64,000 bases of DNA, from the NCBI RefSeq assembly GCF_003325355.1, contig NZ_CP030850.1:1-64000 (forward strand), written 5' to 3'. A model generated the notes under the pieces. That model was given only the letters and a program-made list of their open reading frames with translations, was not told the origin of the DNA and did no database searches. Every line of letters starts with the position of its first letter. Within the stretch, counting starts at the first letter, position 1. The position numbers were made by a program, and so were the translations under genes. This DNA comes from Runella rosea (lineage in GTDB: Bacteria; Bacteroidota; Bacteroidia; Cytophagales; Spirosomataceae). Below, one piece after another: positions 1 through 64,000 of this stretch.

Positions 1-18
1 AAACTTCGGTAAAAGCAT

Positions 19-49
19 GAAAAATGCCGCTGACATTACGGCATTTTTC
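19..49 (-). terminator. Terminator after tape measure (left copy)
   Basis: Inverted repeat with an 11-bp stem (GAAAAATGCCG / CGGCATTTTTC) and a 9-base loop, just past the tape-measure stop codon. Read on the minus strand it ends in a T run, as expected for intrinsic termination; its symmetry would let it work in both directions. It recurs at 47518-47548. Confidence 0.8.
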
Positions 50-53
50 GCCA

Positions 54-3000
54 TTAAAACCCATGCCTCACCTTCCGATAAGTCACCACACTGTTCAGTC
101 TACGCTGGCGCTCCCATACACCATCCTCATCAAAATGTGTCTCGTTGACAGGTAAATTACTGACTGCACTGGGCCACCGTCTGCCCGATGCGGTCGGCAT
201 TGAGATTAAGCTGCTGAGCAATGGCGTAATTCATATTCATCTGGGCTTTTTGCTGAGACAATTGCAGGTTTTTGGCCATGAGTGAGGGTATTTCCGAACG
301 GGTGATGACAGTGTTAAGCTCCTGTGATTTGTATTGGTCGGCCAACATCCGCGACGTTTCGGCAGCGGTGTAAATTTTATCCCGCGTTCAAAGGTACAAC
401 CGATGGTTTTTCGTGTAGGAAATACTTACCCTGAGACTCGTGAAGCTCAGCTCCTTCCTCGGCCACCAATGCTGGACCTTCGGAGCGTAGCGCGTTCCTT
501 TTTTGAAGGCGGGTATTGGTTTAGCAAGAACGTTTGCTAACTGAAGGCGCCAGTTGCACCAGCAACCACAGAAAGCGCAATACCAGCAGGACCTCCGGGA
601 TTGGCCAACATGGAAATGATGGCAGATGCGGTATTGACTCCGATTTGAAAAGCGGCCATTGCTTTTTCCGCTACAGCCTGACGGCGTCTGATTTCGGCGG
701 TTTGGCGGGCAAATCTTTCGGTGATAGCTGCTTTCGCTTCCTCATTTTCGCCCGCTAATGTCAATTCGTATTCCTGTTGCTTTTCTAGTTGAATCAGCTT
801 CTTTTCCTGAATAGAGGCGTACAAGTCAAACCCCGCCTGCGACAACTCCAATGCAGCCTGTGCAATTGAAATTTGGATGCGTTTTCTTTCTTCCGCCTCC
901 CGTTTAAACTGATCAATTTTAAAATCAATCTCCTCTTTGGCTCGTTTTTTTCGATCTTCATTACCTTCCCGTTCCGCCTCTTGTTGTTCAATTAAAAGTT
1001 TTTTCAATTCATCCTGTTCCTCCTTCTTCATGCGCCGCAAATCGGTCGAAAATCGCTTTTCCAACTCCAATCGTGTAGTGTAACGGGTACGAATTTCCTC
1101 CAACAGGTCGTTTTTCTTTTCCGCTTTTGGCTTATTAATTTTTTCAGTAGGTACTTTGCCAGGTGAAATATCACTCGTATCTGGTATCAAAAACATTTTG
1201 CGAGCCCCACGCCTGTAAACCCTGCTTAAAAAACACGTTATCCAATGCCTCTTTGTCTTTTAATTGACGAGGGAATATCATACCCCAACTGCTTGGACAT
1301 TCGCTCCAAAACTTCATATAGTTGATACCATTTGCGCACTTCTTTCTCAGGAAGGTCAATTACCCGCCCCTCTTTTGCATCTTTTAATGCATCATCCATT
1401 AACACTTTGGAAAGCTTTTCGGATTCCTCAACGAATTTTTCAAGCTGAGTGAGCTGCTTTTTATCGGCCTTATCCTTCCCCTTTTCGGCCTTAGCCCGTT
1501 CATCGGCCAGCGCCTTTTCTTTCTTGAGCAGTTGATCATTAAGAATGATAATCGTATTCAGGCGTTTGTACTCCTCATTGGCAAAGTCTAAAAGCTCCTT
1601 TTTCTTTTTGGGGTCATATTTGCCATCAAAAAGCTCGTACTCTTGTTTGGCTTGCTGAGCGGTTAAACGCTGCATATTAATTTGCTGCGCGCGTCCAGCG
1701 GCATCTTTACCCTCAAATGGCCCGTAATAGTCAAGTCCCTGCGCTTGCTGGCTTCGTTGCTGAGCGGCATTTGCTATCTGATTAAAAGAGCCCAGATTGC
1801 CGGTTCCCACAGCAGCGCCAAAAAGGGCCATTGTTCGTAAAAAACCCTGTTCTTTGGCCAGTGCCCGCCAGGCTGAAATGGTATCGGCAATTCCTTTGAT
1901 AATGCCGCCAAAAAAAGAACTTACCTGTCCATCCCTTGCAAACTCATCAATCAAAAGCGAGGTTTCGTTTTTCAGACGGGTCATTTGCCCGGTCATTGTT
2001 TCTAAGTTCTTAGCCGCCTTGTCTCCGTAGGTTTTTTCAATTTGCGCGGCCACTTTTGGCAAAACATCCTCAGCATACACCTTACCATCCTTCATCATCT
2101 TGTCAAGCTCGGCAGTGGTAATACCCATGGATTCAGCAAGCAATCTGAACGCCCCGGGAAGACGATCCCCGACCTGGCCTCTCCACTCTTCGGCCTGTAT
2201 TTTGCCCTTCGACATGGCCTGCTCGATTGCTTTTAGGGTCCCTTCCACATCTTCATTGGTCAGCGAGAGAGATGCGCCCATTTTAACAATGCCCGAAAAT
2301 ATATCCCGTACTTTTTGGCCCTGCATGGTAGTGCCACGCGCAGCGGCCTCCAATTTGGTGAAGGTTGGGTACAGCGTTCCGATGGCAGTACCTGTATCGT
2401 TGGCCAGTTTTTCAAGAAAAATAAGATTGGAATTGAAGCGCTTGGTAGAACCAGAAGCCACCTCCAATGCGTTACGATACCGCTGAAAATCGTTGATGAC
2501 TTCAAAAGTTTTAGTTACGGCTGTCAGGGCGCTGTCTACTCCAAACAGCGTTCCTGTCAACATCAAGAAGTTACCACGCAAGCCATTTAATGCACTGGTG
2601 TAATTTCCAACATTTCGGTTGTGAATGCCCATTGAGGCATCCATCCGCTTTAAAGCCGCATCGTTCTGCTGAATTTGGTACAGCAGTGCCACCGCCTCTT
2701 TGTTATTTTTGTTGATTTTACCAGTGTTGAGGTCAAAGGCGTTGTCCAGATTTCGCAGGCGGTTGCGAAATTCATTTGTTTCTTTGGAAAGGCGGGCGTA
2801 GGAGTTTACAATACTACCCAAAGTTTGATTGGCCGCTTTCAATGTGGCATTTTGGGCGTCAATAGCCTGCTTTGCCAAATTGACCTTTTGGGCAATCTGT
2901 TGCTGTTGGGATTTAAAGTCGGCCGCTTTGGGGTCGAGTTTGTCGTATTCCTGACGCAAAAGCTTTAGAGAGCCTTTTAAATTGTCAATGGAAATACCGT

Positions 3001-3301
3001 TGGCGTTTTGGGCGTCAGTAAGTGTGGCAATGATAGATTTTAGCTCCTCATGCCGTTTGATGGAGTTTGATAACTTTTCTGATTGTTGTTCAAACTTTTG
3101 ATTGGAGCCAGATTGGGCGAGATTAAGAGATTTTATTTCCCGAATTAGGTCGGTTATCTCTTTGGCGTAAGAGGAAATCGCCGTTTTAACAATATTGCTA
3201 CCATTGGCGGTATTGGTGACAAATTTCTGGTATTCGGCATCAATAGAGCCAATTTTCTTTTCGAGGCCCTCGAAATCGAAGAGTTTTTGATAGGAAATCA
3301 T
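54..3301 (-). pseudogene. Tape measure protein, frameshifted in left copy
   Basis: Same gene as the intact 1083-residue tape measure at 47553-50804, broken here by eight single-base indels between 171 and 1261, so only a 687-residue N-terminal frame (1238-3301) and downstream fragments stay open. Apart from the indels and one substitution the DNA matches the intact copy. This pattern fits sequencing or assembly error at a contig end better than gene decay. Function and domains are described under the intact copy. Confidence 0.9.
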
Positions 3302-3304
3302 TTG

Positions 3305-3328
3305 CCAAAGCGTTAGAGGTTGCTTTGG
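3305..3328 (-). promoter_or_regulatory. Leader hairpin at tape-measure start (left copy)
   Basis: CCAAAGC and GCTTTGG pair around a 10-base loop and end 3 bases before the tape-measure ATG. The same leader, with a TATCTTTG box at 3353-3360, precedes the 877-residue tail gene at 46251. Described further at 50808-50831. Confidence 0.55.
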
Positions 3329-3416
3329 TCGCTTGGGGTGTAGTGGTCAGGACAAAGATATAAAAAAAAGGGGCTCATTTAAAGTGAATCCCATTGGTAT
3401 AAACCGCATCGGATGT

Positions 3417-3611
3417 TCAGTCGCCCGAATTTTTGGTTTTATTTATTTCATCCAAGTAGAAATCTACCTGTTTTTGATATTCTTCCTCGGTTATTGCGCC
3501 CGATCTCAATTGGAATTTTAATATATCAATTTGACCTTCGCTAGCCAATACAATTGTCTTTTCAATTGAACTGATAAGTTCCTGCCTTTTTTTCTCAAGA
3601 TCACTGCTCAT
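3417..3611 (-). CDS. Small SHOCT-like protein, 64 aa (left copy)
   Basis: Identical to the gene at 50920-51114, described there. Short charged protein with a GAITEEEYQKQ segment typical of SHOCT-like tails, encoded just upstream of the tape measure. Confidence 0.65.
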   Translation of the reverse strand: MSSDLEKKRQELISSIEKTIVLASEGQIDILKFQLRSGAITEEEYQKQVDFYLDEINKTKNSGD

Positions 3612-3641
3612 TTGCTGTAAAATTTAATTGTGTGTTTTCGG

Positions 3642-3977
3642 TTACGCATCCAACCATTTATTTACTTCATTGTCAAACTCTTTATCGGAAAGGTATCCGG
3701 AATCGTGCAGTCGATTTAACTCATCAATCCACTCCTTTCGGTTTATCGCAATCTCCCTCTCTGCTTTTAAAATAAGATCGCGACGCTCTGACTCAAACAA
3801 AGCCACATGTCGATTGTCTTTGGAGACGATTTTCAACTCATCCTTATAAACCAACTCAGTTTTTGTCTTCAAATGACGAAGGGCCTCGTCGTATTCCTTA
3901 CGGGTGATGCGGTCATCCGGTCGCATGAAATTGAGCGAATAAATCAGCAGTACGGTGACGAATAAAGCTAAAAGCAT
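3642..3977 (-). CDS. Membrane-anchored SHOCT-like protein, 111 aa (left copy)
   Basis: Identical to 51145-51480, described there. The start at 3977 is chosen because a longer reading frame to 4064 would run back through the terminator hairpin at 4013-4045. Confidence 0.6.
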   Translation of the reverse strand: MLLALFVTVLLIYSLNFMRPDDRITRKEYDEALRHLKTKTELVYKDELKIVSKDNRHVALFESERRDLILKAEREIAINRKEWIDELNRLHDSGYLSDKEFDNEVNKWLDA

Positions 3978-4012
3978 AATTGTATTTTTTAAGCTTAAGT
4001 CATGGTAAAAAG

Positions 4013-4045
4013 TTAGGGCGGTCATCCAGCAAGCGACCGCCCTAA
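4013..4045 (-). terminator. Terminator after the 217-aa moron (left copy)
   Basis: Eleven-base-pair stem TTAGGGCGGTC / GACCGCCCTAA with an 11-base loop, followed on the minus strand by CTTTTTACC. It lies 48 bases after the stop of the 217-residue gene. It recurs at 51516-51548. Confidence 0.75.
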
Positions 4046-4092
4046 TCAATTTCATTGACCTCAAACTAAGTCGTAAATTTATGGATAATTTG

Positions 4093-4746
4093 TCAATTAT
4101 CCATTGGGTGTTTTTGGTTAAAGGTATCGAGCCAATCGTCCACTATTGAGTCATATCGAATTTCGTCCGGCATATCAAAAGATTGCATATTTTCGTCTTT
4201 TTCTGCAAGTTCGCCCAGCCATTTCAACGCGTCACTATCGTTGTTAAATAGTACTCTTATAGACTCAATTAGCTCTCTGCTTTTGCTTTTTATAATATCT
4301 GCATTTTCCGATATCTTTGATATTGAAGAAAGTTCTTCAATTAATCTTTCGCTATTGGCAATTTTTTTTTGTGTCAATACTCTTACGTTTTCAGAGTCAT
4401 AACAAAGGGGCGAATCTTCTTTCATTGAAAGAGCAACTTTATACGCATCTTCATAAGATCTATATTCGTGAACATGAATATCTAAAGCTGTTTTTGACCC
4501 GCAACAAAAACCACTGGACTTATCAATTATTCCGCCAATAAAAAAAGCATTTTCGGAAATAAAAATTTCATTCATCCTCATTGTTTTAATTGCAATTAAA
4601 AACACCCTCCCCTCTAGTCCTTTTGTGATTTGCAAAAAAATCGTAAGAAGCCTTTCTTTGCTACCAAAGGTATATAAATCAGGTTCGACACTATCCAGCC
4701 TAAAATGTGTCAAATAATTTGCTTTGTCTACGTTTTTGAGGCCCAT
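4093..4746 (-). CDS. AT-rich moron protein, 217 aa, unknown function (left copy)
   Basis: Identical to 51596-52249, where it is described. Separate promoter-like box and terminator flank it. Confidence 0.75.
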   Translation of the reverse strand: MGLKNVDKANYLTHFRLDSVEPDLYTFGSKERLLTIFLQITKGLEGRVFLIAIKTMRMNEIFISENAFFIGGIIDKSSGFCCGSKTALDIHVHEYRSYEDAYKVALSMKEDSPLCYDSENVRVLTQKKIANSERLIEELSSISKISENADIIKSKSRELIESIRVLFNNDSDALKWLGELAEKDENMQSFDMPDEIRYDSIVDDWLDTFNQKHPMDN

Positions 4747-4779
4747 CGTATTTGTGTTTAAGTGCTTTATTTATTTTAA

Positions 4780-4787
4780 CAAAAATA
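4780..4787 (-). promoter_or_regulatory. Promoter -7 box before the 217-aa gene (left copy)
   Basis: TATTTTTG on the minus strand matches the Bacteroidetes -7 consensus TAnnTTTG, 34 bases before the ATG. No clear -33 TTTG is seen at the usual spacing, so the call is weak. It recurs at 52283-52290. Confidence 0.4.
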
Positions 4788-4795
4788 CCAAAAAA

Positions 4796-5590
4796 TTAGC
4801 AATAATTCAGCTCAGCTTCAGAATTATCAACGAGCCCAATTCGGTTGATATTCAGCGAAAGTGTCGGGTCGTATTCCAGCCTACCAATAGCGGCCAAATT
4901 GGGTACATGCTCAATGCCATTGATATAGATTTTACTGTGCTGTTTGAGGGCTTCAATGGCCTCATTGGTGTCTTTGTCAGCCGGTGCAAAGGTCAATGTT
5001 CGCGTCTTTTTGGAGTTAATGGAGTAGGCTCGTTCTTTACCAGTGGTTTCAGCCCTGTATACTTCCCCGTCAAAAACAGTTTCTTCAGCATTGTCCAAAA
5101 TGGGTAAACGAAACTGCTGATAAAAACTCGGCAAAAAAGCGTAATAAACGCCGAATAAATGACTTTTTAGGTCATTTCGAAACTTCACTACCACCGTATT
5201 AAGCCTCAAATAATCGGCGTCACTGATCACCTGTACAGTATTGGAGTAGTAACTGCCGATGCGCAGTTGATAACAACCATCCGCAACCGATGGGCCAATA
5301 AAACTACCGTAGTTATGAAACTTTATTCCATCCTGAATGGTGAGCACACTTGCTGTACCGACATTGGTTACAAAAACACCCGCCAACGTGTACAGTTTTA
5401 CATCCACAGGACTCGCACCGCCAATGGCCACAAAGTTGGGTGTATTGATGTAGAAATACGATGTTTCCCCCGTCACCAAAATAGGCATAGGATTATCGGC
5501 CTCATCGTCTTGTAAAGGGTGGGGGATGGGTACCAATGGCTCCGCATCGGCATTAAACCAGCGTAAGAAATTATGTCGGTTGAGTTTCAT
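4796..5590 (-). CDS. Tail-region protein, 264 aa (left copy)
   Basis: Identical to 52299-53093, described there. Confidence 0.75.
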   Translation of the reverse strand: MKLNRHNFLRWFNADAEPLVPIPHPLQDDEADNPMPILVTGETSYFYINTPNFVAIGGASPVDVKLYTLAGVFVTNVGTASVLTIQDGIKFHNYGSFIGPSVADGCYQLRIGSYYSNTVQVISDADYLRLNTVVVKFRNDLKSHLFGVYYAFLPSFYQQFRLPILDNAEETVFDGEVYRAETTGKERAYSINSKKTRTLTFAPADKDTNEAIEALKQHSKIYINGIEHVPNLAAIGRLEYDPTLSLNINRIGLVDNSEAELNYC

Positions 5591-6354
5591 CGGGCGTTTT
5601 TTCGTTTCTGTTTTGATAGAATTCCATCTTGGTCAACAGTTCAAAGGCGGTAAGCTCTCGGGCATTTTTGCAGCCATTTTCTTCCAATATGGTCAGGGTA
5701 TTTTGAAAGGCTTTCAAGTGTTGCACCAATACGTTTTTAGGGTGCTCTGGCGTGAAGATTGGAGGTTTGTCGGCACGTAGAAGACTTATGAACGCCGCCC
5801 TTTTTTCGGCCTGCGCTTTTGGTTTTCGGGGTCAATGACACATTCACCCGCCGCAACAACGTATTTACGTCTTCGTTCCATTCGGGAGACGGATTGTCTA
5901 TCCATTCGCTTTCCGTGCTCAGGAAAGAAGTGCTTGAGCTCTGATTCGAGTTTTTTTTTACGTCTTCTAAACTTTCGTTCAGAATAGCGGCCGTCAGCCC
6001 GTCAGCCGAACATCGTTCCACAATTTCCATCAGATAATCATGGTCGTAACTTTTCAACGGCTCACTGTCAATGGTGGCAATCAGGCAGGCCCACGCACAA
6101 TGCAATGGATTGAAATTCATGGCCATGTTCTGAAGCGTGTAGTCGGCATTTTCTAACTCAATAACAGCTCCCGCCAAATCGTCCGACCGCAAACGAAGAA
6201 TAGCTCCTGAGTAGTGGCGTCGCACATCTTCAATGGTTGAGCCAGTCCCTGATTGATTGATAAGGTAATAATTAAACCAGTTATCGGCCACGGCGGGCAT
6301 TGACATAGAATCCCACAGGTCCAGCGTCAGGGTGTTGAGCTTAATTTTTTTCAT
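5571..6354 (-). pseudogene. Tail chaperone pair, frameshifted in left copy
   Basis: Corresponds to the overlapping frames at 53289-53858 (189 aa) and 53074-53409 (111 aa). One T is missing at 5817-5820, which is exactly the A5 run of the candidate CAAAAAG slip site, so the left copy reads a false 205-residue frame (5737-6354) with an aberrant tail. The missing base is an apparent consensus error, not programmed slippage. See the right copy. Confidence 0.8.
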
Positions 6355-6625
6355 TTGTCAGAATGATTCGGGGTAGAATATAAGAAACAATCACGGCGCA
6401 GATAAGCCCCGCAGCGGCAAGCGAAAAGGCGTAGCTAAAACTTAGTGAGGGTTTGGTTTCGTACCAAAGACAAATCAGGCTAAGCCAAAACGAAAGGCAG
6501 AAATAACAGGCTGGCTTTTTGAGATAACCTTCCAGCTTGGCAATCACCTTCCATTTGTAAGCCAAAAACAGTACACCCGTACAAAACAGGGCAACGACAA
6601 AAACGAGTGTGGCTAAGTTGAGCAT
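6341..6625 (-). CDS. Small membrane protein, 94 aa (left copy)
   Basis: Identical to 53845-54129, described there. Three hydrophobic segments and a CYFC pair. Confidence 0.7.
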   Translation of the reverse strand: MLNLATLVFVVALFCTGVLFLAYKWKVIAKLEGYLKKPACYFCLSFWLSLICLWYETKPSLSFSYAFSLAAAGLICAVIVSYILPRIILTNEKN

Positions 6626-7196
6626 GGAGAGTAATATTTGGCGGTAAAAGTTAATTTCATGGCGGCATAAGGGTATTTCAGATAGCGCACGTCGACCTTT
6701 GAAACATCATAGCCGCGAAATACTTCCATTGGCTCATCGGTGTATTCGTCAAAGGACTTTAGGCAAGAAAGGCGACGTAGCTTTTCCATCAGATCGGCCT
6801 TTAGATTCTCTGTGTATGGGTAGTCCGACTTATACATAAAATTGAGAGCGCCCAGATTGGCCCATACAATTATGGACAATGGCCGATTTGCCTCCGTACG
6901 AGCATTGCGACGCCCAACATCGCCCTCGGGATACTTTTCAGGGCCTTCGATTTGATAAATGCCTGTGAGACTACAAAGTCATTTTCCAAAACACCAAAAT
7001 ATTCCCCTTCACCAGTATAGGCAAATGGAAGCGTTCTGGGTTTGTCACCAAGGCCAGTAACTTGTGACCAGGCACGTCCATAGACATGCTCAATCCAAAC
7101 CACATCACCCAACAGGTCGGTGATTTTCTGAATCACACCGTCAATTCCTACGGCATTGGGAATTTGGGTGATGCTAACGGGGCTCTTTGGGTGCAT
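6613..7196 (-). pseudogene. Tail-completion-like protein, frameshifted in left copy
   Basis: Matches the intact 194-residue gene 54117-54701 except for one T missing at 6951-6953, which splits it into two frames. Probably a sequence error. Confidence 0.8.
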
Positions 7197-7629
7197 AAGT
7201 GTCAATTTTTTGCTCAAATTGTTTTACCAACGTTTCTTCGATAATTTCCGAGGCTTCATTAATATTTCTATCGGTAAGCCCTAGAATCTCCTCTCCGTAT
7301 TTACCAACCAGTGCGGGCGTTTTGGGGTCGGTGGCATCCATTTCAAAGGCGTTTTGATGGGTTTTCACAAAAATACTTCTGTGAAAATCCCCTTCGTCTT
7401 TTAGTGTAACGCGGTCGGATGGTTGATTCTTAGCCTGCTTGACGGCTACGGTGAACGGCACGTACGGCGGCGTAATGCGCTGACCGTTCGCGCTTAGCCC
7501 GGCATTGAGTTGGTCGGTGTTGAGGTCTTCGATTTCTGCTTTGTGGGCTTCGACCGAGGCTTTGACCATGGCCGCAATGTCGAGGGAGGTTAGTCCGTCC
7601 AGAAGTCCGATAAACGCTTTTGCTACCAT
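7174..7629 (-). CDS. Head-tail connector-like protein, 151 aa
   Basis: A soluble 151-residue protein that starts MVAKAFIGLL and is followed by a helical charged body. No motif proves its role. Position after the capsid and the 426-residue structural gene, and before the tail genes, together with its size and the phrase GDFHRSIFVKT, resembles the HK97 gp10-like neck proteins found in siphophages; that is inference. It starts 12 bases after the stop of the 426-residue gene, and its end overlaps the next gene's start, suggesting tight translational coupling. It recurs unchanged at 54679-55134. Confidence 0.7.
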   Translation of the reverse strand: MVAKAFIGLLDGLTSLDIAAMVKASVEAHKAEIEDLNTDQLNAGLSANGQRITPPYVPFTVAVKQAKNQPSDRVTLKDEGDFHRSIFVKTHQNAFEMDATDPKTPALVGKYGEEILGLTDRNINEASEIIEETLVKQFEQKIDTYAPKEPR

Positions 7630-7640
7630 TTTGCATAGAT

Positions 7641-8921
7641 TTAGATGGCTCCGGTTCTGACCGCATACCCAGCATCATTACACGGCAAACAAACACCCGA
7701 AAGTCCAGAAAAATCAAAGCTCAGGGCATCCACAACCTTTTCTAGTTGCTTGTGCGGGTTCCCGTATTTATTGGACTCCGACGAAAGCTCAGTAAAGGCG
7801 AGATTGGACGCATCCCCCGCGGTGGTATTGTTGCGAAGCGTGAACATGATTTCTTGCAATAGATTCACCTTCAACGTTTCAGCGATGGCCGAAGCAAAGT
7901 TTCCCTTTTGCCGAATTGCCAAATCGGTAACGTCACAATGAATACCAAAAATCAAGTTTAAGCCCCAATTGGTGTAGTTACAAAACTCCATATCGGCTTC
8001 CATCCATGTCTGAGTTTTGTCTTCCTCCAATAGTCCAACCGTCACGGCAATTGGGCGCACCGAAATGTAAGGCGACCAGAATGAGCGATTGGTGGCGTTC
8101 GGGTGGCCACAGCCCGCGCAGTCGCTACCCAGAAAGTCCCAAATGGCGCTGTATGCAGTCCCAACCAAGTCGGATTCATAATACCCAATTGTATAATAAG
8201 CATCTGGTGAAAATACCAGATTTGGGTTTTTGGCCTCAATCTTAAAATCAAAGTATTGAAAGCGCTTAGTGTTGGAATAGGCGGCCGTAACAGTACCCAA
8301 AGCGGCATTTTGTGAACTATGGTAGAGATAAAGCGTTAGGGACTGGCTGGCCGACAGTTGAACCCCAACCTTTTGTAGAATCATCAATACATCTTCATAA
8401 GTACCTTTGATTTGAAACCCTACAAATCGGCCCTGTTTCGCAATTGTCGTGGCGCCTTCTCCGTAAAAAAGCTGCTTTTCGGTAAGCAGTGATTTGTATG
8501 CACCAGCATTCTTCTTGTTGGTCAATAGCGTATTGAACACGCTTGATACGGAATCGGCATACTTTCGGCGCAGGAATTCAGCTAAAAGGCTGGTTGGCTC
8601 CCACCACTCCGAATCTTCCTCCTCTACGGATTTGCCAATATTGGCATCTTGAAGTGACTTGTAATACTTGTACACTTTGGCAACAACTTGACCTTTTTTG
8701 TAGGTGGCTGCATCGCTGTATTCTGGCGTTTTAGTAAATGGGTTTGCCTCCATGACAGCCTCAATGTTGCGAAGCGTCAAAAGTGGGTGCATTCCGTCGA
8801 TATACAACCCGCTCGTACTTGTCAACAGGTCGGCCGTAAGCGCAGCGTCGTTATCATCAAACGAAGGTCGGAACCCTACCAGGCCCACCATTTCGGATTG
8901 AATGTCTTTGATTCTAATCAT
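7641..8921 (-). CDS. Structural protein with carbohydrate-binding-like segment, 426 aa
   Basis: Encoded directly after the major capsid gene and before the neck genes, so most likely a virion component; I do not recognise the family. Residues about 69-109 (YSDAATYKKGQVV ... YYKSLQDAN ... EWWEP) look like a short CBM5/12-type carbohydrate-binding fold, a module often added to phage surface proteins. Four Cys pairs or singles occur (DCAGCGH near the middle, CLPC near the end), possibly binding metal. A hairpin at 8945-8974 separates it from the capsid gene and may lower its expression relative to capsid. It recurs at 55146-56426. Confidence 0.75.
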   Translation of the reverse strand: MIRIKDIQSEMVGLVGFRPSFDDNDAALTADLLTSTSGLYIDGMHPLLTLRNIEAVMEANPFTKTPEYSDAATYKKGQVVAKVYKYYKSLQDANIGKSVEEEDSEWWEPTSLLAEFLRRKYADSVSSVFNTLLTNKKNAGAYKSLLTEKQLFYGEGATTIAKQGRFVGFQIKGTYEDVLMILQKVGVQLSASQSLTLYLYHSSQNAALGTVTAAYSNTKRFQYFDFKIEAKNPNLVFSPDAYYTIGYYESDLVGTAYSAIWDFLGSDCAGCGHPNATNRSFWSPYISVRPIAVTVGLLEEDKTQTWMEADMEFCNYTNWGLNLIFGIHCDVTDLAIRQKGNFASAIAETLKVNLLQEIMFTLRNNTTAGDASNLAFTELSSESNKYGNPHKQLEKVVDALSFDFSGLSGVCLPCNDAGYAVRTGAI

Positions 8922-8944
8922 TGAATTGATTGGGTTTTAACAAA

Positions 8945-8974
8945 ATTCCCCCGCCACAACGCGGACGGGGGAAT
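8945..8974 (-). terminator. Attenuating hairpin after the capsid gene
   Basis: Nine-base-pair stem ATTCCCCCG / CGGGGGAAT with a 12-base loop, followed on the minus strand by AATTTTGTT. It sits between the capsid stop (9016) and the next start (8921). A partial terminator here would give more capsid than downstream product. It recurs at 56450-56479. Confidence 0.65.
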
Positions 8975-9015
8975 GTGAACTAACTGTTCGTTCTACAAAT
9001 GGCAAATCAAAAAAC

Positions 9016-10062
9016 TTACGCCGTTGCCGAGGCCTTCACAACCACCGAACGGTTGGTTGTTGAGCTGTACGCTTTAACGGCGGCAAAGTCGGCAGCAAAA
9101 TCCCATTGACGGACATACACACGCTCAAAGCCTGCACCATAGGTGCCTGAGAGGTCTTTGTATTTGCCCGTAAACAGTACGCCCCATTTCATACCGAATG
9201 GGTCCACCCACGTAAACATGAAGCGACCCTCTTCGTAAGAACCCTCACCAGTTACGCCACCAGACTTCGAACGGGCATCGTGTTCGACGTAGTTCAAAAG
9301 CCCCAGTGTTCCTTTCGGAGCTAAGTAGTGAAGTTCTACATCTGAACCAGAAGGAGCAATACCTGTATCAAAGGATATGTCAAAGCCCGCACCGAGCATT
9401 GAAAGGTTTTGTCCCTGATATTGGCCCATGGTTTTGCGGTACAACTCTTGAGCGTACGCTCCAACGTTTGCAAAATCATGGTAAGGACCAGTCAATTGCA
9501 TCTCACGCAAATAAGCGGGCATCTTGATATAAAAATCGTTGATGGCAGCGGTTACTTTATTGGTTGAGCCATTGATGGTCAAACCCAAAATAGATGTTGC
9601 TGGCAACGCCTGGTTGATTGACGCCTCCAAAAATGCAACCAAATACGCCGAAAGACTGTCGCTGTCGGTACCGTACACGGCACGCAGGTTGTTTTCCAAA
9701 TCAAAAGCCAATTGCTGAGCGGCATCAAACCAGTTGGATGCGTTATAAGCACCTACTGACACAATCGAAAATGTACGCGTAAACCAGTTTAAACCCACAA
9801 CCGCCGATTGCGACTGAGTAGGCGTAACATCCAGCGCACGTACTGTGCCGATTTCGGGGTCAAAGCGCTTTAAAACAGCGACTTCAACGGGGCGTTTCGG
9901 GTCACGCATTTTCACGAGCTCGCTTGCGCGAACTACGCGGTTGGTACCCTCCATGAATCCTTGTACGATTCCCATTTCTGGCTTACGGAGTTCATCCTGT
10001 TTGAATGTATCCGTAGCAATGGAGGTACCCTTTTGAAATATGGTTGCATCTAAAAGAGCCAT
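9016..10062 (-). CDS. Major capsid protein, 348 aa
   Basis: Probable shell protein of the virion head. Evidence is position and character: it follows the terminase, portal and scaffold-like genes, is 348 residues with mixed alpha/beta composition, has no signal peptide or membrane segment, and is followed by a strong hairpin, a common arrangement for highly expressed capsid genes. The N-terminal 60 residues are charged (FKQDELRKPEMG, VRASELVKMRDPKRP) as in many E-loop or N-arm regions. No sequence motif identifies the fold by eye, though an HK97-like fold is expected for such phages. It recurs at 56521-57567. Confidence 0.75.
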   Translation of the reverse strand: MALLDATIFQKGTSIATDTFKQDELRKPEMGIVQGFMEGTNRVVRASELVKMRDPKRPVEVAVLKRFDPEIGTVRALDVTPTQSQSAVVGLNWFTRTFSIVSVGAYNASNWFDAAQQLAFDLENNLRAVYGTDSDSLSAYLVAFLEASINQALPATSILGLTINGSTNKVTAAINDFYIKMPAYLREMQLTGPYHDFANVGAYAQELYRKTMGQYQGQNLSMLGAGFDISFDTGIAPSGSDVELHYLAPKGTLGLLNYVEHDARSKSGGVTGEGSYEEGRFMFTWVDPFGMKWGVLFTGKYKDLSGTYGAGFERVYVRQWDFAADFAAVKAYSSTTNRSVVVKASATA

Positions 10063-10158
10063 TGTACTAAAAAGTTGACGGTTAGAAAATTGATTTCGTT
10101 TCCGTCGCTTGTGGTTGGTCGGTTGGTCGCCTGACTGGCCTTTGATGCACTGTTTTGA

Positions 10159-11022
10159 TTACGCTAAAGTGGGGTTCACTTTCTCGTATTCAGCAAATTC
10201 TTTGTTAAATTCTTCGCTGCCCTGCGCTATTCCTTGTTCAGCTAATGCCTTCTGGAATTCAGCAAACGGCACGCCGTACTTTCCACCAGAACCGCCAGTA
10301 GGATTACTACCTGTTCCGCCCTGTTGGTGAGAATTGGGAGCCAAAAGCGGCCCGTAAAACTGCTTGGTGATTGCATCTACACCGAGCGGTTTGCCAGCGG
10401 CATCGGCCAGCGCTTTGCCATCTTCCCCGTAAAAAGCCAACGAACCGTCTGAGGTTTCTTCGGCTTTCATACCCAAAAGAGAAGCCCGAACTAGATTTCT
10501 TTGCGCCTGTCGGTAGGCTTCAATTTCTTCGTTGGTCTTCAAATGGGCGGGAACAGCAATGTTCAAAGAATTGATATGAGCGTCTATCGTGGCCTTTTTT
10601 GTGCGCTCAAAAAGGGCCTTTTCCTTATTAGCGATAGAATCAAGTAACTCTTTGTTTTTGTCCTCCAAAGCCTTGATGCGCGAATCATTAAGGTCTTTGT
10701 CGGTTTGATTTTGGTCGGTCGGCATGGTGATACGTTTTTTTATTTCTTCGGGAAAAAAGTCAAGTTCTTTTATGCCATCGGGCTTTTGAACTCCAAGAAC
10801 ATCAGAAAGGGCTTTGCTCCAATCGGTGTGATTTCGTTTGGTAGCTTCGCCATCTCCTTCTTTTTTGGCATCGGCAATGGCTTTGTCAAAATCAGCCTGT
10901 GGCTTAATGACAAACCCTTTGCTGGTTAGATGCGTTTGGATTTCAGCCACTCGGGCGTCAAAAAGCTGATTGGCTAAATCGGGGTTGGCCGCAAGTAGTG
11001 TGAGTAATTCTGCTAAGGTCAT
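10159..11022 (-). CDS. Scaffold-like capsid assembly protein, 287 aa
   Basis: A hydrophilic protein placed just before the major capsid gene, where scaffolding proteins are usually encoded. A central coiled coil spans about residues 110-150 (SRIKALEDKNKELLDSIANK region), and a Gly/Ser/Thr-rich linker spans about 232-248 before a short C-terminal helix (PFAEFQKALAEQ). Scaffolds typically bind capsid by such a C-terminal helix. No protease motif is visible, so removal of the scaffold is unexplained. The ATG at 11022 is the only plausible start. It recurs at 57664-58527. Confidence 0.65.
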   Translation of the reverse strand: MTLAELLTLLAANPDLANQLFDARVAEIQTHLTSKGFVIKPQADFDKAIADAKKEGDGEATKRNHTDWSKALSDVLGVQKPDGIKELDFFPEEIKKRITMPTDQNQTDKDLNDSRIKALEDKNKELLDSIANKEKALFERTKKATIDAHINSLNIAVPAHLKTNEEIEAYRQAQRNLVRASLLGMKAEETSDGSLAFYGEDGKALADAAGKPLGVDAITKQFYGPLLAPNSHQQGGTGSNPTGGSGGKYGVPFAEFQKALAEQGIAQGSEEFNKEFAEYEKVNPTLA

Positions 11023-11050
11023 TTTGCTTGGGTGTTAAAATGGGTAAAAA

Positions 11051-11443
11051 TTATTCAGGCTTGTGCAAAACCTTGGTTTCGATATTGCCAAGCTTTTTCA
11101 ATGAAGCCATGTAAGACTCAAATTCATCGGCATGTACAACTACCACAGCCCCAGTCATTTTTTCAGCAACACGGGTAGTTTGACCTGTTTTCAGGTACTT
11201 CTCAATGACGTACACATTTGCAAGGTCTTTACCCTTCACGGTCACACTTTCAGATTTGTCCATTGAGTGCTCAAAGGTTTTATCTTCTGGTACCGTCTCC
11301 GTTGGGGGAGGCGTTGAGGCCGCTGCGTTGGTCAGGTCAACCACGGGCGTTTCAGGCAACTTGTCTAACGGCTTGGGATCCGATGGGTTTGTTTTGGCCG
11401 TCTCCGTTGGGGGAGGCGTTGAGGCCGCTGCGTTGGTTTGCAT
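11051..11443 (-). CDS. Repeat-bearing small protein overlapping portal end, 130 aa
   Basis: Unknown function. The first ~50 residues are low-complexity and hold two copies of NAAASTPPPTET, coded by two exact 40-bp direct repeats (11293-11332 and 11398-11437). The C-terminal ~80 residues look folded (VTVKGKDLANVYVIEKYLKTGQTTRVAEKM). Its first 92 bases overlap the end of the portal gene in another frame, so one repeat copy also codes the portal tail region or lies next to it. Place between portal and scaffold suggests a minor head protein. It recurs at 58556-58948. Confidence 0.65.
   Translation of the reverse strand: MQTNAAASTPPPTETAKTNPSDPKPLDKLPETPVVDLTNAAASTPPPTETVPEDKTFEHSMDKSESVTVKGKDLANVYVIEKYLKTGQTTRVAEKMTGAVVVVHADEFESYMASLKKLGNIETKVLHKPE
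11293..11437. repeat. Two 40-bp direct repeats
   Basis: Copies at 11293-11332 and 11398-11437 are identical and begin CCGTCTCCGTTGGGGGAGG. They encode AAASTPPPTET twice in the 130-residue protein; the second lies in the zone shared with the portal gene. They can expand or contract by recombination. Recur at 58798-58837 and 58903-58942. Confidence 0.85.
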
Positions 11444-13067
11444 AGCGAATTAATTGTGTTTGAATTGAAGAAAGCTTTTTTGAGAGGGTTGCTTTGGCAC
11501 CAAACTCCTCAATGGTGGTATTGTTATCTAGCTCGAATTGCTCAATGAGCTGAGGCAAATCGGCCTTGATTTTGTATTCAACAGACGTGGGGTCGAGCAG
11601 CGATAGCGACAAATTGCGGTAAGGCTCCAACAATCGCATGATGGCCAGACGCTTTTCCTGTGTGTCGTTGTTGCGAACAATGAGGGCTTCAATTTTCTTC
11701 AGCTGCTCATCTAGTAGGTACACCGGCAAGCCAGTTGCTTTCATGCGGTCAAATTCATCCAGCATATCCGTCAACGTTTCCAAATGGTACTGGTTGCCAT
11801 TTTTGAAAACATAGCTAACAAATGCATTCCCATAACGAAGTTTGGCCGCTGTGGAAATGATAAAGGTTCTCACTGCCTGCATATTTTCGGCCCAATAATT
11901 CAACTTGGATTTGCGGGCCTCAAACTCGTCGCGTATCTGGTCTTCGTTGACGGCATCTTTGCGGGTATCCTGCTTTTTCTTGCCAGTCAACATTTCATAC
12001 AAGCGCTTTTCTAACTCGTCATTCTTCTTGGTATAATATTCCAAAGGAGCGGTTGACGCTTCGATAAAAGAGGCCACCTTCGTAATACCTTCTTTCATCA
12101 TGGCAGGCTTGATAAAGTAGGTTGTGCCAGGTCCACGGTGTTTTTTGGATTCGCATTCTGGACAGGGTTTATACTCATTGCTTGTGCCAATACGGAAAAA
12201 ACCGCCATTACAGCGGTGACCTTCGCTTGATACATAATTGCAAGATTCCTCGGGCACCTGCATGGAAGGAAAAGCGGCGTACAGGTCAACATCGTGCTCG
12301 AAAGCCCGCTGCATGGCGTAGCGGTCAAGACGTGAAACCAGCGGAATGACGGGCCCCAATGTGCGAAGCCCATTTGAATCGGAAAGTACATCATTCCAAA
12401 TCAAACAGGCAGGGCAAAACCCTAGAAAGTGCGGCACTTCGGATTTGAATTCAAAAGTGTCTTTATCGAAAATGCGATAAAAAGCGTCGTCAATGGCCAC
12501 GAAACCCGAATCGGTTTTGTAAATAATCAGGTCGACGTTTCCAGTGGTGTCTTTCTGGGCATCGTGCACTTGGTCGGCCTCCACAAATGTCACGAACGGC
12601 TCTGGGAAAAGCGTTGTTTGTTCGGCTGGCAAATCCAGTACTGCAAAAGTGGTCGGCTGCTCTAACGCAAGGTTGAATACGCGGTCAGAGTCGATACTGC
12701 CCAATTTGCTTTTGTGTAAAAATTCCCGAAAGTCTTGGGCCAGTTCGGGAGTAGCAAACTGAAATTCTTCGTAGCGATCATTAGCCGTAAAGACGCGGTT
12801 GAGTTCATCAGCCGCGTCTTGTATGATGTTGGTCGAAACCAACGGTATGTCAAAGACCTTCCAAAAAGTATCCTGTTTTTTAGGAACCGTGATAATGGAA
12901 TGCACCTTGTCACGAAACCGAAAGAAGTGAGAACCCAAATCACCGATACGCGTAGCGTTACGGGCGTGGAATCTACACCAGGCATTGTCAGCAGCGGCAA
13001 CTTTAAGAATCGCTTGATTCTTTGGCTGCTTTATTCTTTCCCGTATCGCGTCTTGTGAGTATGCCAC
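11352..13067 (-). CDS. Portal-like protein with cysteine cluster, 571 aa
   Basis: Probable dodecameric portal through which DNA enters the head, called from length, place after terminase and before scaffold/capsid, and a long helical C-terminal half (residues about 325-540) typical of portal clip, stem and wing regions. A striking insert holds six cysteines arranged as C218-P-A-C221, C276, C286 and C302-P-E-C305, which looks like a zinc-ribbon; this is not a usual portal feature. The last 30 residues are low-complexity and overlap the next gene. No direct motif proves the portal call; an adaptor is the main alternative. It recurs at 58857-60572. Confidence 0.7.
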   Translation of the reverse strand: MAYSQDAIRERIKQPKNQAILKVAAADNAWCRFHARNATRIGDLGSHFFRFRDKVHSIITVPKKQDTFWKVFDIPLVSTNIIQDAADELNRVFTANDRYEEFQFATPELAQDFREFLHKSKLGSIDSDRVFNLALEQPTTFAVLDLPAEQTTLFPEPFVTFVEADQVHDAQKDTTGNVDLIIYKTDSGFVAIDDAFYRIFDKDTFEFKSEVPHFLGFCPACLIWNDVLSDSNGLRTLGPVIPLVSRLDRYAMQRAFEHDVDLYAAFPSMQVPEESCNYVSSEGHRCNGGFFRIGTSNEYKPCPECESKKHRGPGTTYFIKPAMMKEGITKVASFIEASTAPLEYYTKKNDELEKRLYEMLTGKKKQDTRKDAVNEDQIRDEFEARKSKLNYWAENMQAVRTFIISTAAKLRYGNAFVSYVFKNGNQYHLETLTDMLDEFDRMKATGLPVYLLDEQLKKIEALIVRNNDTQEKRLAIMRLLEPYRNLSLSLLDPTSVEYKIKADLPQLIEQFELDNNTTIEEFGAKATLSKKLSSIQTQLIRYANQRSGLNASPNGDGQNKPIGSQAVRQVA

Positions 13068-13215
13068 TTTCGTTGAATTCGTAGTTTTTATCCTCTTTGC
13101 TTAGTTCCCAACATTTGCTGTTTGAATTATTCTGAATCTCAAAAATCTTCAAAGCGTGTTGGTAGTCGGTTTCGAGCGGTATGCCCTCCACCGACACGAG
13201 TTTCACCTTAATCAT
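13003..13215 (-). CDS. Small hypothetical protein, 70 aa
   Basis: Short charged protein (starts MIKVKLVSVEG, ends KNKAAKESSDS). Its start overlaps the stop of the 212-residue gene by one base, and its end overlaps the portal start by 65 bases, so it is translationally coupled within the head operon. I do not recognise it. It recurs at 60508-60720. Confidence 0.6.
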   Translation of the reverse strand: MIKVKLVSVEGIPLETDYQHALKIFEIQNNSNSKCWELSKEDKNYEFNESGILTRRDTGKNKAAKESSDS

Positions 13216-13853
13216 TATTGAAGCAAATCAAACGGTGAGAAAGCAATATCCACAAGTTCGGTGCCGACTGACCATCCGTAAGGAAGCATAAAAGAGCCAG
13301 TTGCATAATCCCAATCATCTTCAATTGATTTGATAGGGTCAGAGATTTGCGCAGAATAGATAGGAATCCCAAAATAGTTTGTAGAGCTCTTTTTGGCCCG
13401 AACCATGTTGTTTTCATACATGGGCATGAAAGCCAACTTGGTCGGCTGCCCAAAGCGGTTGGAAAGCGCAAACATTTTGCGGATTTCAGCAATGTCAGCA
13501 GCGGTAATACTGTCTAAACGAAAAGGAACAGACACGGGCGCGCCATTAGCCAAACGCCCCATACGACGCGCAGATTGAGTGTCAACCACACGAGCTTCTG
13601 TTGCGGGGATGGCGAAGTTTTCAAGTTCTGGTGTAATGACAATGCGAGAGGTAGTGGTCAAAGCCAGACGGGCAGTCCAAACGGATTGCAAAGCAATGTC
13701 GGTTTCGGCCGTGGCGGAGGTGGTAAAATCGGCAGTACCCAAAATCTGCATAAATGCCAGCTTTACTTCTTTGCCGGGATGCTTACAAATGTTTTGAGTT
13801 AAAGAGGCAACCGTGGCAATGGTTGGGCTACAGTTATAAATGAGTGACGACAT
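13215..13853 (-). CDS. Head-operon protein, 212 aa, unknown
   Basis: A 212-residue soluble protein with many small beta-forming residues (TSRIVITPELENFAIPA), found between large terminase and portal. A promoter with the 16-bp phage operator lies 155 bases upstream (14002-14033), so it begins its own transcript. Its beta-rich sequence could suit a decoration or minor structural protein, but that is only a guess. It recurs at 60720-61358. Confidence 0.65.
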   Translation of the reverse strand: MSSLIYNCSPTIATVASLTQNICKHPGKEVKLAFMQILGTADFTTSATAETDIALQSVWTARLALTTTSRIVITPELENFAIPATEARVVDTQSARRMGRLANGAPVSVPFRLDSITAADIAEIRKMFALSNRFGQPTKLAFMPMYENNMVRAKKSSTNYFGIPIYSAQISDPIKSIEDDWDYATGSFMLPYGWSVGTELVDIAFSPFDLLQ

Positions 13854-14001
13854 TGTATAAGTTTTTTAAAGTGGAGATTTGCACTTACAAAAGGATTGGT
13901 CGTCACTAGCGAAGGATTGGCCATGCTTGGGGAAAGATTGCAGTATTGGAAGTGTCGTCAGTAACACAACCCATACTGCTTACACCAGCAAGCGACCGTT
14001 G

Positions 14002-14033
14002 CAATATTACAACAATTGATGTATTTTAACAAA
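14002..14033 (-). promoter_or_regulatory. Promoter with embedded 16-bp operator before head operon
   Basis: On the minus strand: TTTG (14030-14033), 20-base spacer, TAATATTG (14002-14009, one mismatch to TAnnTTTG). The spacer contains the near-palindrome TACAACAATTGATGTA (plus strand 14008-14023). The leader to the 13853 start is about 150 bases. Recurs at 61507-61538. Confidence 0.55.
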
Positions 14034-14058
14034 AAAGCAAAAGTTTTTTTTGCGAAGG

Positions 14059-15249
14059 CTACCTATTTGAACTTGACCGAACGGTAAAGCCTTGCAATCT
14101 GTAATGTGAGTAGCTGCCATATCGCCCTCCGTCCATGGCGTGATCGTCGAATTTTACAGGCTCATCCAGTTTCAAACCCGTAAGCTTTACGACCTTCCAT
14201 TGGTACTTTTTAATCTCCTTTAGGGTGTTGACCGAATCGGCGTGAATAAACAGCGGCCGCGACTGTACAAAGTCAATCCCGTCCTTGACCGACTTATCAG
14301 CGGCCATGGCGTTAAAACCCGCATTGTTCAAGTCGTTGATTTTCTCAGGCGCTGCGCTGTCGCAGTAAATAGGAATGTTGCGGTTTTGGATGATGTTACC
14401 CAGACGGTCAATAAGCTGGGGCGTATTAAGCCCCGGCTCATAAAGTTCTTCTTTCCAGAAATTGCCATTATCACGAACCCCGCAGTGCATCAGACAGGAA
14501 GGAGAGTTAAAGCCAAAGTCCAACCCGTAGGATTCTTCATCGAACCACGCAGGCCACCCCGTATCCATCACTTTGTAATGGACGTAAATACGGATGCGGT
14601 TAGTACCGCGCTGTCCCAAACCAAACACACTAAAATAATCGGGGTCGGTATCGCGCAATAGTTCGATTTCAGCTACTTGAGCGTGGGGTAGGTGTGGGTT
14701 GTCTTTGTAGGTGGTGACGATGTGAGCGCAGTCGTTGCGTGGTAACACCTCATCGTAGATGTACGAATCAGGCATTGACGGGTTATAGTCAATGATGATT
14801 TTTGAGGTGGTACGTAAGATAAGCTGTCGCCATACCTCTAATGAAATCTCGTTAGCCTCGTTGATGAATACCAAATCGCGCTTACGTCCCCGTACTTTCT
14901 GCTCGTCGTCGATGCTGAAGAATTCGACGTCGTTCCCTTTGTAGTGATATTCGTTATAGGTTTTATTGTGGTCTTTGGCGGTATAAAGGTCAATCTCTTT
15001 CATTTCAGTGAAAAAGTCCTTCATCACCGACCCGCGCAGTGCAGGGAATGTTTCGCGTGCCATCGAAATGGTTTGACCACTGTAACGTTCAATGGAGCGA
15101 ATAATAAAATGAATCGCGCCATAAGTTTTCCCAGAACGGGTTCCTCCTTGAAGCGCCAGAACACGGTAGTTTTTAATTTCCTTTTCTAAAAAGCGAAGAT
15201 TGGGGTTGAACTTCGATGATTTCCCCACGTATTTACTCGTCAGGTCCAT
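14059..15249 (-). CDS. Terminase large subunit, 396 aa
   Basis: DNA-packaging motor. An ATPase domain comes first: Walker A GGTRSGKT at residues 35-42, Walker B LVFINE at 126-131, followed by a coupling-type segment (TSKIIIDYNPS). A C-terminal RNase-H-like nuclease domain follows, with candidate metal-binding Asp244 (YGLDFGFN) and Asp297 (IPIYCDSA). The form fits PBSX/Terminase_3-like large subunits. It cuts concatemers and pumps DNA into the procapsid via the portal. Its start overlaps the small-subunit end by 17 bases. Recurs at 61564-62754. Confidence 0.92.
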   Translation of the reverse strand: MDLTSKYVGKSSKFNPNLRFLEKEIKNYRVLALQGGTRSGKTYGAIHFIIRSIERYSGQTISMARETFPALRGSVMKDFFTEMKEIDLYTAKDHNKTYNEYHYKGNDVEFFSIDDEQKVRGRKRDLVFINEANEISLEVWRQLILRTTSKIIIDYNPSMPDSYIYDEVLPRNDCAHIVTTYKDNPHLPHAQVAEIELLRDTDPDYFSVFGLGQRGTNRIRIYVHYKVMDTGWPAWFDEESYGLDFGFNSPSCLMHCGVRDNGNFWKEELYEPGLNTPQLIDRLGNIIQNRNIPIYCDSAAPEKINDLNNAGFNAMAADKSVKDGIDFVQSRPLFIHADSVNTLKEIKKYQWKVVKLTGLKLDEPVKFDDHAMDGGRYGSYSHYRLQGFTVRSSSNR

Positions 15250-15724
15250 CGTCGTCTAAGTTATCAGAAGTGAGCCAAGGCGGTTTGGGTTTGTCGGGGG
15301 TGTCGGGCTTTAAATCAGGCTGCTTATTTTTCCAGTACTTAGGCTGACGATTGTTAAGCCAGTAGATGATAGAAACAGGGTCGGGGGCTATGTACTTGAC
15401 CACTTTTTTAACGCAAACCATTTCCTCTTTCTCAACTTCTCCCTGTCCCGCCTTTACCTTTTTTAGCTCGTAATGCCTTTCCGTGAAATCAAAGCCCTTG
15501 GCACGTTTGTAAAGAGATTGGACAATTTTGGCGTCAGCAATAGCCTTTCCCTTTTTTAGGGACTCGCAAAATTCGGGGTATTTGATTTTCCACCGGTTAA
15601 TCGTGGCCTCGTCAACTCCGAACTCAAGCGCCAAAAAAGCATCGTCCGCCCCTAACAGGCAAAAGCTGTACGCTAAATCAGCAAATTTTTCATTGTATTT
15701 CGTGGGTCGGCCTGCCATGCCCAA
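15233..15724 (-). CDS. Terminase small subunit, 163 aa
   Basis: DNA-recognition partner of the large subunit. The N-terminal ~60 residues (GRPTKYNEKFADLAYSFCLL ... VDEATINRWKIKYPEF) form a helix-turn-helix of the type seen in phage terminase small subunits, followed by an oligomerisation helix region and a Pro/Asp-rich acidic tail that probably contacts the large subunit. A second ATG at 15718 (MAGRPTKY) is equally plausible. The predicted promoter -7 box ends at 15722, so the mRNA would be leaderless or nearly so, which is odd. Recurs at 62738-63229. Confidence 0.88.
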   Translation of the reverse strand: MGMAGRPTKYNEKFADLAYSFCLLGADDAFLALEFGVDEATINRWKIKYPEFCESLKKGKAIADAKIVQSLYKRAKGFDFTERHYELKKVKAGQGEVEKEEMVCVKKVVKYIAPDPVSIIYWLNNRQPKYWKNKQPDLKPDTPDKPKPPWLTSDNLDDDGPDE

Positions 15725-15754
15725 AAATACAACAATTGATGTAATTATTGCAAA
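15722..15754 (-). promoter_or_regulatory. Promoter with embedded 16-bp operator before terminase
   Basis: On the minus strand: TTTG (15751-15754), 21-base spacer, TATTTTTG (15722-15729). The near-palindrome TACAACAATTGATGTA (plus strand 15728-15743) fills the spacer. It is the likely main late promoter, right after the terminator of the radical SAM gene. Recurs at 63227-63259. Confidence 0.65.
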
Positions 15755-15776
15755 TAGCAGAGTGGTAATAAAAAAG

Positions 15777-15818
15777 GGGCGGGGTGATTGTTTTTAGATA
15801 CCAACGCGAACCCCGCCC
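15777..15818 (-). terminator. Terminator after the radical SAM gene
   Basis: Stem GGGCGGGGT / ACCCCGCCC, followed on the minus strand by CCTTTTTTATT. It begins right at the radical SAM stop codon (15823) and separates the early from the late transcript. Recurs at 63282-63323. Confidence 0.85.
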
Positions 15819-15822
15819 AATT

Positions 15823-16827
15823 TTAAACAAGCTCCGCTTCCTTTGGCGCGTGAATGACTTCCATTCCAAATCCAACAGATTTTTTTGCTAGGTGCTGGTT
15901 GTTTTGCATCCAGTTTTGAACAAACCACAATTGGCCACAACCGCCACCAATATCGTCTTGTCCTGCTGGGTCAAACATTCTGGTTGAAAATCCATGAGCC
16001 GCCAATTTTTGCATGAAACTTGAAGCTAGTTCACGCTGTCTAACATTTGCCGCCGCAATGCTTTCGTCACGCTCGCAAACGACTGAAATTGTAGCCTCAA
16101 ACACATCAGGGTTGAATAATGCTGCTATGTTGTCGGCGTCCTGTTGCGAACTGTTATGTTCGTGGGCGCAATAATTGAAAAATGGCTTGCGTCCTGTAAG
16201 AATCAAAAATGCCTCACCAATCTGGGAAATAGTAGTCAATTTTAACTTTCCTTTGAAGGGAATAAGCTTGTCTCTGCTTTCGTCGGTGCTTTCGTGAACA
16301 GAGAACTGCAAGCCAACGGTAGGGATTCTTTGGGCCATTTGTATAACTGGTTCATAGTTTATTTGAGGCCCAATTGAAGATATAAGCAGTTTTGCCTGTG
16401 GGTATTTTGAGTACAAGATTTCAAAAGCTTTTTCCAGTTCCTTGAAATTAAGAAGCGGCTCACCCATTGACATTACCATTATTTGAAACTTCTGAATTTT
16501 GGAAGCGTCAATGTTTTGGCTTTGTAGGCAGTGGTCAACTTGAAACACAATTTCCTCGGCTTTTAGGGAGCGAACAAAATAATCACCTGCCCCGCAAAAA
16601 CGGCAACCAACAGGACAGCCTGACTGGGTAGAGCAACAAATCACCGTTCTATCTTCGTAGGTCGGATATTTGTACAAAACGGCCTCGGCGACCGCATTAT
16701 CTTTTTCAAAGACGAACTTCATTACGTTTTCGTCTGAACTCTGAATGTTTTTGATTTCTGTGAACATTTTGCTAGAGATTAAATTGGATTGCTGAAAATT
16801 GATTGGTTTAAAGTTGTATTTCTCCAC
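15823..16827 (-). CDS. RlmN/Cfr-like radical SAM enzyme, 334 aa
   Basis: Radical SAM protein with the CxxxCxxC cluster motif at C71, C75, C78 in the RlmN/Cfr form (SGCPVGCRFCGAG). It also keeps a Cys seven residues earlier (C64, equal to RlmN C118), MSMGEP, and C297 in GGGCGQLW, matching the methyl-carrying C355. RlmN and Cfr methylate adenosine in 23S rRNA (RlmN also in tRNA), so an RNA-adenosine methyltransferase is the first guess; the real substrate is unknown. The N-terminal accessory domain of RlmN is almost absent (only ~60 residues before the motif). It overlaps the helicase-loader end by 20 bases and ends at a terminator, so it belongs to the early operon. The right copy (63328 on) is cut by the window edge. 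Confidence 0.85.
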   Translation of the reverse strand: MEKYNFKPINFQQSNLISSKMFTEIKNIQSSDENVMKFVFEKDNAVAEAVLYKYPTYEDRTVICCSTQSGCPVGCRFCGAGDYFVRSLKAEEIVFQVDHCLQSQNIDASKIQKFQIMVMSMGEPLLNFKELEKAFEILYSKYPQAKLLISSIGPQINYEPVIQMAQRIPTVGLQFSVHESTDESRDKLIPFKGKLKLTTISQIGEAFLILTGRKPFFNYCAHEHNSSQQDADNIAALFNPDVFEATISVVCERDESIAAANVRQRELASSFMQKLAAHGFSTRMFDPAGQDDIGGGCGQLWFVQNWMQNNQHLAKKSVGFGMEVIHAPKEAELV

Positions 16828-17737
16828 CTAAATTGACCGAAGCTCGGCGCAAATCAGGGGCATCAGAAGGGAAGTCAATGACGTTGAACATTTGGTACAA
16901 CCGGGACAAAAGGCGGTCGCCGTAAGCAGCGGCAAACTTTTCGTCGTCAAGGTTGGTGGTGATGTGGAAGTAATGATAATTCCCCTTTTGCGACCGCTCG
17001 ATTTCGTCTAAAATATTGGCGATGTACGATTTTTTGTACTTGCCCATGTCTTCACTACCTACGTCGTCAATACACCATCCAATGTAATTTTGTGAGGTAA
17101 GGTGTTTAAAATTGGCCGACGCCTGACGAAGATTTGCGTAGATATTGGGCGAGGTGCCATTGTCGCAAAGCGTGCGGATCTGCTCGGTCGAAATAAACTG
17201 AAAATTGGCAACGGGATTGATGCATTGCCCTTCTAAAGCAAAATTGGGTGAATAGGAAAGAATACGCATCGGAACGCTTTTGCCGCAACCCACTGGACCT
17301 CGAAGGCACAACCCTTTGTCGGGATGAATACCAGATTGCAGCATTCTGGAATCTCCAGAAAAGTACAGGCAAAGCAGATTGAACGTACTGGCGTTTGTGT
17401 CTGGACTGAAAGGTTTTGACCAGCGCTCGACCGCCGATAGTTCATTACCTACTTTGGTGGCAAGGTCTTTGAGCTGGCGGGCCGAAAGAGTGATTTTTGA
17501 GGATGGGGCGGAAATGGCGGACATGTACTGCTCTTTCTTTCGCTCCGTCAAACGTGCGTCAACAACCTTCCCCATGGCGTTGATAAGCTCTTTGTTGGTA
17601 ATTCCGAGCTCTGTAATCTGGTCATAGTTCGATAGGGCCCATTTGACCAGGCTTGACAGTGGGTGGACTGGGTCTGGTTGGTTGGCTGATGGGAGCAACG
17701 CCGTAGCCACTTGGTCGAATGATGTTGGATTTGCCAT
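16808..17737 (-). CDS. DnaC-like helicase loader ATPase, 309 aa
   Basis: AAA+ ATPase that would load the host replicative helicase at the phage origin. Walker A GPVGCGKS is at residues 147-154, Walker B CIDDVG at about 222-227, a sensor-1-like ITTNLDD follows, and a C-terminal arginine-rich DRLLSRL resembles the DnaC/IstB arginine-finger region. It is encoded directly after the O-like initiator, like lambda O and P, though it is of DnaC type. Its ATG at 17737 overlaps the initiator end by 116 bases; the upstream AGGAAA supports this start, but a later start is possible. Confidence 0.85.
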   Translation of the reverse strand: MANPTSFDQVATALLPSANQPDPVHPLSSLVKWALSNYDQITELGITNKELINAMGKVVDARLTERKKEQYMSAISAPSSKITLSARQLKDLATKVGNELSAVERWSKPFSPDTNASTFNLLCLYFSGDSRMLQSGIHPDKGLCLRGPVGCGKSVPMRILSYSPNFALEGQCINPVANFQFISTEQIRTLCDNGTSPNIYANLRQASANFKHLTSQNYIGWCIDDVGSEDMGKYKKSYIANILDEIERSQKGNYHYFHITTNLDDEKFAAAYGDRLLSRLYQMFNVIDFPSDAPDLRRASVNLGGEIQL

Positions 17738-18632
17738 TTTCCTGAATGATTTCGTTGTTGAATGATTTGTTGTTGAGATACGTTTCGGGGTTTTTTCGGT
17801 ACTTCTTGTCTGGGGTGGCCAGCACGTAGGCGGCGGTATGTTGCATGGCTTTTGCTCTTTCTTCGTCCGTCAGCCTTTCCCATTTCTTTTCAAGCTTCAC
17901 ACTTCGGTCAACTTTTTTCTGGTAAGCATTCCACCAATCGTCGAATGGGATGTTGATGGGCTTTTTTCGTTTCGGCAAACATTTGAGCCGTTTCCCCCGA
18001 CGAACCAGCAGCCGATGTAGCTCCGCCCGTCTTTTGGCCCTCAAAACCATTTCTTCTTTTTGGTTTTCTTTTTTATCAGGGGGTAGGGGGTTAATTTTTT
18101 CTTTTATTTTTTCTTCTTTGAGAGTCTCAAAATAAATATTAATATTATTACTACTCCCCCCGTGTGTGTATGCGTGAGGCTCATCGTCGGTTATCGTAGC
18201 ACTTTGTTCTACGTCGTAGTACTTAGTTCTACGATTCTCGCTTTGCTCCCCATTTTCCGTAGAACTTTGTTCTAAAATCTTTTCAATCGTAGTACTTAGT
18301 TCTACGGATTCATTGTTTGGCGTAGTACTTAGTTCTACGTTTTCAGATTTCGTAGTACTTAGTTCTACGATTGTACTTTTAGAGACGGACAGTTTACCTC
18401 CCGATTTTACCAAATGGCCCTGCTCAACAAGCCGGTTGGAGGCTTTGTCAATTCCCTTTTTAGACAATCCAAGTGCTTCGGCCAGCTGAGAAAGAGACAA
18501 AGGGGTTAAGCTGACATGAATCAACTCCATCAGTTCAAACTCGGAGGCTGAAACATTCAGTTTTTTACGTATCGCAAGCCTTTGGCTGATATTCATTTTC
18601 GTGGTTAGGCAATTAATGTAACTTGGTTGCAT
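17622..18632 (-). CDS. Replication initiator-like protein carrying the origin, 336 aa
   Basis: Probable O-like initiator. The N-terminal ~90 residues have a winged helix-turn-helix (SASEFELMELIHVSLTPLSLSQLAEALGLSKKGIDKASNRLVEQG). The middle (about 88-150) repeats VELSTT because six 19-bp iterons lie in the coding DNA (18195-18369). A basic stretch (KKENQKEEMVLRAKRRAELHR) and a second helical domain (FDDWWNAYQKK ... DEERAKAMQH) follow, then a Pro-rich tail. The layout (binding domain, iterons in gene, loader gene next) copies lambda O in plan, not in sequence. ATG at 18632 or at 18596 (MNISQRL) may be used. Confidence 0.75.
   Translation of the reverse strand: MQPSYINCLTTKMNISQRLAIRKKLNVSASEFELMELIHVSLTPLSLSQLAEALGLSKKGIDKASNRLVEQGHLVKSGGKLSVSKSTIVELSTTKSENVELSTTPNNESVELSTTIEKILEQSSTENGEQSENRRTKYYDVEQSATITDDEPHAYTHGGSSNNINIYFETLKEEKIKEKINPLPPDKKENQKEEMVLRAKRRAELHRLLVRRGKRLKCLPKRKKPINIPFDDWWNAYQKKVDRSVKLEKKWERLTDEERAKAMQHTAAYVLATPDKKYRKNPETYLNNKSFNNEIIQENGKSNIIRPSGYGVAPISQPTRPSPPTVKPGQMGPIEL
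18050..18160. other. AT-rich candidate unwinding element
   Basis: A strongly AT-rich, strand-biased tract (pyrimidine-rich on the plus strand) next to the iterons, still within the initiator gene. In lambda the unwinding region also adjoins the iterons inside gene O. Inference from composition and place. Confidence 0.5.
18195..18369. repeat. Six 19-bp iterons: candidate replication origin
   Basis: Copies at 18195, 18215, 18258, 18288, 18321 and 18351. Four (18215, 18288, 18321, 18351) are exactly CGTAGTACTTAGTTCTACG, an imperfect palindrome with CGTAG/CTACG ends; 18195 has two changes, and 18258 is more degenerate, ending TCTAAA. Starts are spaced 20, 43, 30, 33 and 30 bp, near whole helical turns. 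All lie inside the initiator gene. Very likely the binding sites of that initiator. Confidence 0.8.
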
Positions 18633-18681
18633 GGCCTTAATGAGCTATCCGAAGAATGAAGACTCATAGTTTTAAAATTGT

Positions 18682-18704
18682 GCCCCTGACTTCGTATCAG
18701 GGGC
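18682..18704 (-). terminator. Hairpin between 191-aa gene and initiator
   Basis: Eight-base-pair stem GCCCCTGA / TCAGGGGC with a 7-base loop; on the minus strand it is followed by ACAATTTTAAAA, a weak T run. It lies 36 bases past the 191-residue gene stop and 50 bases before the initiator start, so it may attenuate transcription into the replication genes. Confidence 0.5.
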
Positions 18705-18739
18705 GGGTTTAGCAGGGTAGTTAAGCGTGTGGCATTGAC

Positions 18740-19315
18740 CTATTTCTTCTTATTCTTGGGTGTTTCGTCGAGTGGTCCAAAAGGAGAGTCGTCTTGATCT
18801 TCTTTATCTTTCTCGGCTGCCGATAGTTCTTCGTCAATGGTTAACTGAAGTTCTTCCGTAGACATGGGGCGGGAGTCAACCATAAGGTCGGTGTATGGAT
18901 TATACCACTCGAAAGTTTTGTTAATGAGATTTTTGCGCTTGGGAAAGTACTCACGGACTTCTTTAGTGGTGAGCTTAACCGTTTCAATCAATTCCCAATT
19001 TTCAGGATGGAAATAATTCCAACAGAGTGTACTTGCGTCAATCATCTTTTTAGCCTCAACGGGCTCAAATTTGTAGCGGTCATTCGGGAAGTTGCCAGTA
19101 ATGTTTATTTCGGCATCCTTGGCCTCAATACGGCTTTTCCAAGTAGATACGGCGCTTTTTTTATCAAGCTCCATCTGGTTTTTCTCTCTCAGCTGCTTGT
19201 TGAGCTGTTCGCCCAGTTCAAGTAGTTCCTTCTCGGTAAAGATGTGCTTATACTGCACGCGCTCTGTTTTTTCGGGAAACACAAAAGGGACGGTCTGCGG
19301 TGTTTGGTTTGACAT
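18740..19315 (-). CDS. Early-operon protein, 191 aa, unknown
   Basis: Hydrophilic protein with a helical charged region at about residues 25-70 (FTEKELLELGEQLNKQLREKNQMELDKK is one segment), a Trp/Tyr-rich middle (LCWNYFHPENWELIETVK), and an acidic C-terminus ending in a lysine run (DETPKNKKK). No known family recognised. Lies between a RusA-like resolvase and the initiator in the minus-strand early operon, so a role in DNA metabolism is possible. Confidence 0.65.
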   Translation of the reverse strand: MSNQTPQTVPFVFPEKTERVQYKHIFTEKELLELGEQLNKQLREKNQMELDKKSAVSTWKSRIEAKDAEINITGNFPNDRYKFEPVEAKKMIDASTLCWNYFHPENWELIETVKLTTKEVREYFPKRKNLINKTFEWYNPYTDLMVDSRPMSTEELQLTIDEELSAAEKDKEDQDDSPFGPLDETPKNKKK

Positions 19316-19340
19316 GTGTTTTTGGTTGTTTAAAATGTGA

Positions 19341-19712
19341 CTATTCTGACTCTAAATCTTCAATTTCAATGATGGTCTGTACTTGATGATTCTCCTTAAC
19401 TCTGACCTGCGAAAAGGTAGGCGTACCAATGACCTTCATTTTGTCGTCTGTGATAATGCCAGCGGCCACTAGGGCGTCCAACGGGATTTTAGAAGTGCTG
19501 GAAAGGTTTTCGGCATCCTGAATGGCCATCCCTCGGTGATAATGCGTAAAATGGATTTTTACGCGTCCTGTGTGAATATTATGGGGTTGAGTCAAAAAAA
19601 GCCTCGTCCATTTTTTTTTCAAATCCCCTCGCCTTGACCAATGCATTCTCAATAATCCTCTTTTGCCGTTGTTGCTTGGGACTTTCTCTGGAATTGTTAC
19701 GATGGTTTTCAT
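19341..19712 (-). CDS. RusA-like Holliday junction resolvase, 123 aa
   Basis: Matches the RusA plan: N-terminal beta strand (KTIVTIPEKVPS), basic HW..R..K..W segment, then the acidic signature QDAENLSSTSK with Asp66, Glu68 and Lys75, followed by DALVAAGIITDD (Asp89/Asp90). RusA enzymes cut Holliday junctions and resolve branched replication intermediates before packaging. Length fits the family (about 120). The ATG at 19712 overlaps the upstream stop as ATGA; an upstream extension in the same frame would overlap the previous gene further and is rejected. Confidence 0.78.
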   Translation of the reverse strand: MKTIVTIPEKVPSNNGKRGLLRMHWSRRGDLKKKWTRLFLTQPHNIHTGRVKIHFTHYHRGMAIQDAENLSSTSKIPLDALVAAGIITDDKMKVIGTPTFSQVRVKENHQVQTIIEIEDLESE

Positions 19713-20023
19713 GCGAGCATGACGGCTTTTTGAATATTCTTGCAAGGAATACTCAGCGTTTTCACCTCCTTGGGCTTGTAGGTAAACCACATCTTAGGCA
19801 CCATGCCCAATTTTGGGTCAAGTTCCATGGGGCGCGTGCCATCAGCGTTGACTTGTGGACGGGCGGTGGCAACCATGGAAACGGTGTGCGGCGCGGGATG
19901 CGCAAACGTGGCAAAGCTGCCACTTGGCGAATAACTTAAAAATGTGAGTTGCTGTGTAACACTGGCGTTGCCTAGCAAATACTGCACCTCAAAGTTTTTA
20001 TTGGCAATTAAAAAAGCGTTCAT
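19709..20023 (-). CDS. Early-operon protein, 104 aa, unknown
   Basis: Small soluble protein (MNAFLIANKNFEVQYL...) with beta character and a Pro/Thr-rich middle. Start at 20023 is the first ATG, 2 bases after the upstream stop; a TTG 9 bases earlier is less likely. It is coupled to the RusA-like gene by an ATGA overlap. No family recognised. Confidence 0.6.
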   Translation of the reverse strand: MNAFLIANKNFEVQYLLGNASVTQQLTFLSYSPSGSFATFAHPAPHTVSMVATARPQVNADGTRPMELDPKLGMVPKMWFTYKPKEVKTLSIPCKNIQKAVMLA

Positions 20024-20024
20024 A

Positions 20025-20972
20025 TCATTCAATAATTAACAGTTCGTAATTAGATTTCTTGATCTCAATCTTTCGCGTAGTTCGATTTTGAATCAACCCA
20101 CCCTCGCAGTTAGTAATTAGCTTTCCACCCCACGTTTCAACCGTGGCCTGAGAACTGTCACACGTTTTGACCGTGGCCTGAGAACTGTCACACGTTTTGA
20201 CCGTGGCCTGAGAACTGCCCCACGTTTCAACCGTGGCCTGAGAACTGTCACACGTTTTGACCGTGGCCTGAGAACTGTTACACGTTTTGACCGTGGCCTG
20301 AGAACTGCCCCACGTTTCAACCGTGGCCTGAGAACTGTCACACGTTTTGACCGTGGCCTGAGAACTGCCCCACGTTTCAACCGTGGCCTGAGAACTGTCA
20401 CACGTTTTGACCGTGGCCTGAGAACTGTCACACGTTTTGACCGTGGCCTGAGAACTGTCACACGTTTTGACCGTGGCCTGAGAACTGTCACACGTTTTGA
20501 CCGTGGCCTGAGAACTGTTACACGTTTTGACCGTGGCCTGAGAACTGTCACACGTTTTGACCGTGGCCTGAGAACTGTTACACGTTTCAACCGTGGCCTG
20601 AGAACTGCCCCACGTTTCAACCGTGGCCTGAGAACTGTCACACGTTTTGACCGTGGCCTGAGAACTGTTACACGTTTTGACCGTGGCCTGAGAACTGCCC
20701 AACAGCACAAGGAAGGCGTTTTCTGAGAAACCTAGTTGCCTTTCTCCGCGAATGAAAATATTATTTTCGGCCAAAATCGTTTCGCCAAACCATAGTTCCA
20801 ATCTTTCGGCATCGGTGGCATTGTTTCTAATTAACCACGCGATATTTTCTTTTACCACCGTCAATAATTCAGTGTGCGTTTCTGTCTTTGCGGCTCTTTT
20901 ATACTGTTCTGCGCAGGCGTCGGCCTGTTTTGCGGACAGCAGAAGTGCCGCTTTTGCTTCTTGAAATTCCAT
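20025..20972 (-). CDS. Decapeptide-repeat protein, 315 aa
   Basis: Three parts. Residues 1-92 form a helical Cys-poor head with no recognised family. Residues 93-282 are 19 tandem decapeptides, SSQATVKTCD (or ...TCN) mixed with SSQATVETWG. Residues 283-315 are a short beta-forming tail (GKLITNCEGG). The repeat, alternating small and hydrophobic residues every two and five positions, suggests a stacked beta-solenoid; similar SSQATV/SSxVxAYG repeats occur in phage proteins of unknown role. It sits between the RecE-like exonuclease and the RusA-like genes. No signal peptide. Function unknown. Confidence 0.7.
   Translation of the reverse strand: MEFQEAKAALLLSAKQADACAEQYKRAAKTETHTELLTVVKENIAWLIRNNATDAERLELWFGETILAENNIFIRGERQLGFSENAFLVLLGSSQATVKTCNSSQATVKTCDSSQATVETWGSSQATVETCNSSQATVKTCDSSQATVKTCNSSQATVKTCDSSQATVKTCDSSQATVKTCDSSQATVKTCDSSQATVETWGSSQATVKTCDSSQATVETWGSSQATVKTCNSSQATVKTCDSSQATVETWGSSQATVKTCDSSQATVKTCDSSQATVETWGGKLITNCEGGLIQNRTTRKIEIKKSNYELLIIE
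20127..20696. repeat. Nineteen 30-bp tandem repeats
   Basis: In-frame minisatellite within the decapeptide-repeat gene. Each unit holds GTGGCCTGAGAACTG, with variation mainly at two points that switch the peptide between KTCD/KTCN and ETWG. Near-identity of units points to recent expansion; copy number may vary between isolates. Confidence 0.95.
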
Positions 20973-20980
20973 TTGTGTTG

Positions 20981-22159
20981 CTAGTTTTCAATGTCCATCG
21001 GTTTGATTTCACGTTTTGACCATTCGGGTAGGGCCAGTTGAATAATGCCCATGTCGCCAAATTCTGCCTTTGCGTCGAAGCCTGGGAAAGATTTAGCCTC
21101 CAAGCATTTTTGGGCGTCGGCCATGGCGCAGCGGTAACGGTACCTCCCGTTTTGAAGGTCTTCGGGATGGTACATAAACACCGCTGGCAAAAATGGTTCT
21201 ACGGTCTGGAGCATCACGCAAATCACGGCATTGAACTTCCTGCCCGTCACCTGTGAAGCCACTTCCAAGTACATCCCTTCGGCCATTTGGTATTGAAATT
21301 TTGCGGCATCGTAGGCGAATTTGTCCACATCTTCGGCGCTGGTAGTCTTAAAGGAAATGATGGCGTTACATCCAATGTTTTCCTCCAATTGCAGACCATC
21401 GGGGCGAATTTTAACGGGCAAACCTGTTACAGGGTCGTTACCGTAGAAACTTACCTCGTTGGCTGAACCTTTCATCAAAGCAGGTAGAATACCGCCGCCG
21501 TAAGTGAAATAATGCCTGCGTACAAGCTCTATTTTCTTTTTGTCCACTTCGCCCACACAGATTTTGCCCGCACGATTTGAAAGCTCCTCACGGTAGCGGC
21601 GCATTCCGTCAATTTTGGCAAGACTAAGCCCCGCACGTTTGACGGCAGCACGGGCATTGGAAAGCAAATGGCGTTTACCCGATTTCTTCATTACCCCTCT
21701 AAGGGTTTTCTCCCAAAACTCCACCGATTTTTTAACCCCTTCCGTAGAAGATAGGCTATAATTTGGCTCTACAATCAGCGCATCAAACAACTCGGGCTCC
21801 AAAAATGCCATGTGGCAAAAAGTCCCGAATTCGAAGGCTTTTTTAGACTGGATTGGAATTTTCTCGTGCAGATAACACCAATAATGCAATGGTGTCTTTA
21901 AGATTTGCTTCAAGGCGCTGGCACTGTTGGCGGGGCGTTTGAGGTAACTTTCCATCGGGTCCTGAATCACCGTACCATTCAGAGAAAGTTGGGGTAGAAG
22001 CTCTTTGACCTCAATGGTCTTTTTTCGGTTCAAAAGGTGGCTTACCACATCTTGAATCGTGGCATAATCAGCGGGGTCATAAGAGAGCGGGTTGATTTCC
22101 CGCTCTCCGATTGTGGCTGATTCCATGGCCGCTAAAATATCGTTGAATTCAGCGCTCAT
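20981..22159 (-). CDS. RecE-like PD-(D/E)XK exonuclease, 392 aa
   Basis: Probable 5'-3' exonuclease of the RecE/exonuclease VIII or YqaJ type. Residues about 78-122 (SASALKQILKTPLHYWCYL ... FEFGTFCHMAFLEPELFDALI) match the RecE N-lobe, and the catalytic core follows: Glu235 (NEVSFYG), Asp254 (IRPDGL), Lys271 (ISFKTT), then FQYQMAEGMY, the Q-x-x-x-Y helix of this superfamily. It would resect DNA for single-strand annealing; no annealase is evident, though the adjacent 154-residue protein is a possible partner. Its ATG overlaps the upstream stop. Confidence 0.85.
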   Translation of the reverse strand: MSAEFNDILAAMESATIGEREINPLSYDPADYATIQDVVSHLLNRKKTIEVKELLPQLSLNGTVIQDPMESYLKRPANSASALKQILKTPLHYWCYLHEKIPIQSKKAFEFGTFCHMAFLEPELFDALIVEPNYSLSSTEGVKKSVEFWEKTLRGVMKKSGKRHLLSNARAAVKRAGLSLAKIDGMRRYREELSNRAGKICVGEVDKKKIELVRRHYFTYGGGILPALMKGSANEVSFYGNDPVTGLPVKIRPDGLQLEENIGCNAIISFKTTSAEDVDKFAYDAAKFQYQMAEGMYLEVASQVTGRKFNAVICVMLQTVEPFLPAVFMYHPEDLQNGRYRYRCAMADAQKCLEAKSFPGFDAKAEFGDMGIIQLALPEWSKREIKPMDIEN

Positions 22160-22623
22160 TAGATTTTGATGATGATAGGTTTAACGGACCAGTTGTCGGA
22201 CTTGAATGCATTGTTCTTGTTCTGGATTTTACCTTTGTAGGTAATCAGAAGCGGCATTCCAGCCGGTACATTTTCCAGAGCAGCTACTAGGCGTTTTGAC
22301 CCGTTACGGATTTGCTTAATGCCCGATTTGTCTTTTTCCAGAAAAAAGGCGCAGGGCAGGTGTAGAATCAGATTAGGGTCGTTAATATCCTGCACCTGTG
22401 TATTGTCAATTTTAACAAACAGCAGTCGTTTTGCTTCTCCTGCATTCAATGGCGACCAATATTCAGACGAAAGGTCAAGCAGCATGACATTACCCGCATC
22501 CAAATCGGGCATTTCTGTCATTTCGGTCAAATCCACGGTAGGCACATTTAGGGCGGCGGGCTTGGAAACTTCCAAGTCGGTGAATTCCAAAGTTTCGGCG
22601 GTTACAATTTCGGTCGATTGCAT
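22159..22623 (-). CDS. Exonuclease-neighbour protein, 154 aa, unknown
   Basis: Acidic protein without membrane segments. Its second half is beta-rich (RLLFVKIDNTQVQDI ... LLITYKGKIQNKNNAFKS), which would suit an OB-fold-like DNA-binding or annealing helper to the adjacent RecE-like exonuclease, but no motif proves this. Its stop overlaps the exonuclease start, so the two are coupled. Confidence 0.65.
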   Translation of the reverse strand: MQSTEIVTAETLEFTDLEVSKPAALNVPTVDLTEMTEMPDLDAGNVMLLDLSSEYWSPLNAGEAKRLLFVKIDNTQVQDINDPNLILHLPCAFFLEKDKSGIKQIRNGSKRLVAALENVPAGMPLLITYKGKIQNKNNAFKSDNWSVKPIIIKI

Positions 22624-22648
22624 GGTACTGTGTGTTTATGGTTAAAAA

Positions 22649-22855
22649 TTAAATGATGGTTATTTCTTCGGATTCTTTGGCGTAGTGCCCCGCTTCAAGG
22701 GCTTTTAATTCAAGCCATTTAGCGTGGACTTTATCAAAGTGCGCCTTTAGCTCCTCTTCGGTTTCGGGTGCCGTGTACATCAACTCTTGGACGCATCGGT
22801 TATAGCTGTGATAGGCGCTTAGGTAATGATGCAAGGATTGTTGGCTAGTCATCAT
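22649..22855 (-). CDS. Small hypothetical protein, 68 aa
   Basis: Two ATG codons in tandem (22855, 22852). Soluble helical protein rich in His, Tyr and Glu (HHYLSAYHSYNRC). Unknown. Lies 25 bases upstream of the 154-residue gene in the early operon. Confidence 0.6.
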   Translation of the reverse strand: MMTSQQSLHHYLSAYHSYNRCVQELMYTAPETEEELKAHFDKVHAKWLELKALEAGHYAKESEEITII

Positions 22856-22858
22856 GGC

Positions 22859-22993
22859 TTAGAAAAGGTTATCAAAAGCGCCCATTTTGAACAGGACAAA
22901 TACGCAGTAAAGCAGCTTGGCCATGATGGCTAAAAAGAACACCATGATAAAGGGTGTAAAGGTGTCTTTGGGTTGTTTGGGTGTGCGTCTCAT
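22859..22993 (-). CDS. Tiny membrane protein, 44 aa
   Basis: One hydrophobic segment (PFIMVFFLAIMAKLLYCVFVLF) after a basic N-terminus (MRRTPKQPK). The ATG overlaps the upstream stop as ATGA, which fixes the start and supports expression. Possibly part of an inner-membrane set with the 45- and 28-residue neighbours. Confidence 0.6.
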   Translation of the reverse strand: MRRTPKQPKDTFTPFIMVFFLAIMAKLLYCVFVLFKMGAFDNLF

Positions 22994-23127
22994 CGCGTCA
23001 GAAAGGCTATGAGTTGAGAACCACAGTACAATACAGCGCCAACGATGGCCGCTGAGCCCAAGGCGCATAAAATACCAGTGAGGAACACGCCCCACACGTC
23101 ATCGTCGTTCATTAGTGGTTTTTGCAT
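22990..23127 (-). CDS. Tiny membrane protein, 45 aa
   Basis: MQKPLMNDDD followed by a long hydrophobic segment (WGVFLTGILCALGSAAIVGA region). Short N-terminus outside, one or two membrane passes. Coupled to the 44-residue gene by an ATGA overlap. Unknown function. Confidence 0.55.
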   Translation of the reverse strand: MQKPLMNDDDVWGVFLTGILCALGSAAIVGAVLYCGSQLIAFLTR

Positions 23128-23138
23128 GGTTTTAAAGG

Positions 23139-23225
23139 CTAAATCGTGAAAAGTGATAAGTAAAACAGTGTTGAGCCAGCCAGTAAAATCAGGGCGTGGG
23201 CGATGTATGTCAAGGTCTTTTTCAT
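23139..23225 (-). CDS. Tiny hydrophobic peptide, 28 aa
   Basis: MKKTLTYIAHALILLAGSTL then FYLSLFTI: a basic N-terminus plus a single membrane segment. It stops 11 bases before the next ATG, so it fits the operon. Too short for certainty; could instead be leader sequence. Confidence 0.4.
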   Translation of the reverse strand: MKKTLTYIAHALILLAGSTLFYLSLFTI

Positions 23226-23400
23226 GAGAAAAGCGGTTTTGGAAGTTAGAAAGGAAAATTCGGAGCAAAGAGGCTTCGCCCCGAATCTGACTCACATCAA
23301 CATTATGAAAATCGCAGCGGCGAACCGCCTCTGTCTTTTAGTAGGGGAAGGAAAATGGGAGCGGAGCATTTACCGCCCCATTCTGGACTCCTAAACCCTA

Positions 23401-23859
23401 TTAATGCTTGGCGTCAGCAAGGTCAAACAGGTATTCCCCGCTGAGGTAGTAGTCTTCTTGCCGCTCAGACTCGTAGCTCCTTAGTTGAATTTTGTCCAGT
23501 ACAATAGCCCACGCATCTTTTACAGATATGTCGTAGAACGCCGCCACCTCAACGGCTTTTTCGTAGCGAGCGCGGCGCATATCGGCACGCATCTTTTGGG
23601 CTTCGGTCTGCACAGAAAGAATGTTTTCAGTCCGACAGCAGCGAATCGCCTGTATTTTCAAATCAAAAAAGCAAACAATACCCGTTTTGGGCTTTTGGCC
23701 AGTACCCTTGGTGTCACCAGACGATAAGGCTCTGACGCGGCGACGGGTAATGGTCCCATCTTCCACTTTAAGGAATTCAACGATGCAGATTTTGCCCATG
23801 CGAAGATTGCGGCGCAATTTCGAGGCAAGCGATAATGATTTTTTTGAGGTCTTTTTCAT
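23401..23859 (-). CDS. Early-operon protein, 152 aa, unknown
   Basis: Basic N-terminal half (KKTSKKSLSLASKLRRNLR) and a helical Arg/Glu-rich middle (AQKMRADMRRARYEKAVEVA). Residues about 60-85 carry two Cys (CFFDLKIQAIRCC). Possibly DNA-binding by charge. No family recognised. It follows the excisionase-like gene by 24 bases. Confidence 0.6.
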   Translation of the reverse strand: MKKTSKKSLSLASKLRRNLRMGKICIVEFLKVEDGTITRRRVRALSSGDTKGTGQKPKTGIVCFFDLKIQAIRCCRTENILSVQTEAQKMRADMRRARYEKAVEVAAFYDISVKDAWAIVLDKIQLRSYESERQEDYYLSGEYLFDLADAKH

Positions 23860-23883
23860 GGTTTAAGAGGTAAGCGTTATTGG

Positions 23884-24189
23884 TTATCTTTCGAGGTACT
23901 TATTGATTTCACTTTCACGGATTCCGTAGGATTTGCCATCCGTCGACACCGTTTTGATTTTTTGCTCTGCAATGCGGCGGTAAATGGTCTTTGTCGATTT
24001 GCCGAGTCGTTTGGCGGTTTCTTCCACCGTCAGGATTGGGTCAAGCTGGGCGGGCCTTCTGCCATTGGTTTCGAGGCTTTTGATTCTTGCCTCTAACGCC
24101 TCTACTTTTTCCACAATGGCCATCAATGACGCGTATTGTTGCGGTGTAAGCAGGACGGCGGTGGTAGGGGTGTTGGTGGCGGCTCCCAT
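23884..24189 (-). CDS. Excisionase-like HTH protein, 101 aa
   Basis: The C-terminal half (ILTVEETAKRLGKSTKTIYR and following, ending YGIRESEINKYLER) is a helix-turn-helix of the MerR/excisionase (HTH_17) class; the N-terminal half is a coiled coil (ASLMAIVEKVEALEARIKSLE). Such proteins bend DNA for integrase-mediated excision or regulate early genes. It starts 4 bases after the Cro-like gene stop. Because it is made with the lytic early genes, an Xis role is sensible but unproven. Confidence 0.72.
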   Translation of the reverse strand: MGAATNTPTTAVLLTPQQYASLMAIVEKVEALEARIKSLETNGRRPAQLDPILTVEETAKRLGKSTKTIYRRIAEQKIKTVSTDGKSYGIRESEINKYLER

Positions 24190-24193
24190 GGCG

Positions 24194-24412
24194 TTAGGCT
24201 TTTTGGAGTTCTCTTTTGGTTGCGGTCAAAACTTTCTTTTGAGCGGATAGAATCGCCTTCAATGTTTTGGCCGATGGATTAACCTCGCCGTTCAATATCC
24301 GGTAGTAAGTAGCCCGATTTACCCCCGCTTCCTTAATGGCCGTAGTTACCAGTTGGTAGCCCATTAGCTCTTCGTGCCGTTCACTCAATTTATTTTGTTC
24401 TGCCTGTTGCAT
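24194..24412 (-). CDS. Cro-like HTH regulator, 72 aa
   Basis: Small DNA-binding protein: residues about 18-55 (YQLVTTAIKEAGVNRATYYR and ILNGEVNPSAKTLKAILSA) form an HTH. First gene of the minus-strand early operon, divergent from the CI-like repressor across a 127-bp control region, the classical Cro place. Promoter TTG-N21-TATATTTG lies just upstream. Confidence 0.75.
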   Translation of the reverse strand: MQQAEQNKLSERHEELMGYQLVTTAIKEAGVNRATYYRILNGEVNPSAKTLKAILSAQKKVLTATKRELQKA

Positions 24413-24446
24413 ATTGTTATATTTGCTAGTGCTTGTTTATTGAGTA

Positions 24447-24478
24447 CAAATATAGGTAAAAGGTCATAAAAATTCCAA
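24447..24478 (-). promoter_or_regulatory. Early lytic promoter
   Basis: On the minus strand: TTG (24476-24478), 21-base spacer, TATATTTG (24447-24454), a full match to TAnnTTTG. It reads into the Cro-like gene. The spacer holds one candidate operator repeat (24457-24466). Confidence 0.6.
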
Positions 24479-24512
24479 GCGATAGGACATATTTTTTTAG
24501 TAAAAGGTACTA
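24451..24512. promoter_or_regulatory. Candidate repressor operators
   Basis: Direct repeats TAAAAGGTCA (24457-24466) and TAAAAGGTAC (24501-24510), 44 bp apart, with a related GATAGGACAT (24481-24490) between them. All lie in the divergent CI/Cro control region. The spacing is about four helical turns. Probably bound by the CI-like and/or Cro-like proteins. Confidence 0.5.
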
Positions 24513-24539
24513 TTTTTTTAATCCAGCCATTCTACAAAA

Positions 24540-25292
24540 ATGAAAACCATTGATTTACAGATGAATACAGTAGGAGAGAGATTGAAATATTTACGCGAAA
24601 CGCTTGGGTTTAATCAGGTGGAGTTTGCGGAACGCGTTGAAATGGAGCAGTCTTATCTTTCAAAGCTGGAAAAAGGACATAAAGGACTAGGTAAAAGATT
24701 ATTAAAAATTATGTCCTCTACATTTGAGTTCAATGAAAATTGGCTTCTAACTGGGGAGGGGGAGATGTTCCCCGAAAAAAAAGAACGATCTGATGTTCAA
24801 GAAAATGGGGCTGCTTACCAGTCTCCCATGTTGAGAGGGCCCAGAGGGGTTACCTCCTATATCCCTGAGCATTTGATTAAAGTGCCTTTGATTGGCGTAA
24901 ATGCCCGTGCGGGATTTGTAGAGAATTTGGATAACTATACCGAATACATATCCGATTACGAGTATGTAGTGCCAGATTACGGAGTAAAATATGATAAGGC
25001 TATTGCCATTTCAGTTGACGGGGACAGTATGGAGCCGGGTATGCAAAGGGGAGATAGGGTATTGGCTTTTTTTCAAGAAATATCGGAATGGGAATATCTG
25101 AACCCCGGTATTTACGCTGTGGTGTACAGAAATTCATTTGTCATTAAAAGGATAATGAAAAACACTTTGCAGGCCACGGGCCAACTGGAATTGATTTCAG
25201 ATAACGCCATTCATGGGCCCATCACGGTAAAGATTGAAGATATAAAGGCGATTTGGAAGGTGACAGAATTGATTAGAAGAAGATTATATTAA
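24540..25292 (+). CDS. CI-like repressor, LexA/S24 type, 250 aa
   Basis: Lysogeny repressor. N-terminal XRE HTH at about residues 11-70 (GERLKYLRETLGFNQVEFAE and SYLSKLEKG). C-terminal S24 peptidase with Ser163 (DGDSMEPG) and Lys203 (FVIKRI), the Ser-Lys pair that drives self-cleavage, and an Ala124-Gly125 cleavage-like bond (NARAGF). RecA-triggered cleavage would make this prophage SOS-inducible. A second ATG (MNTVGERL, residue 8) may be the start. It is divergent from the Cro-like gene. Confidence 0.9.
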   Translation: MKTIDLQMNTVGERLKYLRETLGFNQVEFAERVEMEQSYLSKLEKGHKGLGKRLLKIMSSTFEFNENWLLTGEGEMFPEKKERSDVQENGAAYQSPMLRGPRGVTSYIPEHLIKVPLIGVNARAGFVENLDNYTEYISDYEYVVPDYGVKYDKAIAISVDGDSMEPGMQRGDRVLAFFQEISEWEYLNPGIYAVVYRNSFVIKRIMKNTLQATGQLELISDNAIHGPITVKIEDIKAIWKVTELIRRRLY

Positions 25293-25320
25293 AGCGAATA
25301 CTCAACGATAAAAATAAAAA

Positions 25321-25830
25321 ATGTCTACTCAACCTCGTTCCAGTACATTTGGAATTATAGCGCTTGTAATTTCAATCCTCCTGTTTTTTACACCTAGATT
25401 ATTATTGAGCCTTGGTTTAATGGCATTGGCCGTCTTTGCGCTAATTGGCCTTATAAGGGATGGCTCCAAGATGTTTAGTATACTGTCTATCATTATTGGG
25501 GGATTTCTCTTTTTTCTGATTGCAAAAGAGTCGGTTGACGAGGTGTCGGATTATAGTGTAGAATATAGAGTTGACTGTCGTGAATGTGATATTAGCTATA
25601 CAAACTCAACAGGTGGTACAGATAAAGCAGGCGGCTATGTTGGATGGAGTCGACGCATAACAGCTAAAGGGGGCGACTTTTTGTATATCAATGCACAGAA
25701 TGGGAGTGAAGGTGGTAGCGTAAAGGCTAGCATATATGTCAATAATATTCTAGTAAAATCAGAGACATCTTCAGGAGAATTTTCGATTGCAAGCGCTAGC
25801 TGTCGCCCCGTTGATGTAAACACTAAATAA
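25321..25830 (+). CDS. Membrane protein with extracytoplasmic domain, 169 aa
   Basis: Two or three membrane segments (residues about 10-75) followed by a beta-rich domain of ~90 residues (VEYRVDCRECDISYTNSTGG ... SGEFSIASASC) with three Cys. The soluble part resembles small MmpS-like domains seen in many Bacteroidetes proteins; that match is by eye. Encoded 28 bases after the repressor on the plus strand, so it is probably expressed in the lysogen: a candidate lysogenic-conversion or superinfection-exclusion gene. Confidence 0.65.
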   Translation: MSTQPRSSTFGIIALVISILLFFTPRLLLSLGLMALAVFALIGLIRDGSKMFSILSIIIGGFLFFLIAKESVDEVSDYSVEYRVDCRECDISYTNSTGGTDKAGGYVGWSRRITAKGGDFLYINAQNGSEGGSVKASIYVNNILVKSETSSGEFSIASASCRPVDVNTK

Positions 25831-25909
25831 AAGCCTAGATAAATTGTATTAAAGCAAGACTTGACCTCTATCATTCCAAGGGACTTCCCGAGAAACGTAT
25901 AATTATTCC

Positions 25910-27127
25910 ATGAAATGTATATTTATCATACTTGCGTTTGTAAGCATTCGGACGTGCGGGCAAATTAACTCCCTAAACACTGTAAATGGTGCCATCACAA
26001 TTACTCCGCAGGGGTTCAAGGGTAGCACAAATAGCGCATCATTGAATACCACTTACGTAAGCCTTGGAAATAATGCCCTAAAATCCAATACAACTGGCGC
26101 GGGCAATGTAGCAATTGGCGCTGACGTATTAAGAGAGAATCTTGACGGCACTGGCAACACCGCTATTGGATGGGAATCGTTGCGTTATAATAAAAATGGA
26201 TACTTTAATACGGCAATAGGATACGAAGCCCTATGGTTAAATACAGACGGAAGTGACAATACGGCATCGGGGGCGGGTTCATTAAAATACAACAAAACAG
26301 GAAGAGGGAGTACAGCAACAGGGGTAGAGGCGCTTTACTATAATACAACGGGAAGTTATAATGCCGCTCATGGAAACGGAGCTTTACGTTCAAATTTGAC
26401 TGGCAACTATAATAGCGCTACAGGATTTTGGGCATTATTTTCAAACTCGTCTGGCCACAACAATTCTGCTCACGGGAATGCCGCCTTGGTAAACAATATC
26501 AGTGGCAGCAATAACACCGCTACTGGCGTATCTTCACTTACTATTAACTCAACTGGCAGCTACAATACAGCAAGTGGCTATTTTTCGGGCCAAGGCAATG
26601 TTTCTGGTAGCTACAATACGTTTTTAGGCTACAACACTGTCATATCACTTGGCGACCTAACCAACGCCACCGCCATCGGTGCAAACGCCCAAGTCAACGC
26701 ATCCAACAAAGTCCGCATAGGAGACGTAAATGTCACAGTCATCGAAGGTGCCGTCCCTTGGTCAACTCCTTCCGACCGCAGTTTGAAGCAAAACATCAAA
26801 TACACTTCCCGTTTGGGGCTAAACTTTATTACCAAGCTAAAACCAGCCTCCTACTACTACACTGCTGACAAGAGCAAATTACGTCATGATGGATTCATTG
26901 CGCAGGATGTAGAGAAAGTAATGAGGGACCTAGGTGTAGAGTTTAGCGGTCTGCAAAGATCGCCTGATGGCACGTATTCTTTGGCGTATTCCGATTTTGT
27001 CATGCCTCTGGTGAATGCCGTGAAGGAGCAGCAAAAACAGATTGAAGATTTAAAGAAAGAAGTGGCTGCGCTCAAAGAGTTAAAAAAGCAGGTGGAGGCG
27101 CTGGTGAAGGCGGGGGCTTTAAAATAA
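25910..27127 (+). CDS. Exported YadA-like/S74 chaperone protein, 405 aa
   Basis: Signal peptide (MKCIFIILAFVSIRTCGQ), then residues about 45-250 of YadA-head-like repeats (GxxNTAxGxxAL), a YadA-like neck segment, and a C-terminal intramolecular-chaperone domain of S74 type (SDRSLKQNIKYT ... FIAQDVE) ending in a coiled coil. S74 domains help trimeric fibres fold and then self-cleave. Here it is in the lysogeny block rather than the fibre block, so it may decorate the lysogen surface. Repeats may have been acquired from a Bacteroidetes host gene. Confidence 0.8.
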   Translation: MKCIFIILAFVSIRTCGQINSLNTVNGAITITPQGFKGSTNSASLNTTYVSLGNNALKSNTTGAGNVAIGADVLRENLDGTGNTAIGWESLRYNKNGYFNTAIGYEALWLNTDGSDNTASGAGSLKYNKTGRGSTATGVEALYYNTTGSYNAAHGNGALRSNLTGNYNSATGFWALFSNSSGHNNSAHGNAALVNNISGSNNTATGVSSLTINSTGSYNTASGYFSGQGNVSGSYNTFLGYNTVISLGDLTNATAIGANAQVNASNKVRIGDVNVTVIEGAVPWSTPSDRSLKQNIKYTSRLGLNFITKLKPASYYYTADKSKLRHDGFIAQDVEKVMRDLGVEFSGLQRSPDGTYSLAYSDFVMPLVNAVKEQQKQIEDLKKEVAALKELKKQVEALVKAGALK

Positions 27128-27153
27128 TAATGCTTTATCCAAACAAAATACAG

Positions 27154-28047
27154 ATGATTAAAAAAACACTATTAATTATAATCTTATTAGCTCCAGTAAG
27201 CTTACTAGCCCAATCTTTAGGCAAGGAGAGGGTTCAAAGGGTCAAAGAATCGATTGTTGCTTTATTAATTAATACGTCGGATGACGTGAGCAACAAGGTA
27301 TACAGAGGGGCTGGAACAGCCTTTTTTGTAAATGATGATGGGTATTTAGCAACATGCTATCACGTAATTGAAAATGCAATAGTTTATAATAATGCTGGTC
27401 TTAAAATTGGTGTGAGAGATATTGCGATAAGAACAATAAGTGGGGAAGTTATTCCCGCTGAAATAGAGTTGTCTTTTTTAAATGAAAATAGGATAGAAGG
27501 TCTTCTTTACGATTGTGTGTTGATAAAAGCCAAAACATTGCCAAAATCAAAATTCTCATATTTACCATTAGGAAATTTTGGTGACATAGAAGAGGGTGAT
27601 GCGATTTATACATGTGGATACCCGCTTGGCCTGCCAACGCACATAGTTTCTACTGGAATATTATCAACAAAATTCGAAGAGCTCAGAAAGGCGACATCTT
27701 CAAGTAAACCTAAAACAGAGGTGGCTCAAAAAGTTAGAAATCTTGCGTGGTTGGACCTAACAATGAATAGGGGTAATTCTGGCGGACCAATAATAAAATT
27801 AGGCTCTAAACCCGAAGATGATTATGTGATTGGAATAGCAACTTTTATTCTCAATCCTTATGCAAACGAAGCTGATAATATTGCCAATTTTATTCGTCTA
27901 CAAAACCCTAATTCTGACCTTATGATCAATGGGGTAAAATCGGGAAAGACCACAATGCTTCTAGCTGAAGCGGTAGCCAATAATTCAATTGGAATAAGCG
28001 GAGTCGTCTCTATAAATCACCTAAAAGCAATACTAAAGTGGAAGTAG
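27154..28047 (+). CDS. Exported trypsin-like serine protease, 297 aa
   Basis: Signal peptide MIKKTLLIIILLAPVSLLAQ supports the start at 27154 (an earlier ATG at 27130 adds eight residues). Trypsin/Deg-type catalytic triad: His70 (TCYHVIEN), Asp120 (LLYDCVLIKA), Ser209 (NRGNSGGPI). No PDZ domain, so shorter than DegP. It would work in the periplasm. It follows the S74 protein gene closely in the lysogeny block; its target is unknown. Its stop abuts the stop of the opposite-strand lipoprotein gene. Confidence 0.82.
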   Translation: MIKKTLLIIILLAPVSLLAQSLGKERVQRVKESIVALLINTSDDVSNKVYRGAGTAFFVNDDGYLATCYHVIENAIVYNNAGLKIGVRDIAIRTISGEVIPAEIELSFLNENRIEGLLYDCVLIKAKTLPKSKFSYLPLGNFGDIEEGDAIYTCGYPLGLPTHIVSTGILSTKFEELRKATSSSKPKTEVAQKVRNLAWLDLTMNRGNSGGPIIKLGSKPEDDYVIGIATFILNPYANEADNIANFIRLQNPNSDLMINGVKSGKTTMLLAEAVANNSIGISGVVSINHLKAILKWK

Positions 28048-28239
28048 CTATTGATTTCGCGAAGCATTTACGGGGTATAGGGAGTCGTTACCCGAAACAT
28101 TTACTTTATAAAATCTTAAAGAGCTATCAATAGGTGTGTTAGGAGACTGGGCAGATTTAACTACCCTTGGTTGCTCATATGGGCGTTTAGAGCAACCAAG
28201 CAAAAGAAGCACTCCTATGAAAAACAATCCCAGACGCAT
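28048..28239 (-). CDS. Small lipoprotein, 63 aa
   Basis: Signal peptide with a lipobox (LLLLGC) and a short mature chain (CSKRPYEQPRVVKSAQ). The residues after Cys are not the acidic export signal of Bacteroidetes surface lipoproteins, so it may face the periplasm. It is the only minus-strand gene in the plus-strand lysogeny block. Small phage lipoproteins often block receptors or DNA injection of superinfecting phage; here that is a hypothesis. Confidence 0.65.
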   Translation of the reverse strand: MRLGLFFIGVLLLLGCSKRPYEQPRVVKSAQSPNTPIDSSLRFYKVNVSGNDSLYPVNASRNQ

Positions 28240-28507
28240 AACAAATAAATTGTTTAAAACAAAGTTGTAGATTTTTTTTCGGGATTAGGTTAAATATTTC
28301 ATTTTTTCGCAAAAGGCCCCAAAAAGCTACACGAGCAACGCTTGTCCTGAACGAAGGCAAACTAAATCTGGGTTTGGCAAAAGCAGGCTTTATTGCCACA
28401 ATAACAATCGTGTGCCCGAAGAAGAAAAGAATGGAAAAGATATATTTCTTCAAAAAGCCTTGGCACACCATTGGCAACTTCTAATTGGTTTAAATATTGA
28501 TTTAATA

Positions 28508-28846
28508 ATGAGTCAAACATTATCAACAGTGCACTCCAAAGGCGAAAAGGTCAAGGCCATCCGAAAGGCACTCGGATTGACTCAGGTAGAGTTTGCCAAA
28601 AAACTTGAGACCAATCAGAATATTATTCCAGCATTGGAGAAAGGTAAGCGCAATTTGGGGCAGCGGGTCATTAATGATATACTGGCCACCTTTGCTGTCA
28701 GCAAAGATTGGTGGGAAAACGGGACAGGCGAAATGTTTTTGTCTGACAAACACCAAAAGTTAATTGTGGTGATTGACCCAATGGAAATTTCGGTGGATGA
28801 GCTCAGGAATATAAAGGGTGTGAAACTGGTAAATGTTTCCAGTTAG
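28508..28846 (+). CDS. Second XRE regulator without S24 domain, 112 aa
   Basis: HTH at about residues 11-68 (GEKVKAIRKALGLTQVEFAK, then IIPALEKGKRNLGQRVINDI), clearly similar to the phage CI-like repressor's binding domain, including SKDWWENGTGEMF against NENWLLTGEGEMF. It has a ~45-residue tail instead of a peptidase domain, so it is not self-cleaving. It could be a co-repressor, an anti-immunity factor or an integrase regulator, being just before the integrase. Confidence 0.75.
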   Translation: MSQTLSTVHSKGEKVKAIRKALGLTQVEFAKKLETNQNIIPALEKGKRNLGQRVINDILATFAVSKDWWENGTGEMFLSDKHQKLIVVIDPMEISVDELRNIKGVKLVNVSS

Positions 28847-29005
28847 CCCACCATTACACTCACTTTTGGGGCATTTACAGCACTCACCCCACCCAATACC
28901 AGACCTCGCTAATTCAGTATTACCGTAACTATTTATAAATCAATTAAATACACGCTAAGAAAGTGTCTCCTCTTCGTCACATTGTTTTTAGGACAATTGG
29001 GTACA

Positions 29006-29048
29006 AAATCCCGTCTTTATGCGACAATATCGCATGGAGGCGGGATTT
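29006..29048. repeat. Long inverted repeat before the integrase
   Basis: Stem AAATCCCG...CGGGATTT enclosing ATGCGA-caata-TCGCAT; with G-U pairs the RNA form is a continuous 19-bp stem with a 5-base loop. It is in the gap between the XRE gene and the integrase. It may end transcription of the XRE gene or form part of the attachment site (attP) where integrase binds. Confidence 0.6.
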
Positions 29049-29125
29049 GCGCTTTTAGGGACGAAGCGTCTGGACAGAATCTTGGACAATCTCGGACAGT
29101 TAAACCCGACCCCAAAAACCATCCA

Positions 29126-30436
29126 ATGCTTAACGTAAAATTCAAACTCAGAAAACTCGGACCCGACCCTGCTTCGGTGGGTCGGGTATTCCTGGTCTGC
29201 TACTTTAACCGGGAAGAATTCATGTTCTACACTTCGCTGAATGCTGCGCGTCACCAATGGGATGATAAAAAGCAGGAATTCAGACGAAACTATGACGGCT
29301 GGCAAAAGGCCAACATGGTACTTGACAATTTGAAAAACATCGTAAAAACCTACGAAAAGGACTGTATTCTTGCTCAAAAGCCTTTGGAGGCCGATGTTTT
29401 AAAGCGGCTGCTTCAGGGAAAGAAACAGCAGGATACCAATCAAAGGCCCATCTCTAAATGGTACGAAATGTTCATTGAGGCAAAGCAAATGGAGGGACTA
29501 AAACCCGCCTCGATTCGAGCCCATAAGGCGACGATGGAACATTTTCTGGATTTCATAAAGACAAAAGCCAAAAATTTGACCCTTGACACATACCCGGACG
29601 AAACCCATCAGCGATTTTTGGCTTATCTGCGTTCAAAACGGGATTATCACCCTAATTATTTGGGAGCTATTCACAAAAATTTAAAGGTGTTCTTTCGGTT
29701 CTGTACCGAAAACGGGGCTAAACTCGCCGTAAATCACGCCCGCCTGAAACGAATTTACATTCCGCCAAAACGGGAATTTTTAACGCAGGAAGAACTGAAA
29801 AAATGGATAGCACTGGACGAAACAGCTTGGAATGTGTGGCTTGAATCACTATCGGGCGGTAAAGACCATATCCCCGAATGGCAGTACATTGAAAAGACGC
29901 GTGATGCGTTTTTCTTTCAAGCGCTGACGGGCCTGAGGCATTCCGACCTATTCCGGTTGACCGAAGATCACCTTTTGGAACTAGAGGGTGGCGCCAAAGC
30001 CCTGCGTTTTGTGCCACAGAAAACCACCTCCGTTAAAAATCGCTCCACACGCCAGGTTACCATCGGACTGATTCCCCCGGCGCTGGCCATACTGGAAAAA
30101 TACAAGGGTGGCCTGTTTTTACTGCCAGTCTCTCATTTGCGCCATTATAACAGGTTTATACAGCTTGCCGCTCATGCAGCGGGTTTTACAGAGGCAGTTG
30201 AGGTGGTTGAATTTATCAAGGGCGTGCCTGTGTCGGTACAAAAGCCAAAGTACGAAACCATTACCTCCCACATCGCCCGACATACGTTCGGCACAATTTC
30301 GCGGGTATTGGGGATTGACCTCTCTGACCTTAAAGACCTGATGGGGCACTCTGATGTTCGTACCACGGCCATTTATGACCACATGGCCAATGAATATAAG
30401 GCCATCAAGCAGTTAAAAGCGTGGGGCGACTTTTAA
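29126..30436 (+). CDS. Tyrosine integrase, 436 aa
   Basis: Site-specific recombinase that inserts and excises the phage. N-terminal arm-binding domain (MLNVKFKLRKLG ... FYTSLNAARHQW), core-binding SAM-like domain (about residues 110-210), and a catalytic domain with Arg in TGLRHSDL, the HxxR pair in HIARHT, GH in LMGHSDV, and Tyr in TTAIYDH. The form is like Bacteroidetes/CTnDOT-type integrases. Start at 29126 is chosen over 28982 because the added residues are unlike integrase and overlap the inverted repeat. Followed by a bidirectional terminator. Confidence 0.9.
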   Translation: MLNVKFKLRKLGPDPASVGRVFLVCYFNREEFMFYTSLNAARHQWDDKKQEFRRNYDGWQKANMVLDNLKNIVKTYEKDCILAQKPLEADVLKRLLQGKKQQDTNQRPISKWYEMFIEAKQMEGLKPASIRAHKATMEHFLDFIKTKAKNLTLDTYPDETHQRFLAYLRSKRDYHPNYLGAIHKNLKVFFRFCTENGAKLAVNHARLKRIYIPPKREFLTQEELKKWIALDETAWNVWLESLSGGKDHIPEWQYIEKTRDAFFFQALTGLRHSDLFRLTEDHLLELEGGAKALRFVPQKTTSVKNRSTRQVTIGLIPPALAILEKYKGGLFLLPVSHLRHYNRFIQLAAHAAGFTEAVEVVEFIKGVPVSVQKPKYETITSHIARHTFGTISRVLGIDLSDLKDLMGHSDVRTTAIYDHMANEYKAIKQLKAWGDF

Positions 30437-30440
30437 ACAA

Positions 30441-30467
30441 AAAAACCCGCCATTGTGACGGGTTTTT
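30441..30467. terminator. Bidirectional terminator
   Basis: AAAAACCCG / CGGGTTTTT stem with a 9-base loop between the convergent integrase and the minus-strand 161-residue gene (stop 30492). T runs on both sides allow use in both directions. Confidence 0.9.
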
Positions 30468-30491
30468 CTTTAATCAAATTCATGGGGTAAA

Positions 30492-30977
30492 TTACTGATT
30501 ATCCTTATTATATAAGATAACCGTTTGAAAGCGCGTTCGCTGCGTTCCCGAGCCTGTACACGTAGTTCGTATGTGCGTGGCATGGTAATCATCCAATTCC
30601 CAAATGGCCCCTTGTGTAGTCGTCACGTTGGTAATGGTCAGCAGGTTTTTTTTCTTCATGTAACTGGAATCTATATCATAAAAATAGACCCCGTCCGTAC
30701 TTCGCTGAACTTTACAGGCCCCAGCCGCCGTACCGTCGATTTTAAAGGCGTTGATTTGCACTGAAGCCTTTTTGTAAACAGGTGGTAGTTGTAATGTCTG
30801 GGTTTTAGTGGTTGCGTCGACCACGGTATCCCAAACGGTGGCGTTTGCATTGGAAACTGCATACACAGCCTTGTAAATCGTGTTCTTTGATTGAGCCAAA
30901 GCGCCAGACGAATCGTCAAATACGGTGCCGAGCGTGGCCAGAAAGATGGTAAGGGAGAATAAGAGCAGCTTTTTCAT
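30492..30977 (-). CDS. Exported protein at end of late operon, 161 aa
   Basis: Signal peptide (MKKLLLFSLTIFLATLGTVF ... GALAQ) followed by a ~130-residue beta-rich domain (ASVQINAFKIDGTAAGACKV). No family recognised. It has its own promoter with the 16-bp operator (31018-31047), so it is under the same control as the terminase and head operons. Possibly another exported fibre-region protein or a late lysis factor. Confidence 0.7.
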   Translation of the reverse strand: MKKLLLFSLTIFLATLGTVFDDSSGALAQSKNTIYKAVYAVSNANATVWDTVVDATTKTQTLQLPPVYKKASVQINAFKIDGTAAGACKVQRSTDGVYFYDIDSSYMKKKNLLTITNVTTTQGAIWELDDYHATHIRTTCTGSGTQRTRFQTVILYNKDNQ

Positions 30978-31017
30978 GGAAAAAAGTGATTAGTTTGAAA
31001 CAGAGAACCTTAAAATA

Positions 31018-31047
31018 CAAAAATACAACAATTGATGTATTTTCAAA
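31018..31047 (-). promoter_or_regulatory. Promoter with embedded 16-bp operator before the 161-aa gene
   Basis: On the minus strand: TTTG (31044-31047), 18-base spacer, TATTTTTG (31018-31025). The near-palindrome TACAACAATTGATGTA (plus strand 31024-31039) lies in the spacer. Leader to the ATG is about 40 bases. Confidence 0.65.
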
Positions 31048-31294
31048 CACTAAAAAAGGCGGACATTTCGCTACGGATTTGCGAATTAAACTGTGAGACT
31101 TTGGTGGTAAGGGCGTCGGCGGTATAAACAACAGACCCCAAGTCGACAGTGACGATTTTATTTTCGGACGTCAAGATAATTGCACCGCCCTCGGTAGCAT
31201 AGCCATCGTTGAGCAGTTGCCCGTAAAGCTCGTTAGATTTTGCCCTAAATGCCGTGCCGGCAGTGTCAGTGGGTTGGATTCTTGGTAGTGCCAT
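31043..31294 (-). CDS. Small late protein, 83 aa
   Basis: Begins MALPRIQPTDTAG; helical (AFRAKSNELYGQLLNDG) with a short beta part. Unknown. Its start overlaps the LytTR gene end by 29 bases. Its end overlaps the downstream promoter region. Confidence 0.6.
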   Translation of the reverse strand: MALPRIQPTDTAGTAFRAKSNELYGQLLNDGYATEGGAIILTSENKIVTVDLGSVVYTADALTTKVSQFNSQIRSEMSAFFSV

Positions 31295-31592
31295 GATATA
31301 ACCGATAACCTTCTTTTAAATTAATCAACAACTCTGGTATTTTTCGTCTGGATGGCTCAACTGTATACCCCGATTGCATTGTGATTTTGACTGGCTCAAT
31401 CTGGGCGATACGGTGCGGATTCACGGCAACGCACTTATGAACACGCGTTAGGCTCAAATAATCCGTAAGCCTACCGAGCGTCTTGGAACTAAGTACTTTT
31501 TGACCGTCAATCATCGTAATCAAGCTGTAATTGCTTCGCCCCTCGATGTACTCAACCGCTTCGGCGGTGATTATGAAGCCGTCTACTTTCAT
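31266..31592 (-). CDS. LytTR-type DNA-binding regulator, 108 aa
   Basis: A free-standing LytTR domain: AVEYIEGRSNYSLI, ...KTLGRLTDYLSLTRVHKCVAVNPHRI (the core of this fold, with the L-x-x-...-F-x-R-x-H-R-x-x-xN-like pattern). No response-regulator part, as is common in Bacteroidetes phages and plasmids. Its ATG overlaps the stop of the spanin-like gene (ATGA). It is a candidate late activator and may bind the 16-bp operators, though usual LytTR sites differ. Confidence 0.78.
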   Translation of the reverse strand: MKVDGFIITAEAVEYIEGRSNYSLITMIDGQKVLSSKTLGRLTDYLSLTRVHKCVAVNPHRIAQIEPVKITMQSGYTVEPSRRKIPELLINLKEGYRLYHGTTKNPTH

Positions 31593-31927
31593 CGAGTCAG
31601 AAAGTAAATGGCCACCAATGCCTCAGCGCCCAACACTCCAAACACACCCCACCTAAACCCTTGCTTGCGTCCTGTTTTTTTGGAAGCCTTCACCTGTTCT
31701 TTGGTGGACAATGTCCACGAAACGCGCTCAAAACGGTGTTTAACAAGCGAGTCGGCAAACATCTTTTTGAGCGTGTCGCGCTCATTGGATAGCTTCACGT
31801 AAGCGCGTTTACAGTCCAGTAGTTTAATGTCTGTGTTACTGATTTTCTGCGCGTTTGACCTCGTACAAAGAGTCAATAACAGCATCAGGCAAAGCATTGA
31901 TATTTGAATCAATTTTTTCTTTTGCAT
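31589..31927 (-). CDS. Spanin-like membrane protein, 112 aa
   Basis: N-terminal signal-like segment (MQKKKLIQISMLCLMLLLTL, ending near SNAQ) and a C-terminal membrane segment (FGVLGAEALVAIYF), with a polar charged middle. Starts inside the preceding 76-residue gene, like Rz/Rz1 or a u-spanin, so a role in joining inner and outer membranes at lysis is likely. The Cys before TRSNA is not a clear lipobox, so whether it is a lipoprotein is uncertain. In an Rz/Rz1 reading it would be the second partner. Confidence 0.55.
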   Translation of the reverse strand: MQKKKLIQISMLCLMLLLTLCTRSNAQKISNTDIKLLDCKRAYVKLSNERDTLKKMFADSLVKHRFERVSWTLSTKEQVKASKKTGRKQGFRWGVFGVLGAEALVAIYFLTR

Positions 31928-32066
31928 GGGATAGGGATTGATTGATTTCGTTGATTTTATCCTGTCTAGTGACGGGCTTTTTACCCCAAAGCCCTGCGAT
32001 TGCCCCCCAAATTGAGAGTACAGCAAGCAGAGCCACTAGGATGATGATTATAGGTTTGGGGTTCAT
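31836..32066 (-). CDS. Rz-like i-spanin candidate, 76 aa
   Basis: One N-terminal membrane anchor (IIIILVALLAVLSIWGAIAG) followed by a coiled-coil-prone charged stretch (QDKINEINQSLSHAKEKIDS). This matches the Rz plan. It overlaps the next gene by 92 bases in another frame, as Rz and Rz1 often do, and it follows the endolysin gene by 11 bases. Confidence 0.6.
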   Translation of the reverse strand: MNPKPIIIILVALLAVLSIWGAIAGLWGKKPVTRQDKINEINQSLSHAKEKIDSNINALPDAVIDSLYEVKRAENQ

Positions 32067-32077
32067 GGCGTTGGTTT

Positions 32078-32509
32078 TTAAGATACCACCAAAATTTGAT
32101 TTCTATTTTTCCCTGATAACTTGTACGAGACATGAATCCATGCAAAATCGTACTCGTTGATGAGTTGGTCGAACTCCAAAAAACCTCGCTTTTTCCACTC
32201 GACAATGGCCTCAAAAAGCAGTTTGTTAGCCTCCTTGGTCCCAAAATCCAAATCGGCCGCCTCGCCTTTGAGGTGTTGGCTATTGGGTTTGCCACCCACC
32301 AGTTTATTGACGCGCGGGCACCGGTAACCCGACGATACCACGAGCGGCCCACCGTATAACTCCCTGATTGGCTGCAATAACTTCGCGCAAAGGTTTTTCA
32401 GCGAGTCCACTACCATGGGCGGCGGGCTGAATTGCTCCGTGATGCTGTGGCGGGTGGCCGTTTGGCTGCGTAGCATTTCATGCAGCGAGAAATTAGGGCT
32501 TAACTGCAT
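32078..32509 (-). CDS. Endolysin, M15 peptidase family, 143 aa
   Basis: Zinc peptidase that cuts cell-wall peptides. Signature: SGYRCPRVN at about 60-68, His79 and Asp86 (SQHLKGEAADLDF), and His126 (WIHVSY). This fits the M15_3 endolysins (L-Ala-D-Glu or D-Ala-D-Ala type). It has no signal peptide, so it needs the adjacent holin. It follows the 79-residue holin candidate by one base. Confidence 0.85.
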   Translation of the reverse strand: MQLSPNFSLHEMLRSQTATRHSITEQFSPPPMVVDSLKNLCAKLLQPIRELYGGPLVVSSGYRCPRVNKLVGGKPNSQHLKGEAADLDFGTKEANKLLFEAIVEWKKRGFLEFDQLINEYDFAWIHVSYKLSGKNRNQILVVS

Positions 32510-32510
32510 G

Positions 32511-32750
32511 TTACTCGTTGCTAGCGTTGTTTTGTTTCGGCTCGTTAGTGTTGGTCTGAACCGCCTTTACGATGGCCACCGAGTTAAGAATTACCAATGC
32601 GACACCCGAAAGCCGCTCCATTGCCTTTTCTCCCGCTCCCGTAAAGGTTAGGTACAGTTCACCCGCCACGTAGCCCGTCACTATAATAATGGCAATGGTG
32701 TTAACTGTGCTGTTTCGGGCTTTTAGAATGTCTTCCAATAGCTTTGGCAT
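32511..32750 (-). CDS. Holin candidate, 79 aa
   Basis: Two membrane segments (about 17-37 and 50-68) with a short loop and a polar C-terminal tail; immediately before the endolysin. This size and pattern are typical of class II holins. The other possible holin is the 70-residue protein upstream. Confidence 0.65.
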   Translation of the reverse strand: MPKLLEDILKARNSTVNTIAIIIVTGYVAGELYLTFTGAGEKAMERLSGVALVILNSVAIVKAVQTNTNEPKQNNASNE

Positions 32751-32752
32751 AA

Positions 32753-32965
32753 TTATTCAGGTTTTGAAAGATGGAGAATTGACCGAAAATAAGCCTTCCA
32801 GCTTCCAGCGAAATCGCGCTTCACTATCAGGCTTTCTTCACGCATATTTCGCCAAATCACGGTCGACGCGGCGGCGATGTTGATAATGGCAACGAGTACT
32901 CCCATAGGGGTAAAAATGATTGAAAGTAAGAAGATAATTACGGGTTCGCTGTGTAACGTTTTCAT
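32753..32965 (-). CDS. Small membrane protein, second holin candidate, 70 aa
   Basis: MKTLHSEPV plus a strong hydrophobic segment (IIFLLSIIFTPMGVLVAIIN). Basic C-terminal half (WRNMREESLIVKRD). ATG at 32965 is preferred to the longer frame because the extension has no sensible sequence. Position next to the 79-residue holin suggests a holin/antiholin pair. Confidence 0.6.
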   Translation of the reverse strand: MKTLHSEPVIIFLLSIIFTPMGVLVAIINIAAASTVIWRNMREESLIVKRDFAGSWKAYFRSILHLSKPE

Positions 32966-33086
32966 GTTTTTGCAGGGTAAAAAGTGATTTCCTTGTTCAT
33001 ATTTCAGGGGTTTGATTGGTAGAGAAATGGGGCAAACGGGCCTAAGCTCTGGCAACTGGCCCAAAAGGGGTGGGTTGAGGGTGGGG

Positions 33087-34166
33087 TTATGGAAGAATAT
33101 TGTTGCTGGTTAAATAGCTTATTAAGTAAGTAGCGAGGTTATTGTGCCCCGTTTGGTTGGGGTGAACATCGCCAACCGTCACACCATTTGCCGCCGCGCC
33201 ACCTGTATATCCCTGCGAAAGGTCAAGATATTTCACCTTCGGGTCGTTAATTGTTGTATTTACAAGGGCTTGCAAGGCGGCCCTGTACCCTACTAGCGTC
33301 GTTTCACTACCATCCAATCGGGTCGTCGGGGCCATTACTACACACTTCGCGTTAGGGTATCTGCGCTGCTTGTAACGAATAAGGTCTGTCATCTCTGCTA
33401 TGTAAGCGGCTTCGCTCGCGGAGGTATTCATGCCCAAGCAAATCAAGATAATATTAGCGTTACTTATGTTTAGATAGCCCCAATTTTTTGCTTGAGACAT
33501 ACCTAGCGCAGTAATACCAGGAATAGACTTGTTAACTGGCTTTACCCGGTATCCTAAGCCCTCATAATATTTCACAACTTGGAGAAAATAACTCGTATTG
33601 GGGTCTGTGTCTGACACAGTAGCGTTCGCTCCTTTCATGATGCTATCCCCCCACCCAACAATTGAAATTGGGGCGAAAAAATCTGTATTCTGCGTCACCT
33701 CATAACCATCGTAGACCAACGTTACTTTCATATTTCCAGACGTATCAGTGACTTCCCGAAGAAGCACACTAATCACTGCGCCCCAAGGAACTAGACTTTC
33801 GTAGGTGTATTCATTTCTAACGCCCGCTTTGAGTGGTATATCGTAGTTCACTGCACCTGCGAGAGAGGCAATGCCCCCGATGAGATTAATCTGCAATCTT
33901 ACCGTACAATCCCTGTCCGAAAACAAGGAGAATTTTTCGATGTAAATATTACTACCTCCCGTACTTCGTACTCTGCCCGTAATTAATACAGTGTTTTGCG
34001 CTACGTTAGCCGCGGCCGAATATGTCCCGAAAATGGCCGAAATCTTTAGTCCGTCCTCTCGCACCATATCCCTAGTAGTTGCAGGAGCGTTATTTTTTGT
34101 CGGAAATACTTGACCAAAAACCCCGCCCGAAAGGGCAATAAGTAACAATAAGAATGTCTTTTTCAT
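33087..34166 (-). CDS. Exported SGNH/GDSL hydrolase, 359 aa
   Basis: Signal peptide MKKTFLLLLIALSGGVFGQ. Residues ~40-160 form a beta domain; from 165 on is an SGNH hydrolase: catalytic Ser175 in GDS (173-175), Gly and Asn blocks (LGMNTSA near 244-250), and the Asp333-x-His335 pair (DVHPN). Such enzymes remove acetyl or acyl groups, often from surface polysaccharide. It is in the fibre block, so it may help the phage at the host surface, but a Sec signal is odd for a virion part. Confidence 0.78.
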   Translation of the reverse strand: MKKTFLLLLIALSGGVFGQVFPTKNNAPATTRDMVREDGLKISAIFGTYSAAANVAQNTVLITGRVRSTGGSNIYIEKFSLFSDRDCTVRLQINLIGGIASLAGAVNYDIPLKAGVRNEYTYESLVPWGAVISVLLREVTDTSGNMKVTLVYDGYEVTQNTDFFAPISIVGWGDSIMKGANATVSDTDPNTSYFLQVVKYYEGLGYRVKPVNKSIPGITALGMSQAKNWGYLNISNANIILICLGMNTSASEAAYIAEMTDLIRYKQRRYPNAKCVVMAPTTRLDGSETTLVGYRAALQALVNTTINDPKVKYLDLSQGYTGGAAANGVTVGDVHPNQTGHNNLATYLISYLTSNNILP

Positions 34167-34171
34167 CGAAA

Positions 34172-34996
34172 TTAGGGAGTTAATAAATTAGTAACAGGAA
34201 TAGCCGCAAACCAGTAATAGACGCCGCTCGGCCAAATTTCGTAACGCATAGGACCGCCGCCACCGCGAACAGTATCGACCAGCACGTTGAAAATCGTAAC
34301 CGTCGAAACGGGCAAAAGAGGGATTATATCGGCCACCGTGGCAACTTCTACGTAGTTCACTTTCACGTTAAGGGCGCTCTCCAACCCCGTCACCGTCCCT
34401 ATCGCCTGCGTATGCGAAAGCGCAGCATACCTAGCATCCAAAGGTGTATAATTCACCCCAATCGTATAGCTTCCCCCACCACCCGAAATTGTCAACGCAT
34501 TACCCGCCGTGAGCGATGGCCCTACATACCCACTCACATTCGAGCTGCCCGCCGAGGTGTAATTAATCACGATGGTGGGTGGCACAATGCTCGTTGCTCC
34601 GCCTACGATGGCAGTAAGAAGCGAAAACACCCCTTGCAGCTTGGTGGTCTGGTTGGCCCCTGAAACGGCATACAATCGGTAACGATACGACTCTCTAGCC
34701 AGTAGCGCCACCTGCTCGGCTGTTAGGCTCACCGTGAGCGTAGCGCTGTCGGTTTCTACGATGCCAGCACCCTCGCTGAGCGAAACGCGCACCACCGATG
34801 CCCCGCCCTCAAGGAAATCGCATTTGAAAGTCTGCGAAGAGATGTTCATATTAACACCATCCTGCTGAAACCGCACCGAAAAGCTCACCACATCCGAGCG
34901 CAGGCGCTGGATGGTGACGTTGGGTATCTTGGGGGCATTGACCACCTGGGCCATGCTCACGCTGCTAAGGAGCAGAAAGAAAAGTAGCTTTTTCAT
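34172..34996 (-). CDS. Exported fibre-region protein, 274 aa
   Basis: Signal peptide (MKKLLFFLLLSSVSMAQ) and beta-rich body with a likely bundle of short repeats, then a C-terminal trimerisation-like part (PLDARYAALSHTQAIGTV, ALNVKVNYVEVATVAD). That tail resembles phage fibre stalks. Two bases past the stop of the 421-residue gene lies its ATG. Unknown binding target. Confidence 0.68.
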   Translation of the reverse strand: MKKLLFFLLLSSVSMAQVVNAPKIPNVTIQRLRSDVVSFSVRFQQDGVNMNISSQTFKCDFLEGGASVVRVSLSEGAGIVETDSATLTVSLTAEQVALLARESYRYRLYAVSGANQTTKLQGVFSLLTAIVGGATSIVPPTIVINYTSAGSSNVSGYVGPSLTAGNALTISGGGGSYTIGVNYTPLDARYAALSHTQAIGTVTGLESALNVKVNYVEVATVADIIPLLPVSTVTIFNVLVDTVRGGGGPMRYEIWPSGVYYWFAAIPVTNLLTP

Positions 34997-34998
34997 TG

Positions 34999-36264
34999 TT
35001 ATTTCCTCCAAGCTCCGTTTGCGTAAGACCATAACCCCAAACTCGTGAACGTTGCGTCAGTCGTGTTCACAATAACAATCTGCCCTTCCACAGGGGTATA
35101 TCCAGAAGCGGTGGCGGCACTTACAGGAGCAAGTATCATGGTGCCGTTAACGTGTAGGTTGGCGGCGGGTGATGCGGTACCAATCCCCACGCGGCCAGTG
35201 GCTGTAATCGTCATTAATCGGCCCCACCCAACTCCGTCAAGAAAGCCGTAAAAATCAGCCGCAGTTTCGTCGCCGTTAAGTTGCCAATTGTAAGCCCTGC
35301 TATTGGCGGGGTTCGCAAAGTAAAATTGATTTGACAAACTATTAGATCCGCTCTTAAAGGAAGAAATAGCACCGTTGGTGCTTCTTATATTTCCACCTAC
35401 CGTTAATTTTTCAATTGCTGCTGTTCCAATGCCAACTCCACCCGAAACTTCAGCAAAAACCGCCCCTGAATCGCTTCGCATCGTCCCCGCTACGTCGAGA
35501 GCATAAGTTGGAGAAGTGCGACGAATGCCCACCCGCCTGAGCGTATCCACAAAAATCCCAGCAGTATTGCCGAAATTGTCGCTTCCACTTGCTATAACTA
35601 CTCCTTTGTTCCCTTGTAGGTATATGTAAGGGTCGTCATAGTTCCAATCGCCCACTCTGCCACCACCCGCGCCAAGTATATAACCACCGCCTGAGCTAAG
35701 CCAGTGGCCAAAGGTGATTCCAGAAAGATTTTGATTAATATCCCCTCCAAGCTGCTGCCCCTCGATGTCCATGCGGGCCCAAGATTTTATCGACCGAAAT
35801 TTTACGTTTCCATTAACGTGAAGCTGCTCTTCAGGGTTGGTGGTATTAATCCCTATTTTGCCGTTGGCCTGAAAAACATTGCTTCCGTAGATACTTTTAT
35901 TTGAGGCGTCGTAATAGGCAAGTTGATTACTTCCAATCGTGGCAATCCCCACTTTCGCGCCAAGCAAGGGATTCAACTCAGCTTTCGAATAATAATTGGC
36001 ATTGGCAAAGTTAATGGCCCCCGCCAGCTTCGCCTTATGTAGCTTAATACTCCCAAACGTCGTCACGATCACATCAGGCCCCGCCACGGCGGTACTGCCA
36101 TTCTTTCGCACAAAAAGCCAGACGCTGTCACCTTCTTGTACCAAACAAGCCGAACATTGCAAGGGCCGTTGGGCGGTCAATTCCGCCCTGGTGTACACAC
36201 CATTCACCTTCTGCGCCACCAGCGCGAAGGGCAATAAGAATAAGAGAACCAGTAATTTCTTCAT
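34999..36264 (-). CDS. Exported tail fibre-like protein, 421 aa
   Basis: Signal peptide MKKLLVLLFLLPFALVAQ, then a fibre-like chain with repeated motifs of the type VGIGTASPAANLHVNG, IGINTTNPEEQLHVNG and VGIRRTSPTYALDVAG (about residues 135-390). Such repeats are common in Bacteroidetes phage and host S74-type fibres. No S74 chaperone domain is visible at its end, where the separate gene at 25910 has one. ATG at 36264 is 5 bases after the upstream stop. Confidence 0.75.
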   Translation of the reverse strand: MKKLLVLLFLLPFALVAQKVNGVYTRAELTAQRPLQCSACLVQEGDSVWLFVRKNGSTAVAGPDVIVTTFGSIKLHKAKLAGAINFANANYYSKAELNPLLGAKVGIATIGSNQLAYYDASNKSIYGSNVFQANGKIGINTTNPEEQLHVNGNVKFRSIKSWARMDIEGQQLGGDINQNLSGITFGHWLSSGGGYILGAGGGRVGDWNYDDPYIYLQGNKGVVIASGSDNFGNTAGIFVDTLRRVGIRRTSPTYALDVAGTMRSDSGAVFAEVSGGVGIGTAAIEKLTVGGNIRSTNGAISSFKSGSNSLSNQFYFANPANSRAYNWQLNGDETAADFYGFLDGVGWGRLMTITATGRVGIGTASPAANLHVNGTMILAPVSAATASGYTPVEGQIVIVNTTDATFTSLGLWSYANGAWRK

Positions 36265-36268
36265 GTTG

Positions 36269-37867
36269 TTAAGCGTAAATAAAATGTGATGTTCTTCCGT
36301 TTCGGCTACCCATTTCAACTACTCGTCCGTTGGGCAGCGTTACGCTGAGGTACTCACCCAATACCCCATGCTGAAGTGGTGAGCGGTAAGGGTTGAAATA
36401 ATAGATGTAATAGCGTTCTCCGTAGCTTGCACCGATGCAAAAACCATCCTTTTTGTCGGCCAAATGCAGGATTGTGTTTTGGCCATAGTTCAACTTATCC
36501 TTCGTAATCAGGTGAGCCGTACCATCGCTGCCCTTATAGGCGGGAACGGTTTTCGTCACCGCCGCCGATTCCGCATCTTTCTTGGAAACACAGGTGTAGG
36601 CAAGGTGCTGCGGATGATAGCCCGCCGATGTAAACTGGTTAATAATCTGCGTTATGGTCAGGTTATCAATCGCCACGTCTACCCCCACCAGCGGCCGAAA
36701 AGGGTATTTGATGGCTGAATCTTCGGCGGGCAAGGTAGGGCGCGGATTGCCTTCGGGAGATACCCAATCAAAACGTCCCTTCGACGTCAGGAAATCGTTT
36801 TCGGTCAGATTTTCGGGCGTTTTTGAGGTTTCAAAGCGCTCACTATCCCACATTACCCACCCGTGCGCAATAATCTGCGACACCACGGATATGAATGAAA
36901 TTGCCCAAATAGGCGTGATATGATGCGCCTTAATTCTGAAATAATCCCTTTCATCCTCTTCGGTGTACTTCAAGTTCCATCCGGGGCCTTTCCATGGCAA
37001 GTCGGTGGCGAGCGTCACGGCTTCTGACCATGGCGACATGTAGGCGATTGTTTTCTTAATACCTGCCAGATACTTGCGCTGCATTTCATTCACGGCCGCA
37101 TAAGCAAACATGGATTCATCAGGCTCGTTAAGCCCTACGTAGCAGTTGGTCATCAGATTGATTTTCTCGTGCAACCCGTGCTGAAAAAACTGAAAATCGC
37201 TGCCGTACGTCTGGTTCTGGGTATTAAGCACCCGCCGCGCGTTGGCTTGGCTTTTTAGGCCATCCACAAAGTAAGGGTGAAGTGGCTGTGAGCCATAGCC
37301 ACCCAAATAAATATTAAACTTGCCAGGCGTGATACTATTCTGGTAGCCCATGTAGCTACCAAAAATATTGTGATTGATGGGCGCAGGGTTGCCCAGCCGC
37401 GCCAAAAAGCCTTCGTAAAATTTCTTCGCTACTTGATAGTAAGCATTAGGTGGTATAACCTGACTACCGTCCGAAAATTCATCCGTTACTACCGATTTGT
37501 TGCTATAACTTCCCGCTGCGGAGTAGCCCGAATTGTAGGCCTCGGTATCGTTGGGAATGGAAAAAATGTTTGGTACTTCTACGCCATCCACCCACTTAGT
37601 ACCAAACTGAATGGTCAAGCTGCGAGGATTAACCTGTGAGGCAAGTAGTGTCCAGCATAGTTCGTCTTTGGGTCTACCTGATTGTGCATAAATATGCGTA
37701 AGGCCCTTGGCTTTCGTGCCTTCCCAGCCGATACTAGCCAGGAGCGTAACGATGCCCGCAATCTGCCCAGCAGGTAGGGCCTGATTGACAAATAGGTCGT
37801 AATTATTGTGAAACGTCGCACTTATCCCGTTGCTAGGTTTCTTATCTGAAAAGGGTGCTGCGTTCAT
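36269..37867 (-). CDS. Fibre-region protein, 532 aa, possible enzyme
   Basis: No signal peptide. Contains phrases like glycoside-hydrolase barrels (KINLMTNCYVGLNEPDESMF, AYMSPWSEAV, AHGWVMWDSER) and no repeats. It may be an enzymatic part of the adsorption apparatus acting on surface polysaccharide; I do not recognise the family. It starts 5 bases after the large fibre gene and continues the late operon. Confidence 0.62.
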   Translation of the reverse strand: MNAAPFSDKKPSNGISATFHNNYDLFVNQALPAGQIAGIVTLLASIGWEGTKAKGLTHIYAQSGRPKDELCWTLLASQVNPRSLTIQFGTKWVDGVEVPNIFSIPNDTEAYNSGYSAAGSYSNKSVVTDEFSDGSQVIPPNAYYQVAKKFYEGFLARLGNPAPINHNIFGSYMGYQNSITPGKFNIYLGGYGSQPLHPYFVDGLKSQANARRVLNTQNQTYGSDFQFFQHGLHEKINLMTNCYVGLNEPDESMFAYAAVNEMQRKYLAGIKKTIAYMSPWSEAVTLATDLPWKGPGWNLKYTEEDERDYFRIKAHHITPIWAISFISVVSQIIAHGWVMWDSERFETSKTPENLTENDFLTSKGRFDWVSPEGNPRPTLPAEDSAIKYPFRPLVGVDVAIDNLTITQIINQFTSAGYHPQHLAYTCVSKKDAESAAVTKTVPAYKGSDGTAHLITKDKLNYGQNTILHLADKKDGFCIGASYGERYYIYYFNPYRSPLQHGVLGEYLSVTLPNGRVVEMGSRNGRTSHFIYA

Positions 37868-37871
37868 GTTG

Positions 37872-40800
37872 TTATTCTGAAACTATGTTTGACCATGTCG
37901 AAGGGAACTGTCCTGTTTTCCACATTCTTACCCTTGCCTGCACCGTTTTGCCGACAAAATAGCTGCTTGTTATATTAGAAATACCGCCACCGCCACTCAG
38001 CAATGACCAAATCCCTGGGCTGCTACTGTTGGTAGTAATCACGCCGTTTTCGTCCCAAGTATACCACGTAGATGTACCGACCTCCCTGAAGCTATATTCG
38101 TAGCCGTCTGCTCCATTATATGTAGGAGACAATACGGTAACCCTGATTTGATTTGAGGCAATGCGACTAACCGATATCGAAGGCGTATTGCCCATTTCGT
38201 AGGATACCCCAATGTACTGCCGTACACCATTATTCTGGTTTCGGTAATTATTGAAGGCTTGCACCATGAGGTCATGCCCATTTGGTGAAGCCTGATTCCA
38301 CGCCGCAAAAAGCGTGAATTCATTTTCCACAGGGTGTGCCGTAGGCTCAGCCAAGGCTCGGGCAAGGTGACCGCTGTTTTGCAGAGCGCCTGCAACCTCG
38401 CGAATAAAATTGCTAACATCGGCCGTAGCTTTTTCTTGTGTATCTTCTGGACTTTCATAGACAAAACCAACCCTCCATGCGCCGTTATTCATGCTTCTTG
38501 CCATGGCGGCCGCCATAGCGCTTGCTGTGCTTACATTGTCTTTTCGAAAATACTCCACCGAGAAAAAACGGTTTGTGGCCTTTTTTCTGCGCGTGTACAT
38601 TACCATGTCGTGAAAATCCCGAAGCTCACCGCTCCAATTGGAGTCGTGGTTGCCACGCATACCCCGAAAACCATTCGTGAACCGATTATAGCCCATACTG
38701 TTGCCCTTAAGCTGATAGCCTTCATTGATCCAACTTCCAACATTCCACTGAGAATCATCCCAGCCAGACATGATTGAAAGCATCAGTTGACCCATGGCAT
38801 ACATCTGCTCCGTGCGGTTTACGTAATCGACGTATCCAGGATAAGAAATCGTAGAGTCAGGAAAAATCTGGGCTTCTTGATTTGTATTAATCGCGAATTC
38901 CCATAGCGACATTTTTCCAGTGGTCCAGTAGGTATTGTACTGCGCCTTAAAAGCAGCACAAAAACGGCGAAACAGCATCCATGGCGGACTGTCGAAATTA
39001 TCCATTTTTAGGCCAATGATCCCACCAGACGAGTTCTTATCCATGTACCCACCCCATGCGGCTGTTAAATCTGGCGTGTCAGCATTTGCGGCGAATGTTG
39101 TGAGCGAATAATCGCTCATATCAGGATGCAGACGAACAATTAGCCTTAACCCTAAGTCATTACACACATAATTAACAATAGTGTTGATGTTTGTCCAGGT
39201 CCACGTCAGCGCATCGGCATTAAACGCCCCTGCTGATGTGTAATTATTCCAGACCTTATAAGGCGCAAAAGCTAATTGAATCTCCTTAAGTCCTGCATTT
39301 TTCGAAGCCAACGCAGCTCCTTTTATGTGATCAATTTTCCACTGTGTATAAGACATTGTGTAGATTACAATGTAGTGCGGAAGCGACTCATTGTAATTAA
39401 TCGCTTGCGCACGTGTTAGGGTAACGGGTGGCGGTGGCGGCGGTGTGGTGGGTGGCGGTGTGGTGGGTGGCACATACGCCTCGTCAAACGTTCTAATAAT
39501 CGCCTGAGCGTTGTACTGAATGTTGTTAATGTCGCCACCCTTGAGATTGGCCAAATAGCCATACTCCTCAAATTTCTGGATGTCACGAAACGTACTTTTT
39601 CGCACCCGCAATTTGCGGAACATGATAATACTATTGCCCGGAATAGAAATGTCTACAAAAGGCTTTGGCGAGCCGTCCGCATTGAAAAACAGTTCTTTTC
39701 TATCCTCGGCAAAGTAGAAGTTATGAAAAACGCTATTATCCGTTTCAGCTTCGCTATCGTACCACAGTCCATTGGTTGCTTTGCGTGGACGAAATTTATC
39801 CATTTCAATAATTTCATACACCCGATTTTCTCCCACCGTCTCCGTCTCCTCTGAGCCAGCCCAAGGCGACGAAAGCCCGTCTTTGGTTACGCGCACTTCC
39901 ACCCGAATGAGCTTCCCCGCAAAGAAATCATTCGATAAGTTAAGCTCTCTCGTGCTACCAGCAGGGTAGGTAGAAGCGTAAGCATCTGCCTCGTTGGTCG
40001 AAAGCCCGCCCGAAATTGTCCGATAATACCAAGTCCCCGTACCGACCTGCTTGAATCGAAAAGTGTACAGTTCGGTATCGCCAGTATTGTTATCGGCGAA
40101 CTGCGTAATCAGGGTATTGGTGCTTAACGCAGGGCGGATAAGAATCACAGGAGCAGCAGAGTTAGGCACGTCGGCCGCGTTGGGCGTAGAAGCCGTAGCG
40201 CGGTTGGATAGCTCGCTGTACACCCCGTTTTTCTTCGAACGCATTTCGAAAACGAAAGTGGTACCAGCGTTCAACCCGTTAACATCGATTGTCCGAGCCG
40301 AAGCCGCAGGCGTGATGTTGGTCAGCAGGGGTAAGATGCTGTTATTGTTGGCGTTGTCGACCACCCCACCAAACACCTCGAAGGTGTCGGGGTCGGTTGT
40401 TAGCGTCCATGACAATCGAATAGTGTCAGAATCGACATTCGCGGCCGAAAGCACGGGCGCAACCAATGGCGCCACTTCGAGTGGCACCAGCCAAGCGGTC
40501 GGCACTACGTCATTCACGTTGCCATTTGTATAGCCCAAACGCGCATAGGAGTCAGCGTTGGTCTGGAGATATTCGATCAGAATCGGCACCTGCACGTCGG
40601 CCGTCATGGCGCGGCTGAAACCAACGCTTCTTAGCGTCGTAAGCGCCCAGGAATCAACGACCAATGCCCCACCAAAATAGATTCTAAATTTGGCGTTAGC
40701 GTCGAAATTAAACTGAAAATTCCCCGAAACAGGTGTCTTAATGAAGCCGCTCCAACGCGCAATGTACGCCCCTGGCGTTACATCCTCCGAAGGAGCATCC

Positions 40801-42548
40801 GCGGTGAGGTCGAAATCGATCACCGTATCCACGCGCCCTTCAGCGGCGGTACCGAGCGCGTTGATATCCTCGGTGTCGTAATAGTTCGCCCAAAGTCCCG
40901 AAGTTGGTGCGGTATTGGTTAGTGTGGTAGCGCTGTCTGTGTCCCACGCGCTATTGTCTGTACTGTTGGAGGCTCTAACGCGGTAATAATAGGTTACGCC
41001 AGGCGATAAGCCTACTTTATCTTGATAGCTCGTTACGTTGGCTTCCACGGTTGCGATTTTCACCGCGTCGGTAAATCCTGCGTTGGTACTGCGTTGGATT
41101 TCCTGTACAGATTCGTTGGTGGCATTATCTACCCATGCAAGATTAATCTGCGTAGTAGAAACTGCTGTGGCCGTCAGTCCAGTTGGTGCATTAGGAGCTG
41201 TAATTGTAGCCGCCGCAGGTTCGACGGTTAAGAATAATATCCGCTGTTCGCGGCGCTCCATGCCCGCAATCGTCCAGATGAAATCCAATGAAATCATCAC
41301 CACCCCAGCACTAGTGGGGGTGCCTGAAAGCGTAAGGTTTGCCCCCGAACCACCGACAATGGCTCCCGCAAACCCCATCCAACGTCCCGATGCTGTTGCT
41401 GCGATTCGCTTATTTTCAGCACCACGTGGGAAAATTAGCGAAATATCCTCAATCACGGTGCTGTAAGCAACACCCTCTTTTGCATTAACGAGCGCTACCG
41501 TAGTGGTATAAGCATCGGTTAGGTCAGCCGCTACGGGCACACCTTCTGGTCCCAAAACTATAGCATCGCCTGGTAAGGCATTGTGAAACAGCGAAACGTC
41601 CAATTTGTTGAGCAACGTAATTGCCAACCCTTTCACGTCCGTGATTTCAGGAAGCCATTCAGCCAGTTTATACTGCGCCACAATCGCCTCAATTTCCGCC
41701 TTGATGAAGTATCGGTCGTCATGGATGTGGTTTTTGAGGGCGTAGAGCTCCAGCCGATTATTAAGCTGCTCAATCGTCGCAAAAACATCCGAATCAATCC
41801 GCCACTTTGTCATTTCTTCTCCCTGCGCGGGGATGGTGGCGTGCGCCATAGTAGTTTCCCCGTCAGCGAAGCTGTATGCCTGAAAATGCACAATGCCATT
41901 ATAGTACGATATTCTCAAGAAGCCTTTTCCTGTGAGGTTGGCGGGGCCATCGGCGATTTCTGCCCAGTCTTCGATGTAATAGACGTACGATCCATTTATG
42001 GAAGCTACGTGCTGGCCTTCGTCTAATTTAGGGATACCAGAGAGCACGTTATAGGCAGGCAACAAGCCCATCAAAATATCATCCTTGCGAATAACAAACT
42101 GCTGAAAATCAAACAGCTTTCCATTGCGAAAACGCCCCTTCAGTCCAAGTTGATTACCTGCCTCGTCGAACTCATTTATTTCTGCCGAGCTAGGGTAATA
42201 CCAGCCGCCGGGGTTTGTCTCTTCGTCGATTTCCCAAGTACCATTCACCTTGCGGAGAACGGCCGCAAATCCATCATCGTCAGTGAATTCGAGCCGAATA
42301 TCTACGCCATTGGTGAAGCTTTCAAGCTGTCCATGCGAAATACAATCCCCAGGAGGATACTCAAAACCCGCCCACGAATCAGCATCCAACCGCCAACTTC
42401 CGTTTTTGGTGATGGCCAGAAAGTCAATCGGGTCGGTGATAACTTCGCGCTTGAGGTAAGCGTCAAGTTCCGACTCCACATCCTCAATCAAATCGCGCTC
42501 AACCTGACGCTTTCTATCCTCTGAAATTGCGGTGTATCTTTTTGCCAT
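37872..42548 (-). CDS. Large multidomain tail fibre/receptor-binding protein, 1558 aa
   Basis: Modular surface protein. Residues ~1-300 are a virion-attachment-like region with a helical part (EQLNNRLELYALKNHIHDDR). An Ig-like part follows at ~345-445; fibronectin type III at ~452-545 (APNAPTGLTATAVSTTQINL region); a PA14-like carbohydrate-binding domain at ~552-690 (GLWANYYDTEDINALG, GNFQFNFDANAKFRIYF); FN3-like parts at ~695-950. A Pro/Thr-rich linker (PPTTPPPTTPPPPPP) leads to a ~380-residue domain with TIM-barrel glycosidase-like features, then a last beta domain. Probably binds and may cleave host glycans. Its ATG overlaps the 307-aa stop. Confidence 0.78.
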   Translation of the reverse strand: MAKRYTAISEDRKRQVERDLIEDVESELDAYLKREVITDPIDFLAITKNGSWRLDADSWAGFEYPPGDCISHGQLESFTNGVDIRLEFTDDDGFAAVLRKVNGTWEIDEETNPGGWYYPSSAEINEFDEAGNQLGLKGRFRNGKLFDFQQFVIRKDDILMGLLPAYNVLSGIPKLDEGQHVASINGSYVYYIEDWAEIADGPANLTGKGFLRISYYNGIVHFQAYSFADGETTMAHATIPAQGEEMTKWRIDSDVFATIEQLNNRLELYALKNHIHDDRYFIKAEIEAIVAQYKLAEWLPEITDVKGLAITLLNKLDVSLFHNALPGDAIVLGPEGVPVAADLTDAYTTTVALVNAKEGVAYSTVIEDISLIFPRGAENKRIAATASGRWMGFAGAIVGGSGANLTLSGTPTSAGVVMISLDFIWTIAGMERREQRILFLTVEPAAATITAPNAPTGLTATAVSTTQINLAWVDNATNESVQEIQRSTNAGFTDAVKIATVEANVTSYQDKVGLSPGVTYYYRVRASNSTDNSAWDTDSATTLTNTAPTSGLWANYYDTEDINALGTAAEGRVDTVIDFDLTADAPSEDVTPGAYIARWSGFIKTPVSGNFQFNFDANAKFRIYFGGALVVDSWALTTLRSVGFSRAMTADVQVPILIEYLQTNADSYARLGYTNGNVNDVVPTAWLVPLEVAPLVAPVLSAANVDSDTIRLSWTLTTDPDTFEVFGGVVDNANNNSILPLLTNITPAASARTIDVNGLNAGTTFVFEMRSKKNGVYSELSNRATASTPNAADVPNSAAPVILIRPALSTNTLITQFADNNTGDTELYTFRFKQVGTGTWYYRTISGGLSTNEADAYASTYPAGSTRELNLSNDFFAGKLIRVEVRVTKDGLSSPWAGSEETETVGENRVYEIIEMDKFRPRKATNGLWYDSEAETDNSVFHNFYFAEDRKELFFNADGSPKPFVDISIPGNSIIMFRKLRVRKSTFRDIQKFEEYGYLANLKGGDINNIQYNAQAIIRTFDEAYVPPTTPPPTTPPPPPPVTLTRAQAINYNESLPHYIVIYTMSYTQWKIDHIKGAALASKNAGLKEIQLAFAPYKVWNNYTSAGAFNADALTWTWTNINTIVNYVCNDLGLRLIVRLHPDMSDYSLTTFAANADTPDLTAAWGGYMDKNSSGGIIGLKMDNFDSPPWMLFRRFCAAFKAQYNTYWTTGKMSLWEFAINTNQEAQIFPDSTISYPGYVDYVNRTEQMYAMGQLMLSIMSGWDDSQWNVGSWINEGYQLKGNSMGYNRFTNGFRGMRGNHDSNWSGELRDFHDMVMYTRRKKATNRFFSVEYFRKDNVSTASAMAAAMARSMNNGAWRVGFVYESPEDTQEKATADVSNFIREVAGALQNSGHLARALAEPTAHPVENEFTLFAAWNQASPNGHDLMVQAFNNYRNQNNGVRQYIGVSYEMGNTPSISVSRIASNQIRVTVLSPTYNGADGYEYSFREVGTSTWYTWDENGVITTNSSSPGIWSLLSGGGGISNITSSYFVGKTVQARVRMWKTGQFPSTWSNIVSE

Positions 42549-43471
42549 TAGCTTATAAGGATGTAAGTGTCAATATCAATTAAGAGCTCCGTAGTTGAGA
42601 GAGCATAACCGATGGGCTGCCAAACAAGACCCACCTCATCGGGCCCCTCCGTAGAAATACCACCCGGTTCAGTCCAAGAAAGAAAGTATTGTTCTCCTGG
42701 CACCAAATCAATGTAAGTTTTGATGCTATCAAAGCGAGGTTCGACCGCCTGTCCAACCTTGACAGTTTTGTCGATGTAGCCATGGGCAACATGGTCTACG
42801 TCGGTGCCAATGGCGGGACGCATTTTAGAGACACCGCCATCGTCGTAGATATTTACCAGCATACCTGCCCAGATGTGCTCTGACGCAACCACCTGCGCTG
42901 CGCTGGTAATCTGTATTTTGAAAACATCATCCACGTATGCCGCAATGGAGTCTGTGTAGCGCACGGTAATCGGGTAAGAACCCGTTGCGCCAGTTGGAGC
43001 GGTGCCAGAAATAATACGCGTACCCGAATTGTAAGAAAGCCAACCCGGTAGGCCAATAACGGTTACGCTATCAATTGTACCATTGGGCGAGGTGGCATTG
43101 TTGGGGGAAAGTAGAATTTCAATCGCCTCCCCATAAGCAAAGGCAATATCGGCAATGGGCGAAGCAACAATCGGGAGAGAGCCACCACCACCACCTCCAC
43201 CACCCGTTCCGGTCAGCGTTTCAAATTCGGCCAACAATTCAGTGCGCAAATCGGCCAATAGTTCATCTACTTGTGTGATTGAATAGAAGTCGGAAAGTAG
43301 AATTTCGAACGATTCATCACTTTCGGTCAAAAAACGAATCAGCGGCACGCCGTCAACATCCGTGTCGGTTTCACCGCGCACGATGATAGCGTCATCGGCA
43401 TTTGCGTTGAATATGCTTCGAAAATCAGCAAATGTGTGAGAAGCAAGAACCTTGGTGACAACCAGCGACAT
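42548..43471 (-). CDS. Tail protein with Ig-like domain, 307 aa
   Basis: Residues ~1-90 are an N-terminal domain; a glycine run (GTGGGGGGGGSLP) links to an Ig/cadherin-like domain at ~100-190 (ADIAFAYGEAIEILLSPNN ... SGTAPTGATGSYPITVRYTDS) and a C-terminal beta domain. The Ig-like part is of the putative Ig (He_PIG) kind used by phages for weak surface binding. It is coupled to the large fibre gene by a one-base overlap. Upstream lies a 16-bp operator and a TATCTTTG box. Confidence 0.7.
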   Translation of the reverse strand: MSLVVTKVLASHTFADFRSIFNANADDAIIVRGETDTDVDGVPLIRFLTESDESFEILLSDFYSITQVDELLADLRTELLAEFETLTGTGGGGGGGGSLPIVASPIADIAFAYGEAIEILLSPNNATSPNGTIDSVTVIGLPGWLSYNSGTRIISGTAPTGATGSYPITVRYTDSIAAYVDDVFKIQITSAAQVVASEHIWAGMLVNIYDDGGVSKMRPAIGTDVDHVAHGYIDKTVKVGQAVEPRFDSIKTYIDLVPGEQYFLSWTEPGGISTEGPDEVGLVWQPIGYALSTTELLIDIDTYILIS

Positions 43472-43569
43472 AGTGAGTAATTGAAAAAACAGATGTTTTC
43501 AATGCTCGGACAAAAAAGAAGGGGTTTGGTAACCCGCTTGGTCAGAGCAGGTCGCTGGTTGCTGGTGAA

Positions 43570-43613
43570 CAAAGATAGAAAAGTTATTAATTTTAAATAC
43601 AACAATTGATGTA
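43570..43613 (-). promoter_or_regulatory. Operator and -7 box before the 307-aa gene
   Basis: The 16-bp motif TACAACAATTGATGTA is at 43598-43613. The best -7 box on the minus strand is TATCTTTG at 43570-43577, 20 bases further toward the gene, so the motif here is upstream of, not inside, a standard spacer (or a poorer box TATTTAAA is used). Leader to the ATG is ~98 bases. Confidence 0.5.
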
Positions 43614-43617
43614 TTTT

Positions 43618-46251
43618 CTATCCGAACGCGCTCATTAAACAGTTTTCGGCCGCAAGCGGTACGGGATTGGATTCAAACTGTTCAAACGTCCATCCTTCAT
43701 AATCGTCACAGTTTTCCTGTTGTTGGTTTACCAGCGAGGCGTAAGTTCTCAGGAGTTTTACTGACGACTTTCCCGTTTTTTTCTGCCTGCGAATCTCCCA
43801 TGGATAGCCGCTTATGTCATTCCCTTCAAGATCGGGAATGGTTATAAATCCGTAATCGGTTTCGTCATTATTCCATCCTCTGACAGCATTACGGATGGCG
43901 TTAAATTCAGCCTCGGTGAGCCTACATTCAAATGTGATCCATTTAGGTACATAGATACGTTTAGCGCGGTTGGCATTTTCGATGCTAATGTCAGCTTTTT
44001 CAGTTAACAGAAGTCGGTCAGGGTTTGATGCTGGGAATGCATCGGTGGTTTTGAGCTGCGTAACCAAATCACCATTAAGCTTGGTAAAGGTATTTTTATA
44101 CACTTCGGCCACACTTTTGTAAGCCGAACTAGAGTTTAACCATGCTGCGTGGTTGAGTAGGTTCTGTTTTGGGGTTCGACGCAAATTGTAGGATGTTTCG
44201 GGTTCCAATAGGTTTTGAACCGTACTAAAATTCTCGTTCTTTTCAGCATACCCCGCAAAGTCATAGGGTTGAATCGTGGCGCTGGCCACCACTTCACCGG
44301 TGGCAAATCGGTCTAGTACAATCACCGTCTGCACTCCAAAGTTGGTAATCTTAACAATGGTAAATACGTCATTGTGGTGAGTTGTGCCCGAAATGCTAAG
44401 TTTTACGCCGACTTCACAAAATGAGGGCTTGACAGGCAAAAGCAAAAGCGGTCGACCCGCAAATAATAAAGGATTTTTGGTAAATGTTGCCGTGCCCACA
44501 TAAGACGGGATAGCAGGATTGACGCTGATAATAAACAAATCATCGTCGTAACGCGTGGAGTCTTTGGGCGTGGATTCAAATTGCTCTCGGCGGGTGGCCT
44601 CGATGGCGTAGCCCGAAGCAATCAGGTTTGAAGTTGCTTGGTACCGCCCATTTTCTGTTTGGATGGGTGTAGAGTATTCATGATAGGCGTTGAATTCGTC
44701 AAGGTAGTTTAGGCCCTCATCCAGATATTTACCGTAACCAATTTGGATATTGGAAAATATAAGCTCTTTGGCCGTATCAATAACCAAGTTTGACACCTCA
44801 TCAATTTTAAGAATCTCCCCACCTTTATAGAAATACTCCGCCTTTTCCATGCGTATGATGGGCACTCCGCTCTGGATTGTATACTCGTATCCTACGTGAA
44901 AAATGGCGTTAATATCTTCGACGATTTCTTTAAAAGAGCGTTGAATCCCTTTGTCGAACCGCCGTATTTGAAAGCCATTCGTTTTGAGATAGTTGGCGCC
45001 ATCGCCATCCGAAGGGTACAACTCAGAAGATTTTCCAAAAAAGGAAGAACGGAAACAGTTGTTTTGTCCAGTAATTAAACGAATGGATTGTTGAATGGCA
45101 TCATAAGCCAAAAGGCCTTTGGTGGGAGACTGTACATTTCTGGAAACTCCATCAATCTGCATCGAAAAATTACTACTGACCGCTTTCAGCGATGTAGAAC
45201 CAAGCTCATTGGCCCCGCTATAAGTGTATTTTATTTCAATGAATAAGTATACATTATCGCCTTGCCGAATCTCAAGCGCATTTGTCGCCGTGCCATCAAC
45301 GGTAAATCTGACATAAAGAGGCCCGTAATAAAACCCATCAGGTTCGTTGTACTTTCCATCCCCGATACGGTAACGGGCCAAAATGGCCGTTTCTCTTTCG
45401 TGCACCAAATAAGGCTGTGCCGTGAAATTGGTAATGGCGGCACGGTTCAAGGAAAATTGGCGCTGTTTTAAATTTAAGTCGCAGGTAACATTCAGTGCAA
45501 CGGTTACGGTGTATTTGCCATCCGAGAAGGCTTTCCAAAAAGGATTTTTATCGGCTACGGGGTCAGAGAAGGCAATGCCGAACGGGTTGTTGAAGGTGGT
45601 TTTTAGGTCGTTTTTGGTGGGACTTGACAGGTTGGGCATTACATAAACATCGCTATCGCCCATCGTTAGTGACTCTGCTGTATCAGTAGCCGATGTAACC
45701 TGATATATCTCCCGAAATGCTTTGGAGTGCAGAATGGTAGTTTTGACAACAGCGGGAGTAACCGATGTGCCATCCAGCGCCACCGAATCCAATAAGTTCA
45801 CTTTTGTATCTGCTTTGGCCTGAATGCGGTTTTGTAGGGTATCGGCTTCCACGTCACATGTGACCACGCCCGCCGACTCACGAAAGGTGTTCATGTTAAG
45901 CTTGCCTACGTGTTCAATGATTCGGGTTTCTTCATCAATAATGGCCCCGATTTGTAGAAGTACTTTGGCATCTGAACCCTGTTCTTCGTCGATGGATTTA
46001 AGGATGGCTTTACCGGCTGGGCAGTCAGAAGCCAGTTTGAAATTATCCAGTGCTTCATAGTTGAAGCCATGCCATTGCGGATTGCGGCTGATGACCATTG
46101 AAACATCATCCCATGTGGTAGGCTCTTCAATATCGGTCGTGAGACTTGCGCCGCCCAGGCTGTACACCAGTTGGAAGAAAGTGGGGTACATATCCCGAAA
46201 CCCATCAATGGTATGGGGCTGACCTAAGTAGTCGAATATGGTAGATTGCAT
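43618..46251 (-). CDS. Tail tip/baseplate-like protein, 877 aa
   Basis: Large soluble protein without signal peptide, encoded first in the tail-fibre operon, where tail tip or hub proteins are usual. Residues ~170-450 are beta-rich; one part ~420-560 includes RSFKEIVEDINAIFHVGYEY, resembling a phage tail hub/baseplate segment. No motif gives a firm family. Its leader shares a promoter box and a start-codon hairpin with the tape-measure gene (46256-46279, box 46300-46307), suggesting joint control of two long tail proteins. Confidence 0.68.
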   Translation of the reverse strand: MQSTIFDYLGQPHTIDGFRDMYPTFFQLVYSLGGASLTTDIEEPTTWDDVSMVISRNPQWHGFNYEALDNFKLASDCPAGKAILKSIDEEQGSDAKVLLQIGAIIDEETRIIEHVGKLNMNTFRESAGVVTCDVEADTLQNRIQAKADTKVNLLDSVALDGTSVTPAVVKTTILHSKAFREIYQVTSATDTAESLTMGDSDVYVMPNLSSPTKNDLKTTFNNPFGIAFSDPVADKNPFWKAFSDGKYTVTVALNVTCDLNLKQRQFSLNRAAITNFTAQPYLVHERETAILARYRIGDGKYNEPDGFYYGPLYVRFTVDGTATNALEIRQGDNVYLFIEIKYTYSGANELGSTSLKAVSSNFSMQIDGVSRNVQSPTKGLLAYDAIQQSIRLITGQNNCFRSSFFGKSSELYPSDGDGANYLKTNGFQIRRFDKGIQRSFKEIVEDINAIFHVGYEYTIQSGVPIIRMEKAEYFYKGGEILKIDEVSNLVIDTAKELIFSNIQIGYGKYLDEGLNYLDEFNAYHEYSTPIQTENGRYQATSNLIASGYAIEATRREQFESTPKDSTRYDDDLFIISVNPAIPSYVGTATFTKNPLLFAGRPLLLLPVKPSFCEVGVKLSISGTTHHNDVFTIVKITNFGVQTVIVLDRFATGEVVASATIQPYDFAGYAEKNENFSTVQNLLEPETSYNLRRTPKQNLLNHAAWLNSSSAYKSVAEVYKNTFTKLNGDLVTQLKTTDAFPASNPDRLLLTEKADISIENANRAKRIYVPKWITFECRLTEAEFNAIRNAVRGWNNDETDYGFITIPDLEGNDISGYPWEIRRQKKTGKSSVKLLRTYASLVNQQQENCDDYEGWTFEQFESNPVPLAAENCLMSAFG

Positions 46252-46255
46252 AAAA

Positions 46256-46279
46256 CCAAAGCGTTAGAAGGTGCTTTGG
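46256..46279 (-). promoter_or_regulatory. Leader hairpin at the 877-aa gene start
   Basis: CCAAAGC / GCTTTGG stem with a 10-base loop, ending 4 bases before the ATG. The following ~25 leader bases (AAGCGACC...) and the TATCTTTG box at 46300-46307 match the tape-measure leader at 50808-50863. A conserved element that could control translation start. Confidence 0.6.
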
Positions 46280-46299
46280 TCGCTTGGTTGCTGGTAGGG

Positions 46300-46307
46300 C
46301 AAAGATA
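46300..46307 (-). promoter_or_regulatory. Promoter -7 box before the 877-aa gene
   Basis: TATCTTTG on the minus strand matches TAnnTTTG and is preceded by a T/A-rich tract (TTTTTTTATA). No clear -33 TTTG. Equivalent box at 50856-50863. Confidence 0.5.
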
Positions 46308-46335
46308 TAAAAAAAGACTTTGTATATGGCCTTGG

Positions 46336-46872
46336 CTAAATTGAACTCATTCGCATAAGATCAAAATACATTTGTCTTGTTGGCTCTGATTTATCACTTT
46401 CTGTTAAATATGAAAAACCCATTTTTTCATAGAAGCCCGTTGATTGAGCATAGGCATCAACTGTGATAAATCTACATCCAGTCTTATTATTATGGAAAAA
46501 GGAATACTTGATGTAATCAATTATAAAGGTGCCTATTCCTGCTTTTTTTACACCCTCGCATACGGCAAGCCTACCTATTTTTACACATGGATAAGTTTTA
46601 TAATGCTTTCTATATGGAATTTTACGTTGAATTTTATTTCTTACTTCTTTAAAATCTTCAGAAGTAAGTTTGTCATTTAAGACACAAAAATAACCCAAAA
46701 CAGCGTCATTATCTTCATCTTCAACGATATAGGTGACGGCCAGTAATTCATTTTGATAGAGTAAGGAGTCCTGATAAAAAAATTCGTTTAAGTCTTTGTC
46801 ATCACAATCAAAGATTTTGTCTTTGAGGGGATAACTATTACTTAAACGAATTAGGCGAAACTGGCCTGACAT
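46336..46872 (-). CDS. GNAT acetyltransferase, toxin-like, 178 aa
   Basis: Acetyl-CoA-dependent acetyltransferase fold. Motif A core: VKIGRLAVCEGVKKAGIGTF (about residues 97-116), with the KxAGIG acetyl-CoA loop, and FYEKMGF (147-153) with a catalytic-position Tyr. The N-terminal FDCDDKDLNEFF matches the TacT/AtaT-style GNATs that acetylate aminoacyl-tRNA. It follows a 50-residue gene by 20 bases, as toxins follow antitoxins. Target unproven. It may stabilise the lysogen or exclude other phages. Its AT-rich DNA suggests acquisition separate from the tail genes. Confidence 0.78.
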   Translation of the reverse strand: MSGQFRLIRLSNSYPLKDKIFDCDDKDLNEFFYQDSLLYQNELLAVTYIVEDEDNDAVLGYFCVLNDKLTSEDFKEVRNKIQRKIPYRKHYKTYPCVKIGRLAVCEGVKKAGIGTFIIDYIKYSFFHNNKTGCRFITVDAYAQSTGFYEKMGFSYLTESDKSEPTRQMYFDLMRMSSI

Positions 46873-46892
46873 GGAATATATATTATCGAATG

Positions 46893-47045
46893 CTAATCTA
46901 CCAATTTGAATTTATTGAAGTTCTCCCGCATTCTTTCCATTTCAGTCCGGGACAATTTTGTCTTTTCTGACTCAGCAATGTTTTTGGCAAAGCGAGCCGC
47001 GTCTCTACCTGTTAAAACAGGTGTTTCCTTTATTGGTCGTGCCAT
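46893..47045 (-). CDS. Small partner (antitoxin-like) of the GNAT, 50 aa
   Basis: MARPIKETPVLTGRDAARFA and a charged helical tail (AESEKTKLSRTEMERMRENF). Short proteins with a start like this, P-I-K-E-T-P-V-L-x-G-x-D-A, are often found just upstream of GNAT genes in Bacteroidetes; I know this from general familiarity, not from a search. The reading frame is too short for most gene callers. Role as antitoxin is an inference from gene order, spacing and small basic character. Confidence 0.68.
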   Translation of the reverse strand: MARPIKETPVLTGRDAARFAKNIAESEKTKLSRTEMERMRENFNKFKLVD

Positions 47046-47221
47046 AATTTAGAATGGTTTAAGTTTTAGCCTGACCCTTAAATCAATTATTGATCTTAAG
47101 CAGACTATTAATTGGTTATTGTATAAAAACTGTGCTAGTGTCGTTTTATGCTGCAAAATTACTAAGTAAAAATTAAAAGTACAAATGCAACACATTTGCA
47201 ATCAGTTGATTAACAGTAAAT

Positions 47222-47237
47222 TACAACAATTGATGTA
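47222..47237 (-). promoter_or_regulatory. 16-bp operator upstream of the GNAT pair
   Basis: TACAACAATTGATGTA, same as the other four sites. On the minus strand the adjacent box is TAATTTAC, a poor match to TAnnTTTG, and no -33 TTTG is well placed. It is 177 bases before the 50-residue gene, so it may control the tail/GNAT transcript less strongly. Confidence 0.5.
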
Positions 47238-47517
47238 TTTAACTTGACACAGCTATGTACAGCTATGTGCAGCATTTTGCGGCGTTTTAGAGCAAGTAAA
47301 GCTGATATAGTGGTCGACCGTAGCTGATGGTGTTATGTTTCGTCACAGAACAAATTAGACAGTCCTATAGTGATTTAAAAGGTACCGGTAGAAGTATAGA
47401 TGCAAATCCATGTGCAATTCTTATTATCGCAGGGTAAACACCCATTTTAGCAGAAAAAATTTTTCTAAATTTTTCTAAAATTTTCATATTTAATACGTAA
47501 AACTTCGGTAAAAGCAT

Positions 47518-47548
47518 GAAAAATGCCGCTGACATTACGGCATTTTTC
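47518..47548 (-). terminator. Terminator after the tape measure
   Basis: Same hairpin as 19-49: an 11-bp stem and T run on the minus strand, just past the tape-measure stop codon at 47553. Confidence 0.82.
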
Positions 47549-47552
47549 GCCA

Positions 47553-50500
47553 TTAAAACCCATGCCTCACCTTCCGATAAGTCACCACACTGTTCAGTCT
47601 ACGCTGGCGCTCCCATACACCATCCTCATCAAAATGTGTCTCGTTGACAGGTAAATTACTGACTGCACTGGCCACCGTCTGCCCGATGCGGTCGGCATTG
47701 AGATTAAGCTGCTGAGCAATGGCGTAATTCATATTCATCTGGGCTTTTTGCTGAGACAATTGCAGGTTTTTGGCCATGAGTGAGGGTATTTCCGAACGGG
47801 TGATGACAGTGTTAAGCTCCTGTGATTTGTATTGGTCGGCCAACATCCGCGACGTTTCGGCAGCGGTGTAAATTTTATCCCCGCGTTTCAAAGGTACAAC
47901 CGATGGTTTTTCGTGTAGGAAATACTTACCCTGAGACTCGTGAAGCTCAGCTCCTTCCTCGGCCACCAATGCTGGACCTTCGGGAGCGTAGCGCGTTCCT
48001 TTTTTGAAGGCGGGTATTTGTTTAGCAAGAACGTTTGCTAACTGAAGGGCGCCAGTTGCACCAGCAACCACAGAAAGCGCAATACCAGCAGGACCTCCGG
48101 GATTGGCCAACATGGAAATGATGGCAGATGCGGTATTGACTCCGATTTGAAAAGCGGCCATTGCTTTTTCCGCTACAGCCTGACGGCGTCTGATTTCGGC
48201 GGTTTGGCGGGCAAATCTTTCGGTGATAGCTGCTTTCGCTTCCTCATTTTCGCCCGCTAATGTCAATTCGTATTCCTGTTGCTTTTCTAGTTGAATCAGC
48301 TTCTTTTCCTGAATAGAGGCGTACAAGTCAAACCCCGCCTGCGACAACTCCAATGCAGCCTGTGCAATTGAAATTTGGATGCGTTTTCTTTCTTCCGCCT
48401 CCCGTTTAAACTGATCAATTTTAAAATCAATCTCCTCTTTGGCTCGTTTTTTTCGATCTTCATTACCTTCCCGTTCCGCCTCTTGTTGTTCAATTAAAAG
48501 TTTTTTCAATTCATCCTGTTCCTCCTTCTTCATGCGCCGCAAATCGGTCGAAAATCGCTTTTCCAACTCCAATCGTGTAGTGTAACGGGTACGAATTTCC
48601 TCCAACAGGTCGTTTTTCTTTTCCGCTTTTGGCTTATTAATTTTTTCAGTAGGTACTTTGCCAGGTGAAATATCACTCGTATCGGTATCAAAAACATTTT
48701 GCGAGCCCCACGCCTGTAAACCCTGCTTAAAAAACACGTTATCCAATGCCTCTTTTGTCTTTTTAATTGACGAGGGAATATCATACCCCAACTGCTTGGA
48801 CATTCGCTCCAAAACTTCATATAGTTGATACCATTTGCGCACTTCTTTCTCAGGAAGGTCAATTACCCGCCCCTCTTTTGCATCTTTTAATGCATCATCC
48901 ATTAACACTTTGGAAAGCTTTTCGGATTCCTCAACGAATTTTTCAAGCTGAGTGAGCTGCTTTTTATCGGCCTTATCCTTCCCCTTTTCGGCCTTAGCCC
49001 GTTCATCGGCCAGCGCCTTTTCTTTCTTGAGCAGTTGATCATTAAGAATGATAATCGTATTCAGGCGTTTGTACTCCTCATTGGCAAAGTCTAAAAGCTC
49101 CTTTTTCTTTTTGGGGTCATATTTGCCATCAAAAAGCTCGTACTCTTGTTTGGCTTGCTGAGCGGTTAAACGCTGCATATTAATTTGCTGCGCGCGTCCA
49201 GCGGCATCTTTACCCTCAAATGGCCCGTAATAGTCAAGTCCCTGCGCTTGCTGGCTTCGTTGCTGAGCGGCATTTGCTATCTGATTAAAAGAGCCCAGAT
49301 TGCCGGTTCCCACAGCAGCGCCAAAAAGGGCCATTGTTCGTAAAAAACCCTGTTCTTTGGCCAGTGCCCGCCAGGCTGAAATGGTATCGGCAATTCCTTT
49401 GATAATGCCGCCAAAAAAAGAACTTACCTGTCCATCCCTTGCAAACTCATCAATCAAAAGCGAGGTTTCGTTTTTCAGACGGGTCATTTGCCCGGTCATT
49501 GTTTCTAAGTTCTTAGCCGCCTTGTCTCCGTAGGTTTTTTCAATTTGCGCGGCCACTTTTGGCAAAACATCCTCAGCATACACCTTACCATCCTTCATCA
49601 TCTTGTCAAGCTCGGCAGTGGTAATACCCATGGATTCAGCAAGCAATCTGAACGCCCCGGGAAGACGATCCCCGACCTGGCCTCTCCACTCTTCGGCCTG
49701 TATTTTGCCCTTCGACATGGCCTGCTCGATTGCTTTTAGGGTCCCTTCCACATCTTCATTGGTCAGCGAGAGAGATGCGCCCATTTTAACAATGCCCGAA
49801 AATATATCCCGTACTTTTTGGCCCTGCATGGTAGTGCCACGCGCAGCGGCCTCCAATTTGGTGAAGGTTGGGTACAGCGTTCCGATGGCAGTACCTGTAT
49901 CGTTGGCCAGTTTTTCAAGAAAAATAAGATTGGAATTGAAGCGCTTGGTAGAACCAGAAGCCACCTCCAATGCGTTACGATACCGCTGAAAATCGTTGAT
50001 GACTTCAAAAGTTTTAGTTACGGCTGTCAGGGCGCTGTCTACTCCAAACAGCGTTCCTGTCAACATCAAGAAGTTACCACGCAAGCCATTTAATGCACTG
50101 GTGTAATTTCCAACATTTCGGTTGTGAATGCCCATTGAGGCATCCATCCGCTTTAAAGCCGCATCGTTCTGCTGAATTTGGTACAGCAGTGCCACCGCCT
50201 CTTTGTTATTTTTGTTGATTTTACCAGTGTTGAGGTCAAAGGCGTTGTCCAGATTTCGCAGGCGGTTGCGAAATTCATTTGTTTCTTTGGAAAGGCGGGC
50301 GTAGGAGTTTACAATACTACCCAAAGTTTGATTGGCCGCTTTCAATGTGGCATTTTGGGCGTCAATAGCCTGCTTTGCCAAATTGACCTTTTGGGCAATC
50401 TGTTGCTGTTGGGATTTAAAGTCGGCCGCTTTGGGGTCGAGTTTGTCGTATTCCTGACGCAAAAGCTTTAGAGAGCCTTTTAAATTGTCAATGGAAATAC

Positions 50501-50804
50501 CGTTGGCGTTTTGGGCGTCAGTAAGTGTGGCAATGATAGATTTTAGCTCCTCATGCCGTTTGATGGAGTTTGATAACTTTTCTGATTGTTGTTCAAACTT
50601 TTGATTGGAGCCAGATTGGGCGAGATTAAGAGATTTTATTTCCCGAATTAGGTCGGTTATCTCTTTGGCGTAAGAGGAAATCGCCGTTTTAACAATATTG
50701 CTACCATTGGCGGTATTGGTGACAAATTTCTGGTATTCGGCATCAATAGAGCCAATTTTCTTTTCGAGGCCCTCGAAATCGAAGAGTTTTTGATAGGAAA
50801 TCAT
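47553..50804 (-). CDS. Tape measure protein, 1083 aa
   Basis: Sets tail length in a siphophage-like virion. Residues 1-250 are long coiled coils (EKLSNSIKRHEELKSIIATL). A tape_meas_nterm domain follows at about 255-445 (EVASGSTKRFNSNLIFLEKL, AMSKGKIQAEEWRGQVGDRL, PGAFRLLAESMG). The middle holds a highly charged helical stretch with RMKKEEQDELKKLL. Near the C-terminus is a hydrophobic segment (AGIALSVVAGATGALQLANV) that may enter the host membrane at injection. Its length suits a tail of roughly 160 nm by the usual ~0.15 nm per residue rule. Confidence 0.92.
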   Translation of the reverse strand: MISYQKLFDFEGLEKKIGSIDAEYQKFVTNTANGSNIVKTAISSYAKEITDLIREIKSLNLAQSGSNQKFEQQSEKLSNSIKRHEELKSIIATLTDAQNANGISIDNLKGSLKLLRQEYDKLDPKAADFKSQQQQIAQKVNLAKQAIDAQNATLKAANQTLGSIVNSYARLSKETNEFRNRLRNLDNAFDLNTGKINKNNKEAVALLYQIQQNDAALKRMDASMGIHNRNVGNYTSALNGLRGNFLMLTGTLFGVDSALTAVTKTFEVINDFQRYRNALEVASGSTKRFNSNLIFLEKLANDTGTAIGTLYPTFTKLEAAARGTTMQGQKVRDIFSGIVKMGASLSLTNEDVEGTLKAIEQAMSKGKIQAEEWRGQVGDRLPGAFRLLAESMGITTAELDKMMKDGKVYAEDVLPKVAAQIEKTYGDKAAKNLETMTGQMTRLKNETSLLIDEFARDGQVSSFFGGIIKGIADTISAWRALAKEQGFLRTMALFGAAVGTGNLGSFNQIANAAQQRSQQAQGLDYYGPFEGKDAAGRAQQINMQRLTAQQAKQEYELFDGKYDPKKKKELLDFANEEYKRLNTIIILNDQLLKKEKALADERAKAEKGKDKADKKQLTQLEKFVEESEKLSKVLMDDALKDAKEGRVIDLPEKEVRKWYQLYEVLERMSKQLGYDIPSSIKKTKEALDNVFFKQGLQAWGSQNVFDTDTSDISPGKVPTEKINKPKAEKKNDLLEEIRTRYTTRLELEKRFSTDLRRMKKEEQDELKKLLIEQQEAEREGNEDRKKRAKEEIDFKIDQFKREAEERKRIQISIAQAALELSQAGFDLYASIQEKKLIQLEKQQEYELTLAGENEEAKAAITERFARQTAEIRRRQAVAEKAMAAFQIGVNTASAIISMLANPGGPAGIALSVVAGATGALQLANVLAKQIPAFKKGTRYAPEGPALVAEEGAELHESQGKYFLHEKPSVVPLKRGDKIYTAAETSRMLADQYKSQELNTVITRSEIPSLMAKNLQLSQQKAQMNMNYAIAQQLNLNADRIGQTVASAVSNLPVNETHFDEDGVWERQRRLNSVVTYRKVRHGF

Positions 50805-50807
50805 TTG

Positions 50808-50831
50808 CCAAAGCGTTAGAGGTTGCTTTGG
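50808..50831 (-). promoter_or_regulatory. Leader hairpin at the tape-measure start
   Basis: CCAAAGC / GCTTTGG stem with a 10-base loop, 3 bases before the ATG. The leader and its TATCTTTG box (50856-50863) match those of the 877-residue gene, with most other bases changed, so the hairpin arms are conserved. It may hide or mark the ribosome entry site. Confidence 0.6.
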
Positions 50832-50855
50832 TCGCTTGGGGTGTAGTGGTCAGGA

Positions 50856-50863
50856 CAAAGATA
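50856..50863 (-). promoter_or_regulatory. Promoter -7 box before the tape measure
   Basis: TATCTTTG matches TAnnTTTG on the minus strand, preceded by an A/T-rich tract. The leader to the ATG is ~50 bases. Equivalent to 46300-46307. Confidence 0.5.
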
Positions 50864-50919
50864 TAAAAAAAAGGGGCTCATTTAAAGTGAATCCCATTGG
50901 TATAAACCGCATCGGATGT

Positions 50920-51114
50920 TCAGTCGCCCGAATTTTTGGTTTTATTTATTTCATCCAAGTAGAAATCTACCTGTTTTTGATATTCTTCCTCGGTTATTGC
51001 GCCCGATCTCAATTGGAATTTTAATATATCAATTTGACCTTCGCTAGCCAATACAATTGTCTTTTCAATTGAACTGATAAGTTCCTGCCTTTTTTTCTCA
51101 AGATCACTGCTCAT
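50920..51114 (-). CDS. SHOCT-like small protein, 64 aa
   Basis: Helical N-terminus (SSDLEKKRQELISSIEKTIV) and a C-terminal LRSGAITEEEYQKQVDFYLD, which matches the short SHOCT tail motif of many bacterial and phage oligomerising proteins. It and the 111-residue neighbour share this motif, so they may pair. Encoded 115 bases upstream of the tape-measure start. Function unknown. Confidence 0.65.
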   Translation of the reverse strand: MSSDLEKKRQELISSIEKTIVLASEGQIDILKFQLRSGAITEEEYQKQVDFYLDEINKTKNSGD

Positions 51115-51144
51115 TTGCTGTAAAATTTAATTGTGTGTTTTCGG

Positions 51145-51480
51145 TTACGCATCCAACCATTTATTTACTTCATTGTCAAACTCTTTATCGGAAAGGTATC
51201 CGGAATCGTGCAGTCGATTTAACTCATCAATCCACTCCTTTCGGTTTATCGCAATCTCCCTCTCTGCTTTTAAAATAAGATCGCGACGCTCTGACTCAAA
51301 CAAAGCCACATGTCGATTGTCTTTGGAGACGATTTTCAACTCATCCTTATAAACCAACTCAGTTTTTGTCTTCAAATGACGAAGGGCCTCGTCGTATTCC
51401 TTACGGGTGATGCGGTCATCCGGTCGCATGAAATTGAGCGAATAAATCAGCAGTACGGTGACGAATAAAGCTAAAAGCAT
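51145..51480 (-). CDS. Membrane-anchored SHOCT-like protein, 111 aa
   Basis: N-terminal membrane segment (MLLALFVTVLLIYSL) and a charged cytoplasmic part ending in LHDSGYLSDKEFDNEVNKWL, a SHOCT motif. Start at 51480 keeps the terminator hairpin outside the gene. Could be a membrane anchor for the 64-residue partner; phage role unknown (superinfection exclusion is possible). Confidence 0.62.
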   Translation of the reverse strand: MLLALFVTVLLIYSLNFMRPDDRITRKEYDEALRHLKTKTELVYKDELKIVSKDNRHVALFESERRDLILKAEREIAINRKEWIDELNRLHDSGYLSDKEFDNEVNKWLDA

Positions 51481-51515
51481 AATTGTATTTTTTAAGCTTA
51501 AGTCATGGTAAAAAG

Positions 51516-51548
51516 TTAGGGCGGTCATCCAGCAAGCGACCGCCCTAA
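51516..51548 (-). terminator. Terminator after the 217-aa moron
   Basis: Same hairpin as 4013-4045: an 11-bp stem, then CTTTTTACC on the minus strand. Confidence 0.75.
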
Positions 51549-51595
51549 TCAATTTCATTGACCTCAAACTAAGTCGTAAATTTATGGATAATTTG

Positions 51596-52249
51596 TCAAT
51601 TATCCATTGGGTGTTTTTGGTTAAAGGTATCGAGCCAATCGTCCACTATTGAGTCATATCGAATTTCGTCCGGCATATCAAAAGATTGCATATTTTCGTC
51701 TTTTTCTGCAAGTTCGCCCAGCCATTTCAACGCGTCACTATCGTTGTTAAATAGTACTCTTATAGACTCAATTAGCTCTCTGCTTTTGCTTTTTATAATA
51801 TCTGCATTTTCCGATATCTTTGATATTGAAGAAAGTTCTTCAATTAATCTTTCGCTATTGGCAATTTTTTTTTGTGTCAATACTCTTACGTTTTCAGAGT
51901 CATAACAAAGGGGCGAATCTTCTTTCATTGAAAGAGCAACTTTATACGCATCTTCATAAGATCTATATTCGTGAACATGAATATCTAAAGCTGTTTTTGA
52001 CCCGCAACAAAAACCACTGGACTTATCAATTATTCCGCCAATAAAAAAAGCATTTTCGGAAATAAAAATTTCATTCATCCTCATTGTTTTAATTGCAATT
52101 AAAAACACCCTCCCCTCTAGTCCTTTTGTGATTTGCAAAAAAATCGTAAGAAGCCTTTCTTTGCTACCAAAGGTATATAAATCAGGTTCGACACTATCCA
52201 GCCTAAAATGTGTCAAATAATTTGCTTTGTCTACGTTTTTGAGGCCCAT
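51596..52249 (-). CDS. AT-rich moron protein, 217 aa, unknown
   Basis: No known family. Cys-bearing segment SGFCCGSKTALDIHVHEYRS at about residues 78-97; long helical C-terminal half. Base composition is more A/T-rich than the structural genes around it, and it has its own -7 box (52283-52290) and terminator, the usual form of a moron: a cargo gene between late genes that can be expressed in the lysogen. Start is fixed by the ATG at 52249. Confidence 0.72.
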   Translation of the reverse strand: MGLKNVDKANYLTHFRLDSVEPDLYTFGSKERLLTIFLQITKGLEGRVFLIAIKTMRMNEIFISENAFFIGGIIDKSSGFCCGSKTALDIHVHEYRSYEDAYKVALSMKEDSPLCYDSENVRVLTQKKIANSERLIEELSSISKISENADIIKSKSRELIESIRVLFNNDSDALKWLGELAEKDENMQSFDMPDEIRYDSIVDDWLDTFNQKHPMDN

Positions 52250-52282
52250 CGTATTTGTGTTTAAGTGCTTTATTTATTTTAA

Positions 52283-52290
52283 CAAAAATA
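52283..52290 (-). promoter_or_regulatory. Promoter -7 box before the moron
   Basis: TATTTTTG, 34 bases before the ATG. No obvious -33 element. Confidence 0.4.
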
Positions 52291-52298
52291 CCAAAAAA

Positions 52299-53093
52299 TT
52301 AGCAATAATTCAGCTCAGCTTCAGAATTATCAACGAGCCCAATTCGGTTGATATTCAGCGAAAGTGTCGGGTCGTATTCCAGCCTACCAATAGCGGCCAA
52401 ATTGGGTACATGCTCAATGCCATTGATATAGATTTTACTGTGCTGTTTGAGGGCTTCAATGGCCTCATTGGTGTCTTTGTCAGCCGGTGCAAAGGTCAAT
52501 GTTCGCGTCTTTTTGGAGTTAATGGAGTAGGCTCGTTCTTTACCAGTGGTTTCAGCCCTGTATACTTCCCCGTCAAAAACAGTTTCTTCAGCATTGTCCA
52601 AAATGGGTAAACGAAACTGCTGATAAAAACTCGGCAAAAAAGCGTAATAAACGCCGAATAAATGACTTTTTAGGTCATTTCGAAACTTCACTACCACCGT
52701 ATTAAGCCTCAAATAATCGGCGTCACTGATCACCTGTACAGTATTGGAGTAGTAACTGCCGATGCGCAGTTGATAACAACCATCCGCAACCGATGGGCCA
52801 ATAAAACTACCGTAGTTATGAAACTTTATTCCATCCTGAATGGTGAGCACACTTGCTGTACCGACATTGGTTACAAAAACACCCGCCAACGTGTACAGTT
52901 TTACATCCACAGGACTCGCACCGCCAATGGCCACAAAGTTGGGTGTATTGATGTAGAAATACGATGTTTCCCCCGTCACCAAAATAGGCATAGGATTATC
53001 GGCCTCATCGTCTTGTAAAGGGTGGGGGATGGGTACCAATGGCTCCGCATCGGCATTAAACCAGCGTAAGAAATTATGTCGGTTGAGTTTCAT
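52299..53093 (-). CDS. Tail-region protein, 264 aa
   Basis: Beta-rich soluble protein (VTGETSYFYINTPNFVAI, VDVKLYTLAGVFVTN) located between the chaperone pair and the tape-measure group. Might be a tail tube or distal-tail-type protein, but no family is clear. Its start overlaps the 111-residue frame end by 20 bases. Stop at 52299. Confidence 0.68.
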   Translation of the reverse strand: MKLNRHNFLRWFNADAEPLVPIPHPLQDDEADNPMPILVTGETSYFYINTPNFVAIGGASPVDVKLYTLAGVFVTNVGTASVLTIQDGIKFHNYGSFIGPSVADGCYQLRIGSYYSNTVQVISDADYLRLNTVVVKFRNDLKSHLFGVYYAFLPSFYQQFRLPILDNAEETVFDGEVYRAETTGKERAYSINSKKTRTLTFAPADKDTNEAIEALKQHSKIYINGIEHVPNLAAIGRLEYDPTLSLNINRIGLVDNSEAELNYC

Positions 53094-53409
53094 CGGGCGT
53101 TTTTTCGTTTCTGTTTTGATAGAATTCCATCTTGGTCAACAGTTCAAAGGCGGTAAGCTCTCGGGCATTTTTGCAGCCATTTTCTTCCAATATGGTCAGG
53201 GTATTTTGAAAGGCTTTCAAGTGTTGCACCAATACGTTTTTAGGGTGCTCTGGCGTGAAGATTGGAGGTTTGTCGGCACGTAGAAGACTTATGAACGCCG
53301 CCCTTTTTTCGGCCTGCGCTTTTTGGTTTTCGGGGTCAATGACACATTCACCCGCCGCAACAACGTATTTACGTCTTCGTTCCATTCGGGAGACGGATTG
53401 TCTATCCAT
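53074..53409 (-). CDS. Tail chaperone second frame, 111 aa (possible frameshift product)
   Basis: Open frame in -1 relation to the 189-residue gene, overlapping its last 121 bases. Its N-terminal part reads through the acidic tail of the other gene and is unlikely as a free start (MDRQSVSRMERRRKYV); its C-terminal part (EKRAAFISLLRADKPPIFTP...) looks like real protein. Best explained as the T half of a G/GT-like tail chaperone made by -1 slippage at about 53319-53325 (C AAA AAG). The fusion would be about 261 residues. An independent start at 53409 cannot be excluded. Confidence 0.55.
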   Translation of the reverse strand: MDRQSVSRMERRRKYVVAAGECVIDPENQKAQAEKRAAFISLLRADKPPIFTPEHPKNVLVQHLKAFQNTLTILEENGCKNARELTAFELLTKMEFYQNRNEKTPDETQPT

Positions 53410-53858
53410 TCGCTTTCCGTGCTCAGGAAAGAAGTGCTTGAGCTCTGATTCGAGTTTTTTTTTACGTCTTCTAAACTTTCGTTCAGAATAGCGGCCGTCA
53501 GCCCGTCAGCCGAACATCGTTCCACAATTTCCATCAGATAATCATGGTCGTAACTTTTCAACGGCTCACTGTCAATGGTGGCAATCAGGCAGGCCCACGC
53601 ACAATGCAATGGATTGAAATTCATGGCCATGTTCTGAAGCGTGTAGTCGGCATTTTCTAACTCAATAACAGCTCCCGCCAAATCGTCCGACCGCAAACGA
53701 AGAATAGCTCCTGAGTAGTGGCGTCGCACATCTTCAATGGTTGAGCCAGTCCCTGATTGATTGATAAGGTAATAATTAAACCAGTTATCGGCCACGGCGG
53801 GCATTGACATAGAATCCCACAGGTCCAGCGTCAGGGTGTTGAGCTTAATTTTTTTCAT
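53289..53858 (-). CDS. Tail assembly chaperone-like protein, 189 aa
   Basis: Acidic to neutral helical protein (YLINQSGTGSTIEDVRRHYS, AGAVIELENADYTLQNMAMN) with a basic end (TKKRRPKKGRRS). Position ahead of the tape measure and its overlap with a -1 frame suggest a lambda gpG-like tail chaperone. Its last codons include two near-slippery runs: C AAA AAG (53319-53325) and G AAA AAA (53304-53310). Family not proven by motif. Confidence 0.6.
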   Translation of the reverse strand: MKKIKLNTLTLDLWDSMSMPAVADNWFNYYLINQSGTGSTIEDVRRHYSGAILRLRSDDLAGAVIELENADYTLQNMAMNFNPLHCAWACLIATIDSEPLKSYDHDYLMEIVERCSADGLTAAILNESLEDVKKNSNQSSSTSFLSTESEWIDNPSPEWNEDVNTLLRRVNVSLTPKTKKRRPKKGRRS

Positions 53859-54129
53859 TTGTCAGAATGATTCGGGGTAGAATATAAGAAACAATCACGG
53901 CGCAGATAAGCCCCGCAGCGGCAAGCGAAAAGGCGTAGCTAAAACTTAGTGAGGGTTTGGTTTCGTACCAAAGACAAATCAGGCTAAGCCAAAACGAAAG
54001 GCAGAAATAACAGGCTGGCTTTTTGAGATAACCTTCCAGCTTGGCAATCACCTTCCATTTGTAAGCCAAAAACAGTACACCCGTACAAAACAGGGCAACG
54101 ACAAAAACGAGTGTGGCTAAGTTGAGCAT
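53845..54129 (-). CDS. Small membrane protein, 94 aa
   Basis: Three membrane segments and a KKPACYFCLSFW segment with a CxxC pair in the cytoplasmic or loop part. Lies among tail genes, which is unusual for a virion part; could be a moron or an assembly-linked membrane factor. Its end overlaps the next gene start by 14 bases and its start overlaps the previous gene end. Confidence 0.65.
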   Translation of the reverse strand: MLNLATLVFVVALFCTGVLFLAYKWKVIAKLEGYLKKPACYFCLSFWLSLICLWYETKPSLSFSYAFSLAAAGLICAVIVSYILPRIILTNEKN

Positions 54130-54701
54130 GGAGAGTAATATTTGGCGGTAAAAGTTAATTTCATGGCGGCATAAGGGTATTTCAGATAGCGCACGTCGAC
54201 CTTTGAAACATCATAGCCGCGAAATACTTCCATTGGCTCATCGGTGTATTCGTCAAAGGACTTTAGGCAAGAAAGGCGACGTAGCTTTTCCATCAGATCG
54301 GCCTTTAGATTCTCTGTGTATGGGTAGTCCGACTTATACATAAAATTGAGAGCGCCCAGATTGGCCCATACAATTATGGACAATGGCCGATTTGCCTCCG
54401 TACGAGCATTGCGACGCCCAACATCGCCCTCGGGATACTTTTCAGGGCCTTCGATTTTGATAAATGCCTGTGAGACTACAAAGTCATTTTCCAAAACACC
54501 AAAATATTCCCCTTCACCAGTATAGGCAAATGGAAGCGTTCTGGGTTTGTCACCAAGGCCAGTAACTTGTGACCAGGCACGTCCATAGACATGCTCAATC
54601 CAAACCACATCACCCAACAGGTCGGTGATTTTCTGAATCACACCGTCAATTCCTACGGCATTGGGAATTTGGGTGATGCTAACGGGGCTCTTTGGGTGCA
54701 T
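54117..54701 (-). CDS. Tail-completion/terminator-like protein, 194 aa
   Basis: No clear motif, but size, soluble mixed alpha/beta nature, and place after the neck-like 151-residue gene and before the tail chaperone group suit a tail terminator or completion protein. The ATG at 54701 is used; a TTG at 54722 lengthens it by 7 residues. Left copy is frameshifted. Confidence 0.65.
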   Translation of the reverse strand: MHPKSPVSITQIPNAVGIDGVIQKITDLLGDVVWIEHVYGRAWSQVTGLGDKPRTLPFAYTGEGEYFGVLENDFVVSQAFIKIEGPEKYPEGDVGRRNARTEANRPLSIIVWANLGALNFMYKSDYPYTENLKADLMEKLRRLSCLKSFDEYTDEPMEVFRGYDVSKVDVRYLKYPYAAMKLTFTAKYYSPCST

Positions 54702-55134
54702 AAGTGTCAATTTTTTGCTCAAATTGTTTTACCAACGTTTCTTCGATAATTTCCGAGGCTTCATTAATATTTCTATCGGTAAGCCCTAGAATCTCCTCTC
54801 CGTATTTACCAACCAGTGCGGGCGTTTTGGGGTCGGTGGCATCCATTTCAAAGGCGTTTTGATGGGTTTTCACAAAAATACTTCTGTGAAAATCCCCTTC
54901 GTCTTTTAGTGTAACGCGGTCGGATGGTTGATTCTTAGCCTGCTTGACGGCTACGGTGAACGGCACGTACGGCGGCGTAATGCGCTGACCGTTCGCGCTT
55001 AGCCCGGCATTGAGTTGGTCGGTGTTGAGGTCTTCGATTTCTGCTTTGTGGGCTTCGACCGAGGCTTTGACCATGGCCGCAATGTCGAGGGAGGTTAGTC
55101 CGTCCAGAAGTCCGATAAACGCTTTTGCTACCAT
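54679..55134 (-). CDS. Head-tail connector-like protein, 151 aa (right copy)
   Basis: Identical to 7174-7629, described there. Confidence 0.7.
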   Translation of the reverse strand: MVAKAFIGLLDGLTSLDIAAMVKASVEAHKAEIEDLNTDQLNAGLSANGQRITPPYVPFTVAVKQAKNQPSDRVTLKDEGDFHRSIFVKTHQNAFEMDATDPKTPALVGKYGEEILGLTDRNINEASEIIEETLVKQFEQKIDTYAPKEPR

Positions 55135-55145
55135 TTTGCATAGAT

Positions 55146-56426
55146 TTAGATGGCTCCGGTTCTGACCGCATACCCAGCATCATTACACGGCAAACAAACA
55201 CCCGAAAGTCCAGAAAAATCAAAGCTCAGGGCATCCACAACCTTTTCTAGTTGCTTGTGCGGGTTCCCGTATTTATTGGACTCCGACGAAAGCTCAGTAA
55301 AGGCGAGATTGGACGCATCCCCCGCGGTGGTATTGTTGCGAAGCGTGAACATGATTTCTTGCAATAGATTCACCTTCAACGTTTCAGCGATGGCCGAAGC
55401 AAAGTTTCCCTTTTGCCGAATTGCCAAATCGGTAACGTCACAATGAATACCAAAAATCAAGTTTAAGCCCCAATTGGTGTAGTTACAAAACTCCATATCG
55501 GCTTCCATCCATGTCTGAGTTTTGTCTTCCTCCAATAGTCCAACCGTCACGGCAATTGGGCGCACCGAAATGTAAGGCGACCAGAATGAGCGATTGGTGG
55601 CGTTCGGGTGGCCACAGCCCGCGCAGTCGCTACCCAGAAAGTCCCAAATGGCGCTGTATGCAGTCCCAACCAAGTCGGATTCATAATACCCAATTGTATA
55701 ATAAGCATCTGGTGAAAATACCAGATTTGGGTTTTTGGCCTCAATCTTAAAATCAAAGTATTGAAAGCGCTTAGTGTTGGAATAGGCGGCCGTAACAGTA
55801 CCCAAAGCGGCATTTTGTGAACTATGGTAGAGATAAAGCGTTAGGGACTGGCTGGCCGACAGTTGAACCCCAACCTTTTGTAGAATCATCAATACATCTT
55901 CATAAGTACCTTTGATTTGAAACCCTACAAATCGGCCCTGTTTCGCAATTGTCGTGGCGCCTTCTCCGTAAAAAAGCTGCTTTTCGGTAAGCAGTGATTT
56001 GTATGCACCAGCATTCTTCTTGTTGGTCAATAGCGTATTGAACACGCTTGATACGGAATCGGCATACTTTCGGCGCAGGAATTCAGCTAAAAGGCTGGTT
56101 GGCTCCCACCACTCCGAATCTTCCTCCTCTACGGATTTGCCAATATTGGCATCTTGAAGTGACTTGTAATACTTGTACACTTTGGCAACAACTTGACCTT
56201 TTTTGTAGGTGGCTGCATCGCTGTATTCTGGCGTTTTAGTAAATGGGTTTGCCTCCATGACAGCCTCAATGTTGCGAAGCGTCAAAAGTGGGTGCATTCC
56301 GTCGATATACAACCCGCTCGTACTTGTCAACAGGTCGGCCGTAAGCGCAGCGTCGTTATCATCAAACGAAGGTCGGAACCCTACCAGGCCCACCATTTCG
56401 GATTGAATGTCTTTGATTCTAATCAT
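55146..56426 (-). CDS. Structural protein, 426 aa (right copy)
   Basis: Identical to 7641-8921, described there. Confidence 0.75.
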   Translation of the reverse strand: MIRIKDIQSEMVGLVGFRPSFDDNDAALTADLLTSTSGLYIDGMHPLLTLRNIEAVMEANPFTKTPEYSDAATYKKGQVVAKVYKYYKSLQDANIGKSVEEEDSEWWEPTSLLAEFLRRKYADSVSSVFNTLLTNKKNAGAYKSLLTEKQLFYGEGATTIAKQGRFVGFQIKGTYEDVLMILQKVGVQLSASQSLTLYLYHSSQNAALGTVTAAYSNTKRFQYFDFKIEAKNPNLVFSPDAYYTIGYYESDLVGTAYSAIWDFLGSDCAGCGHPNATNRSFWSPYISVRPIAVTVGLLEEDKTQTWMEADMEFCNYTNWGLNLIFGIHCDVTDLAIRQKGNFASAIAETLKVNLLQEIMFTLRNNTTAGDASNLAFTELSSESNKYGNPHKQLEKVVDALSFDFSGLSGVCLPCNDAGYAVRTGAI

Positions 56427-56449
56427 TGAATTGATTGGGTTTTAACAAA

Positions 56450-56479
56450 ATTCCCCCGCCACAACGCGGACGGGGGAAT
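56450..56479 (-). terminator. Attenuating hairpin after capsid (right copy)
   Basis: Same as 8945-8974. Confidence 0.65.
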
Positions 56480-56520
56480 GTGAACTAACTGTTCGTTCTA
56501 CAAATGGCAAATCAAAAAAC

Positions 56521-57567
56521 TTACGCCGTTGCCGAGGCCTTCACAACCACCGAACGGTTGGTTGTTGAGCTGTACGCTTTAACGGCGGCAAAGTCGGCAG
56601 CAAAATCCCATTGACGGACATACACACGCTCAAAGCCTGCACCATAGGTGCCTGAGAGGTCTTTGTATTTGCCCGTAAACAGTACGCCCCATTTCATACC
56701 GAATGGGTCCACCCACGTAAACATGAAGCGACCCTCTTCGTAAGAACCCTCACCAGTTACGCCACCAGACTTCGAACGGGCATCGTGTTCGACGTAGTTC
56801 AAAAGCCCCAGTGTTCCTTTCGGAGCTAAGTAGTGAAGTTCTACATCTGAACCAGAAGGAGCAATACCTGTATCAAAGGATATGTCAAAGCCCGCACCGA
56901 GCATTGAAAGGTTTTGTCCCTGATATTGGCCCATGGTTTTGCGGTACAACTCTTGAGCGTACGCTCCAACGTTTGCAAAATCATGGTAAGGACCAGTCAA
57001 TTGCATCTCACGCAAATAAGCGGGCATCTTGATATAAAAATCGTTGATGGCAGCGGTTACTTTATTGGTTGAGCCATTGATGGTCAAACCCAAAATAGAT
57101 GTTGCTGGCAACGCCTGGTTGATTGACGCCTCCAAAAATGCAACCAAATACGCCGAAAGACTGTCGCTGTCGGTACCGTACACGGCACGCAGGTTGTTTT
57201 CCAAATCAAAAGCCAATTGCTGAGCGGCATCAAACCAGTTGGATGCGTTATAAGCACCTACTGACACAATCGAAAATGTACGCGTAAACCAGTTTAAACC
57301 CACAACCGCCGATTGCGACTGAGTAGGCGTAACATCCAGCGCACGTACTGTGCCGATTTCGGGGTCAAAGCGCTTTAAAACAGCGACTTCAACGGGGCGT
57401 TTCGGGTCACGCATTTTCACGAGCTCGCTTGCGCGAACTACGCGGTTGGTACCCTCCATGAATCCTTGTACGATTCCCATTTCTGGCTTACGGAGTTCAT
57501 CCTGTTTGAATGTATCCGTAGCAATGGAGGTACCCTTTTGAAATATGGTTGCATCTAAAAGAGCCAT
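56521..57567 (-). CDS. Major capsid protein, 348 aa (right copy)
   Basis: Identical to 9016-10062, described there. Confidence 0.75.
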   Translation of the reverse strand: MALLDATIFQKGTSIATDTFKQDELRKPEMGIVQGFMEGTNRVVRASELVKMRDPKRPVEVAVLKRFDPEIGTVRALDVTPTQSQSAVVGLNWFTRTFSIVSVGAYNASNWFDAAQQLAFDLENNLRAVYGTDSDSLSAYLVAFLEASINQALPATSILGLTINGSTNKVTAAINDFYIKMPAYLREMQLTGPYHDFANVGAYAQELYRKTMGQYQGQNLSMLGAGFDISFDTGIAPSGSDVELHYLAPKGTLGLLNYVEHDARSKSGGVTGEGSYEEGRFMFTWVDPFGMKWGVLFTGKYKDLSGTYGAGFERVYVRQWDFAADFAAVKAYSSTTNRSVVVKASATA

Positions 57568-57663
57568 TGTACTAAAAAGTTGACGGTTAGAAAATTGATT
57601 TCGTTTCCGTCGCTTGTGGTTGGTCGGTTGGTCGCCTGACTGGCCTTTGATGCACTGTTTTGA

Positions 57664-58527
57664 TTACGCTAAAGTGGGGTTCACTTTCTCGTATTCAGCA
57701 AATTCTTTGTTAAATTCTTCGCTGCCCTGCGCTATTCCTTGTTCAGCTAATGCCTTCTGGAATTCAGCAAACGGCACGCCGTACTTTCCACCAGAACCGC
57801 CAGTAGGATTACTACCTGTTCCGCCCTGTTGGTGAGAATTGGGAGCCAAAAGCGGCCCGTAAAACTGCTTGGTGATTGCATCTACACCGAGCGGTTTGCC
57901 AGCGGCATCGGCCAGCGCTTTGCCATCTTCCCCGTAAAAAGCCAACGAACCGTCTGAGGTTTCTTCGGCTTTCATACCCAAAAGAGAAGCCCGAACTAGA
58001 TTTCTTTGCGCCTGTCGGTAGGCTTCAATTTCTTCGTTGGTCTTCAAATGGGCGGGAACAGCAATGTTCAAAGAATTGATATGAGCGTCTATCGTGGCCT
58101 TTTTTGTGCGCTCAAAAAGGGCCTTTTCCTTATTAGCGATAGAATCAAGTAACTCTTTGTTTTTGTCCTCCAAAGCCTTGATGCGCGAATCATTAAGGTC
58201 TTTGTCGGTTTGATTTTGGTCGGTCGGCATGGTGATACGTTTTTTTATTTCTTCGGGAAAAAAGTCAAGTTCTTTTATGCCATCGGGCTTTTGAACTCCA
58301 AGAACATCAGAAAGGGCTTTGCTCCAATCGGTGTGATTTCGTTTGGTAGCTTCGCCATCTCCTTCTTTTTTGGCATCGGCAATGGCTTTGTCAAAATCAG
58401 CCTGTGGCTTAATGACAAACCCTTTGCTGGTTAGATGCGTTTGGATTTCAGCCACTCGGGCGTCAAAAAGCTGATTGGCTAAATCGGGGTTGGCCGCAAG
58501 TAGTGTGAGTAATTCTGCTAAGGTCAT
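57664..58527 (-). CDS. Scaffold-like protein, 287 aa (right copy)
   Basis: Identical to 10159-11022, described there. Confidence 0.65.
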   Translation of the reverse strand: MTLAELLTLLAANPDLANQLFDARVAEIQTHLTSKGFVIKPQADFDKAIADAKKEGDGEATKRNHTDWSKALSDVLGVQKPDGIKELDFFPEEIKKRITMPTDQNQTDKDLNDSRIKALEDKNKELLDSIANKEKALFERTKKATIDAHINSLNIAVPAHLKTNEEIEAYRQAQRNLVRASLLGMKAEETSDGSLAFYGEDGKALADAAGKPLGVDAITKQFYGPLLAPNSHQQGGTGSNPTGGSGGKYGVPFAEFQKALAEQGIAQGSEEFNKEFAEYEKVNPTLA

Positions 58528-58555
58528 TTTGCTTGGGTGTTAAAATGGGTAAAAA

Positions 58556-58948
58556 TTATTCAGGCTTGTGCAAAACCTTGGTTTCGATATTGCCAAGCTT
58601 TTTCAATGAAGCCATGTAAGACTCAAATTCATCGGCATGTACAACTACCACAGCCCCAGTCATTTTTTCAGCAACACGGGTAGTTTGACCTGTTTTCAGG
58701 TACTTCTCAATGACGTACACATTTGCAAGGTCTTTACCCTTCACGGTCACACTTTCAGATTTGTCCATTGAGTGCTCAAAGGTTTTATCTTCTGGTACCG
58801 TCTCCGTTGGGGGAGGCGTTGAGGCCGCTGCGTTGGTCAGGTCAACCACGGGCGTTTCAGGCAACTTGTCTAACGGCTTGGGATCCGATGGGTTTGTTTT
58901 GGCCGTCTCCGTTGGGGGAGGCGTTGAGGCCGCTGCGTTGGTTTGCAT
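58556..58948 (-). CDS. Repeat-bearing small protein, 130 aa (right copy)
   Basis: Identical to 11051-11443, with direct repeats at 58798-58837 and 58903-58942. Confidence 0.65.
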   Translation of the reverse strand: MQTNAAASTPPPTETAKTNPSDPKPLDKLPETPVVDLTNAAASTPPPTETVPEDKTFEHSMDKSESVTVKGKDLANVYVIEKYLKTGQTTRVAEKMTGAVVVVHADEFESYMASLKKLGNIETKVLHKPE

Positions 58949-60572
58949 AGCGAATTAATTGTGTTTGAATTGAAGAAAGCTTTTTTGAGAGGGTTGCTTT
59001 GGCACCAAACTCCTCAATGGTGGTATTGTTATCTAGCTCGAATTGCTCAATGAGCTGAGGCAAATCGGCCTTGATTTTGTATTCAACAGACGTGGGGTCG
59101 AGCAGCGATAGCGACAAATTGCGGTAAGGCTCCAACAATCGCATGATGGCCAGACGCTTTTCCTGTGTGTCGTTGTTGCGAACAATGAGGGCTTCAATTT
59201 TCTTCAGCTGCTCATCTAGTAGGTACACCGGCAAGCCAGTTGCTTTCATGCGGTCAAATTCATCCAGCATATCCGTCAACGTTTCCAAATGGTACTGGTT
59301 GCCATTTTTGAAAACATAGCTAACAAATGCATTCCCATAACGAAGTTTGGCCGCTGTGGAAATGATAAAGGTTCTCACTGCCTGCATATTTTCGGCCCAA
59401 TAATTCAACTTGGATTTGCGGGCCTCAAACTCGTCGCGTATCTGGTCTTCGTTGACGGCATCTTTGCGGGTATCCTGCTTTTTCTTGCCAGTCAACATTT
59501 CATACAAGCGCTTTTCTAACTCGTCATTCTTCTTGGTATAATATTCCAAAGGAGCGGTTGACGCTTCGATAAAAGAGGCCACCTTCGTAATACCTTCTTT
59601 CATCATGGCAGGCTTGATAAAGTAGGTTGTGCCAGGTCCACGGTGTTTTTTGGATTCGCATTCTGGACAGGGTTTATACTCATTGCTTGTGCCAATACGG
59701 AAAAAACCGCCATTACAGCGGTGACCTTCGCTTGATACATAATTGCAAGATTCCTCGGGCACCTGCATGGAAGGAAAAGCGGCGTACAGGTCAACATCGT
59801 GCTCGAAAGCCCGCTGCATGGCGTAGCGGTCAAGACGTGAAACCAGCGGAATGACGGGCCCCAATGTGCGAAGCCCATTTGAATCGGAAAGTACATCATT
59901 CCAAATCAAACAGGCAGGGCAAAACCCTAGAAAGTGCGGCACTTCGGATTTGAATTCAAAAGTGTCTTTATCGAAAATGCGATAAAAAGCGTCGTCAATG
60001 GCCACGAAACCCGAATCGGTTTTGTAAATAATCAGGTCGACGTTTCCAGTGGTGTCTTTCTGGGCATCGTGCACTTGGTCGGCCTCCACAAATGTCACGA
60101 ACGGCTCTGGGAAAAGCGTTGTTTGTTCGGCTGGCAAATCCAGTACTGCAAAAGTGGTCGGCTGCTCTAACGCAAGGTTGAATACGCGGTCAGAGTCGAT
60201 ACTGCCCAATTTGCTTTTGTGTAAAAATTCCCGAAAGTCTTGGGCCAGTTCGGGAGTAGCAAACTGAAATTCTTCGTAGCGATCATTAGCCGTAAAGACG
60301 CGGTTGAGTTCATCAGCCGCGTCTTGTATGATGTTGGTCGAAACCAACGGTATGTCAAAGACCTTCCAAAAAGTATCCTGTTTTTTAGGAACCGTGATAA
60401 TGGAATGCACCTTGTCACGAAACCGAAAGAAGTGAGAACCCAAATCACCGATACGCGTAGCGTTACGGGCGTGGAATCTACACCAGGCATTGTCAGCAGC
60501 GGCAACTTTAAGAATCGCTTGATTCTTTGGCTGCTTTATTCTTTCCCGTATCGCGTCTTGTGAGTATGCCAC
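58857..60572 (-). CDS. Portal-like protein, 571 aa (right copy)
   Basis: Identical to 11352-13067, described there. Confidence 0.7.
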   Translation of the reverse strand: MAYSQDAIRERIKQPKNQAILKVAAADNAWCRFHARNATRIGDLGSHFFRFRDKVHSIITVPKKQDTFWKVFDIPLVSTNIIQDAADELNRVFTANDRYEEFQFATPELAQDFREFLHKSKLGSIDSDRVFNLALEQPTTFAVLDLPAEQTTLFPEPFVTFVEADQVHDAQKDTTGNVDLIIYKTDSGFVAIDDAFYRIFDKDTFEFKSEVPHFLGFCPACLIWNDVLSDSNGLRTLGPVIPLVSRLDRYAMQRAFEHDVDLYAAFPSMQVPEESCNYVSSEGHRCNGGFFRIGTSNEYKPCPECESKKHRGPGTTYFIKPAMMKEGITKVASFIEASTAPLEYYTKKNDELEKRLYEMLTGKKKQDTRKDAVNEDQIRDEFEARKSKLNYWAENMQAVRTFIISTAAKLRYGNAFVSYVFKNGNQYHLETLTDMLDEFDRMKATGLPVYLLDEQLKKIEALIVRNNDTQEKRLAIMRLLEPYRNLSLSLLDPTSVEYKIKADLPQLIEQFELDNNTTIEEFGAKATLSKKLSSIQTQLIRYANQRSGLNASPNGDGQNKPIGSQAVRQVA

Positions 60573-60720
60573 TTTCGTTGAATTCGTAGTTTTTATCCTC
60601 TTTGCTTAGTTCCCAACATTTGCTGTTTGAATTATTCTGAATCTCAAAAATCTTCAAAGCGTGTTGGTAGTCGGTTTCGAGCGGTATGCCCTCCACCGAC
60701 ACGAGTTTCACCTTAATCAT
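60508..60720 (-). CDS. Small hypothetical protein, 70 aa (right copy)
   Basis: Identical to 13003-13215. Confidence 0.6.
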   Translation of the reverse strand: MIKVKLVSVEGIPLETDYQHALKIFEIQNNSNSKCWELSKEDKNYEFNESGILTRRDTGKNKAAKESSDS

Positions 60721-61358
60721 TATTGAAGCAAATCAAACGGTGAGAAAGCAATATCCACAAGTTCGGTGCCGACTGACCATCCGTAAGGAAGCATAAAAGA
60801 GCCAGTTGCATAATCCCAATCATCTTCAATTGATTTGATAGGGTCAGAGATTTGCGCAGAATAGATAGGAATCCCAAAATAGTTTGTAGAGCTCTTTTTG
60901 GCCCGAACCATGTTGTTTTCATACATGGGCATGAAAGCCAACTTGGTCGGCTGCCCAAAGCGGTTGGAAAGCGCAAACATTTTGCGGATTTCAGCAATGT
61001 CAGCAGCGGTAATACTGTCTAAACGAAAAGGAACAGACACGGGCGCGCCATTAGCCAAACGCCCCATACGACGCGCAGATTGAGTGTCAACCACACGAGC
61101 TTCTGTTGCGGGGATGGCGAAGTTTTCAAGTTCTGGTGTAATGACAATGCGAGAGGTAGTGGTCAAAGCCAGACGGGCAGTCCAAACGGATTGCAAAGCA
61201 ATGTCGGTTTCGGCCGTGGCGGAGGTGGTAAAATCGGCAGTACCCAAAATCTGCATAAATGCCAGCTTTACTTCTTTGCCGGGATGCTTACAAATGTTTT
61301 GAGTTAAAGAGGCAACCGTGGCAATGGTTGGGCTACAGTTATAAATGAGTGACGACAT
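60720..61358 (-). CDS. Head-operon protein, 212 aa (right copy)
   Basis: Identical to 13215-13853. Confidence 0.65.
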   Translation of the reverse strand: MSSLIYNCSPTIATVASLTQNICKHPGKEVKLAFMQILGTADFTTSATAETDIALQSVWTARLALTTTSRIVITPELENFAIPATEARVVDTQSARRMGRLANGAPVSVPFRLDSITAADIAEIRKMFALSNRFGQPTKLAFMPMYENNMVRAKKSSTNYFGIPIYSAQISDPIKSIEDDWDYATGSFMLPYGWSVGTELVDIAFSPFDLLQ

Positions 61359-61506
61359 TGTATAAGTTTTTTAAAGTGGAGATTTGCACTTACAAAAGGA
61401 TTGGTCGTCACTAGCGAAGGATTGGCCATGCTTGGGGAAAGATTGCAGTATTGGAAGTGTCGTCAGTAACACAACCCATACTGCTTACACCAGCAAGCGA
61501 CCGTTG

Positions 61507-61538
61507 CAATATTACAACAATTGATGTATTTTAACAAA
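61507..61538 (-). promoter_or_regulatory. Promoter with 16-bp operator (right copy)
   Basis: Same as 14002-14033; the 16-bp motif is at 61513-61528. Confidence 0.55.
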
Positions 61539-61563
61539 AAAGCAAAAGTTTTTTTTGCGAAGG

Positions 61564-62754
61564 CTACCTATTTGAACTTGACCGAACGGTAAAGCCTTGC
61601 AATCTGTAATGTGAGTAGCTGCCATATCGCCCTCCGTCCATGGCGTGATCGTCGAATTTTACAGGCTCATCCAGTTTCAAACCCGTAAGCTTTACGACCT
61701 TCCATTGGTACTTTTTAATCTCCTTTAGGGTGTTGACCGAATCGGCGTGAATAAACAGCGGCCGCGACTGTACAAAGTCAATCCCGTCCTTGACCGACTT
61801 ATCAGCGGCCATGGCGTTAAAACCCGCATTGTTCAAGTCGTTGATTTTCTCAGGCGCTGCGCTGTCGCAGTAAATAGGAATGTTGCGGTTTTGGATGATG
61901 TTACCCAGACGGTCAATAAGCTGGGGCGTATTAAGCCCCGGCTCATAAAGTTCTTCTTTCCAGAAATTGCCATTATCACGAACCCCGCAGTGCATCAGAC
62001 AGGAAGGAGAGTTAAAGCCAAAGTCCAACCCGTAGGATTCTTCATCGAACCACGCAGGCCACCCCGTATCCATCACTTTGTAATGGACGTAAATACGGAT
62101 GCGGTTAGTACCGCGCTGTCCCAAACCAAACACACTAAAATAATCGGGGTCGGTATCGCGCAATAGTTCGATTTCAGCTACTTGAGCGTGGGGTAGGTGT
62201 GGGTTGTCTTTGTAGGTGGTGACGATGTGAGCGCAGTCGTTGCGTGGTAACACCTCATCGTAGATGTACGAATCAGGCATTGACGGGTTATAGTCAATGA
62301 TGATTTTTGAGGTGGTACGTAAGATAAGCTGTCGCCATACCTCTAATGAAATCTCGTTAGCCTCGTTGATGAATACCAAATCGCGCTTACGTCCCCGTAC
62401 TTTCTGCTCGTCGTCGATGCTGAAGAATTCGACGTCGTTCCCTTTGTAGTGATATTCGTTATAGGTTTTATTGTGGTCTTTGGCGGTATAAAGGTCAATC
62501 TCTTTCATTTCAGTGAAAAAGTCCTTCATCACCGACCCGCGCAGTGCAGGGAATGTTTCGCGTGCCATCGAAATGGTTTGACCACTGTAACGTTCAATGG
62601 AGCGAATAATAAAATGAATCGCGCCATAAGTTTTCCCAGAACGGGTTCCTCCTTGAAGCGCCAGAACACGGTAGTTTTTAATTTCCTTTTCTAAAAAGCG
62701 AAGATTGGGGTTGAACTTCGATGATTTCCCCACGTATTTACTCGTCAGGTCCAT
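61564..62754 (-). CDS. Terminase large subunit, 396 aa (right copy)
   Basis: Identical to 14059-15249, described there. Confidence 0.92.
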   Translation of the reverse strand: MDLTSKYVGKSSKFNPNLRFLEKEIKNYRVLALQGGTRSGKTYGAIHFIIRSIERYSGQTISMARETFPALRGSVMKDFFTEMKEIDLYTAKDHNKTYNEYHYKGNDVEFFSIDDEQKVRGRKRDLVFINEANEISLEVWRQLILRTTSKIIIDYNPSMPDSYIYDEVLPRNDCAHIVTTYKDNPHLPHAQVAEIELLRDTDPDYFSVFGLGQRGTNRIRIYVHYKVMDTGWPAWFDEESYGLDFGFNSPSCLMHCGVRDNGNFWKEELYEPGLNTPQLIDRLGNIIQNRNIPIYCDSAAPEKINDLNNAGFNAMAADKSVKDGIDFVQSRPLFIHADSVNTLKEIKKYQWKVVKLTGLKLDEPVKFDDHAMDGGRYGSYSHYRLQGFTVRSSSNR

Positions 62755-63229
62755 CGTCGTCTAAGTTATCAGAAGTGAGCCAAGGCGGTTTGGGTTTGTC
62801 GGGGGTGTCGGGCTTTAAATCAGGCTGCTTATTTTTCCAGTACTTAGGCTGACGATTGTTAAGCCAGTAGATGATAGAAACAGGGTCGGGGGCTATGTAC
62901 TTGACCACTTTTTTAACGCAAACCATTTCCTCTTTCTCAACTTCTCCCTGTCCCGCCTTTACCTTTTTTAGCTCGTAATGCCTTTCCGTGAAATCAAAGC
63001 CCTTGGCACGTTTGTAAAGAGATTGGACAATTTTGGCGTCAGCAATAGCCTTTCCCTTTTTTAGGGACTCGCAAAATTCGGGGTATTTGATTTTCCACCG
63101 GTTAATCGTGGCCTCGTCAACTCCGAACTCAAGCGCCAAAAAAGCATCGTCCGCCCCTAACAGGCAAAAGCTGTACGCTAAATCAGCAAATTTTTCATTG
63201 TATTTCGTGGGTCGGCCTGCCATGCCCAA
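62738..63229 (-). CDS. Terminase small subunit, 163 aa (right copy)
   Basis: Identical to 15233-15724, described there. Confidence 0.88.
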   Translation of the reverse strand: MGMAGRPTKYNEKFADLAYSFCLLGADDAFLALEFGVDEATINRWKIKYPEFCESLKKGKAIADAKIVQSLYKRAKGFDFTERHYELKKVKAGQGEVEKEEMVCVKKVVKYIAPDPVSIIYWLNNRQPKYWKNKQPDLKPDTPDKPKPPWLTSDNLDDDGPDE

Positions 63230-63259
63230 AAATACAACAATTGATGTAATTATTGCAAA
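63227..63259 (-). promoter_or_regulatory. Late promoter with 16-bp operator (right copy)
   Basis: Same as 15722-15754; the motif is at 63233-63248. Confidence 0.65.
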
Positions 63260-63281
63260 TAGCAGAGTGGTAATAAAAAAG

Positions 63282-63323
63282 GGGCGGGGTGATTGTTTTT
63301 AGATACCAACGCGAACCCCGCCC
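63282..63323 (-). terminator. Terminator after radical SAM gene (right copy)
   Basis: Same as 15777-15818. Confidence 0.85.
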
Positions 63324-63327
63324 AATT

Positions 63328-64000
63328 TTAAACAAGCTCCGCTTCCTTTGGCGCGTGAATGACTTCCATTCCAAATCCAACAGATTTTTTTGCTAGGTGC
63401 TGGTTGTTTTGCATCCAGTTTTGAACAAACCACAATTGGCCACAACCGCCACCAATATCGTCTTGTCCTGCTGGGTCAAACATTCTGGTTGAAAATCCAT
63501 GAGCCGCCAATTTTTGCATGAAACTTGAAGCTAGTTCACGCTGTCTAACATTTGCCGCCGCAATGCTTTCGTCACGCTCGCAAACGACTGAAATTGTAGC
63601 CTCAAACACATCAGGGTTGAATAATGCTGCTATGTTGTCGGCGTCCTGTTGCGAACTGTTATGTTCGTGGGCGCAATAATTGAAAAATGGCTTGCGTCCT
63701 GTAAGAATCAAAAATGCCTCACCAATCTGGGAAATAGTAGTCAATTTTAACTTTCCTTTGAAGGGAATAAGCTTGTCTCTGCTTTCGTCGGTGCTTTCGT
63801 GAACAGAGAACTGCAAGCCAACGGTAGGGATTCTTTGGGCCATTTGTATAACTGGTTCATAGTTTATTTGAGGCCCAATTGAAGATATAAGCAGTTTTGC
63901 CTGTGGGTATTTTGAGTACAAGATTTCAAAAGCTTTTTCCAGTTCCTTGAAATTAAGAAGCGGCTCACCCATTGACATTACCATTATTTGAAACTTCTGA
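63328..64000 (-). CDS. RlmN/Cfr-like radical SAM enzyme, partial (right copy)
   Basis: C-terminal part of the gene at 15823-16827. The window ends before the CxxxCxxC motif and the start codon; C297 and the MSMGEP segment are present. Confidence 0.85.
   Translation of the reverse strand, partial: QKFQIMVMSMGEPLLNFKELEKAFEILYSKYPQAKLLISSIGPQINYEPVIQMAQRIPTVGLQFSVHESTDESRDKLIPFKGKLKLTTISQIGEAFLILTGRKPFFNYCAHEHNSSQQDADNIAALFNPDVFEATISVVCERDESIAAANVRQRELASSFMQKLAAHGFSTRMFDPAGQDDIGGGCGQLWFVQNWMQNNQHLAKKSVGFGMEVIHAPKEAELV

Follow-up and report, generated by a model that had tools for sequence, protein, structure and literature searches.

We found that a 16-bp near-palindrome, TACATCAATTGTTGTA in the sense direction, occurred in five exact copies (14008, 15728, 31024, 43598 and 47222) in a 47.5-kb prophage unit of Runella rosea, and this 16-mer is probably a regulatory element of late promoters that a phage-encoded factor recognises. 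The window, that is, the whole stretch of DNA that was analysed, comprised 64,000 nucleotides. With respect to its working, our tentative preference, which we place a little below an even chance, was that the 16-mer is the cis-acting site at which a dispersed late regulon is activated in this temperate, siphophage-like prophage of the Bacteroidota. Late activation appeared somewhat likelier than direct repression, and we infer both the sign of the control and the binder.

The five copies were all on the minus strand, co-oriented, intergenic and upstream of minus-strand late genes, exactly at the coordinates that the first-pass annotation had given. The second prophage copy in the window added exact 16-mers at 61513..61528 and 63233..63248 (both minus strand), which are the equivalents of the 14008 and 15728 sites, and three more were found at the far contig end. 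A search of the whole 7.16-Mb assembly gave 10 exact copies, every one of them in prophage DNA, and the matches beyond the prophage copies at up to two mismatches were isolated singles. At up to three mismatches, 15 matches were observed in the window, against a shuffle mean of 0.76 and a largest shuffle value of 4. These 15 consisted of seven sites counted on both strands owing to the dyad, two of the seven being duplicates from the second unit copy, and one three-mismatch match at 22776. The motif was not scattered inside genes: intergenic DNA made up 3103 of the 47505 bp of the unit by our own gene calls, and the intergenic location of all five sites had a p of about 1e-6, assuming independent sites. 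In a 14-mer gap test, the word was common to five gaps of the unit, compared with at most two in 100 shuffles. Fourteen of the 16 positions were self-complementary, and the unmatched T/T pair had the same orientation in every copy. A scan of the whole unit revealed no other match with fewer than three mismatches, and the 16-mer was absent from the early and immunity regions. It was late-only within the unit, and the earlier description of a phage-wide switch was thus too broad.

For Flavobacterium johnsoniae, one report (PMC6847099) gives the -7 element as TAHHTTTG, running from T at -12 to G at -5, with many transcripts starting 4-5 nt downstream of it and a weak -33 element. The last two bases of the 16-mer formed the TA of such a Bacteroidota-type -7 box. 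Three sites had earlier been described as lying in the spacer between TTTG and TAnnTTTG; the spacers of 20, 21 and 18 nt were found again, with exact -7 boxes at two sites and one mismatch in the box at 14008. The first exact case, late box 1 (15728..15743, minus strand), lay just ahead of the terminase small subunit gene (TerS; 15233..15718, minus strand; phrog_309), 9 nt from its ATG (15718), and had the -7 sequence TATTTTTG (15722-15729) and TTTG 21 nt upstream. The second, late box 5 (31024..31039, minus strand), preceded the gene of a 161-aa protein that closes the late strand and had the same -7 sequence, with TTTG 18 nt upstream. Late box 2 (14008..14023, minus strand) occupied the gap between the terminase large subunit gene (TerL; 14059..15249, minus strand), whose product was about 35% identical to annotated phage TerL proteins among the matches listed, and a major head protein gene (13215..13853, minus strand; phrog_8193); its flush -7 box was TAATATTG and its spacer 20 nt. 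The two other boxes had weak flush -7 sequences and no TTTG at -33. Late box 4 (43598..43613, minus strand; flush -7 TATTTAAA) lay before a gene for a 307-aa Ig-domain protein, and late box 3 (47222..47237, minus strand; flush -7 TAATTTAC) was upstream of a pair formed by a 50-aa ORF and a GNAT gene. The summed TTTG score at the flush -7 boxes exceeded that of 270 gap TA dinucleotides (p = 6.5e-4), and TTTG occurred 17-23 nt upstream at three of the five sites (p = 0.005), both tests having been framed after the sites were seen. These results agreed with the earlier view of a repeated, promoter-linked late-gene site.

By the published -7 numbering, we infer that a flush 16-mer spans about -26 to -11, with its dyad centre at about -18.5 and 6 bp away from the -7 box. 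The placement of the -7 box at 14008 received some support from a leader, CTTGCTGGTGTA, downstream of late box 2, which was exact in the relative G210 and mismatched at 2 of 12 positions in G198. The distance from this leader to the start of the -7 box was 17 nt at 14008 (flush box), compared with 20 and 21 nt to the TATCTTCA box in G210 and G198, respectively. At box 1, transcription was predicted to start at the TerS ATG or within it; either the mRNA would be leaderless or the site acts otherwise. Better -7 boxes were present downstream of the 16-mer at two sites, which indicated that the flush arrangement was not uniform. At 43598, a TTG within the 16-mer was located 22 nt ahead of a TATCTTTG box at 43577; at 47222, a host-type promoter, TTG-N20-TAATTTTG, started 37 nt downstream, with its -7 box at 47161. 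Use of these downstream boxes would place the centre of the 16-mer near -40 and -80, respectively. Their offsets from the flush arrangement, about 22 and 62 bp, were close to two and six helical turns, and two such cases are no proof.

In the activation reading, a regulator encoded by the phage, probably a dimer and produced once early transcription has taken place, would bind the 16-mer at about -26 to -11, where it would substitute for a good -33 element. Host RNA polymerase would then start together at the terminase, head and tail-fibre units and at the terminal late unit. We favoured activation because the 16-mer was late-only, directional, exact and fused to an often poor -7 box; the weak flush -7 boxes and the missing TTTG at two sites were compatible with a helped promoter. 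The 16-mer was also private to the prophage, its adjacency to -7 was non-random, the leader at 14008 pointed to a -7 box at that site, and a parallel was found in G445, an order-level relative that is considered below. Several points stood against activation. An activator at -26 to -11 would crowd the polymerase, and sites in this position are more often repressor operators. Two boxes adjoined perfect host -7 sequences, which might not need help. A leaderless TerS transcript was predicted at 15728, better -7 boxes lay downstream at 43598 and 47222, palindromes were linked to CI in two relatives, and 12 of 16 relatives had no significant word.

Judged by analogy, the 16-mer may resemble in its working the dispersed late promoters of phages P1 and Mu or operators of the L5 type. 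The late promoters of P1, which depend on Lpa (gp10) and the host protein SspA, carry an inverted repeat just upstream of -10, centred at about -22, have no -35 element and serve several dispersed late operons. Here too, an inverted repeat (14 of 16 positions) was flush with -7 at late promoters, two of the five boxes being weak. As for a -33 element, TTTG occurred 17-23 nt upstream at three of the five sites. The differences were that the host promoter type is unrelated and that the repeat was centred at about -18.5 rather than about -22. The need of P1 late genes for Lpa and SspA, and the mapping of Lpa-dependent promoters, are described in PMC8201110. In phage Mu, a single activator, C, serves several late promoters, as stated in PMC4461284. 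One phage activator for several late promoters is likewise what we propose here, but C sites are upstream of or overlap -35, whereas the 16-mer abuts -7.

Direct repression was the closest competitor, quite possible in our estimate and on the lower side of even. Here a phage repressor, such as the second XRE protein, would use the 16-mer as its operator and, by occupying the -7/-33 region, would directly keep each late promoter silent in the lysogen. The dyad over the core promoter and the perfect -7 boxes at two sites are in its favour, and further evidence came from the relatives G178 and G180. These two had most head and tail genes in the same order as the unit, together with several early genes, and the 16-mer was not found in either genome. 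Their TerL/head-gene gap held TTGGAAATWATGTCCAA with a TACTTTTG box after it. Palindromes related to TTGGAAATWATGTCCAA were present in G178 at 14929 and 14960, in the CI/early gap, and at 14201 and 14219, close to the 3' end of CI; G180 had an exact copy of TTGGAAATWATGTCCAA within the CI area. Genome-wide, at up to two mismatches, one further match was found outside the prophage in each. Palindromes at both places indicated that the late promoter and the CI area of G178 and G180 have a regulator-like site in common, which, as far as sequence can tell, suggests repression. On account of these two relatives and the position on the core promoter, direct repression was nearly as likely as activation. 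Against it, the CI/early gap of the present unit contained unrelated repeats and no 16-mer, the surroundings of the second XRE gene had none either, and the better promoter at 47222 was displaced from the site. It would also be unusual for a symmetric operator to be conserved exactly with the same asymmetry in every copy.

The window start lay within the prophage, the repeat period was about 47.5 kb, and the repeated stretch ended near 28950 and 76455, adjoining a tyrosine integrase gene (28982..30436, plus strand). The far end of the contig (read to 6804999 of 6810953) repeated the unit from 28965 on, round to the portion at the window start; in a circular contig, these ends would overlap and the prophage would be a tandem pair. 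Early genes ran on the minus strand from 24412 to 15823, the first being those of a Cro-like HTH protein (24194..24412, minus strand; 72 aa) and an excisionase-type HTH_17 protein (23884..24189, minus strand; 101 aa; from model matches). Other early products were exonuclease VIII-like, RusA-like, replication-initiator-like, DnaC-like and radical-SAM proteins, and the packaging, head and tail genes followed, also on the minus strand. The plus strand carried a CI-like repressor with HTH and peptidase S24 domains (24540..25292), a second XRE protein of 144 aa (28412..28846) and the integrase. The immunity gap (24413..24539), which separates CI from the early operon, contained two operator-like repeats, AGGTAAAAGGTCATA at 24454, in the spacer of the early promoter, and TAGTAAAAGGTACTA at 24498, neither of which resembled the 16-mer. 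Read from their sequence and position, these repeats are likely CI/Cro sites. A CI/Cro operator should have the same sequence in the divergent CI/early gap; since this gap carried different repeats and no 16-mer, CI or Cro was considered unlikely to be the binder.

The second XRE protein is a possible binder, and the unit scan revealed no 16-mer near its gene. The excisionase-type HTH protein and the early proteins without assigned function are further candidates. A LytTR-domain protein of 108 aa, which the earlier note had also listed as a candidate, was encoded inside the late region (31266..31592, minus strand). LytTR homologues were present in G198 and G210, which had no 16-mer at up to one mismatch genome-wide and no significant repeated word in the shuffle test, and LytTR had no match in phage records at an E-value of 0.01. 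LytTR proteins bind paired direct repeats; the 16-mer is a dyad. Thirty-one window proteins were scanned, each against at least one library; among them no sigma-factor domain and no late activator was recognised, and no site-specific recombinase besides the integrase and no partition protein was found. An Rfam search of the window at the gathering threshold gave no match.

The remaining explanations had much less in their favour. A role outside transcription, in packaging, recombination or partition, or as a linker at module boundaries, was given a small chance, since the boxes lie at module borders and one is ahead of TerS; the single orientation with transcription, the fusion to -7 boxes and the missing partition protein and additional recombinase among the 31 proteins argued against it. 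Ranked next, and improbable, was a roadblock in which a lysogen repressor, bound one way round, would halt read-through into late genes. The conserved inverted repeats of phiC31 occur at many intergenic places and are bound by the immunity repressor; they are likewise repeated palindromes at intergenic places of one phage, but they are more numerous, and the 16-mer was absent from the immunity region. Cluster A mycobacteriophages carry more than 20 asymmetric 13-mer operators/stoperators genome-wide, bound by the immunity repressor, as described in PMC9283540 and PMC6550527. The 16-mer shared with these L5-type sites repetition, an intergenic location, incomplete symmetry and one orientation to transcription (five of five), and box 1 was only 9 nt ahead of TerS. 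However, it had five sites rather than more than 20, was late-only and near-palindromic, and a roadblock would leave its adjacency to -7 unexplained. Activation of the MerR type from within a long spacer, which the earlier note had read from the spacer placement, was highly improbable: the 16-mer did lie between TTTG and a flush -7 at three sites and the unit encodes a protein with a MerR/excisionase-like HTH, but a MerR promoter has its dyad centred in a spacer of fixed length, whereas here the spacers were 18, 20 and 21, the centre was 6 bp from -7 and two sites had no TTTG at -33.

The parallel in G445 supported the activation reading. Its 15-mer, TTGTGCTTAYTTTAC, occurred six times in about 5.4 Mb, all exact and on one strand of a single contig (C18) within 27 kb, and no one-mismatch copy was found in the genome. 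Five of the six copies were in the stretch that was read, all on the late strand, and the sixth was about 1 kb beyond it. One copy preceded TerS (phrog_51), at 42 nt from the internal Met that we assumed to be its start, and TerL (phrog_979) came next; another copy was ahead of a phrog_8193 head gene, the family of the gene at 13215, and three were in the structural/tail region. An extra gene separated TerL from the head gene, and no TTGTGCTTAYTTTAC was found near CI. Going by these sequences, G445 appeared to be the one clear and independent parallel, since three of the four relatives with significant words had words of the leader or start-codon type. A rather unlikely extension is that some temperate siphophages of the Bacteroidota use private late-promoter codes, in which a lineage-specific box fused to -7 is read by a fast-diversifying phage specificity factor of a new type. 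If so, related phages would have TerS, head and tail modules that obey different words, such as the 16-mer here, TTGTGCTTAYTTTAC in G445 and the CI-area palindromes in G178 and G180. That relatives have different regulatory words at their TerL/head-gene promoter would represent a clear rewiring on a conserved gene order. Late-gene timing in temperate Bacteroidota phages seems to be little described; judged by their titles, the papers listed in our literature searches, including those on crAss-like phages, contained no study of it. A box that is predictable from sequence and paralleled in another prophage would offer a way to call late operons in the Bacteroidota.

In wider searches, TerL matches were obtained in 20 of 222 family genomes and portal matches in 14 of 222 and 11 of 390 genomes (own genome included; the sets overlap). 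The 16-mer cluster did not recur in relatives: at up to one mismatch, 48 of the 222 family genomes had a match and none had a cluster like that of the own genome, and exact copies outside the own genome were limited to one each in G074 and G153. In the regions of 16 relatives and three reference phages, the 16-mer was found once at up to two mismatches (G202, two mismatches). IMG/VR yielded 79 stretches with one exact match apiece, and named genomes yielded 38 stretches with one match apiece to a 19-base extension. Two of the IMG/VR stretches (L099, L109) also encoded a related TerL, and their 16-mer, which was antisense inside a called ORF, was attributed to chance. A TerL search of viral contigs and genome contigs gave no confirmed relative. 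The TerL matches of G082 and G088 were weaker, and the portal match of G526 had an internal stop. On the CI side, the contigs of G211 and G197 stopped about 11 kb and 5 kb from the portal, respectively.

An initial search for 12- to 16-base words with at least three copies, mainly in gaps, was positive in six of 19 stretches around TerL matches (G081, G180, G178, G056 and both of G181); the G056 word was A/T-rich. In the shuffle test of exact 14-mer sharing, eight of 20 sets beat all 100 shuffles, namely the unit, G178, G181, G188, G445, FPSV-S2, BV57P3 and BU2-2, while 12 of the 16 relatives had no significant repeated gap word (14-mers, p at least 0.01). G415 had TATATGCTTACTTTACG twice in its prophage and two two-mismatch matches outside it; neither this two-copy word nor a pair in G439 was significant in the shuffle test. 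The words of G178 (GTATTAATTGATTA), G181 and BU2-2 (ACAATTTAAAAA) were near start codons, and the G188 word was a leader. Three named phages with Flavobacterium, Bacteroides and Phocaeicola hosts also had repeated gap words, several of which were -7 promoters or leaders.

Besides the late box, the 16-mer in front of the minus-strand late genes, a second late promoter word was found in three gaps (3302-3641, 46252-46335 and 43472-43617). This word was TATATCTTTG, with CTATCTTTG taking its place in gap 43472-43617. Gaps 3302-3641 and 46252-46335 had a hairpin-like leader in common, CAAGCGACCAAAGC...GCTTTGG, which preceded the tape-measure gene and the gene for an 877-aa protein. When gap 43472-43617 was compared with gap 46252-46335, the sole leader part common to both was ACCAGCAACC(A)GCGACC. 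In the related genomes G188, G211 and G201, we observed a common leader with a CACTACGGACGGTG-type hairpin in the gap upstream of the head gene, and this leader also contained a distal CCGTC directly 5' of the ATG. It is possibly a structured late leader.

The prophage occupied 1-28950, 28951-76455 and the contig end, which was read at 6784646-6804999. Either the prophage is present as two copies in tandem, or the assembly duplicated it. In the first copy, close to the start of the contig, the tape-measure gene was broken and gave two ORFs; in the second copy it was open.

A GNAT-domain protein was encoded at 46336-47045, and upstream of it lay a 50-aa ORF that had a host-type promoter (the Bacteroidota -7/-33 kind) of its own; the two looked like a toxin-antitoxin-type cargo pair. 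Six 15-bp repeats of the TAGNACTTNNTTCTA type were found at 18197-18367 inside the replication-initiator-like gene (17622-18632), and these are probably origin iterons. The phage-borne radical-SAM protein (15823-16827) scored just above the cut-off for Pfam Radical_SAM and resembled RlmN/Cfr-type RNA methyltransferases, yet fell far below the NCBIfam cut-offs. Finally, the protein at 20025-20972 contained about 19 near-identical 10-residue repeats of the SSQATVKTCD type, which were encoded by a 30-bp DNA repeat.
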